Below are positions 1-64,000 of a stretch of DNA of 64,000 nucleotides, in pieces. How positions within the stretch are numbered: position 1 is the stretch's first letter; each line of letters opens with the position of its first letter. The position numbers and the translations under genes are program-made. Location: NCBI RefSeq assembly GCF_964355755.1, contig NC_092680.1, forward strand, positions 20,251,001 through 20,315,000. Reading direction: 5' to 3'. The notes beneath the pieces were generated by a model. That model was not told where the DNA came from. It worked only from the letters and a program-made list of their open reading frames with translations, and searched no databases. The stretch is from Antedon mediterranea. Lineage: Eukaryota > Echinodermata > Crinoidea > Comatulida > Antedonidae.

Positions 1-210
1 GTTACAATCAACATTATTAAGAATTAAACTGTGTAATCATCATTTGTGATTACTACTATATTAATTAATAAAAACATTTTAATTTAACAAAATATTGAAA
101 TTTGAAAAATAATGTTACACACCAATTTTTCTACTTTTACTTGTAGTATAGTATTAATGTCAATTTTTCATATATAAGTTTTTTTTTCTATTTATATTTG
201 TTTTTTATAG

Positions 211-3200
211 TTTATCTGGATGCCCACATAAGGACAAAATTCCCCAAAAATGTAAGTAAATTTAAAATGGATTTCAGTCAAACTGTTTAGTTGTTCATAC
301 TGTAGATTGCAAATTGAAAATGTTCCATTTTTGTTTAGTTGGTTGTTTAAACAAAGTTGCTCTGTACAAAATGAGTTGATATATTTTGTTCTAATTTTGC
401 TGGTTTCATATTTAATATTTTTGATGGCATCTTCATAGTTTGTTTATTTTAGAACAATTGAAAGATTTCATATGAATTAGACAGTATATTCGTATAAAGA
501 TTCTGAAAATTAAAACCATATTTGTAGATTACAATTTCTGTAAAAAAAAACTAAATCCTGATCCTGATGATCACATGGTCACTTTGACAAAATATAACAT
601 AATAATAATAAATTGTAAAATAAATATAAATGAATCATATTGGAAATGTTGAAGTAAGGTACTATATTTGTTTTCCTGTATTTTTCTTCCCTAAACATGT
701 AAAATCCTGATATTTCATCATATTTCCATTTTACTAGGTATAGATTTCCGTACAATGCTATCTTATTTTCTTCTTTTTGTTGTTAATGTTATTTGTTTAC
801 TATGTTATGATATTCCAAAATAAAAAAAAAATAATGAAATTAATATCTTAACATCATATTTCTAATTTACTAAAGTACGATGCTTTTTTTTCTGTTTTTA
901 ATTATGTTATTTATTCACAATGTTATGATATTCCAAAATAAAAAAAAAATAATGAAATTAATTTCTTAACATCATATTTCTAATTTACTAAAAGTATACA
1001 GTAGTTATCTGTACAATGCTTTTCTTTCTGTTAATAATGTTATTTATTTACAATGATATTCCAAAATAAAAAAGATTGAATGAAAATAAAATCTTTTTTT
1101 ACTATGTTTATTATTATTTTTCCTTATTACTTATGTATAATTGTTTTGTTAACTTATTATATATTGATTGTTTTACGAGTCTGTGATTACTGGTAATTTA
1201 TGAGTGGAAATAGGTTAACACTACGTTTTCTTCAGGCATTATTCTTAATTAGTTTTTCTTAAACACAGATCAGTCTTATTACTGTGTGAGGCATTTAGCT
1301 TTTTGAGTTATTAATGTATAATTTGTCATGGAATTTTTCACTTTTACACTAGCAAAATAGACTTGCGGAAACGACTATTAATTATTATAAATTACTAAAT
1401 CTTAATCCGTTAGATGCCATCTTAATCTTGTTTTTTAATTTTTCATTTTAAATCAGTTTTAAGTGTTTTTAATAAAAAATCAATTCAGTAAATTATTTTG
1501 AATTATTTACACCATGTTAATTTTTTATAACTAATATTTTGAAGTTGATTTTTGTTAACATGTTTTATTGTTTTATTCTTTGTTTTTCTTGTTGCACAGT
1601 ACTTCAGATCCACGATCAAGTGTTAAAGTAAGCATACATATATTTTTTTAATTAAATATTGAATTTTTGTTATTAATATATACAATATTTCAATGTTAAT
1701 ATTACAGGGGTTTTTGACTAAATATCTCCAGCCCATATACAAACAGTTTCACTTTCTGGGTAATTAAATAAAACCTAAACAAATCCAGAGTTTTGAATTT
1801 ACAAACCCTCCACCCCACGTTCCTTTTTCACCTAAATCAGGGAGATTCCCATTTTACGAGGAAAGTTACTTCATGTAAGATCTAAAGCTCTGTCTACACT
1901 ATCAAACTTTATGTGACAAAAAAAAAATGATGTGCCCATATATGGATATGATGATGTCATACAACTACCATATTTGGATATATCACTACCATATTTGTGC
2001 ACATCACACTTTTTTTAATCAAACAAGTTTGTTAGTGTAGACAGAGCTTTATATTGCAATGCTGTCTCGGTCAGGAGCTTGCGTTCTTATCATAATTCAC
2101 TACATCATCAATACTCAATACGCACTTCTCTTGTATATAGTTTTGATATCATGCACATCTTCATGTTTTATGAAATCAAGGTTTCTTCAAACACATTATG
2201 AAATGTTTATAAATTGATGAAACTACTTTATTCATGTTGTGTTAGTATAGTACCAACATCCTTGATGGTAAGTTGACAGCAGATTGAAATATTACCCATA
2301 ATGCCAAGAGCTAAATCTTTACCAAGATTCAAAAAGCAATTTCCTTTTCATACCAACTGTTGAGATAGTCCCTGATTGCTTAGCTTTCCATTAAAAATTG
2401 AGATGGAAACTGTATTCTAGACTTTTGTTTGGAATATATTTTGATCAAGTATTTTGTAGGCAGCAAATGAGCCAGTTGCGTCCTTCCTTGTTACTTGTAA
2501 TATATTGATTACTTTTACTTTTCTCTGTGTGGTACTAACTACTTTACATTCGCTGTTAAGTGATTTTGTCAAATCCAACATTTCTTTGTTATTGTTTAAA
2601 AATTTCGACTGACATTTGAAATTACTTCATCATGTTGTCTTCAATATCTTTTCTGCGATATTTAATCCATTTTAAATACGTGTACCAAATTAATAATTTA
2701 AGTAAATATCATTTAAAAGAAGCTTTTAAATTTATTGTTATTCTCTATATTCTTTGATTATTAAATTAATAAACATAACTTAATAAAAAAATAATTTTAC
2801 AAGTTATTCCTTTAGAAGTGTTTAAATTAATATTTCACAAACTTAATTGATCTACAAATTTTCCATACTTGTAAAATATTTATTTTCAGTATGGTATTAT
2901 ATGAAGTTAATATTATTTTTTTCATTTAAAAAGTAAAAATAATGACTATAATAGTTTACACAGAACAACGTATGGGCATGGTTTTCATGTATTAGATAAA
3001 ACTGCACAAATGTACAAAAAATTAAAAAAAATATATTATAACTTTCAAACAAACAAAAAACTTAAAAATAGATATACAATGATGAAAGCATTTATTTTCT
3101 GAGCTACAGCACTTTCTGAATTTGAATAATCTATAAAGAAACTTCTGACCAATCAGAGAGCAGCATAATAATGTTGCTATGATTCAAAAGTTTTGAAAGT

Positions 3201-6200
3201 TTGTGCACATGTAAAGAACCAACAGTCATTTAAACAACAGGGATCGGCTTTTTATTATTACAAAAAGTAAGTATTATTATAAATTTATTATGTGCTTTAA
3301 TGTAGGTATAACCTAACTTTATTAACAAATTAGTGTAGGCCTATTGGGAACATTAATTAGGAACCCTCAATGGTTGGTAGTTTATACAGCACCACTGAGT
3401 AACAGTCAGTAGTGTGGTGGCTGGCAATGCTAGTAAGCCAATGCACAGGCAGGCTGGAATAGCCCAGGCCTAGAAAAGTATAGCCTACTAGGTAGGCTAG
3501 GCTAGGCCTATTATTACTGATAGTGACTAGGCCTACACTAAATTAATTAATTAATTTTAATAAAGGGTGATGCTAGGCCTCTTCTTGCAGCTTTTATTTT
3601 GTTTTATTTTTCTATTTAATTCGTTAATTTAATGATTCTCTTTTTCCCACAATTCCAGATGGTTTCAGAAACTGTGAAAAGTTCAACTCAAGAAGGGTTA
3701 AACAAATCTAAGAAACCAAGAAGGATGTAATGCATTACTATTATTATTTGTTTTTTTGTTAAACTTAAATCTTTAAATAAAAAAATACTTACTTTATACT
3801 GGGCCTACATATTTCAAATAGACTGGCTATACTATAGGCCTTGCTAAATAAATAAAATGTTTTATAAACATTAAAGATTTGAATATAATAATATTTTATA
3901 GGCTACTTTATTCTAAACAATGATGACTAATTCGGTGTTTTATTTCATTTCTTTGAAACAATTATTTTATAATATGTTAAAGTTTTTAAGAAATGTGTAT
4001 GTTTTACCTGCTGAAGATGGAATACATTTCACAATTGACCTACCACTAAGTAATTAAACGATTTTTTTTAGTACAGTTGTATAATTCTAATCAAGAGGTT
4101 AACCTATTAAAAAGCACATTTATTAATTGTATTTATTGAAGACAAGTATGAGTAAAGATGGTTGTACTGAATACCATATAGTCCTTTAGCTTAAAGATGT
4201 ATTGTCCCCCTAAAAAAATAATTCTTGACAACATTTTTTGTTGAAATGCAATTTTAATATAACATAATAGTTAGCCACTTTGACCAAAAATTGGATTGAA
4301 AAAAATGTATTTACATGAAAAAAAACTGTAATTTAAAGCAAAAAAATGGTCAAATTAGCTGCCAGCCAATGGGTATTTGGTTGAATATAACCATTTATTT
4401 TGTCATTTTATAAGTGAAAACATTATTTTTTTTGGTTTTTTTTTCTACTGAAGTGATTAACTTGATTAAAACTACAATATAACATATTTAAAGTCTGATA
4501 TAATTAATCTTCATTTTTCATCTTTTTGAGGGACAATACATCTTTAAGTTATAACAATATTCCATTATTATGAGCTTTAATTTCCCCCTATGTTGTTATT
4601 TCAACAAAAGATGATGACGATGTTCTATAAATAAAGCCTTCGATTCCGTAACAGAAGTAAATTAATATCTAGTTCATTTTTGTTTGGTCATTAATCAGCG
4701 TTTTGAGAACTTGTTTCTCCAATAAACCTGTCACTCCCATCGCAATATTATTGCTCGCAAATTTCATGTATTAATGCCCATTGAAATAATGTAATAGTCA
4801 ATGCATAGGAAACAAAGTGAAACATATTGAAATTTATTTTAATGATGAATGAATATTCCTCATTTAAAATCAATAAAATAAAACTCTTTTGTAAGTGTGA
4901 TCCTGATTGTTGAAACAAGGCTCAGGGACCAGCAAGAAAACTTAGAAACTATCTGAAATACAACTGGAGTAGTTGATAAACAAGTTTATTCCTGGGATCT
5001 CCTTAAAATTCTTGCCAAGTTGTTTTTACTGATCCAATCAACATAATTAGCTATACTCAATCAACCAATCAGAATGCTGGATTACATCCCACCTGTTCAT
5101 GGAACTTTAATATCCCAGAATTTTCAAAGGCAATAATCGCAAGTAAGAGAATTGAAGATAATATATGTAATAAGTTTCGCTTGAGATGTTTTGAGTTTTC
5201 ATTTACAAATTGGCGGATGCATTTCGTTGATTTCCGTTAAATTATTCAATATAATTATGAATTGTAAATGTAAAAGGAAGACATTTATGATTAATATTGA
5301 TAGAAAATGATTAACTTGCTCATTATATTATTAATTAAATGTGTATCTCTTACGTTTCTCTTTCTTCCTATTAAGTAATATTTTATTACGAATTATACTT
5401 ATAGTGTGGTTTTTAAACAATATTATTTCTATCTATTATTATTAATTTTAATAGTATGAACCAAAAAAATATACATACCAAAGTGTGATACACTTACTAA
5501 AATTTAATCAATTCCAAAAGTGTTTTTGCTACCTACACCATCCAGTTGACTATTATGCCTAATAATAATGTCTATTACGTGCCTAGCTTACCTGGATAAA
5601 CCGATAAATGCCATATTTCTCCTCGAAGAGCGAGATATACTTGAAAAGTAGAAAATTCATTGAACACCCCTTTCTCTAAATGGTACAGTCCACAAACCTC
5701 AAGTGGGAACATCCCTACAATTCACCATCATCATTTCTTTTTTCGAGACATGAAATAATAATAATATTTACCGTAATAGAGGAATTATTTTTATAGTTGT
5801 AGTCTACATCTCTCAAAATTTTGGTGCCAATTTTGGAAAAAGTTTCAGAGCTTTTCATCCTTAGATTTTAATCACATACACAAATATTATGTCTTATCAA
5901 CAAGGTTGATATTCTAGCTAGTCTATGTGACTTTTCAATGATTAACCTACCAAAATGAAATATACATAAGGAAAGAATAAAAATATTGCCAGATTTTCAT
6001 TTTTTACTGTCAATATTGGTATTATTTATTTAAAAAAATAAAGATGATGTAAATAAAATAGATATGACTTAAATCTACATCAAAAGTTATATAAATAACA
6101 GCATCATTTTTAATAATGAAGAGGAAAATGGTGCATAGGTGATTGTTTTAAGGCAATGGTGCGGGCAAAGGGATTAACAAAAGTTAACAGTATCCACTTT

Positions 6201-9200
6201 TTTAATGATAAATAACACAAATGAATGTTAATAAGTTTGATTAGTTGGCAGGTGGAAGTGACAAGTTGTTGCGTCATTTACACCTGTACTCTAGCTGGTG
6301 GCTATAATTCTACTAATTGGATAGTATTGGTTGTAATGTATAAAATGAGTGTTCATTAATGCTGTCTTAACAGTTTGCTTCGGGCCTAATGCTCTGTCTT
6401 CACTATCAAACTTGTGACATGTGATAAAATGTGATGTGTCCATATATGGACATGATGATGTCATATCACTACCAATTATTTGGGCACATCACACTTTTTT
6501 TTGTCAAAATAGTTTGATAGTGTAGACAGAGCTTTACAATACAGTTAGGTTTCACAATCTTGTTCAAGTATAATAACTACCTATATTAACAAAATTACAT
6601 TTTGATACACCAAATATTCAACATTAAAAGCTTTACCTAACAGCATACAGACTATTTGTTCATTCATGGTACCCTGGTTGTGTGTTTTTGCGTAAGGACA
6701 CAAGCACCTACTAGCGAAACTTACCTGCAGGCTGGCTAAAACCATTTTAATAAACAATTCTTAAGCTCTATCTACACTAGTTGGACAAAAAAAGTGTAAT
6801 GTGCCTAAATATGATAGTGATAATGATATGCTAAAATAAGGTAGTGATATGACATCATCATGTCCATATATGGGCGCATCACATTTTGTTGTCACATAAA
6901 GTTTGATAGTGTAGACATGGCTTTAAACATATCACATCACAGACCTATTGGTGCTGATTATGTTCAAAAGTCAATTTAGACAAAATGTGAATCAATTTTT
7001 CAGACTTTATATTACTTTATTATAGAATGTGATATTTTAATTTAAATAAAATATACGTTGAATAAAATTTAATTTGAAATAAAGATGAGCAAAACTATTT
7101 TAATGCATACTTGTAACTTAATAACATTATTTAGATATAATATGTTTATTTGTATAATTTTCTGTTTCTTTCAGATGCCCAACGCCTGGTTGTACTGGCA
7201 AAGGTCATGTAAATAGTAACAGAAATTCACACAGAAGGTGAGCTCACAAATTAAAATAATTATAACGTCTGTTACTTGAAAACTTTGGTTACATTCAAAC
7301 ATAGATTTTGCTGGTTTATGTTATTACACTAGTGACCCTTTTTTGTGCTGTATCTTTAATATTATTTTTGCCTGTTCTGTAAGTTGTGTACATCAATCAT
7401 TGTGTGTGCCAGATTTATCTGTACCAGTTTCTTTGAGCTGTACCAGTTAAATCGTACTAGTTTTCTTCAGAGAAAAACACCAGTTATTGTATTCCGTATC
7501 AGTTATACCATCATACTGATCACATACACATAGCGGTAACTGTGTTCTGTACTGCTTTTTCAGTTCTTTTTACCATTGAGTTAGTCTGTATGGAACTAGT
7601 TATGTGATCATCTGTGTGTATCATGTTTCCATGGTAATCAGGTACTATCACAACTTGATGATTTGTATACAGGAGCATTCATTCAGTCCTAGTTTATTTA
7701 GCATATCGTCTTACAACTAGAATGTCATAAACACACAAACCCCTCAGTTTGTTAACATTTATGAATCAGAGAATGCAATTTGTATCTTTATTTTATGTTA
7801 TCATTTTGCAATTTGATATTAAGTTGTGTTTTTTAATCTTGAAAATGTAAACCAAAGCATATATTGAATGCATTACATTTCTTTTGTGTTCTTGTTTCTT
7901 TCTAGTTTGTCTGGCTGTCCAATTGCAGCTGCAGAGAAGACTACTAAAGGATCTCGAGATAGTGGCTTGACAGCGGCTCAAGCTCTTGCTCAGAGCAGGG
8001 CTCAAGTTAACAGGTTAGTCGCTTACTAATGCAACATTAGGCCTACCTGACAGAACTAAAGCAAAAAGGATCGTGGCTTACCCAAACCAGGTTTTCAGAA
8101 CTAATTTCATTTCTTTAAACTAAGTCTTCTATAACTTGTAGTGGAGCTGATCTCATAAATGGAGCTGTATCTTTCATAGAATGTAATGTCCAACGTTCAA
8201 GCCTGACCAGTGCCAAGGCTGTAACTTCTACCAATATCCAGGGGGTAAGCCTGACCAGTGCCAAGGCTGTAACTTCTACCAATATCCAGGGGGTAAGCCT
8301 GACCAGTGCCAAGGCTGTAACTTCTACCAATATCCAGGGGGTAAGCCTGACCAGTGCTAGGCTTGAACTCATAACTGTTTCTATTAACTCTCTAAATCTC
8401 AATCAGTTTATACGCTGTAATTGGCCAGCTATGTGTATAAAATAAAAAATATAAAAAATAACAAAATTTGTTTCCATTTTAGGCCAACTGGAATGTGTTT
8501 TGTAAAGCAAGATGTTCCATCCCAGGGATACGTTCCCCTTTTACAGCGAAGCAACTTGGACTACATGTACGATGGGCCTAGCCATACATTCCAGAGCACA
8601 GCTCACAAACGTATTGCACCAAAAATCATCAGTCCTGACATACCACCAGTTAAACGTTTGCCTCTACCGAGTGACTATGAAAAAAGTAAAGTTGACAATA
8701 CGATTAATTCATCGGCTGCACATCTTGCAGCTTCCGCAATAAACCTTTCGATCCGTGCGCCACGTATGGATACGGTTTACAACAACCAATCGGCTCCTTC
8801 CCCTCCTCAGGTTCAATCTCAACCTATCGTATCGGTACCGTCCCCTATTATCCATCACCAACCTCAAGTATCTCAACCACCTCAACCGTCAACGCATCAG
8901 ATACCCGTACCGCAACCAACAAGTCACGAAGTAATGAAACTCGATTCAAATGGCACGCTTGATCTGAGCATGAGAACCACGTCCACTGTGAAACATTCCG
9001 AGCCACATAGGTCGTTGACCTCGATGGCACCAAGCGTTCAACAACCGACCTACTCAAGCCCACCAACGCTTCTGACCATTCCAAGAACGTATGAACACTC
9101 ACCGAATCTTAACGAACAACCTCAACAAAGTCTGCCCTTGTCACAAACATGGTATCCACCTCCTGTGCAAAACAATGATGAAAGGTAAGACATATACAAT

Positions 9201-12200
9201 AATTCACCTTCTACTAACATTATTGTTTTACAGATTACTAATTAAACCAACTTATTTATCAAACGTACTCAAATTTCTTGACTAATTTGATTCAAACTCT
9301 TTACTGACTAACAAAAAAAACTACCGGTATACAGTTTTCTGATTAACAAACCCCATTTAAAGAACTTTGTATAGCAATTATTAACAAAATATTTTCATTA
9401 TCACTAACATTAACAATGACTAATCAACTGCTGTAGACTAACAAATACACCTTGCATGATGACATAATGTAAACAATACATATTATTACTATATTATTAA
9501 GGATGTTTTTAACAGTAGAAACAGAGTTTTCACTTACAAGGTACAGAAGTATTAACATAAGAACCATAAACTAGTTCTAACTAAAATCTATGTTTGCAAT
9601 TGATTCTTTTTTCTGTGTTGTCAATATTGTTTTTGTCGTTTATACTTTTTGTGTTGAATGCTATTGTTTTTTTATAAGTGTTTCTTTCTGTATAACTTTC
9701 CCTTAAACTGTTTCATATCAGGTTAATGATTATAATTGAATAATTTTTCATACTAATTTTCATTAAAACCATCTTGCACTTTTATCTTGCTGTGCGGCAT
9801 TGGATTATTCAGTTACGCTGCTGCTATGTCCCACAAGTTTCCTCTTTATCAGCCTCCTCCTCCTCCATCGTTTCATAAACAACCTTACCCTGACCCTCAA
9901 AAGCGGGATCACCTAAGGTAGGCTATCACGTTGGTGGTTTATGTAAGGTGTTGTTATTTGTTCTTGGTGTTTTGTAGGGTTATGGTGATATGGTGTATTC
10001 TTGTAGTAACTTGTTAGCTATGTTTTGCATGCATGTGTTTTGTTATTATTACACTTTTTTAATGCCTTTCAAGTACTGTATATTTAAAGTTCTTTCCCAT
10101 TAGTTTATTGAAAATATATTATTTTAAATGTCGAGATAATTATTGTTTTTCTTGCATGTTTGTAGTAAACATTATGATAAGGATACAACTGGTTAATAAC
10201 ACCATTATTTTTTGACAAATATTTTGGTGATGTGTGTCACTTAAATATTCGTTTTTAATAAGAAAATTATTATTTTGTTAAAAAATGGTACCCATACCCT
10301 CAACATTGTCAATTTCTCAGTAATTTGCCTTTGGATTTAAATGGAGCCTTGCTTGTTTTATTCTTTTGTTTCACAAGATATTTCATCTTTTCTTTGCTTC
10401 TATTTAACTGTGTAAAACCTTTTTTTTTAATTCAATATTATTATTAGGACTGTTAGTAATTTGTGGTGCATGTTTGAGGTTTAATAGGTTTTTGTACATT
10501 GCATGTTTTTTTATATTTTTCTGTACAACCTACAATTAAAATATTTGGAATTTCTTACATCTGAAATTGTTGTACAATTTTCTTAAGTATGATCTTGTTA
10601 TCATAACCTTAATACATATTTGTCAAATTGTTCACACCTTACCCATAGATTATTGTAAATATTTTATTTTATAAATATTGAATATACAACTACTTTCATC
10701 TCTTCATCTTTTTAATTTACTTTGGCTTTATTACATTTTTGTTGGAACTTTATAAATTTGCTGCAATTATTAAAAAAAAAAAACATCATATAAATTTTTT
10801 GATTGAATATATTATATTTCATTCTTAATTTTATTTTTGTAATGAATTTAATTTTATTCTATAACCCTTTTCATTTCATTCATAAACTACTGTACATAGT
10901 TTCCTATTGCTGATATCAAAAGATAATTTCATGCTATAGTATCAGGGAGGTGTAATTACCTCCCTGATACTAGTACAGTATCTTTAAATTGTAAATTTAT
11001 AATTCTATAGTAATAAATTGGCTTTTTCAGTTATTGCTATTGCATCCATTGAATAACTATCCTCTTCTGATGTTGTGACTCGTGTATGTTGATATTAAAC
11101 TACAACAATCAATATTAACTTATTTCAATGTACACTTGGCTAGTTCTCGTCGGCAAACTTGTAAATTAACGTTAACTTATTTGTTTTGCACAGCTGTCCA
11201 ACGCCAGGATGCGACGGCTCGGGTCATGTGACCGGTAACTATTCTTCTCATCGGAGGTACATACATTTCAAATAGAATTTACGTGTGTTATAGGTCATAG
11301 GTTAATCAATAGAAAGTGATTGTTTTATTTGATAATGAAACAGTTATTTTTGTTAATTAGGCATAGAGTTGTGTAATTAAGTATTACTTAATTAATGACC
11401 TATAATGGTTTTTGTGGTGTACTGTATGTTTTAAGGTCATCTAGTTATAATGGGGATACACATTTATTTTTGAGTTTTTAGAATATATATTCAGTAAGGA
11501 GTAGACAAGATTATTCATTTAAATTACTATTATAATTTAACTGTTTGTGTATCAATTTATTTGCCAGACTTGTGTCTGTTGAGAGCTAGCACAGTGTAGT
11601 AGTATGCAATTGTACTTGTTTCAAATGGATAGGAGAACTAAATCTATGTGAATATATATCTAAAGCTCTGTCTACACTATCAAATATTATGTGACAACAA
11701 AAAATGTGATGTGCCCATACGATGATGTCATATCACTACATATTTGGGCACATACCATATTTGGGCACATCACAAACTAGTTTGATAGTGTAGACAGAGT
11801 TTAAGTTATAAAGCACACATTGACCTATCAGTGGACTATGACCTATACCTGGTTTTAGTAACTGTTGTTAATCCAATCAAAAATAAACCATACTACTTTT
11901 ATAATACTAATTTATTGCAAAATACTGAAACTGAATAACAAATGCACTTCTAATCATCTAACACTTTCTACTTTAGTAATTTAAATTAATACTTTTAAAC
12001 TTTACATCACTTTCATTCGTTCCCATAACATATTATTAATTACTAATAACAGGATTCTGAGGTTTATACAATTTGTGCATATTTCATATTTTGTGTTGTT
12101 GTAAATAGTTTAATATGCTATTGTTTGTTCTTGTACAGCTTATCTGGTTGTCCAAACGCAGACAAGTCTCAAATAGTGCAAGGGTCGCAAGATCTACGGT

Positions 12201-15200
12201 AAGCAAAAAAGCATTAATTGCAACTTGCATGTGTAGGACATGCAGCTAATAATAACATGAGGATGTTGGCATCTATGCATTGCTTGCCATCCATGCATTG
12301 CTTTAATAGGAAACAAACATACTACTAACAGAACCACCTGATTCTCTGTATGTTAAGGTTAGGTTACTTGGCCTATGATACAGCCATGTGATGTATGTGA
12401 CACTGTATCGTAGAATTTTCCTACGATACTGTAAAATTATCCTTATGGCCTATGATACAGGCATAATATGTGATATGTATGTGATGCCATATCACAGAAT
12501 TTGCCTATACCACTATACTGTAAAATTAGCTGTATGGCCTATGATACAGGCATATTATTGATATATATGTGAGACTGTATCATAGAAGTTGTCTATGATA
12601 CGGTACATAAATTATCGATACAGTACCGAGAATCTGCTGACAGAACATATTGAGAATGATGGGAGTGAAAACTTTGGCTTACTCCATTAACTGACAAAAA
12701 TACAGTTTTATTGGTTATATTTTTATAGATCATATCTGTATTCACATGTGATGGTCATACTTTTTGCGATGAAATTTATTCTACAACTAAACACAAATGA
12801 ATCAATATTATTTGTGAGATCATGTGTTTAGTCAGATTGGTAAAAACATTTCTAGTGAATTATAAAATATTTACATATTGAATAATTGTAAGTAAATTGT
12901 TAAATTCATTCATAATCCTCACTTCTGTTCACTCTAATATTCTGTGTGTGCAAATGTTACAATATACAGGTACAATACTATGATACCTGCACAGTCTAAT
13001 GCTAATCCATAACACTATGTGACATGTGTAAATTTACTAGGTGTCCCACAATTGGTTGTGATGGCTCTGGCCACGTGACCGGCAATTACTCGTCTCATCG
13101 CAGCCTCTCTGGCTGTCCACGAGCCAAAAAGAAGGGTCTTTCACCGGTTAAGAAAGAAGGAAGCGCTGAAGAAGATGAACTACTTATCAAGTGAGTTGAC
13201 GTGTGCTTATTGGGGCATGTAAATATACCCTGCCTGCATCTTGGCATGTTGCTGTATTTTGTATACTAAAATATTAAAGCAAAAGAAAAAATATGTTGCC
13301 ATTATAATATCCAAGCTATTGCAGTATATTCCATGCAACCCAATTGCCTCGTTGTTTGTCATTTCTATGTGGGAGGAAGAAGGGGTTTTGGTGCAATCAT
13401 GTATGCACCTGTTGTTAATGAATATTTAAAACGCTCATAACTATCACCGTCATCAATGTTCATACATTATCCAGTTAAACCATTTGTTATAATAATACGT
13501 CATCAGTTTGTTATTACATAATAATTATTACTAATGCTAACAATATCAATCACAAACTACTAAAAATAATAATTGAAAAGACATTCCATTTATAGTTTAG
13601 GGGTGTTTTGGTATCAGGATTGACTATAAATAAGTCATAAATAAGTTATATTTCTTTTTTCTAAAATTCTTTAGTTTAGTTCTGTATTTCTTTGTCTTTT
13701 AAAATCTTTGCTAGGTGCCCTATTCCAGGCTGCGATGGCACTGGTCATATCACGGGCAAGTATGCGTCACATCGTAGCGCGTCAGGTTGCCCGAATGCGG
13801 CTCGGGCTGGCTACAACGGCCCCCAACAGTCTGTACCTAAGGATAATATAGCTAATTACATGCTTCTGGAAAATAATGAGAATGTGGCACCCTTGTCAAT
13901 TCCAAAACGAACGATGAAGATTGAACCAACGATGAAGTAAGTAGAGTAGGGATTTGAATGTAGCTAATAGGATCTTCCTACTTCCACTCAACGGTTTTAT
14001 GTTACGTACTTTTTACAAATTAGTTATTATGTCAATAATCGTTAAAACAAGACTAACAACAATTCACCATATCGCATAATCCCCCCATAAAGCTTTGCTT
14101 TGGTTGCCATACAGGTTTCAGACACTTGTGAGACAACCATTGCAATGCTAGCAACCTCAGCTACTATTATAATACATCCCATATTTTGCTCCCTCGCTGG
14201 CTATGCGATATGGCGAATTCTACGAATCCCCCACTGCCTTTGGTTCCTGGACAATGAAGTCATTGTCCTCTGGGGTATTGTGTGACAATTTATGTATTGT
14301 AAGTGATGCTAATGTATCATTAAATATATAACAAAATTAAACAATTTTAGAAAAAAGAAATATTTTTGCAATTCCATATTCTAATTTTTAAAAACGACTA
14401 ACTATCTATCTATCAAAGTAATGAGTGATTGTAGCATTTAATGCAATGAAAAATAATATATACGATAAAAGACATTTATTTCACATCAAAATTTTCATTA
14501 ATTAATGACTTTTCCATCCAAATTATGAAAAGAAAGATTCCCAAAGTGAGATGATCCATGTAGGTGTGCGGCTTTTGAAATCATCTATTGTATTAATGTT
14601 GAAGTTTTAAAACAAAAATAATTCTGTATTCAGTATTTGATTAATAACAAAATGTATATGCATGATTCCGCATGTATGTTAGTTGCTTTTGATTTTCCTT
14701 CCATTGTGGTAACAGAAAAAAACAAACAAAATATGTTTATTCGCAGGGATATGAAAATACTACTAAATGTCGCAATCTTTAGAATTAGCTCTACTAAATA
14801 CTGTATGTCAAAGCATGTAGAAAAAATGATTACTTGTGATGAGCATACAACATCCTAACACATTTAGTAACATTCTAACTAAAATAGAAGAAAAATGTTT
14901 AATGTAATAATATTTTGTATTTTGTTATATCATTTGTTCCAACAATCGTCCGTATCAGAGGGAAAATGGATAAAACATGGATAGCTGACCAATATCCCTT
15001 CCACCAGATATAGCCAACTAATTCTTTATATTTGTCTGTGCTATCATGATGTGTAATAACAACAATAAAATCATTTTTGTGATGCCTTGCTTGTTTTTGT
15101 TTATGATTGATAAAAACCAATCAGTGTTGAAAAAGTTTATGTACACAAACTTGACAATATGATGTGTACATAAATATGGTTCACACACAATCTTATACTA

Positions 15201-16320
15201 TCATTCACTAGTCTATAAAGTGGTACATCCTTTGTCTATTATTTCATACAACATCTTTAATATATCATCACCCTAATTATTTTGAATATAACACAAACAA
15301 ATAAATAATATAACCGATATAATTTATTTTGTAGTCTTCCAGATTCTCCAATATATTCTCCACAAAAGAAGACAAGCATGGACAATCAATTTACAGAAAC
15401 TGCTACTCCTCCTCCTGTTGTTGCCATGGTACCAGAAAATACATATGATAATGGTAATTAATACATATAATAATTCATGTGAGAATTCCTAGTATGACAT
15501 CACAAGAGTTTCCAAAAATAATCATCTTTCCTCCTCCCGCCTCTCTCGAATGTGCAATTTCTGTTTGAATATGGAAAAAATATTACTAAGTCTTTGCGCC
15601 TATGTCATATCTGACATGCCTAATGTTTACTTTATATACCAACCTCTTTTTAAAGCGCTGTCTACACTTATGTGACAAAACAATGTGATATGCCCATATA
15701 TGGACATGATGATGTCATATCACTACCATATTTGGGTATATCACTACCATCTTTGGGCACATCACACTTTTTTAAAATTAGTTTTATACTGTTTTTTCCC
15801 ATTCTCCTGAATTTTTTTTTCCAAGATGACGTCTGCAAGTAAAGTATCCAGGTTAATTTATACACAGGAACACAAAAACGTTTAATAATGTATAGCAACA
15901 ATGATTTTATTTTCAGAAATTGAAAATGATGAAGAAATGAAAATAATAGACCAAGAGATTTTAGACCTGCAAAGCAGTAATAAACAAACCGAATCATCGA
16001 TGATAAAATTACGTACACAGATCGCATCGATGGAAACCAAGCTAAAACAATCAGAGCAAGAACACGAGGTCATGATGGAGAAACATAAATCGTTAGACAA
16101 ACAGTTAGAAGAATTACGTACCGGACTTATGCGCCACATATCTGGCGGAAAGGACGTCCAGCTTGATAAAACGACTGGCAACGCCGATAGCCTGCAATCG
16201 TTGATATCTACCCTGAAGAACATGTATGCTGAAAAGACTGATGGAGGTCAAAGGTTCAACGCGCCACATTTAAACAATGATAATTCTGCCACGGATATTT
16301 CTGCTGTTCCGGTTCAATGA
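211..16320 (+). CDS. MYT1-like: MYT1/ST18-family CCHHC zinc-finger transcription factor (3' part, multi-exon)
   Basis: Family role: nuclear DNA-binding repressor/activator of neural and secretory differentiation. Exons, joined with consistent GT/AG phases: 211-251, 1608-1627, 3659-3726, 7175-7237, 7906-8013, 8483-9184, 9813-9917, 11194-11256, 12139-12198, 13041-13190, 13715-13936, 15335-15453, 15917-16320 (stop TGA). This gives about 707 residues; the 5' end lies before the window. Seen: the second half of one CCHHC finger at 211, then a finger split over 7175/7906 ([11 protein letters not shown]...[12 protein letters not shown]), close to fingers 2-3 of vertebrate MYT1L as I recall them. The 702-nt exon holds the MYT1 domain (starts [10 protein letters not shown]) and a Pro/Ser/Gln-rich region. 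Three more fingers follow: one split (11194/12139) and two intact (13041, 13715). The last exon is an acidic Glu/Lys/Gln coiled coil starting EIENDEEM, the family's usual C-terminus. Which vertebrate paralogue is closest cannot be told. Confidence 0.93.
716..1093. repeat. Tandem repeat, about 120-bp unit x 3, in MYT1-like intron
   Basis: Three adjacent units begin at about 716, 852 and 970 with CATCATATTTC and end with ATATTCCAAAATAAAAAA. They differ by substitutions and small indels, so the duplication is not recent. The array lies in the intron between exons 211-251 and 1608-1627. Confidence 0.7.
1885..2049. mobile_element. MITE-A copy 1 (foldback miniature transposon)
   Basis: Both terminal inverted repeats are present: AAGCTCTGTCTACACTATCA on the left and its complement, one mismatch, on the right. 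The inside is CCATATATGGACATGATGATGTCAT plus TATCACTACCATATTTGG-like modules. Flanking bases fit a TA target duplication. It lies in a MYT1-like intron. Confidence 0.85.
4191..4547. mobile_element. MITE-B copy 1 (TTAAAGATGTATTGTCCC ends)
   Basis: A 357-bp element with 18-bp terminal inverted repeats: TTAAAGATGTATTGTCCC at the left and GGGACAATACATCTTTAA at the right. No coding capacity. The ends are TTAA, so a TTAA target duplication is possible but cannot be separated from the repeat itself. Related copies lie at 33972, 34797 and 35450. Confidence 0.8.
6389..6534. mobile_element. MITE-A copy 2
   Basis: Left end GCTCTGTCTTCACTATCAAA and right end TTTGATAGTGTAGACAGAGC are inverted repeats with one mismatch. 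The internal GTGTCCATATATGGACATGA and ACTACC/TTTGGGCACATCACAC modules match copy 1. Located in a MYT1-like intron. Confidence 0.85.
6763..6923. mobile_element. MITE-A copy 3
   Basis: Degenerate left repeat AAGCTCTATCTACACTA and right repeat GTTTGATAGTGTAGACATGG surround internal modules in the opposite order to copies 1 and 2 (GTGCCTAAATATG first). It lies only about 230 bp from copy 2, in the same intron. Confidence 0.8.
8139..8410 (+). mobile_element. tRNA-type SINE expanded by an internal 48-bp minisatellite
   Basis: The start (GTAGTGGAGCTG...GTTCAAGCCTGACC) and the end resemble the SINE copies at 57913 and 62694. Inside, a 48-bp unit starting AAGCCTGACCAGTGCCAAGG repeats identically at 8199, 8247 and 8295, with a fourth partial unit from 8343. 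The array is in the 8014-8482 intron, just before the MYT1-domain exon. It gives a repetitive open frame on the minus strand (8115-8402) that is not a gene. Confidence 0.65.
10937..10972. repeat. Perfect 15-bp hairpin in MYT1-like intron
   Basis: TAGTATCAGGGAGGT (10937-10951) and its exact complement (10958-10972) flank a GTAATT loop, in the intron between exons 9813-9917 and 11194-11256. It could fold in DNA or in the pre-mRNA. Function is unknown. Confidence 0.75.
11663..11802. mobile_element. MITE-A copy 4
   Basis: Left AAGCTCTGTCTACACTATCA and right TTTGATAGTGTAGACAGAGT repeats surround shortened internal modules, with TA on both flanks. It lies in the intron between the two halves of a zinc finger (11256/12139). 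Confidence 0.85.
12338..12625. repeat. GATACAG-rich repeat family, copy 1
   Basis: Contains three degenerate tandem segments of about 100 bp built on GGCCTATGATACAGGCAT and GTATCRTAGAA. It is bounded by GATTCTCTGTA at the left and TACCGAGAATC at the right, which are near-inverted. Related sequence lies at 19395 and 22636. Likely a miniature DNA transposon that has amplified internally. Confidence 0.6.
15653..15790. mobile_element. MITE-A copy 5, right end lost
   Basis: AAGCGCTGTCTACACTTATG is followed by the usual internal modules, but the right inverted repeat is missing after ATCACACTTTTTTAAAATTAG. Lies in the last MYT1-like intron, about 130 bp before the final exon. Confidence 0.75.
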
Positions 16321-18888
16321 GTTTTAGGTTGCTAACTTTAGAGTTTTCAAATTTAATGTAAATTTATTCCATTAGTTTAAAAACAATATTGTGAAGAACC
16401 GGGCTAATGTAATCACAGGAAAAAGGTTATGAATTATTTGTGAAAACAGTGCTATATTTGATTTAGTCATCTCTTGGAGCATTACAAATTTTGCCATCTA
16501 ATTTGGCATAACACATTTTAATTATGAAGCTATTAAATTGTTTTCTTAATAAATTATCTTTTGCGGATTAATTTTTGAGAATATAAATCAATTGCGAAAT
16601 ATTTAGCACATTTGTTGACACTTTACATGAAATCAATTAACAAAATATCTACTTGATAAATTATGTATACCAACTCATCTTATGAAAAAAAAAGTAACAA
16701 CAATATTTTTCCTGGGAAAAGTTGTTTTTTTATCAATGGATCACTAAAATTTAAAATTTTTCACTTTTGTGATGTGGATATTTTAAGAAAAAAAACTATT
16801 AATTGATTTTTATAAGATTGAAATACAATGGCTATAAATAAATGTAAATAAGTCAACATTGCTATAATGTTATAGATACATAGTGACCTTTAACCTTTAA
16901 CCTTTGTTGTAGTTATGTTAGTTGTATTTGTTACCACGTCAACTACTACTATGTAATAATGGTACGGTTACCTTAATACTTTAGTAGCAAATATTCGCCA
17001 TGTAAATATAGTAGCTATAAATATTCATTTTGTGTAATTTACATAATTAAATATTCAACAGTTTGTAGATATGGGTGTGTTTTCAGTGGTAGTCAAAAAC
17101 AGTCATTCCATAGATAAATTCCTCATTTTTTGTTTGTGTTTTCAAATTAAAATACGACATACTTTAGAACTGAACTAATGGAGTAGAAATGTTAATTGTA
17201 ATTCAGTATATTTATTTAAAATTACTAGTTTTTTTTTTAAATGTTTAACTATGTATCGAAGTAAAGTATGTATTGTATGGTTGAAATGTTTGTAATTTCA
17301 TGATGTATCTGTTTTTTTTTATGTACATACAAAGAATTTGTTAACTATATTATACTATCTAGTTAAAAGCCTAATAGATTGTAATTGTTTTGTTTAAATT
17401 TGAAAATACTGAATTACATAAGTTGATTGTTAAAGAAATATATAGTTAACTGTCTGTATTGTTTTTATAAATTGTACAAAATTCATTTTGTTTACATTTA
17501 CAGAAGATAGATGACATAAGTTTGTAATTTTAAAATTTTTGTTTCATATTTCAATTTGGCTTTTGAATTTTGTTGGTGCTTACAATTTTATTAACATATT
17601 GTTTAGTTTAAAAATGACAAAATATGCTATTAAATATTCCCTTTTATCTTTGTGAGGGTAACCTAACTTACTTGTTATTAGAACACAAATAGTATTAGTA
17701 AATACAGTTTTTATTTATTGAAATTATGATTACTTCATTCATTCTGAATTCAATGTAGTGTTTGCCGAATTGTGTAAGAACTTTTCAACGAGTTTAGTGG
17801 AATATTTGTTGAGTTTCGAAGGTTTCCCCTTAATAGTGGTTCTACTATATGCTAGTGGTACATCTGCATCAAGTCTATATTACACTATGGGCGTTGTGCA
17901 TTGAAGTGGACATGTGCAATATTTTAACTTTTTATTCAGGATTGTTTTTGTTTATCTTGAACATTAGATGATAATTACATTAGTAGTTTATGTGATGAAT
18001 GTAAAAATACAAGCCATAAAAATACATTCAGAAAATAATGTTTTAAGCTTGAAAATAATGTAAAACATTTGATAATTGCAAAGTAGCCTAATTAAAAGAA
18101 GGGGAATGTTAAAATGGTTGTTTAATTGTATTATTATTTATTTTTGTGCTAAAATAATGTCTAATGTGGAATTCTCCTTATCACATAAGAAACCCCATAA
18201 TGCATTGCTTCAGCTCGTCAAAACCAGACACCCTAATATATCAAGGTTTTCGGGAATGATGGCATTCTGAATGTGGTTTTAAATGTGAAAAATAGTGAAT
18301 AAAGCTACCAAGGTATAGATATGTATAAATGAATTTAGGACCTTTTTTGACGTCATGAAAAGTCCTGTTTTCATAGAGTCTGGTATTAGTAGAGTTGACT
18401 GATCATATGCCAATATGGTATAATATACATAATGGACTGGGAACAATACAGTAACCAATATTACAGTATCACTGTATAGAGAGTTGATTCCATTTTTACT
18501 GTTGAGCTTGATAAGTTCCTTAGTAATTTTATGAATTCTAAAACTCAAACATTTTCTACTCGCTCTAGATCATGTATCATTAATGTAATTACAGAAAAAA
18601 AAGTTAAATTCTTGATATATTGTTTTTGTTTTACTTACATTATTTTGCCGGAGGTTTTTCAGATTTTGTGAAGGATTTGTTGTTGTTTAAAGTAAGTATA
18701 GGTTGTATTATGTATAGGTAGATCATTGTCAACGATGATTAGGAAGAGTAGCTCTTGATAATGTTTGAAAAACTTAAATATTGTAATCTGTTTATTCGAT
18801 TCGATTAATGTGTATTTTGTAAAGAAAAATAATTGACTAGATTTAGGTGATTTTTTAACTTTTTTTTTTAGAGTAATGATTACATCTG

Positions 18889-19035
18889 AAGCTCTGTCTA
18901 CACACTGTCAAACTATAGTTTGATGTGCCCAAATATGGTAGTGATATACCTTCATATGGTAGCGATATGACATCATCATATATGGGAACATCACATTTTT
19001 GTGTCAAATAAAGTTTGATAGTGTATACAGAGCTT
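18889..19035. mobile_element. MITE-A copy 6
   Basis: Left AAGCTCTGTCTACACACTGTC and right GTTTGATAGTGTATACAGAGC repeats, with GTGCCCAAATATGGTAGTGA modules between. Intergenic, downstream of the MYT1-like gene. Confidence 0.85.
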
Positions 19036-19394
19036 TAGTGGGTTTATACACCATAATTAAATATTCATTATTGTGATGTTTAATATGTTGCCAAGAAGAG
19101 TCAACACACCACCATTGCTATAATCCTTTCTATTTCTTTATGTATGAGTGTAACAGCATTTATTAAATGTTCAAATGTCACTTATGTGAGAAAATAATTA
19201 TAAGAAAGCCTCCAGTCTTTTAATTTTGTGTTTGACCAGTGGTTTAAAAGGCAACAATAAACAAGAATAAATGGATGTTAACTCACCTGGAGTGTGGGGG
19301 GACGTTGTATAGGAGCAAAAGTAAAATATAGATAGGCAAGTCAGAATTAACAGGCACCTGGTTATCTGTACTATATCTTTACATAGAATTCTCT

Positions 19395-19535
19395 GCAAGG
19401 CAAATTCTGTAATACAGAGTGTCAAATGTGATGCCTATACAGCATATGCTTATAACATGTTACAGGCATCACATGTGATACATATGTGACACTATATTAC
19501 AGAATTTTCCTATGTACAAATTATAGATACAGTAC
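19395..19535. repeat. GATACAG-family repeat, copy 2
   Basis: Contains GGCATCACATGTGATACATA, TGTGACACTATATTACAGAAT and GATACAGTACTGAG, matching the modules of the copy at 12338. The left boundary is unclear. Confidence 0.5.
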
Positions 19536-20276
19536 TGAGTTGTTCAAGGCTACCTTTGAGTCTAGCCAAGAAAATCTAAATATTCTGCATATGCATGTAA
19601 GGAAAACTTGCCATCATAGTCATGAAACGCATTTTTTCTTCATGTATCAACTTCATTAAAAAAAAGCGTATGAAACTGGGTAATCCAGTAGTGCAGGAAA
19701 AAAAAATGATTGGTAAGCATTTCTTTTAAAGACACATCTTAACTGTCTAGAGGCCTACATCTAGACCAAAAGTCAATACTGGGACTATACCCAGGGATAT
19801 GCCTTTTTGTGAAGTCAGACATATTTAAAGTAGGGGGTGGGATTACACCAGAAGTGGGATTATACCTGAGGATATATTACATATATATTATATTAAAAAA
19901 TAAAAAGCTGAGATTTTTCACAGATAGCATTTAATACAATAAACATGATTGCAATCATAATAAGTAAACATTTTCAATATATTTATATTTGTTATCAAGA
20001 AGAACAATATAAAAGAAAAGTAAATTAATATTAGTTTTAGAAATTCAATAATTAATATCGCTCCAAAATTCATTCATTTTCCATCCATCAACATTAGTTT
20101 AATAGTAAACGTCATATAACATTTTAGCTCTGAAAATACTGTACATAACAACAGGCAAATATAAAAAAAATATAAAGAAACTATTTTGGAAAATCATAAG
20201 GTAGCAGATAGTCTGGCTTACATTCACAGCCGCCAATATTTTATTAACACAAATAACCAAGTAAATAATCAATCTT

Positions 20277-20416
20277 AAGCTCTGTCTACACTATCAAATT
20301 AGTTTTACAAAAAAGTGTCATGTGCCCAAATATGGTAGTGATATGACATCATCATGTCTATATATTGGCACATCACATTTGTTGTCACATAAAGTTTGAT
20401 AGTGTAGACAGAGCTT
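20277..20416. mobile_element. MITE-A copy 7 (near-perfect ends)
   Basis: AAGCTCTGTCTACACTATCA at the left and TGATAGTGTAGACAGAGCTT at the right are exact complements. The flanks extend the symmetry to TTAA on both sides. One of the best-preserved copies in the window. Confidence 0.9.
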
Positions 20417-21904
20417 AAGACAGAGTGTGCAATATGAGGCTGCTATAAGACATAGATAAGCAACAACGAACCAAATTATTTAAATTGATCATGTGACCAG
20501 GTATATTTATTAAATAATTTTTAAATACAATTCTTTGATTGTCAATAAAAATAACCAACAACATGTTACACAGTACTACTGTATGCTACTGTGCATTTTC
20601 ACAAATATTAATCAAATTTAACATTTAACAAGTCATGATTACTTTATTTTTATGATCAAATCTGATAATTATTACTCAGATTCATGGTAGCCTTCAAACG
20701 TTTGTAAAGTAAATGTACCAACTTTTTAGAAAGTGAAGTTCACATCGCTGATTATAAGTTGTAATGCTATTTATTTAGATGAAGCACCTTGACATCCAGT
20801 CTAGGTTCTAGACGGCGATTTAGTTTAATATTCCTTAAAAAACATAATGGCGTGTCATAACTATACTTGACCTTCAAGAAGAAAACAGAACAAAAGACAC
20901 GATACACTTGAAACGTCCTAACGTTTACAAATTCTTTAATAAGTGATTATTATACCATTTAAGGGCTGGGGCAGTAATTATCAATCATATTTAGCAACAA
21001 AAAATCCACTTTCCTTATCTTAAATTGTCTTGCATCTAAGATAACAAACCATTGCTTAAATTTCCAGTCAATATAACAGTATATCAGACTTAAAATAATT
21101 TATAAGTACAGTAGAAACAATATTGCTTCAAACATCATAGTAAATATGTGATATGTACATTTCTATATTACATAATTACCTTTTTATACAGTTTAACAGT
21201 TTATCAGTTTATACTGCCTAGCAGTAAAGCCTAGCAATTTAAATATAAGCATTCTCATATTATTGAGTGTAGAGGTACAATCCGCAGATTCAAAACCACC
21301 CTACAAGTCACTGCAAAATGCTGTGATATGACATGTACCCTGTTGACATAATGAAAATCGTCATCTAATACCCAATTCAAACATGCAAAAATCTTACAAA
21401 ATGGAACTTATTGCGACAAATTGTTTTCTTGGTATGAGTATGTGAAAACATATTATCTTCGCTGTAACACAGCGGTGTTTTCACAAATACGCATATCATT
21501 CTATTGAGTATTTTACACACCGTTTACATTATACTATGTTAAACGAGCATGTGAAAGCGAGATTAGCACGACAGATATACATGGTACATTTTTTAAGTTT
21601 GTACTGTATGCGTGAATTGGGTAAAAGCGCTTAGTAAAAGGTTTTTTTTAGTATTATATCTGAACATTGTTAATGGTGGGTAGTGTGTTTAGTTATTAAT
21701 TATTATTACTTTGAGTATGAAACGTTAAACAATAAATATTACAGAATTTTTATTGTAAATACTTAAATAAACTCAAATAAATATTCTTTACCGTCTTTAC
21801 CAAAATTAAATCCCAAGCCACTTAACCTGTGATAAATGGGACATTTTTAGTAAAGCTTTATTCCCACATAAGATATACATATATGAAACACAAAAGTAAT
21901 TTAA

Positions 21905-22012
21905 TGCAACACAAAAGTAATTTGACCAATCACAGTGGATCGAATATCTGAATTGTTGCTTATGATTGGTCAACTCACTTGCGTTGTGCCTACATCCAAG
22001 TGAAAACCAAGT
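21905..22012. repeat. Dispersed repeat with twin ATTGGTCAA blocks, copy 1
   Basis: TTTGACCAATCA and TGATTGGTCAACTCAC are inverted CCAAT-type blocks, followed by CGTTGTGCCTAC and GTGAAAACCAAG. The same order recurs at 54108-54214, so this is a dispersed element rather than a local promoter. Confidence 0.5.
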
Positions 22013-22635
22013 TTTAGCTGAAGAATCTTAAAATAAACGGCAAAAGCTTTTTGACTGTTCTTAAACTTGACCAGCTAATTCTCGATAACCGAGCAAGCAA
22101 ATTTAATTTTACCGTGATCATCTGTGATATTGACTCTTCCCTTCTCTTGTTATGGTATTTATATTTTAACAACATTTCCAACACTAAAATCTTTTGTGCA
22201 AAAATGTTCTCTTGTTTAAAGAACATTCTCTTCTGAAATATCTGTTCATAATATTCTATAAATTACACTAACTTTATATTTTACAATTTATACAGTTTTA
22301 GTCTTCAAAAATTACTTTCTATTCGGAAGTTTCAGAAGCTTCTGGAAAAGTTAGAGAAAATGTTCTCAAACGATATGTTGTGCAGAAGTCTCCTTAAACA
22401 TGTGGTATCTTGAGGATGACCCAGAAACTCCTGAACCATGGAGGAAAAAAAATCTGCCATGCCATGTTCCTGGACAAACTCTGAAAAAAGAAGCTCAAAT
22501 CCTCTTACAACAAAACAACCTCCTCAAATGTACCACAATCAATCTTAATTTTACTATTTATATTTAAGAACTGGATGGCTGTTAAACTGGTGTAATAATG
22601 TCACCATATTGTTATTAGTTTTCAATGTATATGAT

Positions 22636-22796
22636 GCCAATTCTCTGTACTACCTTATCTATAATTTGTCCAGTATCATAGGACATAAACCTAATCTTAA
22701 CATAGTACAGGCATAATATATGATACATGTGATGATACTGTATATATTACACAATTTGCCTATGGTAGAGGAGAGATAAAGTACAGAGAATTGTGT
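22636..22796. repeat. GATACAG-family repeat, copy 3
   Basis: CAATTCTCTGTACTACCTTA at the left and GTACAGAGAATTG at the right are inverted ends. ACAGGCATAATATATGATACA and ATTTGCCTATGG lie between. This is the clearest copy for defining the family's ends. It sits just downstream of the PCMTD-like stop codon. Confidence 0.65.
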
Positions 22797-22873
22797 ATAC
22801 AAAATGAAGTTCATCTCACTAAATAGCCACTACTGAAATGCTGCGGCTAACTTGTGCAATTTATCTCACCTTC

Positions 22874-26496
<3,623 letters not shown>

Positions 26497-26551
26497 CTAA
26501 AAAATAACAAATTTATAAAAATCTTCATAAAAATATTTTCTTTTGCATAGC

Positions 26552-26622
26552 GTGTCCATATATGGGCATCATGTCCATATATGGGCACATCAAACTTGTT
26601 TTGATAGTGTAGACAGAGCTTT
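26552..26622. mobile_element. MITE-A copy 9, left end lost
   Basis: Only GTCCATATATGGGC modules and the right repeat GATAGTGTAGACAGAGCTT remain. It lies about 60 bp upstream of the PCMTD-like start codon, in the inferred 5' UTR intron. Confidence 0.8.
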
Positions 26623-28041
26623 AGAGAATAAAGGACAAAGTTACCTCTCTCACTTTCAATGCCTGTGTTAAGGATGGCAATGTCTTTTGTTATGTCACAA
26701 TCAATGTTAAACCTGTAACTTGGGATGATCACAAATGGAGTATTCAGGTTTAGTGTTTTAACTTGGTAAGTTGGTGACCTACCAGCTAAAGTGTTAGTAT
26801 ACTTATTCCAAAGCCAACTTGCTAGGAGTATGTAACTAAGCATAAACACAAAAAAAGACATAATAAAGTACCGTATCCTCTGGTATATAATCCCACCCCT
26901 AGAACACGAAATTGGGACAACAACAACTTCACAGTACAGTAGTTTGAAGGAATTGTTTAAAGTATGAACACATGTTGACTAATTATGTTGAAAATGAGAC
27001 AGTTTGTATAATGTAATTATTCGCTCTGTGGCTTCCTCATTATATTACAATGCACATATGCAAATTTGCAGGTCAATAATTTAATAAATTAATATCTGGG
27101 ATATCATTAAATTAATCATTTAAAATTCTGTATATTATTCATTGGAAAATTATGGATTTTCAAAAAAGTAATTAATGTGAACATATACAATTATCCTCGC
27201 AATTAGGAAAATAATTCATTTGTCCTCAAAATAAAATGTTATTTATTAGGAGTAGAAACAGTCAACCCCTGCCTTTTCATTGATTTTTATCTAGAACTTT
27301 TTAATTAAGTACAGTATGTTGCAATAAGCAGAATGACAACAAGATGCATTATTGATTAACTAAACATTTTTAGAATATTTATAAGCCACTTTAGAGACTT
27401 TAAACTATTATTAAAATATACAAATTGTACTGTATTTGACAAAATGGTTTTTTTGGTTGATTAAAATAAAAAAGCTCAGGCATGCCAATTTTCACAGTCT
27501 GATCGGCCAGTTGGCATCCATTAGTGGTGGGATTTACTCTCCATTTGACTACGAGGAACATAAAGGATTTCATTTGGGTAAATTAATTTCAAATACAGTC
27601 CCAGAGAGATAACTACAATTTTTACATCATCATTTTTAATAATTCATTTATTAATGAATGAAAATAGTATTTATTTAAAATCATATATTAGGCTAGATTT
27701 AATGCACATTAAACAATAATAGTAATACATAGACTAAAGACTAAAGTATTAACAAGTATATTTTGATTAAAACGTTTATTTTGTTAAATTTTTTAGCACC
27801 CAGATGTTTACGTCATTTTTGTTGCGTTACATCTCTCTGGTTCTCTCTGCATCATCACATGCAACCAGCTGACGATTGCAAAACAATAACATTCCAATCA
27901 TCTAAAAAACTCTAGTATTAAAACACAACCATTAGTTCATAATTTCGCAATTAAATCCAATTGAAAGAAAACAAAACGAATCTTAGATACTTTACCTTCA
28001 ATGTTGTTGCCAATGTGTTACAAATAAACTGTTAAATGTAC

Positions 28042-28150
28042 CTGAATTTGCGTGTTTTTCTATCAAAACATTTCTAGTGCGACGAAGAAGGTCACCTTCG
28101 TCATGCTAAATGTGAAGTAGGTACTGTAATCAGCTAGCAAAATGACGTCA
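28042..28150 (-). promoter_or_regulatory. Candidate PCMTD-like leader exon and promoter
   Basis: On the minus strand a CAAATTCAG|GTACAT donor ends at 28042 and could splice to the acceptor before the PCMTD-like ATG (26497). Just upstream lies a perfect CRE palindrome, TGACGTCA (28143-28150). A near-palindrome around 28080-28105 contains GAAGGTCACCTTC, a nuclear-receptor-type half-site pair. A second possible donor (ATTGAAG|GTAAAG) lies near 27997. This is inference from sequence only. Confidence 0.35.
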
Positions 28151-28418
28151 TTTCAGCCAGGGACATCAACATTACATTGTATTGTGGGATACGTTATAAG
28201 TGAAAAGTAATGACCTCTTTAAAGCTAAGGTCAATGAAATTGACGAGGCGCGTGACGTGAGATAAAAGGTGGGAGTTTTAAAATCAAAATCTAATAAGTG
28301 AGCGAAACACAGTGTTTAAATAAAGAAATACACAGGTTTAGTAACACTAGATATAGTCTAGGTGTTCCCTAAAATAGTTTTATTCATATTTTCTTATATT
28401 GTAATGTAAAAAAATATA

Positions 28419-28442
28419 CTACCTAGGCCTAGGCCTAGGTAG
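28419..28442. repeat. Perfect 24-bp palindrome built from AGGCCTA
   Basis: CTACCTAGGCCT followed directly by its exact complement. It lies in a GC-richer patch of CTAGG and GGCCTA motifs (28419-28480). Confidence 0.8.
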
Positions 28443-29156
28443 GAGGCCAGGCTAGGTAGCTAGGCTAGACTGCAGGGAATGATGGAGTAGTGGTGTCCTT
28501 GCTTGCTGCGCTTCTTGATGATCTCTTTGCTTTGAGCTAGGCCTAGGAATAGTATAAGGATCAGGTGCCGTTTGTAAACGTATGTACAGAACTAACCAAG
28601 CAACATCTTAAAATTCATCATGGCCTGGGCACATACATACATTACATAAACTCGTAAACATTTTGTTTTTTTCCAGAAAAAAACTTTAAAGGTATAGGGG
28701 GCGCTACATAGGTTTTTGTTGTATAATATAGCAGATGAATACTCAGACTGTTCTTATTATTAAATTTTAGAATGCAATGCATTATCCATTAACTTATTCA
28801 TGAATTTTGTAGGAGTTTAGGACCACTATTCTAACTATATCATTCAATACTCTGTTCATAATTGATACTAAAAATCACTTTTTTACTTTAGAATTGAATT
28901 TGAACTTTTTTTTTATAAAATATTATACAGGCCTACATGGTAAATTTAAATGATAGTATGTTAAGTTTATTGATGTAGTTTATATACTGATTTCACAACT
29001 AAAATCAGTAGACGTGTTACTGGAAATTGTAATAATTGAAAAAATGCATCTACAGTACAGTATAATCTTGTTGATTAAAGGTATAGAGTACATTGTACAT
29101 CTTGTAACTTTATTTGTATTTTTGTATTTTGTATTAATATTTGTCCTCAGTGAGGA

Positions 29157-29452
29157 AATTCGGATTAGGCCCTCCACGGACCCACGGCAGCCAGCAGTGC
29201 AGCGCCTACCAGATTAGGCAATGAGAGTAAAGCATCTTGCCTAAGGATGCAATTAGTATGGTACAGATAACCTCGAACCCATGCCTATCACATGCTAGTC
29301 CGATATTACCATTACACCATCACTCTCCAGTATATACAGCACCCGCCACGATTTCTAGACGGTCTCCCATCCAGAACGCAACCGGGCCCAACGTTGCTTA
29401 ACTTCGGTGATCTGACGAGAACCGGTGTTTCAACGCAGTATGGCCGTATATA
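29157..29452 (-). mobile_element. Composite SINE: 5S rRNA-like head plus tRNA-like segment
   Basis: Read on the minus strand, 29449-29335 follows the whole 5S rRNA: TACGGCCATACTGCGTTGAA, then ACCGGTTCTCGTCAGATCAC, GAAGTTAAGCAACG, GGATGGGAGACCGTCT and GGGTGCTGTA. Next comes a tRNA-like part with GTGATGGTGTAATGGTAA (box A-like) and GGGTTCGAGG (box B). An unrelated tail including AAGATGCTTTACTCTC ends near 29157. Changes in the 5S 3' third and the joined tRNA part argue for a SINE, not a 5S gene. This head structure is known from AmnSINE/DeuSINE-type elements. Confidence 0.8.
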
Positions 29453-30402
29453 CATCTATGTACATCTATTTGCCGATTTGCGAAAACCAGCCCTATAATT
29501 TTTTTTTAAATGACTTTCTACTTTCTAATGTGTGAAAATTGATTGTGATGAGGGAAAACAAATTAGCAATAAGTGAATGTCCTAACAGAGAAATATTGTG
29601 AATCTTTTTAAAATATTTCCATTTTTCTATGCTTTTGCTTTATCCCTTGTTATTTCATTTGCCATTTTCGTTATTCTAATTATTAAAATTTAAATAATCA
29701 TTGTGGAACGCATATGTGTTTCAACCATTTTTAGATGGACTCGCCATTTATAAGAGTGTATCGGAAATTTACAATATTAGATGTTCCGTAAATCATTTTG
29801 AAACAAACAATAAGTGCTATATGTTGGTAGACATTTAAAAAAATGTTTTATTTTTGTTAAAATTTTGTTTAGCAGTTTTGTTTAATTGATTTTATCTCAA
29901 TTAATAATAAATATTTTCTGGGAAGAGTGAATGTTTTGGTTGTTTCATTTTTGTTTTGTGCTTTAATAAGTTGAAGAACACCTTGTGGGTGACAGTCACA
30001 CAAGCTTTCACGATGTCAAAATAAATTATTTATCCCTGGTGTATTATAGTATTTGATTGTTTTCCATGGCATTGCATGTAAATTGTAATACAGTATATGA
30101 TATCTTAAACATTTCAAAGCAGCTAATTAAGTATAAGTTATCTAAGAATTCATATTAAGTTTTATTTTATAATAGAAATTATGCTTTATGTATCAAATAA
30201 TTTTGAGTGCTGGTTCAGACTAGTTAGGTACCATTCATCCATTCATTTGATTGTTTATCATATTCAAAAAATTCTTGGTTTTATATTTATACAATTAAGC
30301 CTTATTATGAAAAATATATTACAATATGATTTTAAAATTATTTGAAATTGCAAGAAATTCAAAATATGTTAACATAGAGTCTTTTTTTTTGAACGGCTAC
30401 AA

Positions 30403-30461
30403 TTGATATGAAATAAAGTCAACAACAAATAATTGTTGTTGTTGACTTTATTTCATATCAA
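30403..30461. repeat. Perfect 26-bp inverted repeat with 7-nt loop
   Basis: Arm 30403-30428 (TTGATATGAAATAAAGTCAA...) and arm 30436-30461 are exact complements around ATAATTG. Intergenic. No terminal duplication was noticed. Confidence 0.85.
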
Positions 30462-31971
30462 CACATGATCTTTGTTACTGCCCAGTCCTTGTGTTGTTAA
30501 TGACAGAATATAATAGTAATCTTCTCATTCTTGTTTGATTATATTGACTAATTAATTTCATGTACATAAATATTCATATTTTTGGTGTTTTTAATATATT
30601 TATATCAGTCCCTATCTTTTTACTATTCTGTGTCACCAAGGTCAAATAAATGTTAGGGATCTCCTTAGAAATTTTCCCTCCAGTGAAAAGCGATCACAGT
30701 GTGAATAATGAATGTACATTGACTGAGGACCTGGCTATTGAATTTATTATTGAGCAGCAGTTGCAACAAGAAAATAAAACATTATTCCATAAATATTGGT
30801 ATAAAGGAGTGGTTGCTTAATGATTGAACCAGCTCATAATTATGAGAACAAAAAGAAAAAGCAATCATATAGGTTAATATTAATTAGTAAAGGCCAGACC
30901 AATCATTATGGTAAAAACCACAAAATATTTCCCACATTTTTATTTTTGGGTTTTTTTTAAAGAAAATAAAACAGCAATATTAAATTCTAATTCACTATAA
31001 ATATTTAGCTGTAGTTAACTTTAAATCTGGAAATAATGTCTGCTATACAAATATTATTATGGCGTTTTAAAAAGTTACTAAAATAATTAACCATGCACCT
31101 ACTACTAGTATAATAAATTGTATCAAAGTAGAAGATTTCTATATGTTATTCTACAGTTCCCCTCCCTCTTCTTCTATTCTACTTTTTCCCTTACTTACAG
31201 ACATACAGTTGTGTAGGCCCAAAAATAGTATCATTTGTTAAGCTTCAGGTAGGCCTTTTGTTTGGTATTCCAACATCTTTAAGTTTCTGAATTAAATATA
31301 TTTTCCGTCTCTATCGACAACATTATAGTTAAATCATATTTCCTTACCAAGTTAATCTTCCTCTTGTCATTGTTCTTTTTGTTATAATAAACCGACACTG
31401 CCATATAATTAATTTTTTGATTATTAAAAAATTATTTAAAGGGGTCAGTTATAGTCATCATTTTACATTGATTAAAATTTTACAAAAAATGACATTGTAG
31501 TCACTCAATGTAAACTGTTTGAATTTATTTTATCTGTTTGAATTAAAAAGTTATTTGCCAGGGGGTTAGGCCGGGTTATAGAATGAACACTATCAGGTGG
31601 GTTGCCCCACAATATTCAGGCCTACTACATTCACAACAATTTAAATTTGTTTACAAAAGCTGATCATTCATTAGTATGTAATTGTTGAAATAGGTGAGTC
31701 TATTCAATGGCATATGATGCGAAATCAACCAACAAAAATGGCAAGCAGATAAATTTAAGTGTTTTATTCCTTTTCACTTTCATTCCTAAATTTCATTGCT
31801 TCAATCCCAGTTTGATTAATTCAAAAAAATTGTTTTTTTTTATTTACAGACTGTGTAACTTTCAGCAAACAAACTTGCTTATTGTGACTAGTAATCGATC
31901 GGGTTAGCAAAGGGTCAACTGGCATGAAGGCCTAAGTACCAGACATGTAGTGGTGTTGTTTGTGTTCTTAT

Positions 31972-32133
31972 ATTCTGTCTACTATTAAACTGTATGTGAC
32001 AAAAAAATGGGATATGCCCATATATGATGATGTCATATATCTACTATATTTGGGCATATCACTACCACCATATTTGGGCACATCACTACCATAGCACATA
32101 ACACTTTTTAACTAGTTTGATAGTGACAGCTTT
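31972..32133. mobile_element. MITE-A copy 10 (degenerate)
   Basis: A weakened left end (TTCTGTCTACTATTAAACTG) and right end (CTAGTTTGATAGTGACAGC) enclose ATATGATGATGTCATAT and three ACTACC/TTTGGGCA modules. Confidence 0.75.
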
Positions 32134-32684
32134 ACAAGAAGATGGTTTACTGGCTTTGTCCTTCAGATGAAACATTAAGATGGATGGTACTTGTAGGCAT
32201 GTTTAAAACACCATGCCCTAACTTTTGTTTCGTTTCTTTTATGAAATTCATAACAAACACATATAGAGAACATTTAAAAAAAAAACACAAAATCACTTTC
32301 CATGAAAGTAATTTTTTTTTAAATTTTGAAAGTAATCTGTACGCTGTAGTCTTTAAAGTGTTCAATTCCATCTTAAATGAATTTTAGATCAATGTATTGC
32401 AATTACATTTTATAGAAAATATGTTTAAAAAATACTTTTACAGTAATTATATCACTTAAATTTGGTTAAAAATTGTAAAATTGCATCAGCGTTAGATTAG
32501 GTATGTTTATTTTGAATTATTTGAATGTTTGAGTTGAATTTTAGTAATTAAGAAATTGTTGATTAATGTGCTCTATTGAATGTTATAATACTTTTCTAAT
32601 TTTTAATGATACTCTATCTTTCTGAATTATGAATCTCATACTCTGAGAGAGGTCGACATATAAATGAAATTAATCAAGAAGCTT

Positions 32685-32960
32685 AAGCTCTGTCTTCACT
32701 ATCGAATTTTATGTGACAAAAAAGTGCAATGTGCCCATATATAATAATAATAATAATACCACATTTATATAGCGCCCTTTTCATGAGTAATCATGCTCAA
32801 AGGCGCTTTACAAGCATTATTACCCCAGTATTTTTTGGGATCAAACACGTATGGAAACATACTCCCATAATGCAGCCGGACATGATGCATATGGACATGA
32901 TGATGTCATATCACTACCATATGATATGTGTGCATATTACTTCCATATTTGGGCAGTATA
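32685..32960. mobile_element. MITE-A copy 11 with nested insertion
   Basis: AAGCTCTGTCTTCACTATCG starts the copy. After GTGCCCATATAT it is interrupted by a foreign segment (about 32742-32880) and then resumes as ATATGGACATGATGATGTCA. The right inverted repeat is absent. Confidence 0.75.
32742..32880 (+). repeat. TATATAGCGCCC/GGCGCTTTACA repeat nested in MITE-A
   Basis: After (AAT)n, ACATTTATATAGCGCCCTTT and AAAGGCGCTTTACAAGCATT form the common AGCGCC...GGCGCT repeat. A second copy lies at 44455-44520. Confidence 0.6.
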
Positions 32961-33482
32961 AGTAACTAATGTTGGTATCATTAAAAAAAATGGTGATTGA
33001 AAAAGATCTCTTGTGGTTCACGGCTTCGAAAAGTTAGTTTATGTTACTTACTGTTTAAAAAAAATAAAAGGTTGTGTTCAAAACTTCAAGTAAACCAATC
33101 TGTTTCAATAATGAAAATGCTGTGGGTATCAGTGGCTGGATCTCAATGGAGATACAAAATAAAATAAGCAAAAAGCTAAATCAAAACGATAAAGTAAAAC
33201 AGTCAGAAAAATTAGCAGATATTGATAAATAGATGTGTAATCTTGGACTCAAAAAACTTGTTTATATTCTTGTACAGTATTTGTATTTGTTTGTTTTTTA
33301 GTGTGTTTTTGATGTGTAGTGTACAGAACATTTCTGATATTTTATATTGGACAAATAAAGAAGCAGCACATTCACGTTTACGTTCATAGTAGTATATGAC
33401 ATGTCGTAATTTTAAAATTTTTACAATTAATAAACATAACTCAACTCAATAACATTTAGACCTACAGTTCACTCATTTAACA

Positions 33483-33498
33483 CCCCCCCCCCCCCCCC
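33483..33498. repeat. C16 homopolymer
   Basis: Sixteen consecutive C residues in AT-rich intergenic DNA. A similar C14 run lies in an SRCR-gene intron at 56768-56781. Confidence 0.9.
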
Positions 33499-33971
33499 GC
33501 CATTTTATTAATTTTAAAAAAACAACCCTACATTCAATATTTATTTACATATCAATAATCGCCTTTTGTTTCCTTCATATCAATGGTATTATTATCATCA
33601 TTAAGTTTAATAGTACAATATTCAATGTGTTCAGTATAATAAATATCAACTGTTATATGCCTGCTCATTTATTTTTGTTTGAAGATACTTAAAGACATAT
33701 TTTATGATTTCATTTTATGCACATTGCATAAACAAAACAAAATACAAGATGCATCATTAGATTGTCAGTCTTAAATGATGCCCTTACAGTTTTTTTGTTT
33801 GTATGCAGACGATACCATTTATGTTGTGGACAGTACAGTAGTTTGTTTTGTTTTCAAAATAACGTGTTAAAGATGAAATGAAGATTAATTAAATCAGGTT
33901 TTGAATTGGTTATTTTGTAGTATTAATAAAGTTAATCTATTCCAAAAAAAAAAAAAAATAATAATAATAAT

Positions 33972-34195
33972 TTTCTCATATAAAAATGACAAAATAAATG
34001 GTCAAATTCAACCAAAAATCCATTGGCTGGCAGTCATTTGACTACTTTTTTGCTTTAAATTACAATTTTTTTCAGGTAAATACATTTTTTTCGATTCAAT
34101 TTTTGTTCAAAGTCGATAACTATTATGTTAAATTAAATGTAATATTTAATAAATTTGGTAAAAATTATTTTTTAAGGGGTACAATACATCTTTAA
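33972..34195. mobile_element. MITE-B copy 2 (inverted, truncated)
   Basis: Homologous in reverse to the middle of the copy at 4191 (AATCCATTGGCTGGCAGTCA, ATAACTATTATGTTAAATTA) and ends GTACAATACATCTTTAA. The other terminus is replaced by an (AAT)n tract. Confidence 0.65.
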
Positions 34196-34796
34196 CACAA
34201 TAGCAGATTATGATACTGAAAATGATCAAGATAATCTACAGCAATTATCTATTTAATGAAATTGAATGATAAATGGATGGATATACCTACTGTCTGCTAC
34301 GGCATTGCAAACGTGGAGAAACGCTTCAATTTCAACTTTAATTGTGTAAAAATAATTAATTATGGTGTGTCAATATCAGCCTTCAGCTCTCATCTTCCAA
34401 GATATTTTGATTCAACGTTAAGAACACTTTTTTATAAGTTTGAAGCATCATTGTTCTTATTATCTTTTTGTGTTTAACAATAAATGTTTATGCATCTTAC
34501 AGTCTGAGTATGTCCAATTTATATACTTAGAGTTTATTGTGTGAAGGTTTGATTAAACCATGATTGCTGTAACACAACTGACTCAATACAATTTGGAAAA
34601 ATCTTAATTTGGTCAAATTGCATCAACCATCTTTAGTGCTGTGATTAAGTTTTATGCAGAGAGAACAGATTCAAGATTCATTGTTTAATATTTATAATAT
34701 AACAAACACACAATAATACAGAATAATAAAGAAATGTTTTACAATTAGTAGAAAAATATACAATAAATTGTATTAATATTGAAATAATGAAATTAC

Positions 34797-35118
34797 TTAA
34801 AGATGTATTGAAAATGTTTGTTGCATGCCATTTTAATGTAACATAATAGTTATCCACTTTAAAAATTTGATGGAAAAAATGTATGTACCTGAAAAAACTG
34901 TAATTTAAAGCAAAAATGGTCAAATTGGCTGCCAGCAAATGTGTTTTTGGTTGAATATAACCATTTATTTTGTAATTTTATAATTGAAAACATAATTGTT
35001 TTAGTTTTTTTTCTACAGAAGTGATTAACTTTATCAAAACTACACAATAACATACTATTCAAAGTCTGATTTAATTCATCTTAATTTTTCCTGTTTTTGG
35101 GGCACAATACATTTTTAA
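34797..35118. mobile_element. MITE-B copy 3
   Basis: TTAAAGATGTATTG at the left and CACAATACATTTTTAA at the right. The inside matches the copy at 4191 in the same orientation (GGCTGCCAGCAAATGTGTTT, GGTTGAATATAACCATTTAT). Confidence 0.75.
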
Positions 35119-35449
35119 TTGTGACGTTTCCATCTCAAAAATGATTTATGAATACCAAAGAAGAATAGAATGTACTTCATTGTATGCTGATGATGACCCA
35201 CATCGTATCTCTATTATTGTAGACCTACTGCATGTTTATCAATACATGAAAATTAAATTGATTTGTCAAGAAAAAGAATGATACATAATTTGTTGTTGAA
35301 TATGTCACTTTAATGTCATAATACTGAATCAAAAATAATTAAGGTTTTGTCCTAAAACATTGAAGATGAATAAAATTAGACTTTTGAAGAACTAGGCCAT
35401 TTGGTAGTTTTACTATTTATTTATTTATGCAAATACAAACAAAAATAAT

Positions 35450-35777
35450 TATTTCACTAAATAAAAGGACAAAATAAACTGCTAAAATGTAACTAAAACC
35501 CATCAATTTGACTATTATTTTGCTTTACATTACAGTTTTTCAGATAAATAATTGTAAAATGGCATAAAAAAAAAATGTGTTATTTTTTTAGGAAATTAAA
35601 TATCTTAAGAAAATGAAGTTCACCAGAAGCACATTTGTCTGTCAATAGGTTTTTTAAAATTAAATTTAACCATTTATTTTGTCCCATATTTAGTTTAAAA
35701 TCATTATTTTTTCTGCGGAAAGGAATAACTTGATTAATGTCTTGTCTGTTTTACATCTTTTTGAGGGACAATACATT
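35450..35777. mobile_element. MITE-B copy 4 (rearranged)
   Basis: The left half runs in the inverted orientation (GGACAAAATAAACTGCTAAA...) and the right half in the forward orientation, ending GAGGGACAATACATT. It looks like two partial copies head to head or an internal inversion. Confidence 0.5.
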
Positions 35778-36011
35778 CAAGAAAAAGAAAAGATTCAAGA
35801 CATTGTATTTGGGTCCGTAATGCCCCGACAATCCTGGTGATCCGCCATGTGACATGTCGACAACATGCTTTCGATTATTTATAAATGTTTATTCATTTAT
35901 GGCCTATATGACCGAACACTTTCAAAATCATTTAATTAAGTTTTATCAAATTTTATACAGTATAATCTGATATTGATACTGATATATTTGTATACATACA
36001 CTCATTTTGTT

Positions 36012-36068
36012 GGTCTGATCATGGACCTATAATTATAATAAATGATTGTAGGTCCATGGTCTGATCAT
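36012..36068. repeat. Imperfect hairpin flanked by 11-bp direct repeats
   Basis: GATCATGGACCTATAAT (36017) and ATTGTAGGTCCATGGTC (36045) pair at 15 of 17 positions. The sequence GGTCTGATCAT occurs at both 36012 and 36058. No gene nearby. Confidence 0.55.
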
Positions 36069-38562
36069 GATACATTATTATTCATCATAATTAAAGCATC
36101 ATTCGACAACACACAAGCATTTATTATATAGATATAATAAGCAACAATATAAGTCACACTTAAAAATATATATACCGTACATATATCAAAAACAATATTG
36201 GGTCACTAAAGTATGCATGGGGTTCGGGGAGAACAAATCACATGACCTAAATCCTAGACCAGGTCAAATTTGACGTTAAAATTTATGCCATTCAACCACA
36301 TCGCCCCGGAAGTTATTTCTGAATCTTTAGGCCTAATATTACGCAAACATACTTAAAATATCATTTTACATATAAAACTACTGTTGTTTTACGAATTGGC
36401 TTTTGTAGAATAAAATTGTGTGAACAATAAGCTTGTTTTCAGACGTGGTTCTGAGTTGAACGAGCGTGATGATGTGATGTTTTTTTTTTTACATTAACCC
36501 ATCTCTCCTCCAAGCGTATGTACATATTTTTGTATAATAGATTAATTTGGCACGATTGCTTTAATGTGTAAAATAATTTACATCTATCACATATTTGCAT
36601 AACAACTCCGAAAGACTCTAAAGTAGGGTTAAACGCCTGGCGGTCGTATGGTAAATACATTTAATAGAATTTTATAAGGGCCCCTATTTTCAATTTTGGC
36701 ATTTCAATAGTCCGAAATTGTAAAATTAAATTGTAAAAAATGTGATCAAGACAAAATATATATAAGGATAATAATAAATGAAAGTCACTATTGTTTTATA
36801 TGTTTTTATAAAATTGTATAAAGAAAACCCCTTAGCGTTCCTTAGATTTAAAAAAATAAAAGAAATCGCCATGATTTTAACTTCCCTATGTCCTTATTAT
36901 CGTGTTCAACTCATTGGGTGTTGTATGAATTATGCATGGACTGTATCGGTCAGACAGATCAGTAATTATGCAAAATATCTCGGTTTTGCTAAATGATAAA
37001 TATTACACAAATATGCTCTTAGATATAGAAACTATTACAATTCATTTAGATTTAAATAATGGAACTTCTGTTATTGTTTTACATAAGTAAATACCAGATT
37101 AACTAAACATATTCAGGGGTTACCGACAAATGATAGAATAGCTAGTAGGGTGCGTTTTTGGTTGATTTGTTATGCAAATACTAGTGATGGCGTGCTCCAT
37201 ACTGGTAACTGTTCATGGCGCAGGCCTACGATTTGTGTAGGTAGAAAAGTTGAACATTATCGCGATTTTCTGGAGAAAAAAAACATTTTTAGGGAACGAA
37301 CTTATAGGCAGTCGGTAGGAAATAATTTGTTCTTCACTTTTATATGTTTAGATTTTGCTGTGAATTCGATTTTAATCGATTATTTTTGTGAAATATTTTT
37401 GCTACCTTCTTTCGAAACACGTTTTATATCGTCTGCGATGCGAATCGTATGCTCATAAATATCCATCGACTCGCCATCATTGCGGTGGAGTAAACCATAA
37501 CTTTTGAATTGGGCCATTTAAAACTAATTTTCATAACTCAATATAATACATGTAAGAGTTAGTTTGTTTTAAGTATAGTTTTAGGACCTGTCTGGACAAC
37601 TTTTTTATAATTAATTTGAATTTTACAATCGGGAAAAAAAAACCTAGGCTAAATCGATATCTCGTACTTGTGCGAGTATTTACGCTCGAGTATCGCCATA
37701 TCGTTTTCCCACGCGAACCATTGCTGCAAGCGGAAGTTCAGAATGGTGTTAGTTGAAAATCGCTTGGAAAACTCTTCAAATTAAAAATTTTATAATAATG
37801 GATTTGCCTGTTACATTCTTAAATAACAGTTCGTGTATTAGGCTTATTTTATTTGTTTACTTTTTAGTTTTATTCCCTGAAAATAATACTTTCTTGTTGA
37901 CTTCGTATACAAACATTGTGAGCGATGGTACTTATAGCTTGTCACCAATGTGTGCGAGCGAATTTGGTCGGTGACCATTTTACCCGTTGTATTAAAACGT
38001 AAAAAAGTATTTAAAAATAACTAATATCGATTTAAATGTTATATGGTAGTGTTCATCAATGATTTTAATTTTAGTTTGTAGAAATTTTGAAGAATATTAA
38101 AGTAAAGTTCAAGGATTTGACTCGTTTGTTCTATTTTCGAGTAAGTAAAAAACTCGTGATGATCGAATGACCCAAGTGTCCGAACGCACATACAAAATTG
38201 GCTTTCCAATTTTCAGAAAAACAAGTTCAGCGGTTCTATTTTTCGTGTTGGTTTCATTATTCAAATAGATGATTTAAATAAGTTTAGTATTTTTTTATAA
38301 TTATGTAACTGTATTATAATAATTGTTTGATAAATGCAATTCACATACAAGTTAAGTTATACAATATAAATTTTGTTTTCTCATGCATTCATCATCAATG
38401 TCAAAACTCATGAACAGAAGAAAAAAGGTGATCCCTTCAAATCAAAGATACTATAGCGCCACGAAGTGGCGCAAGATAGGGAACTCCTATCTCTTATACA
38501 CTGCGCATGAGTGAAATTCCATGGGCAGCCATTCCGGCAAGCAAGTTACGCGATCACATACC

Positions 38563-38665
38563 CCGGAAGTGTATAATAAACCATTGAACCACATCCACGT
38601 GTGACGTGTTATTGTTTGTTCGGGAAGTTTTCTCGTGTTGTATTGGGTAAATTGTAGTGGTAAGT
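38563..38665 (+). promoter_or_regulatory. Promoter-like cluster and splice donor in the transposon left part
   Basis: CCGGAAGT (ETS core, 38563-38570), CACGTG (E-box, 38596-38601) and TGACGTG (CRE-like, 38602-38608) precede a GTAAGT donor at 38660. The arrangement resembles a short CpG-type promoter with a leader exon. Activity is inferred, not shown. Confidence 0.3.
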
Positions 38666-38803
38666 TTTTAGAATATATATTTTTTTGTTAGTAAACATTA
38701 ACAAAATTATTAAATTGTTGTTTAAATTTAGTTCAGGCAGGCGTTTCTCTGCGCAATCCGATCTAGGGCCTAGTACTAGTAGTAGTAGGCCTGGGCATAT
38801 TTA

Positions 38804-39001
38804 ATGCCGAATACTAGGCCTAGTTTAGTTAGTATGATTAATAAAAAAAAGTCTGGGAGGATGAATGATATTGATTGGCGTCTTGATGATAGATGGATCA
38901 AACAAGGCTTGGATGGATGGAAGATTAAGAAAAAAACTGAAGCTGTTCGGGAATTAGGAATTTTTAATAAAAATGTACAAGACAATATAGCGTTTTATTA
39001 A
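38804..39001 (+). other. Possible 65-codon open frame inside the transposon
   Basis: ATG at 38804, TAA ending at 39001. The product is Lys/Asp/Trp-containing (MNDIDWRLDDRWIKQGLDGW in the middle) and was not recognised. It lies downstream of the donor at 38660 and a possible acceptor near 38735. It could be a small element-encoded peptide or chance. Confidence 0.2.
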
Positions 39002-40424
39002 TAATAACATTAACAGAAATAATTAAATGTAATGAAATCAAAAATCGTGAGGATGTTGTTATTGTTGTTAATTTGTCGTTGTCTTGCTTTACATGTTTGT
39101 TTGTCTTGTTTTGTTTCTGTTTGTTTAAACTCCAATATGATTACAATTTCTTAACTGGCTACCCGTCACAAGTTTTTTTGGAGGGAAACCTCCAAATGTT
39201 ATTACTTTCTGGGTGTTGCCTCTTAATTATTTATATTTAAATTGTTATTTTGTTTACTTTGAAATGATAAGAAATAAATGTTATTATGAATGAATGAATT
39301 GTTTGTTTTTTTTATTTAATAAATTTAAATTATAAATTTGATCCTCATATTTATTTAGTTAATTAATGTAAACATTTTTGAATACTTACAATTATTAATA
39401 AATAGTATATTGACTTTTGTTTTGAATTTAAAAATGTATAGTATTTTAAAATACTATAATAAGTAATCAAATGATTATGTAACAGTTCGAAAAGTGACCT
39501 AATAATTTAATGATATATTTTTCCCTATTTCAGAAAGATATAAGTCTGTCATCATACTGTAAAATTGAGAAGATAGATGATTGAGTGCAAAGTGGTATTT
39601 TACACAAGAATTAAATACAAAGGCCAGAACTGATGGACAATTATATTTCAATAGTAATAATAGTTTATATTTTTGATTCTTGAAAAGGAGCAGTATCCTA
39701 TGGGATTACAAATAAAATCACTATTTTCACACACCTCATACTTTTAAGTGAAAGGAAATAACCAGAATTCAGTTATTATCAGTACTGTTGTTTAGGCCTA
39801 TTGGCTTCTTTTGTAATACAAGAAATCAAAATAATAGAATTTTCCTTGTATTTAAGAAGGCTAAAACCATACATTCGTAATTTATTTATTGAGTGTATTT
39901 AATTATTCCATCATTATTTATTAATATTGTATAAAGTGAGATTTTTCAGTATTTTTATTGCATTTTAATCCTGTCTGTAATATTGAAAGTTGAGCTAATA
40001 AAAGTGGGTTGAAAAGAACAAATTATGATTATGAATTTTTAAAATTAATATTTAATACTTTTACTTTTTTGAAATTAAAAAAATGTAACAATTGTTTTTG
40101 TATCTAGTAATGTTTGTACAGTATACTACAGTTGTGGCAGATCGTAGTAAAATTCCCCTTGCAATGAAATAACTTTGTAGGCCTGAAGCACACAAAATAG
40201 AAAGAGAGGGTCCGAACAGGGGAAAGAACATCCCCCTGCCCATTAATTTTTTTTTTTTTTTTAAATTAAAAAGACAGTTTTGGACAATATATTTGGCAAT
40301 TATTACAATTCATCTCCAAAAAAATGCTTCTCTCGCACATAAACTAAGCCATCATCCCAGCCTAGGCCAAACGCGGCCGACCTTGGGCGTGAAGTGCGTA
40401 GCATCGCGCTGCGCCCCGCGACAC

Positions 40425-40532
40425 TATTTATAACTATGCCTCAACCGACTGCCTACAAAATTCGTCCTTCATACAGTCAGTGTTTATTCTGTAGCCGTTT
40501 GAGGTTGGACAGTGATATACGCATATGTAAGT
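40425..40532 (+). promoter_or_regulatory. TATA-like box and candidate first exon in the transposon right part
   Basis: TATTTATA at 40425-40432 is followed about 95 bp later by a GTAAGT donor at 40527. The L3MBTL-like 5' UTR acceptor (41935-41936) is the next acceptor in the right place downstream, so this transposon segment could supply its first exon. RNA evidence would be decisive. Confidence 0.3.
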
Positions 40533-40789
40533 GTAATATCAAATGGAGTAAATTTATATAATCGAATTTTATATAGATGTTCTTTCATTTTGACGCGAAA
40601 GATAAAATAAAGTCGTACTGTTTATCGCGTAGATGTAAATCCTATTTGTTTTCATTGATTTGGTGGCGTGCCGCATTGCCTACTGGGTAATCCGCTTGCC
40701 GGAATGGCTGCCCATGGAATTATCATTTTTTGAGCGTCAGTTCCATATCTTGCGCCACTACGTGGCGCTATACGATCTTTGCTTCAAAT

Positions 40790-41945
40790 GTTTGCAAACG
40801 TGTTGCTAATTTGCATATCAGATTGGCTTATGGGAAAGCTCACTAAAGCAAATCGAACATCACAAAATGGGAAAAGTCTATAATTATAAATAAACCAAGT
40901 GTTTTATAATATTCTATGCACATCAACCAAAGTAAATTCAGGTCTTTAAAATGAAGATGCAATTCTGTTTAATTTAACAGTTTATTATAAGTTAATGAAA
41001 ATCAAAGAAGCATATTAATAAGATTATTAAAATACCATTAATCGTACAGTAGTGCAATATGTTAAATTAAAGTGCCCAGCTATCATTATATCAAGAGCTT
41101 TATTTTTTTTCCTGCAATAAAGTATAGACTTATGATAAATTATGGGCCTAGACATGCCACTATAAAAACATGTGGCTTATGAATATTAATTAATATTATG
41201 GTCCAAAAAAGTGGTCCCAGTAAAGACCATACACTATACATATTACTAGTACCACACTACTCTTGCTAGGGCGCTGAATGCACTTTACTCTAGCATGTTA
41301 GAGGGAATATTTAGAGTTCAGTTAATTTAGATAGTCCTGCGATGTGTTGAGTACTAAATCAACTAAATCAATAATGTACTATTACGTGTATCTCTGTTTC
41401 ATGGTGGTGGTGTAGTCACAAAAAAATTCTTATTATTTGTTAAAAGTAAATAGAGTATTGAATAATTATTAATATTCTATTGATGCAGTCCAAAATAATT
41501 TACGTAATTCAAACACCAATATCAGTAAATTGATATCCTTTGAAATGACTTCAGTTTACTAATTAGAAATTGGGTTGCGACAAAAAATTAATGTTAAAAA
41601 TTTTTTTTTATTATGTATAATAGCTTCAGTTTGATCAGAGAAAATTGCTGGAAAAATTTTTACTGTGTCCATTAAGTGAGCTTAGCTTAAGTTCGGTTAG
41701 ACGGTAGAACACACTTTAAGTACTTTGTGTCAATGTGTGTTGTCTAATTGTCCATATAGTTCAAGTTCCATCCTATTGGTCGTTTTCAAATCCTTTCTGC
41801 CAATATAAGAAAGATACAGTACTAATTTAAATTTATTGCATTACAAACTTAAAATAACATTAACAGCATAATTTTGTATTTTAATATTATGTATATTAAT
41901 TCTTATATTTTTTTTAACATGCGTCCTGTACTGTAGATTGTAAAC
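40790..41945. other. Spacer and 5' UTR region before the L3MBTL-like gene
   Basis: AT-rich sequence with no coding signal. It lies between the transposon's right target duplication and the acceptor at 41935-41936, so it is probably intron if the leader exon lies further upstream. Confidence 0.5.
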
Positions 41946-44900
41946 ATGGCCGAGACAAACACTGAACAAGTAGTAATTTCACAAGATGAGCCTCCTTTGA
42001 AAAAATTAAAAACTGTCAATGGAGAAATTGGGAACAACAATGACGAAAGTAGCAACGGAAAGTTGGAAAACAAGCCCAAAGAAGTGCTGAATGGAACCAA
42101 TTGTAATGGAAGTAGTAAGGAGAAAACGAAGTTGGTGAAAGATGACGATATCGTTACTGATGACAAAGAAAAGAATGAAGAAGCTACACCAAAGGAAGAG
42201 AGATTGAATGAAGACAAAGAGACAACAGAAACCAAACCATTAATGGACACACCATCAAATGATGAAATGCAAAATGAAGAGAAACGAAGTATTGGCGCTG
42301 AAGCCTCCAAGGAAGCTGAAGACGTAGGCGACAAACAAGGAAATGAAATTCTACGTGCTAGTGATGAAGATCTAGATTTATCCCCAACAGAACAGCGTAC
42401 AGAACAGAGTAGGCCTACAGAACAGATTACAGAAAAGGGTACAGAACATGCTAGTGAACCACTTGTTGAAGGTATAATAGATTTAGAATCAATCTAATTT
42501 ATACATCCTCATAGACCATGCAAAATAAAAAGTTCGAAATTATAAATCCCCTTCCCATCTTGATTTCTAGTTTTGATTTAAGCCTGTATCTACGGGTTTT
42601 GCATTTTTCCTGAAGCACCCCTTTCACCAACAGTGGAAGTGATGGTAGGCCTGCAGTATAAATTGGTTTGTCCTACTTTCGTGACTCATTATGTTTTTAG
42701 GGTGGCTAAATTCCCTTTTGTAGGGTAAACAAAACATACCCTATATGAATCCTGGCTACAGACTTGAGCTTGCTAGTATTATGGACTTTGATTACTGCAG
42801 TAATTACTGTATAGTATTTGCTGGTATTAATTATCAATGTAACGGTACCTACACATTTATTTAAAAAAATACTTTTAGAATTTAAACAATTGTTAAAATA
42901 CCTGTATGTGGATATTTAAACCAGGAAAATATTATTAATATAATTTTTATTTTCTGAGCCTATACTTTTATTTTCAAATAATAAAAAATTGTCTTAATGT
43001 CAAGTCAAAATATAATAATAAACGTTAAAAAAAAATATTTTTAATTTTATAGATTACGATGTCTTTTTCCATAAGATAAATACAATCATTTTTTGTCTTC
43101 AGCAAAATGATAAATAATGCCAATCCTTTATTTTCATGTCTGCATGATATTGAACATTTTGTATAATGATATAGAAAAAAAATATAGGTTGATAAATTAT
43201 GTACTGTAAAAAGTGTTGTTTACACGTCATAGCTTTGCCATTTGAACAACCAAGCACCTACACAGAAGCTGCGGAAGGACCCTCTTCTACCCCTGTAGAA
43301 ACTGAAGACCCAAAGGTTGATGGCGGCGATGTACCAGAAATGGACTGGAAGGATGGAGTTGCCTCTTTAGAAGGAAGTTCCCTAAAGGTAAATGGAATCA
43401 CTCAATTAACATAATTTTTCATATCAAATCACTCATTATAGACTATTCCATTGTTTAGATATGGGTTGTTTTTATGTGTTATTATTAACATACATTGACA
43501 AATTTTAACTATTCCAATAGTTGGTTAAAATCTTTTTTATTTTATTAATTAATTTAGGTTAATGCATAAATGTTAAAAATTGATTATTTTAATTTCCTTT
43601 CAATTGATTTTATACGTTAAAAGGGAAGTTTTTATTTCATAATCTTTGTATGGTTATTAAGTCAGTGTCTGTAGCTGTACTCATTTCCTGGCGTTGGGCC
43701 TACCTCGCAGGATGTGTACAATACAACAAAGAATCATGGAGTTTCTAATATTTCAAACTTTCCCTCTTTTCAGGTATGGAATATAATAATACTAATCCAA
43801 ACTGCATTATTAATTTATAATAAATATTACTAATCTTTTATTGCATAAGGAATATGTTTACAAACATTGTTTTTTTTACATTTTTTACAATATTATAACA
43901 ATTGCCCACTGTTATAATAATATAAAGTTTTAGTTTTAAAACAAATTTTATTAATGTAATCTTTGAAATTAAAGGAATGGTTGCTGTCTTGTATATTTTA
44001 TGTGGTTCAGTAATTTCTTTCAACTTCAGATAACAAACCTTGGCTAGGCCTACTTAAACATATTTAAAAATTGTATACAATATATGTTTGTTAGAAATAA
44101 ATTACCTAGTAAACCTTAATTCCTAATATTCATTTGAGGACATATTGTAAGTTGTATTTGTTAAAATAAACATAAAGATTACCAGAAGATTCTGTTTCAT
44201 ATGGTTAAATAATAAAATATTTCAACATATTATATTATAACATCAAGGGATGAAAATACATTGATATTTCAATGTTGTGATGCGTGCGCCATATCACGGT
44301 GAATCAATGCAATCATTTTCAGATGATGATTATAATTATAATGAGAACATACTGTTTTTATTTATTTTCATTCTGTAAACATTTACAATAAACACCCAGC
44401 CCAATTTAATCCTTAACACACAAGAAATAGTTTCCATTGGGGTCCTAAATAGGAATAATTCATTTATATAGCGCCCTTTTCAGATCTATACACATGTTAA
44501 AAGCGCTTCAAATAATAAAGTTAAAACCAATATAAAAATTACTACAGATTCATAATCAACAGTATAATTCTGTCTCTATAAATGTCTGCACTTAAGGTTT
44601 TACAATATTCGAAGAGCTTCATAATTAATGAAGTAATATTAGATGTTTTATTATATTTCTCATCCATGAAAGTTGGTTTCAAACTCTTTTATTTCTTCAT
44701 TCTATCTGGTTACCACAGAAAGTACAGAGACATAATAACCAGAGATGTAATGATCACATACAATACTGTATAGTAGATACAATTAATTGATTTGAATATT
44801 AGGACATAAGGTACATATTAAATAATGTTTATGCAATGCTACAGCATATATATTTTTACAATGATAACTTTGTGTTTTGCAGTTTAAAATGAATGAGTTT

Positions 44901-47900
44901 GGAATGATAGAATTAATAAATGATGATGATGAATCAGTAGATACCAGTAATAAGTTCAACTCTAGTCTACCAGGTACAAGTCAAACAAGTAAATCTAAAG
45001 GTAATGGTAGCTTTACAACCAAATAAATAGAAAGGATTTGGTAGCCTGTCTGGGTAGTTAGGTAGCCTGTCTGGGTAGTTAGGTAGCCTGTCTGGGTAGT
45101 TAGATAGCCTGTCTGGGTAGTTAGGTAGCTTTGCAACTAAATATATATGTATGTAACAGTAGAGAGGATATTATTCAGTAGTCTGTTTGGGTAGTTAGCA
45201 GGCCTTGTCTTTTAAGGCGAGCGAGTGCGATCACTCACCTAACTCACTTCTAAACTGCCCTTGAGAAGTGCGATTTACAACACGCTTTAATTTAAAATTT
45301 AAACTTCTACACACCAAAATACAAACAACACACCTACAGCATCCCTGAATGTATTGAGGAGTGCAATTTGTAGCACACCTATAATTTTCAAAAAACAAGG
45401 CCTGGTTAGGTAGCCTGTCTGCATCCATTTTATTGCAACCAAATAGAATACAGTTAGAGGGAATGTCAGTTGGTAGTCTGACCAAGTAAGTAGTTAGGTA
45501 CTGGTAATAATAGAGATTTTAAATGCTAGACCATAAACAAAATTTTGGTTGATTATTTTTTGCTATTCTTTTTACTAACTTAAGTGTAGTTAGGAACCAT
45601 ATAACTGTACGTACCATCATTTAATTTGGAATATTTATACTTGTAGTAAAAGCTGAAAAATTAGACACTATTATGTCGGATGTATTAGTGTGTGAACAAT
45701 GTGGAAAGACGGGAAAGTTACATGAATTCTGCCGCTCAGGTCGTTTTTGCAGTCAGTCATGCGTTGGAACTTATGCTAGCAAGTAAGTTGGTTATAAGAC
45801 AATTTTGAACACAACTATTTGTGTTAAGACATCATGGGTATTTTAAAGCTCTGTTTACACTATCCAATTTTATGTGACAACAAAATATGATGTGCCCATA
45901 TGGACATGATGTCATATCACTACCATATTTAAGCATATCACTGCCATATTTGGGACATCACACTTTTTTTGTCAAACTAGTTTGATATTGACAGACAGAG
46001 CTTAAAAACATTTCAATAAAAAGATATTGTTTATTATTATACAGACTTGGTAGAACATGTAAAACTATTACTTTAGACCGAGTATAGCCCCATGCTTGAG
46101 TCTAATCCAACCCCTAATTTAGGCTAAATTGATTGATTCGGATGCAATCTGAAGTATAATTCTACTCACCAGCTTTGTTTTCATTGCAGACAAGGTACAA
46201 TGCGAAAAGGAACTGAAAAGAAACCAATAATCTTGGAAGCAAAAAAAAAAGATGGCCGCAAAAAAAAGCTAAAGTTAAATGCGAATGATAAATCAAAAGT
46301 TCACGGTGATTTAAAGATGAAATTACAAATGAAAGGTACAGATTGGGTAAAAGCAGCGGAGAAACCAAAAGCAGGTTACTACCAAAAATTGTTATCTACT
46401 GCGCTCTTTTTGTTTGTCGTTAAATTAGTTTGTTGCTGTTGCAGATTTATGGTGAACTTTCCCATTTTGCAATGACCTATGACCTAATTGTTTTGGTATT
46501 ATTGATATGAAATATTTCCCTTAAGTTGTACTCACATTCCTATTCACATAGAAGAAAGAATTTGTTTTGAGGGTGATTTTTTAAAGGGTAAGCGTGTCTT
46601 GACCTGGTGTCGAGAAAGCACCTCTAATTGTCCTGTATGTACATAATGAATTATTAAGACACACATTGTAATTAGGTCCTAGGTCATTGCAAGTAAAAAA
46701 ATACCTATTATAGCTGTCAAAGAGCATGATTTCTGTTTGTACAAACATTTTTATTAATATACATTTTACATGCAATTAACCATTTCTCTGAGTGTTCTCG
46801 CATGCACTAACCATCTCTCACCTACCAACTCTGTTCACCGTAGCTTTTCCTGTTCTCACATGTAATTACCAACCTCACTGCCTGCTTTGTTCATAGAGAA
46901 TATGCTCTGTTTTTTTTACATTTCTCCATTTCATAAAAAAAACTGTTTTATGTCTGATATTTGGTTTGGTGGACTCAGATTTGTTACTATTCAATTGAAA
47001 GTGCCATTTCCAGTTGCCTTGTTCAGTATGTCATCTTAAAGCTCTACACTATCAAATTAGTTTTTAAAAAAAAGGGTGATGTGTCCAAATATGGTGGTGA
47101 TATGCCCAAATATTGTAGTGATATGACATCATCATGTCCACATATGGACACATCACATATTTTTGTCACATAAAGTTTGATAGTGTAGACAGAGCTTAAC
47201 CATGATTGTTGGTTGTGTACTAATGTATATCGTTATTTGTTGTTTTTCTTTGATTCACTTTCGAACTTGTCATCATTAAATCTATGCTATTTACTTTGTA
47301 GGAAAAAAGAAAGGGTTTATCTGGTCACATTATTTAGAGCAAGAGAAAGCAAGAGCAGCGCCAGCTAGGTTGTTCAAAGATGTAAGGCCGCTTTTCACTA
47401 TTTTAAGATTGACATTATTAAATAACATATTTGTTCAAACTGAATTGAAAATTTACCATAGATGATTTTCTTTCCAACAGCCATTTCCCACGGTAAAGAA
47501 TAATTTTCGTGTTGGAATGAAATTAGAAGGAATTGATCCCAAGCATCCATCTATGTTCTGTGTTCTGTCCATCAGTGAGGTCAGAGGTTATAGGTTAAGG
47601 CTTCATTTTGATGGCTATTCTGAATGTTATGATTTTTGGGTGAATGCAGATTCACCAGATATACAATCAGCTGGAACATGTGAGAATTCAGGCCATAAAT
47701 TACACCCACCAAAAGGTATGTTGTTATTTTTAGATATTGAAAATCAACTAGGAAAAAAAACCAACAATAAAACAAGATTTCAGAATACTATACAAACCTG
47801 GCTATTGAACTGAACTTATTTCTTATGAATTTCCTATCATTAAAGTATTACATACACAGCATTGGGTAGTGTGAGGATGCTCTGTAGATTCTTAGTAGGA

Positions 47901-50900
47901 ATGGCATGGTTAACAGTGGCGTAACGGCTATGAGTGCTCACTGGCTAAACCCAGGGGCCCCGGAGTGTATAGGGGCCCCTAAGCAGTGCCCAGAAAAACG
48001 GGCATTAAAATATGTCCAAAAAGGCTAAAACCGTCTAAGACCTCCAGCGTTGGAGGGTCACTTATGGTTCCTAAACTAGGGGACCTCGGGCCTCTGCATT
48101 ATGCCACTGGCGGTTAACATGGTTTAACAACTTAGTTGAGAACACTGCTATAAGTACATGACATGATGTATTGAGACGCAAGCATATTTCTGGAACACTA
48201 AGCTATTCAACTCAACAAACATCTCATAAATTCATGTTTTATTTCTAGGATTTTCTGCAGACAGTTTTGTGTGGAATCAGTACCTAAGAATGAGTAAGGC
48301 TACAGCTCCACCTAAAACTTATTTCAAGACATGTGAATCTGTGAGTTTTATACTATAGTGATTTTAGTAGAATTACTAGGTTGTTTGTGGCCTTAATAGT
48401 GTCCATATCACAAATATACCATTGGAGAAGAAGTCTGTCTTCATATTCATGATCACATAATTAATAGGGAGCTGTCATTAGACTGAATTGACCCTTCTAA
48501 AGGTCAATCTTTTTAATGAAATTTGCGATTACCAAAGATGTAGATATTTTTATTTATTTATTGCAGGAAAACCCGTTGCATAGTAATGGATTTAAAAAAG
48601 GAATGAAATTAGAAGCGGTGGATAGAAAAAATCCGTCATTAATATGTGTAGCGAGCGTCACTGATGTGATGAACAATCGTTTTCTAATTCATTTTGATGC
48701 ATGGGAAGATTCTTACGACTACTGGTGTGACGCCACGTCTCCGTACATTCATCCGGTTGGCTGGTGTCAAGAAAATAGCAAGATTTTATCCCCTCCAAAT
48801 GGTACATTTATTTCTTCTTTATAATAGGTGGCTCTTTAGATTCATATACAGTCTATACAGATTCCTTTGATTATCCAATATAATTGAAATTACAATGCTA
48901 ATATCTTGGTTTGCCTTAAATAAATATAAAGGAAAAAAATAACTATCTAAAAAATCTTTTGTCGTATCCCACCTGGCGAGTACTTGTAACGGTCCCCACT
49001 CTGCTTTCTTATTAAAAAGATATACTGGGGCTATAGGAGTAATATTTTATGTTCTTGTATTTCTCCAGATTACCCAGATGTTGCTAACTTCACATGGGCA
49101 GATTATCTTCAGAGAAAGAAGGCCCTTGCTGTACCTGCTAGAGCTTTCAAACCTGTAAGTATTATGGTCATGTAGGCCGAGCACCTTTTTGTTATGTTTT
49201 TAGTCGCATGCAACATGACTCTATAGCTCACTATGTCGGTCGGTCGGTAAACACTAACTCAAATTTGCGCACGCGACTGCAGCCATGTATATGGTCTTGT
49301 TATCAACAAAGCTTATGAAACCTCTCTGTACGTATATTGTTATTATCTCTGCAGTGTATAAAAGAGGAATTTCTAATGTATTTTTATATTGGACCAAATA
49401 AAGAATAATAATAATAATTTCTTTCATAGAGTTCTTTAGCATATGAACAATTTTACATTATAGATATTTCTTTGCTTCTGTTAAATGTGTTGATTTTTTT
49501 TATAGAGATCACCACTCGGTTTTCAAATAGGAATGAAGTTAGAAGTTGTTGATAAACGCAATCCTAGTCTGATTCGAGCAGCAACCATTGAAGAGACCGA
49601 AAACCACCGTGTTAAAGTCCACTTTGATGGTTGGTCTGACATCTATGACTACTGGGTTGATGATGATAGTCCAGACATCCATCCTGCTGGTTGGTGTACC
49701 AAGACTGGTCATCCGCTTCAGCCTCCGATATGTCCAGTTGACCTCATGGATAAGGAGTAAGTGACCAGTTTTTATAGTTCAAGATTTGTAAACAGAGGTT
49801 ATAAATATTAACTAGAGACTATACTGGATGTTTTCCTTCTAATCTCTAATAAAAATAAACCCAAACCTCTACGGTGTTGTTCTTGACCAGTAATACTTTC
49901 AAATCCATGATTTGCAGAAGCTATTTATTAATATATTTTATAATATAATGATTGGATTATTTATTATTTATAGAATTGGCTGCCCAACTCCTGGCTGCAA
50001 TGGTATAGGCCATATCAAAGGTGCTAAATATACCGGTCACCACAGGTATGTCTGATTTTCTTAGTTCATGTATCAATTATCTAGATGAATTCATAACAAA
50101 CATTGATGCAATAGCCTATAAAATTAAATTATCCTTGTTTAATTAATAGAATTATAAATATGTTCTTGCATTAATGTTAGGTTGGACTTTCAACAAATTT
50201 GAATTATACCAGTGTGTCTTGTTTTAGAAAATGTCTTTGTTTTTCTGTAAAACATTTGTAGGTTATTTGAGTATAAAAATGCATTTACTATATTTTTCAC
50301 CATACTTTTTAATGTCCAGTGATTTGAGATTATTATTTATTGTTGTGCCATTGTGTATTGTTTTATTGTGCAGTTATGTTTAACATGTTTTATGTCAGGT
50401 ATTTTTTTATCTATATTGGGCCCATGGTTCCAATTCTGGAAGTTTTCAATATTTAATAAATACATATTTATATTTCTAGTGCGTTTGGATGCCCATATTC
50501 AACATTAAATATGAACAAAGAGGGTATTATTCAGGACCGTATTGCACTGTCTGGAACTAAGGTGGTACCAGTAGAATTAACCAAGAAAGCCATACTGGGT
50601 TCACCTGAATTCAAGTTAGTATATCTTTTTTTTATCCCAAATTTCTGCATACATTTGTATCACAATTTTACAGAATTATAATTGTGTTTGTCTGTAATCA
50701 TATAGTATTTTTCAATTCCATAGCTATTTAATGTGAATTTTTCAAGTAGTAAAATATATTTATTTTATTTTTATCAGTTAAAACTTTTGTTTGTAATTAT
50801 ATTAAATCTTTCTATTTTTGTTAGGTGTCCAACATCTGGCTGTGAAGGGTATGGACATGTGACCGGCAAGTATTCCTACCATCACAAGCTATCGGGCTGC

Positions 50901-52794
50901 CCTCTATCTCTAAACAATGTTACCAAGGTTAAAAGCCCAAGTCCACCGCAGAGAGGGCGTCCTCCCCTAGCAAAGAACATAGCACGTGGTAGAAAAAAGT
51001 AAGTTTATTAGCTGTACAAGACCTGATTAACAAAGTAGTAATAACTTGAGATGAGTGGCTAAGCATAAAAGACAATCACTCCTCGACCATTAGTTCTGGT
51101 GGTAGAACAAGTCTTCACATTTAAGGACTTAAAAGTGTACATATCTGGTGCACCTACAAGAACGCAGTGCATATTTTTTAGTAGTAGTGGATAATCCGGT
51201 GTTCTTTTCCATATATGCCCTTATTAATGGCCCTGTCAACAACCCTACCAGTGCCACAAGAGTGGCCGAATGTCCAAATGAGATGAAAGATGATTAACTA
51301 ATAACTCATTGTCTTTATTTCAACCAATTGACATAGTAGATCTGCAGTTAAGATACTGAACTAAGTCTCTCATGTTGGCTATGTGGGTGCCCTACCATTT
51401 GACCACTGAGGCTTTGTACACATTATTATTACATTTATTCATATATTTCAGAGTTAAAAAGTCTTTGGAGGCCACATTAGGAGAAAGAGCTGAGAAAGGT
51501 ATCAATGTATTTCAATAAACAATTTGTTCATAATAGAAATATATTTGTTTTTTATTGTTGCTGGCCATAGCGTTAAGATTCTTAAGTTTCTGGCTGTAGT
51601 GGAGCCGTTCCTAACTTCCAATGCCAAGGTCGAGGATTCTATCCTGATTATTTATCCATCCTGTCGAATTGGCGAATTTTCTCACTATTGAATGTTGTGA
51701 AATAAATAAAATAATTTGTGTTTGAAATTTGTTTAAAGAATCTTCAGAAAAAGACATCTCTTTATTTGTCTCTCTTTAACAACAAAAGATGTATGCACAA
51801 ATGTTTTTTATCAAACTGAAGTTTATTTTAATGTTGTTATGCTGTCGGAAGTTTGGCAACATTATGCACGATATCATCTTAAACACTTAATCAATCATGG
51901 ACTTGTTAAAAGTTGGAAAAGCTTTTGAAAAAAATCCGTAAAAGCAGAGGCCGATATAAACTACTGTACTTAAAATCTTCCCTTTATATTTTAAATTGAA
52001 ATCTTATGATACTTGTCCATATATAATCAAGTTTAAAACCTTTTTAATGTTTTTCAGATGGTAGCAATCTACACAATCAACTTCACCAGTCTGTGTTTAT
52101 GTCCGCAATGTCGCCCCACCCAGTCAAAGATTTACCACTCTGTTGGCAACAACATACCAAACTGTTACCGGGCGTGTCGGAAATCCCAACTAGCATTGTA
52201 TCCAAGTGGAACCAGTCTGATGTGTCTGAATTTGTTAGCAGGCTGCCCGGCTGCACGGAACATGCCAAGAAGTTTTCAGAAGAAGTAAGTAGTTAGTTAG
52301 TCAGATCAGTTTTACCTGATAATCTTTGACATTTCCCAATATTTTGAGTCTTCCTGTTAAGGTATAGTTTCTCCCGATTTGTTAGTTTATGAAAACTAAT
52401 ACCCAATCTTGCCGTAATATACATTTTTTTTACTTGTTAACTAAACTTGAAAATAAGTTCCCCAGCGCATTTCCGACTTTGCCACTCCTATTTTCAGATG
52501 CCGATGCGCTGTCAAAAGATTGATTGATATTTTTTATTTGATATGGTCCTTTCTTTTTTGAAAATGTTTGAATAAATATCTCGATATTCCCAAGTTAGTT
52601 TTTCATACAAACCAAATACAAGTTAACAATATTTACTTACATTTGTTTTCACATTGTTTTTTTAGCAAATAGACGGTGAGGCTTTCCTACTTTTAACTCA
52701 GGCCGATCTTGTAAAGATTATGAATATAAAACTAGGCCCAGCAGTGAAGATCTTTAATGCTATTCTCATCTTAAAAAGCCAGGAGGACCTATGA
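41946..52794 (+). CDS. L3MBTL: L3MBTL-type MBT chromatin protein (FCS finger, 3 MBT, 2 CCHHC, SAM)
   Basis: Exons: 41946-42471, 43233-43387, 44883-45000, 45647-45782, 46190-46335 (or 46374), 47302-47381, 47481-47715, 48249-48340, 48567-48801, 49069-49154, 49506-49756, 49974-50045, 50480-50614, 50825-50998, 51452-51498, 52058-52284, 52666-52794. All phases agree; 947 or 960 residues. Short form: acidic low-complexity N-terminus; [20 protein letters not shown] spanning exons 2-3; FCS finger (C282, C285, C301, C305); MBT1 about 388-496, MBT2 497-603, MBT3 604-686; CCHHC fingers at 690-715 and 757-781; SAM about 865-945. MBT2 keeps the methyl-lysine cage (D515, N518, F539, W542, Y546); MBT1 has His at the Asn position. 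Expected role: nuclear reader of mono-/dimethyl-lysine that compacts or represses chromatin. An AG at 41935-41936 implies a non-coding first exon upstream. Confidence 0.95.
44455..44520 (+). repeat. TATATAGCGCCC/AGCGCTT repeat, second copy
   Basis: CATTTATATAGCGCCCTTTT and AAAAGCGCTTCAAATAATAA match the segment nested at 32742. In an L3MBTL-like intron. Confidence 0.6.
45040..45130. repeat. 21-bp minisatellite, 4.3 units
   Basis: GGTAGCCTGTCTGGGTAGTTA repeats at 45040, 45061, 45082 and 45103 (one G-to-A change), then decays. Related single units flank the neighbouring element (45181 and 45408). In the L3MBTL-like intron starting at 45001. Confidence 0.9.
45199..45404. mobile_element. 206-bp miniature element with GTTAG duplication
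   Basis: CAGGCCTTGT at the left and ACAAGGCCTG at the right are perfect inverted ends. GTTAG occurs directly on both sides (45194-45198 and 45405-45409). Inside are paired GAGAAGTGCGATTTACAACA and GAGGAGTGCAATTTGTAGCA direct repeats. It is inserted into sequence related to the 21-bp minisatellite. Confidence 0.8.
45845..46003. mobile_element. MITE-A copy 12
   Basis: AAGCTCTGTTTACACTATCC at the left and CTAGTTTGATATTGACAGAC...GAGCTT at the right. The internal modules are as in copy 1. In an L3MBTL-like intron, about 60 bp past the FCS-finger exon. Confidence 0.85.
46467..46692. mobile_element. Miniature inverted-repeat element with DR1-like ends
   Basis: TTGCAATGACCTATGACCTA at 46467 and its near-complement TAATTAGGTCCTAGGTCATTGCAA ending near 46692 form inverted ends about 200 bp apart. 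Each end contains two TGACCT-type half-sites spaced by one base. In an L3MBTL-like intron. Confidence 0.6.
47039..47197. mobile_element. MITE-A copy 13
   Basis: Left AAGCTCTACACTATCAAATT has lost CTGT. The right GTTTGATAGTGTAGACAGAG is intact. Internal modules run in the CCCAAATATGG-first orientation. In the L3MBTL-like intron before 47302. Confidence 0.85.
47914..48109. mobile_element. CAGTGGCRTAA-ended miniature element
   Basis: CAGTGGCGTAAC at the left and TTATGCCACTG at the right are inverted ends. The inside is GGGGCCC-rich. The 8 bp outside each end are ATGGTTAA and GCGGTTAA (6 of 8 identical), consistent with an aged 8-bp target duplication. It lies in the intron between the MBT1 exons. 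Confidence 0.7.
49197..49316. repeat. TAGTCGCRTG dispersed repeat, copy 1
   Basis: TAGTCGCATGCAACATGACT, CTATAGCTCACTATGTCGGT and CGCACGCGACTGCAGCCATG occur in the same order and spacing as at 57291. In an L3MBTL-like intron. Confidence 0.65.
51585..51672 (+). mobile_element. Partial tRNA-type SINE
   Basis: AACTTCCAATGCCAAGGTCG and GATTCTATCCTGATTAT resemble the middle of the SINE at 62694 (CTTCCAATACCAAGGTGCAG, GTTCAATCTGACC). Degenerate. Confidence 0.4.
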
Positions 52795-53281
52795 TGTGAT
52801 GTGGGTTAAAATCAGCTGTACAGATTTTAAATGCTATTGAAGAGTCGGAGGAGACTATGATGCGAATGATAAAAACAGAAGAGAATGCGTTAATGTAAAT
52901 GGAACAATCAGCTGTAAAGATTAGTAATACACTGTTGTTCTTCTTGTTTAACATGTATAAAATCGTAGGCCATTCCTCTTCTTTGGATAACTAGACAATA
53001 CAAATAACTTGCATCTTGCTAGGGACCTTTATCATCATCATCTTGAAGGACCCATACCGTACATCTTCTTGTCATGAACTTTGAAATCGCCAAAGTTTTG
53101 ATATCAGTCCTGTAAAAGCAAAAAGAAAGTGGTACATTACTTTTGCAATTTGTTACATCTTGCCTTTATAAAAAAAAATGTGAACCTTAATTGGGCATGT
53201 TTTACTATTTATTGATTTATTTAAATACAAATACAGAAGACACCTCTACTTCCTCCAAAACGAATGAGAGGAAATGTATGT

Positions 53282-53365
53282 TTTAACACTGCAGTCAACC
53301 CCTGTTCAGGGGACACCCCTATTAAGGGACACTTTGTGGGGTCCCAGAGGTGTCCTCTATATAGA
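53282..53365. repeat. CCCCTATTAAGGGACAC repeat
   Basis: Nested complementary blocks: AACCCCTGTTCAGGGGACAC, CCCCTATTAAGGGACAC and AGAGGTGTCCTCTATATAGA. A diverged relative lies at about 59290-59445 (TTCCCCTAATAGAGGTGTCA). Confidence 0.45.
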
Positions 53366-54107
53366 GGTTCTTGTATATTGTATACTGCTTCAAACCAATT
53401 ATCTATTGTCATTGTATTGTTTTGTACAGCTGTATTGTACTTGGTACTATTTTGGGTGATATTAGCGACTTTGCATTTCATAACACCATGCATTAACTCT
53501 GGTGTAAGTCAGTTGATTGAATTTTGGGGGATAACCAAATCGTATTGGTCTATACATGGATCATTAGCATAAAACAATGTCACATTTGCGTATGTGCTCC
53601 AGCACCATATACTTACCCAGTTATCCCTTATCAGTTGATTCTTCAACAAGGTTACAATAAGTATATTTTGTTTCTCAACTACAAAGTGTTATATTTTACT
53701 TTCTAATTCTGACTGTTACTAGTAAATTATTTAGATATGAAACTTTACCAGTTGTTTGTGAATGAAAATATAAACCATTTTTTTTAAGATCAAAAGTTTC
53801 TTGTTTATGTTAAATTGAATGGTTAATAACTGTAAAACAATGATTTTATTCCAAAGGTAGTTTAGCGATTGTGTTATGAATAAGAATTATGTTATATATA
53901 TTATATATACATTCATGTCCGATTGTATTGATTATTATATGAAAGAGTTAAAATATTATATAAATGTAGTGTCGACTTGCAACTGAAGGTATCTCCAACA
54001 TTGTATCAAGATGTTGCATTCATTTGCTTGGAACTATTCTGTCGGCAAGTTGTTTACTTTCAGCTCAATCGTGCCGCGAATCTTGTTGCCTGCTTGAACT
54101 GTAAGTA

Positions 54108-54214
54108 ATTCGACCAATCAGGACGCGATGGAACATCCGAACTGTTTCTTGTGATTGGTCAATTCACGTACGTTGCGCCTACGTTGCTTTGCATTCAAAT
54201 GGAAAACCAAGATT
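54108..54214. repeat. Dispersed repeat with twin ATTGGTC blocks, copy 2
   Basis: TCGACCAATCAGGACGC, TGATTGGTCAATTCACGTAC, GTTGCGCCTACGTTG and GGAAAACCAAG follow the order seen at 21905-22012. Confidence 0.5.
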
Positions 54215-54426
54215 TAAAGAGAAATAGAAAATGATATGATTATATTATGCATGTATTGTTTATGATCAAATAATATATATACTATAAACTAACGTACATT
54301 TTACGAGGAAATTGTATGTAAATATTATATACATCTGTATAATTTAAGTGAATTTGATGGGAGTGTGAGCTTGTTATTGTTGGTTTTATGAATGTATAAA
54401 AACGGTTATAGTTGCATTGGTTGCAT

Positions 54427-54582
54427 TAAGGCCAATTCCGACAGCTTCGTACGACGAGGCCCGACGAAACGTCTTGACTCTTAATCCCGACGAGACGAGT
54501 CGTCTTGAGATAGCGTCGGGCGTAATTTTTAGGTCGTCGCGAGAACTTTAAACATGTACGACGCTGTCTGAGTTGGCTTTTA
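54427..54582. mobile_element. GC-rich miniature element with TAAGGCCAA ends
   Basis: TTAAGGCCAATTCCGACAGC at the left pairs with GCTGTCTGAGTTGGCTTTTA at the right, about 20 bp with a few mismatches. The inside is CG-rich, including the self-complementary GACGAGACGAGTCGTC. Its base composition stands out sharply from the AT-rich flanks. Confidence 0.65.
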
Positions 54583-55871
54583 GATGTTTCTTTCAATTAC
54601 GTTATCGTAATCTTTTTCTTTATGTTTGTTGGTATTAGCAAATACGTTCATAAACAAGAGTCCACACTCGTTCTAACATCGTCAATTTATTGGTGAAGTT
54701 GTTTTTTTCCGGGCAGCATACAGAATTTGAAATCAAATAACTGATTGGTAGCCATACACACACATATATTTAATTCATCTGTGTATATAATTTTTTCAAA
54801 TCAAGTGTTGTGCTTTATTTACTCTCAAAACAAAAAAAATAGTTATAAATAAATATTAAAACTATTTAACGACGGTTTAAAACAGTTGGTTTACATAGTA
54901 ATTTTCTTGTTTTTTTCAAAAGTGTAAACATTTTTCATCCTTTAATCTAAGTCTTTGTTTGGGTGTTTAAAAAAAAATCCTCGACTACGCAAATACATTC
55001 ATTCAACATTTATTTAGAAACATTTCAAGAAATAAAAGAAGCATACATTTACAATAACTTAAATGGTGAAAATAAATAAGAACTGTTTCAGCCTTGGATC
55101 TGAAAAAGGAGTAAAAATACAGAACATGATTGAATTGAAAAGCACGTATTTTAGCTGAGAGTCCAGAGTTTTATTTTTTTCGATTGCCGATGTAAGACCA
55201 AAAGATTTAGATAGAGCTAATGTAAATAATCAAAGGAAAGAATTCTGAAGACCATCAGCCCATTCAGAATTGTCATTAAGTTGAAATAAAGTTTCACGAA
55301 ACTCTATCATTGCGAAATAAAGATAATTTCACTATAACCTACTTTAGATCAAAATCTGCTGATTTATACGTGACATGTGGGAAGTGTCAATCACTGAAAG
55401 TATCGACCATAAAATAACATCACTAATGTTATGACGACTTTTTGTTTCATTTTCTACTTAATATTCTGCATAATTTATGCAAACAACTTATACGGGTTAC
55501 AAAAAACAAATAACAATGATGCAATTCGGCAACTAAATAGTTGATTTATGTTAAACAAAACGAAAAATAAGATCGTCTAAAATGTTTTTGCTACCATCTT
55601 TAGAATTTTTTTTTGTATTATTCGTATACTAGCCAATTAAAAATACTAGCAACTGTACTTTAAGTAACTATCACTAAGGTCATTGTACGGTACAAACAAA
55701 ATATACCGCACATTATAGAGTCCGTGATAGAAACCGAAAACTTGATGAATTAATCGAAATAATGATCTAAACATATACGGTAATTGTTAAGGAAATACAG
55801 TTAGTTTTTGGTGTTTCCTATACTATGCAACTTGGATTATTAGCGTTGGTTATTAGCTTCTACGATTCATT

Positions 55872-57890
55872 ATGAATGCCTTATTCCTTCTTGTTATTCT
55901 TGCTACTGCATATGGTAAGATGTTTATACTTTTGTAATAAGTCAACTACTGTCATAGAAATATTCTCGAATTTTATTTCTTTCTAAGATAGATAAAACTG
56001 GTAGAGTAAGATTTTTAAAACAATACTATACATTCTTTAAATAGGTGAACGAGGTGATCTCCGTTTAACTAGTGGAAGTGAAAATCATGGATTGATACAA
56101 ATCTCTGAAACTGATAAGTGGTTTAGAAGTGGTTGCTTCAACGACAGTACATTTGGCGACACAGAAGCCCTGATTGTGTGTCGCCAACTGGGTAATTATT
56201 CAAAAATATTGTTATAGGTGTAAACTACAAAATACTGAATGTCGTGAGCTTACAAAATGACTAAAAATATCATACCGTAGATATTTTCAACGCTTATTAT
56301 TTAGTAAAACAGCTATTGACGTTTTAATATAAACCACCTATGAACATACCTTAGATACAACTGTCAAGTAAAACGTGTTCTTTCTTAGTACGGTAATTTA
56401 TTAATTTGTACTTAATGAATAATTATTGTGTCAAATTGTATATACCATTTTTATAAAATACTGTAGATTTTCAATACTTCAATAATTATTGGAATTCTGT
56501 GGAAAACCCACTTTATCGAGTTGCTGTAGTACAAGACTTTAGCTGTACAGAAGATAACGTTAAACTGATTGATTGCATGCAATTGGAGTTCTTTAATACT
56601 ACCCAGTTAGAGGAGGAGGGCGGTTTCGTTTGTAATTCCGTTCTACTTGCTTGTTCTCATACAGGTATGTAGAACACTGGTTAATTGTAATTACCAGTAG
56701 TTCAACTTCTAAAATTGTAAAAAGTAGAATGTTTATTTACATATTATTTTAAGTATAGCACTTCGCTCCCCCCCCCCCCCCACCACAAATCATACATTAA
56801 TAATAATAACCTACAAATCATTATTATCGTAAAATAAAATCCATGATCTATAATATATTTTATATTTACAAACAGCAGACCTACGTTGCATAAAAGGTAG
56901 GTTTAATAAAGAAAAGAAATGAGAAATATTATTAAAATTGTAGTTTATTATAATCAGTACCAAAACTGTTAATGTTAGATGATATGGCAATTCAACTGTC
57001 AATAATAATACTCTTTTAGGTTGAAATCGGTTTAATGTTACCAAAGCAAAGAGATAGATCTATGATAATCATGTCCTTTACATTTTCATGTATTATATTT
57101 GTTTAAATTTAGCTCCTCCTCCAAAGACTACTACATTTGCACCAAAATGTAAGTATAACGAAAACTTAAAGTGATGAGAACGATTACTATTTGTGTTTTC
57201 GAATTTCAAACTTCAGTTAGAAACTTAAACTATTTCTTTCTCCCTCTTCTCCCCTATACCAAATTATATTATTATCCCTTAAAGGTATGCATTTTTAGTC
57301 GCGTGTAACGCGACTCTATAGCTCACTATATCGGTCGGTTGGTCGGTCGGTCAGTAAACATTAACTTAAATTTGCACACGCGACTGCACCCATGCATATG
57401 GCCCCCATGGCCTTGTTAATTGAAGCAGGCCTGTCCCCAGTTTGTCCACTTTTGAAACAAGTAGGCATACAGAACGCAATTTTACAATTTTAAATCAATT
57501 TATTTTAATTTCTAGCAACTTCGGTTGGCAATGGAATTAGAGGAAAAGTCGAACAACACAATGACTCATCAGCTGTTACACGCAGTAAGTTCTTTTATTG
57601 TTTAAAAAAAAAGGTTTTTGCTTTAAAATAACAACGACGAGAAATCTCCACTAGTAAAATGTTACTTGAGACTCATCGAAATAAAAAGTGATTACAATTT
57701 ATGAATTACATCATTTTTTGCAGACAAAATACATTATTAATAAATCAATGCTTAGAGATGTCCGGCACCCATATAGGCATACAAGCAGAACACTTTTTAA
57801 ATGTTTCGAATGTTTATCTCAACAGGTTCTATGGTGATAGTACTATTAATGGTCATCGCTGCAGTTGTTTTCAATAATCAGGACGATTAG
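55872..57890 (+). CDS. Small type I membrane protein with one SRCR domain
   Basis: Exons: 55872-55914, 56045-56191, 56467-56664, 57113-57148, 57516-57584, 57826-57890. Every junction is phase 1; the product is 185 residues, ending TAG. Residues 1-14 (MNALFLLVILATAY) are a signal peptide. Residues 15-129 form one SRCR domain split over two exons with six Cys (45, 60, 90, 100, 119, 126), the group A pattern. The usual TVCDDGW is reduced to RSGCFNDS and CRQLG to CRQLD. Possible N-glycosylation sites are N47 and N107. A short Pro/Thr stalk, a single hydrophobic helix (about 167-180) and a five-residue tail (NNQDD) follow. Likely a cell-surface binding protein; the ligand is unknown. The transmembrane call is confident, but a cleaved or lipid-anchored form is possible. 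Confidence 0.85.
56768..56781. repeat. C14 homopolymer
   Basis: Fourteen C residues followed by CACCACA, in the SRCR-gene intron 56665-57112. Confidence 0.85.
57291..57417. repeat. TAGTCGCRTG dispersed repeat, copy 2
   Basis: TAGTCGCGTGTAACGCGACT, CTATAGCTCACTATATCGGT, GGTCGGTC tandem units and CACACGCGACTGCACCCATG match the copy at 49197. In the SRCR-gene intron before 57516. Confidence 0.65.
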
Positions 57891-57912
57891 AATTCGAATA
57901 TTACCATTGACA

Positions 57913-58028
57913 AGTGGAGCTATATGCCTAGCTTGGTGGTTAACGTGCTTGTCTCGCAATCCTAAGATCTATGATTCAATCCTGACCTAATGTCAGGGTT
58001 GAAAAACATGACTCTGAATCTGAAAGAG
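57913..58028 (+). mobile_element. tRNA-type SINE copy
   Basis: TAGCTTGGTGGTTAACGTGC (box A-like) and GATTCAATCCTGACCTAATG (box B-like) match the element at 62694. It abuts MITE-A copy 14, just past the SRCR stop codon. Confidence 0.65.
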
Positions 58029-58032
58029 ATTA

Positions 58033-58212
58033 AAGTTCTGTCTACACTATCACACTTTTTGTGATAACAAAATGTGATGTGACCATTTATGGACATGATG
58101 ATTTCATAGCACTACCATATTTGGGCATATCACTACCATATTTGGGCATATCACTACCATATTTCATATCACACTTTTTTGTCAGACCAGTTTAATAGTG
58201 TAGACAGAGCTT
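58033..58212. mobile_element. MITE-A copy 14
   Basis: AAGTTCTGTCTACACTATCA at the left and AATAGTGTAGACAGAGCTT at the right. Internally, three ATATCACTACCATATTTGG-type units make it one of the longer copies. Confidence 0.85.
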
Positions 58213-59585
58213 AAGTTGATAAGCATGGCACATTATGGTTTCCGTTAATTTGCGGGTTTCTAGCTATTGGATGCGAAAGCAAGAAGATAATAGCATAAGT
58301 GCCTATAGCACATTACATAGTTTCAATATCACATTGTAAAATCTTGCGCAATTTATTAAAGAATAATACACAATTTCTACACTGGTCTTTGGTTAAGATT
58401 GTTAACCATCCATCCACCATAATTTAGTTTTGAAAACTAATTATTTAGAATATTCACTATTAATTAGAATCACAATACTTACAAAGACAGCAAGAAGATA
58501 ATTGCAGTGCCTACAGCAAATTACATATATATCACATTGTATAACCACATTTGCGCAATTTAAAGAATAGTTTCTACATATTGGTCTTTGGTTAAGATTG
58601 TTAAAGTTCACCATAATTTAGTTTTGAAAACTAATTATTTAGAATATTCACTATTTTAAAATCACAATATTTAATACTGTTATATTATCTACCGAAGTAT
58701 AATGCTCATGAACATTTTAATTTAAAAATTGTATTTTAATTCACAATAACATATTAATAATAGAGAATTATAGATAATAATTCGTTATTAAATTAATCAA
58801 AATACAATTGTTGTACATACTTGTTTATTATTCAAACTTACTTAATGATAAAAAGAATCCATATTTTTATACAGTAATTATTGTAATATTTAGCGTACAC
58901 AGTAAAAGTAGGAGTGTGCGATTTTGTACCAGGATTCCTCGAATAAACTCGATTTCAGGGGTAATGTTGAGACTCAATAGATCTCGCCATATAATAGAGG
59001 AGATAATAGGTGATAAGATAAAAGAAACAATTATTTTATAAAAATTAAAAAAAACAACAATTTATTTTTCAAATTCATGACCTTCCAAAAATGTCTGGTT
59101 TTCAAGTGTGAAGTTACAATGGCAGATGTGGAATGTATAAAATTGGGCAGACTTACACTTGGGCATAATCATTTGAATAATCTAATTTTAATACATATTT
59201 ACACACATGACTGGGCAAAAAATTACAATATAATAAAGAATGAACAATAATGTAACACTAGATGATCATAGTGTTTATAACCCATATTTAAGGGGAACCA
59301 TCATGACCGACTACAGGCCTACGTCCTTTTAAAAGGGGTTTCGTCTGAATAGAGTGTTACAACATAATTATGTTTCTCCTTGTTTTTTATTAGGAGAATG
59401 TGTTCCCCTAATAGAGGTGTCACAAAAGGAGGGACTATACTGTATATATCGTATTTCAGATGATTTGCATATAGTATATATTATTATTTAGTTGATTTTG
59501 GTAATACTGGAGGGCCATAATAGGTTTAACATTATATAGAATTGTAAAGCATTGTAGAGACGTTCTCACACGAAAGTGGCTCTGA

Positions 59586-62500
59586 TTATTTACTCATAGG
59601 CCTATATTCCATATTTGTCGCACTTACACCGATTGTGTAAGAAGGATCTTCTGATATCTGTTGATTCTGTTTAAAATGCTGCAAGTTTGAATTTATTTTA
59701 GACTTTGATGGTGGTGAGCGGAAACCATACCGTATCGATCTGCCTACGCGCGATTTCGACAATATTTTCTTTACATCTTTGTTTAAAACTAAAAATAATA
59801 TAAAGATAATAATACCCTGTAGGCCATTAAAAATGGTAAACAAGTAATTGAACGCAATAGAACCATCATAATCTAAAGAAAAGAATGCCAGGCACCAACT
59901 TAGGCCAGACAGAATGAAGATGGTAAAAACGTGACGTGTAAGTCGATGCAGTTTGTTTGACTTGTTTGTCGTTGCCTTTCCACTGGTGGTATAGAGTGTA
60001 TGTATTATACGTACGAATAGCACAACGTTGACGATTAAAATCAATGAAACTGGAGCCACAAGGGCCGTGTAAAAAGTAACTTCAGATAGATTAAAACATC
60101 TGGGGAAAAAAAATTGTCGCAATTGTCAATACATGATATAAAACAGAATTTTGGTTTAAAAATTGCGTTGAATTAAATGAATGAAGGAATGGAAATTGAA
60201 ATTGGAGTTAAAAACACAAAACTATGATGTACACGATAGAAAAAAAAATATAAATCGTCATTTCTCAAGACAAGAGGTGGTGATGATGATAAAACATTTA
60301 TAAATGCCACTTACAAATTAAAAAAAAACTTACTGGTCTATTTTGCTGCATTCCATTTTGGAAGAATATACAGCACCAAAAGCCACCGGTATCAACGGCA
60401 ACACTGAATAAAAACAACACATTTGAATGTCAAATTAAATCATGAAAAAATAAAATACAGATATTTGTACCATTAAATTAGATGAAAATAGACTTTGAAT
60501 TCCAAAATGAGGGCCTTATTTTAAGAATGTACAGTTGAGGGCCCTATCCTAACAAATTTCACTTGCTTCGTCAAAAGGATTTTAATTAACGAGACTAAAG
60601 TAAATATAATATTACTTACAAAAGCAAACAGATGCAACTTTCTTTATAAACATCACATTATTTTGGTCAAATTTAGTTTTCGGTACAACATTTAAATACA
60701 GAGTAAAAACTTCACCTCCCATCCACATTACTGAGGTCAGAAGAAAGTAGTGAACAGCGACCCCAATCGCCTTGCACAATTCTTTCGATTGAGGCGGATA
60801 GTTGCTGGCAATGTAGATGACGTCAAAAGCAGCGAGAGAGAAAAATAAACCAATCAAGACTTTGTATTGAACTCTTTGACGAATTTTTCTGAAAAAGAAC
60901 AAATCTAACACATTACAGTCAATTTACGATGACGTTATTTTTTCGTTAATTTGTTTTACCGAAAAATGCCCCTCGTGCATTGCATGACTCATTTTATTAT
61001 AAAATAGGTTGTTCATCTTGACTTGTGGCGAGATACGTGTTTATTCAATGAAAATTATCCAAATAATAAAAGCAGAGTAAATGGCAAAATTTAACTTTCT
61101 AGAAATTATATATATATCATTTTTTTGTATTATTAATTTTATAAGAACAATGACTTACTTGTTACTAAGGTACACTAACATAATAACGATCAAGAGAATG
61201 GCAGAAAGGCTAAATAACCCAATTGACAAAAAGTGTAAAGCAAGTGTATGTTCTCGACTGATTTCTCTTTCTATTGGATCCTGTAATGCAAAAAACAACA
61301 AAAAACATCGTATGGTACCGGTATCATATAAGGTAAATACAAAAATAGGACTAAACTCTGATGTTTTCGAATAAGGCAGAACCTTCTAAGAAAAGTATAT
61401 GCACCAACATGAAACATTATACCATAAACTTAAATTAATCTATAATTTAAAGCAAAAAAAAAACAAAACAAACAAACCCCCAGATAATCTGATGATAAAT
61501 TCAATAACGTAAGCCCACTACAGTAATGTTGTAGTATAGCCTACTAAATGCAACTTACCAGTAATAGCGCAACATGTCCGAATCTGTTGCAGGAACAGGA
61601 GATTTCGCCGTTGCCGTTGTCATTGGTGTCACAACCATCTTTTAATACGTTTGAGAGTGCTTTTGTATATGAGCAACGTGCCCTAAAGTTTCTGCATTCA
61701 CTTTCTTTCTTAACGTTCGAATCATCCCCTTCGTGTTCTTCCATCTTTCAGGCAAAAATTATTAATAAAAAAGATTAATTATTGATTATTATTGATTTAG
61801 GCCTACATATTACATTATGTATAATATATAGAAACATAAACATTATAATTGAGAGAGAAGGACTTTTATTCAACGAGAGATCGAGACTTTCAATTCATGA
61901 AAATAACTTTCTCAATAAATGACTAAAGTGATTATCAATGATAATGATTATTATCTATATCTGATTATTATCTATAATCGAATGTCAAAGTTAAGCCTGT
62001 TTTCCACTAGAGTCGAAATTGTTCGTGCGAATTCAACGTTTCGCAGAGAAAACAATTTCGCTACACACGAGCGAGCTTATCGTTTTCTGAGCTCTCATTT
62101 ATTGCGATTTTTTATGTTTTTTTTGTATACAAGTTAAGCCTACTAGAAACACAGCATTACCAATTAGGCCTACCTGCTTCATTGTATGTTAGGACGTCTG
62201 CTGAAATGGTCACCGATAAAAACGGTGTCATTTGGGTATTTGTAAATGTCAGACAATTCTAAGAGGAAACGATCATTCCCTGTCACTGAAAATTGCAAGT
62301 CCGAATTAACAGATTCTCTTTGAAACGTAGCAGCCTTTAATGCTATATTGTTTGTTTTAACAGTAAAGTTTTGCTCATATTTAAACGCATTGGTGACTTT
62401 ATCGTCGATTACTCCAATTACTTCGGCTGCTTCATCCCTGCTGTATTGAAATTTGTCATCAACCTCCAAAATTGCATCTATTTCTTTAAGATATCCTATG

Positions 62501-63969
62501 GAATTAGAACAATAAATATATTTAACATTTTTAAATATCACATTCCAAAAAAAAAACAAAAAACCAACGAAAGAAAAAAAACAAAACAAAACAAAACCCA
62601 AAAAACAAACAAAAAGCTTTTTGAAAAAGAAATCAAAAGAGAGAAGATGTGAGAAGAAATGTATAAATGAAAGAATTAATACATAATTTGTAGTAGAGCT
62701 TGGTGGTTAACGTGCTTGCCTTCCAATACCAAGGTGCAGGGTTCAATCTGACCTAGTGCCAGGGTTGTAACTCACGACTCTTTCAACTCCACTCCCTGAG
62801 CCTCAAATGAGACTTAGTATATAACATGGAGGATTATTATTTCCTCCATGTAATGGTACCTTATTCGAACAATTCGTTATGTTTAAATTGCTTAAGGCAT
62901 TTACAAACGAAATCAAATCATCCAAGGAAGTCGATTTGTTTAGCGATGTCGACTGATTTAGAAGAATTTCTAATTCCTTTTTGTCAGGTAATTCTGTATT
63001 TGCAGTGTTTGTTGGTTCTAGAAAATAATATAGTCAGGCCCAATTAATTATATCTATTTAAAAATACAAATCAATAAATGAGTCATGGTTAGTTTAAAAT
63101 ACTAACTAAATGACACTCTTGAATGAAGATAATTGATGTTGTCTACCTAAAACATTTGTAGGTTGTATCCAGACAGCCTCATCTCCACCACAATACACTT
63201 CATCACCGCCAGCACATCTTGAAGCACACAAACAATCATCGACGGTGTTGTATCTGTTATCATAATTGTCAATGTTCCCACAGTGACATAACGTAGGTTG
63301 TAATCCCAAGTGCTTAAACCCCAGATTAGTGCAGTAGTCTTGGCAAAAAGAACACGTCATTCTATTCTTAGCGCATTGTTTTCTAGAACAATAGTCGCAT
63401 GGCAAAGCGTTACTATTACTACAAGGATTGCCCCCAAGTACAGGTTTGTTATCATATCCATTTTTTTCGAAACATGCTGGTAACGAAATAACGTCTGGAA
63501 GAGTTGTTTGACTGAAAACTAAAATAAAATGTACTAAAAACAGTTAAAAATGTTACGATAGGCATAATGACCAACAAATGTGATCTTTTCTATCGTATTT
63601 TAGCCTAAATAATAATTATATGATATTAATATAATTCATAAGTCAATCAATTGTAATATTCGGAACATGATATAATCATATTCTATTTAAATTTAAAATG
63701 TGTTCCTTTAAAAAACACAGTAGGCCTATTCTGAATTAAAAAAAACACATAATTAAAAACACAGTATTCTAAATTAAAAAAATGAAATAGATTCTTTGTA
63801 CAGTATGTTAAAAGTGGTTTACTTGAATTAGGCCTACTTGCACTTATTATAATATTATTATTGTGTAGAAGTCAGTCGTAATAAACTAAATTTTTAAATA
63901 AACCAACTGAATTCAGAGTTACATACCTTGTCCAAAATGTAGAATAATACAAATCAAATAAGCATACAT
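59586..63969 (-). CDS. Adhesion (B2) GPCR with WSC ectodomain and degenerate GPS
   Basis: Minus-strand exons: 63927-63969 (signal peptide MYAYLICIILHFGQ), 63147-63518, 62860-63017, 62174-62495, 61559-61744 (or from 61737), 61159-61280, 60620-60888, 60334-60403, 59586-60099 (TAA). Exon 2 is Cys-rich and ends in a WSC domain (CQDYCTNLGFKHLGLQ, CHCG, CAGGDEVYCGG). Exons 3-4 are GAIN-like. The 61559 exon carries a GPS-like motif, DGC...CSCNRFGHVALL. TM1 is in the 61159 exon, TM2-3 in 60620, TM4 is split over 60620/60334, and TM5-7 plus a short tail lie in the last exon, with LSGLSWCLAFF in TM6 typical of class B2. Two problems: the 62860 exon ends in phase 0 but the next needs phase 1, and the 62174 exon reads out of frame near 62220. 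7TM and WSC calls are firm; the middle is provisional. Confidence 0.85.
62694..62825 (+). mobile_element. tRNA-type SINE copy (reference copy)
   Basis: AGAGCTTGGTGGTTAACGTG (box A-like), GGTGCAGGGTTCAATCTGAC (box B-like), then AGTGCCAGGGTTGTAACTCA and a non-tRNA tail. It lies in the GPCR intron where the exon phases disagree. Confidence 0.65.
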
Positions 63970-64000
63970 GCTGCTTATAATCACCAAACTGAGAATTCAG

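Follow-up and report, generated by a model that had tools for sequence, protein, structure and literature searches.

Consecutive MYT1-family, PCMTD and L3MBTL-type genes in Antedon mediterranea: a probable remnant of an ancestral animal chromosome

A MYT1/ST18-family gene, a PCMTD gene and an L3MBTL1/3/4-type gene follow one another in the genome of Antedon mediterranea, and the triplet is probably made up of the orthologues of MYT1/ST18, PCMTD1/2 and L3MBTL1/3/4 and is a remnant of the ancestral chromosome behind the four opioid-receptor regions of vertebrates. The window, meaning the whole stretch of 64,000 nucleotides that was analysed, is G000:C11:20251001-20315000, on a contig (C11) of 22,267,044 bases in a genome of 354,431,138 bases and 18 contigs. 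It was determined from profile and structure-sequence searches that the MYT1 gene lies on the plus strand, the PCMTD gene on the minus strand and the L3MBTL gene on the plus strand. MYT1 and PCMTD are therefore tail-to-tail, and PCMTD and L3MBTL are head-to-head. At least two of the three genes are gene regulators. The shared ancestry of the vertebrate regions is already published and is not new. The locus contributes a low-copy state for families that are used in studies of vertebrate genome duplication, and it narrows the linkage of L3MBTL to MYT1-PCMTD from a chromosome arm to neighboring genes, which is a modest addition to gene-order history.

Identity and structure of the three genes

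The initial annotation had described the three genes as consecutive, with MYT1 and PCMTD tail-to-tail, over positions 211 to 52794 of the window. The order is borne out by family and structure matches for each gene and the orientation is correct from the strands. The right end of the span stands, as 52794 is the stop codon that closes the SAM exon's open frame; the left end does not mark the start of a gene, as 211 is an internal MYT1 exon. The features of the window are as follows:

1 to 16320, plus strand: 3' part of the MYT1/ST18-family gene (second half of finger 2, fingers 3-6, MYT1-domain-like exon, coiled-coil-like exon)
22874 to 26493, minus strand: PCMTD gene (modelled exons, match to the PCMTD1 structure)
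29331 to 29451, minus strand: 5S rRNA-like copy, between PCMTD and L3MBTL
41946 to 52794, plus strand: L3MBTL1/3/4-type gene (N-terminal exon, FCS finger, three MBT repeats, two CCHHC fingers, SAM domain)

Our own small gene finder produced a PCMTD model that is short by one exon and an L3MBTL model that has neither MBT repeat 2, nor the two fingers, nor the SAM half-domain, and in which MBT repeat 3 is shortened. Because these models are incomplete, the domain coordinates given here are those of the family searches and the open frames. In a score scan the frames between the genes were weak (7.0 to 10.8, on both strands) and similar in level to frames opposite known exons, and they were judged to be non-genic. 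One place each was found in the genome for the MYT1, PCMTD, EYA and EPB41 families, although a further copy may have been overlooked.

The first gene has six MYT1-type CCHHC fingers on the plus strand, at window positions of about -5278, -1540 (with its second half from 211), 7173, 11195, 13039 and 13713, which places it in the MYT1/ST18 family. These are six of the ten zf-C2HC (PF01530) matches in the genome; two others are in the L3MBTL gene, one is on C6 and one is on C8. Finger 5 matches the solved MYT1 structure 2mf8 with an E value of 9e-32. The 5' part of the gene (finger 1, an acidic exon and the first half of finger 2) is upstream of the window, at G000:C11:20245722 or earlier, and the gene starts 5.3 kb or more before the window begins. 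A C-terminal coiled coil is a feature of the family, and the frame taken as the last exon matched generic coiled-coil models only, all of them sub-threshold. The parts of the gene within the window are:

211 to 251, plus strand: exon that completes finger 2, with a phase-2 acceptor after base 210 and an approximate end set by eye
7173 to 7241, plus strand: first half of finger 3, followed by a phase-2 intron
8493 to 9185, plus strand: exon with a weak match to PF08474, the MYT1 domain (20.9 bits, below the cut-off of 27)
11195 to 11257, plus strand: first half of finger 4, followed by a phase-2 intron
13039 to 13125, plus strand: finger 5, unsplit (PF01530, 2mf8)
13713 to 13799, plus strand: finger 6, unsplit (PF01530)
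15889 to 16320, plus strand: open frame with stop taken as the last exon, coiled-coil-like

A 48-base tandem repeat (3.3 copies, 100% match) was also observed at 8199-8357, within the gene and just before the MYT1-domain-like exon.

The second gene has a PCMT domain that resembles PCMTD1 more closely than PCMT1: the best match of the first coding exon is the PCMTD1 structure 9oma (E value 5e-54), followed by a PCMT1-type enzyme, 1r18, at 2e-8 (1i1n, 2e-5). The C-terminal exon scored 22.5 bits against the SOCS/BC box, just below the cut-off of 23.5. PF01135 has four matches in the genome, of which one is this gene and three are close together on C10 and are probably one gene. The available text of PMC11514484 makes general remarks only on PCMTD1/2. 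The exons are:

26187 to 26493, minus strand: first coding exon, gene finder
About 25696 to 25833, minus strand: exon omitted from the model, recognised by eye; on its own it has no Pfam match
25317 to 25456, minus strand: exon, gene finder
24683 to 24806, minus strand: exon, gene finder
22874 to 24168, minus strand: exon, gene finder

The third gene has the features of L3MBTL1/3/4, namely three MBT repeats, CCHHC fingers after the MBT repeats (two) and a terminal SAM domain. The genome contains 12 matches to PF02820 (MBT), three in the window, two on C7, three on C5 and four on C9. MBT repeat 2, the only repeat compared with solved structures, was best matched by L3MBTL3 (3e-84) and L3MBTL1 (2e-83), with L3MBTL2 at 9e-59, these being whole-chain E values summed over repeats. 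The domains are:

45685 to 45771, plus strand: FCS-type zinc finger (PF21319), above cut-off
47517 to 47720, plus strand: MBT repeat 1 (PF02820)
48603 to 48803, plus strand: MBT repeat 2 (PF02820)
49533 to 49727, plus strand: MBT repeat 3 (PF02820)
49981 to 50046, plus strand: first half of CCHHC finger 1, the second half being in the exon that starts at 50480
50823 to 50909, plus strand: CCHHC finger 2, unsplit (PF01530)
52669 to 52773, plus strand: second part of the SAM domain, at 26 bits against a cut-off of 23 (no match in the exon piece before it)

Human L3MBTL proteins are annotated with one CCHHC finger; the finger at 50823-50909 is a second one.

Age of the MYT1-PCMTD pair

In human, MYT1 adjoins PCMTD2 on 20q and ST18 adjoins PCMTD1 on 8q, and both pairs are in tandem on one strand, whereas here the same two families are adjacent tail-to-tail and L3MBTL is next. 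Human L3MBTL1 is also on 20q, far from MYT1-PCMTD2. The initial annotation had proposed an origin of the MYT1-PCMTD pair before the vertebrate duplications, and this fits what was found: the pair appears to be older than those duplications because it is present once here, as a single adjacent pair, and recurs in human both as MYT1-PCMTD2 and as PCMTD1-ST18. The latter is named as a single human locus in the available part of PMC3824414.

One ancestral animal chromosome, of which the triplet would be a surviving piece, probably gave rise to the four duplicated opioid-receptor regions of vertebrates. The MYT1-PCMTD adjacency would have formed before the duplications and L3MBTL would derive from that same chromosome. 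The likeliest reason for the persistence of the triplet would be slow shuffling within chromosomes, possibly aided by regulatory sequence spread through the neighbors. The sequence holds no hint of a joint function of MYT1, PCMTD and L3MBTL. The orientation of the pair, which is unlike the human tandem arrangement, speaks against the explanation as a chromosomal remnant, as does the location of most of the families examined below. Recurrence of the triplet in distant invertebrates would mark its order as ancestral.

The closest known system is the opioid receptor/peptide paralogon. As far as the available text of PMC2865548 goes, the MYT, L3MBTL, EYA, EPB41, MYB, SERINC and DLGAP families are in the vertebrate opioid regions, and MYT, L3MBTL, EYA and EPB41, neighbors that expanded in early vertebrates, surround the opioid genes on four chicken chromosomes (2, 3, 20 and 23). 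The paralogon has up to four copies over whole chromosome regions, whereas here MYT1, PCMTD and L3MBTL are directly adjacent; the word PCMTD is absent from the main text of that paper. Neither MYT1-PCMTD microsynteny nor the MYT1-PCMTD-L3MBTL triplet appeared among the matches listed from open-licence papers. PMC6784235 was rejected as a source on st18 synteny, as st18 stands for stage 18 in the available part of it.

Linkage of L3MBTL at the chromosome level

Nine families of our own choosing, five of them published (EYA, EPB41, SERINC, MYB and DLGAP) and four expected on general grounds (TFIIS_M, TPD52, peroxidasin and syntrophin), were located in the genome, and three of the nine (EYA, EPB41 and peroxidasin) have a gene on C11. 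Both genome matches to the EPB41 C-terminal domain are on C11, at 8.24 Mb. All four EYA matches are on C11 at 0.54 Mb; each is below the whole-family cut-off (best E value 5e-33), which was made for the full protein, and here the exons were scored apart. Two of the 42 peroxidase matches are on C11 at 5.39 Mb, the others being on C3 and C6, and the C11 gene was assigned to peroxidasin by eye from the Ig-like exons upstream. Genome profile searches placed none of the other six families on C11: TFIIS_M has three matches on C6 and C1, TPD52 two on C1, SERINC 13 on C1 and C6, the MYB C-terminal domain one on C7, syntrophin PH_17 one on C8, and GKAP (DLGAP) two weak matches on C2. Three of the nine families are likewise represented on C1, and three on C6. 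With C11 making up 6.3% of the genome, the binomial tail for three or more of nine is 0.016; it becomes 0.044 when all 13 family-contig pairs are counted, 0.086 without the peroxidase family (two of eight) and 0.035 for the five published families (two of five), all without multiple-test correction.

These results, together with the published background available from PMC2865548, give weak to moderate support to the derivation of L3MBTL from the same ancestral chromosome as MYT1-PCMTD. The support is placed at this level because the families are few and self-chosen and because C1 and C6 collect three each. The suggestion of the initial annotation that L3MBTL belongs to the same ancestral block gains this weak to moderate support at the chromosome level from EYA, EPB41 and peroxidasin, and is tempered by the six families that lie elsewhere and by the equal counts of C1 and C6; a tight ancestral block of all three genes is putative.

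Alternative explanations for the triplet

The chances are about even that MYT1-PCMTD is the ancestral pair and that a rearrangement confined to their common ancestral chromosome brought L3MBTL beside PCMTD in this lineage. The distance between L3MBTL1 and MYT1-PCMTD2 on human 20q favors such a move, and EPB41, peroxidasin and EYA are 12 to 20 Mb from the triplet (20.3 Mb) on C11, which shows that gene order along C11 has changed; the separation seen in vertebrates could just as well be derived. This scenario overlaps the preferred explanation of a chromosomal remnant, in which the L3MBTL adjacency may be of any age, and the likelihoods that we attach to the explanations do not sum to one.

It is unlikely that L3MBTL came from another ancestral chromosome, that its linkage is a lineage-specific accident and that EYA, EPB41 and peroxidasin are on C11 by chance. 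The six of nine expected families that are elsewhere and the counts of C1 and C6, each as high as that of C11, favor this reading, but L3MBTL, EYA and EPB41 share one vertebrate paralogon with MYT in the available text of PMC2865548 and all three are on C11.

A shared regulatory landscape, that is, a genomic regulatory block centered on MYT1 in which PCMTD and L3MBTL are bystanders, would act within the preferred explanation as the cause of persistence, and we consider it doubtful. Myt1-family proteins act in neuronal specification according to the part of PMC6684318 that was available, and such blocks are discussed, in the portions of the literature at hand, as a cause of old gene neighborhoods. 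Against this, the space of about 15 kb between PCMTD and L3MBTL holds several copies of a dispersed repeat as well as the 5S-like copy.

The CCHHC finger common to MYT1 and L3MBTL

The splice sites of the CCHHC fingers were assigned by visual inspection against the consensus, without transcripts. MYT1 fingers 1-4 are each interrupted by a phase-2 intron, which follows base 2 of the codon located four positions ahead of the last Cys-Pro, and L3MBTL finger 1 is split at the identical site and phase; MYT1 fingers 5 and 6 and L3MBTL finger 2 are unsplit. The upstream acceptor, where it was visible (MYT1 fingers 1 and 3-6, both L3MBTL fingers and the finger on C6), is likewise of phase 2 and coincides with the first Cys or precedes it by one or two codons. 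The finger on C6 is in an unlinked gene (G000:C6:6244501-6250500) that we take to be KAT6-like from a motif, and its finger has an intron at the internal site and phase of MYT1; the PHD-like piece of this gene had no Pfam match. The zf-C2HC gene on C8, which is presumably KAT7-like from a motif, differs from the split fingers of the other three genes, as its finger of the same family (PF01530) is split elsewhere, in phase 1, in the Gly codon before the His.

A 26-codon finger has 78 possible intron sites, and because an accidental match among these is unlikely, the MYT1, L3MBTL and KAT6-like fingers may be taken to descend from one exon pair. The finger common to these genes is an old exon module and is no proof of local origin; the neighboring MYT1 is not shown to be the source of the L3MBTL finger, because the KAT6-like gene with the same site is unlinked. 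It was considered whether MYT1 and L3MBTL were already adjacent when L3MBTL gained its fingers from MYT1 by local exon duplication, which would give the linkage and the shared domain one cause. This is favored by the phase-2 sites common to the two genes before and inside the finger and by the scores of L3MBTL finger 2, which mostly favor MYT1 (99 to 117 against five of the six MYT1 fingers and 91 against finger 3, with 97 against L3MBTL finger 1), but the presence of the same intron site in the unlinked KAT6-like gene weakens it and makes it very unlikely. A link between the MYT1 and L3MBTL fingers was not found among the matches listed from open-licence papers. The locus also raises the question of what accounts for the sharing of a single finger module, with a single intron site, among MYT1, L3MBTL and the KAT6-like gene.

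Contig integrity and flanking sequence

An assembly join, which the initial annotation had named as a possible refutation, is extremely improbable as the source of the adjacency: a join without N is possible and reads would be needed to exclude it, but there are no N bases in the window or in 90 kb of each flank (244 kb altogether), the composition is fairly even (GC 0.31 in the window, 0.26-0.34 per 4 kb) and MYT1-family and PCMTD genes recur as neighbors in human (PCMTD1-ST18, in the available part of PMC3824414).

The survey of the 90 kb upstream and 90 kb downstream of the window named four further genes. SF3B5 is about 83 kb upstream (PF07189, E value 5e-39; solved SF3B5, 6e-49) and PPIE is 72-81 kb upstream, where an RRM piece matches solved PPIE at 1e-25 and the cyclophilin piece matches cyclophilin A (4e-15) better than PPIE (6e-13). 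An HMBOX1-like gene about 46-49 kb upstream has an HNF-1_N match above cut-off (1e-10) and a homeodomain piece below cut-off, and the matches of this piece to solved structures are weak, with two of the 15 attributable to HMBOX1. A Neurensin/TMEM74-family gene is 39 kb downstream (PF14927, 1e-26). The human relatives of SF3B5, PPIE, HMBOX1 and Neurensin/TMEM74 are presumably on 6q, 1p, 8p and 6p/20p, respectively. These places would fit the paralogon; the comparison is post hoc and was left out of the count.

Beyond L3MBTL, an adhesion-GPCR-like gene at window positions 59586-63543 on the minus strand has two 7tm_2 pieces above cut-off, with WSC-like (at its start) and GAIN-like pieces below cut-off. 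A second such gene was seen by eye in tandem, also on the minus strand, at window-coordinates 84664-86733, and the piece of it that was searched matched no family. The flanks also contain an RCC1-repeat piece and a BEN-like piece (both below cut-off), rhodopsin-type receptors, retroelements and further frames, one of which has 670 codons (window-coordinates 133471-135480). Upstream of the window, an array of similar Ig-like frames on the minus strand was seen by eye from about -76400 to -54100 in window-coordinates. Long retroelement-like frames, also upstream, extend from -30388 to -26610 and appear by eye to be of the DIRS type with reverse transcriptase; their N-terminal piece had no match above cut-off.

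The 5S rRNA-like sequence between PCMTD and L3MBTL is full-length and scores 74 bits. It may be a dispersed 5S-derived element, because a second, partial copy (81%) is present at window-coordinates 93312-93377. A MITE-like dispersed repeat with 21-base units, the number of which varies by copy, has 48 matches in the 244 kb, and the window accounts for 17 of these. Its copies include:

15640 to 15800: MITE-like repeat
47054 to 47197: MITE-like repeat
58030 to 58164: MITE-like repeat
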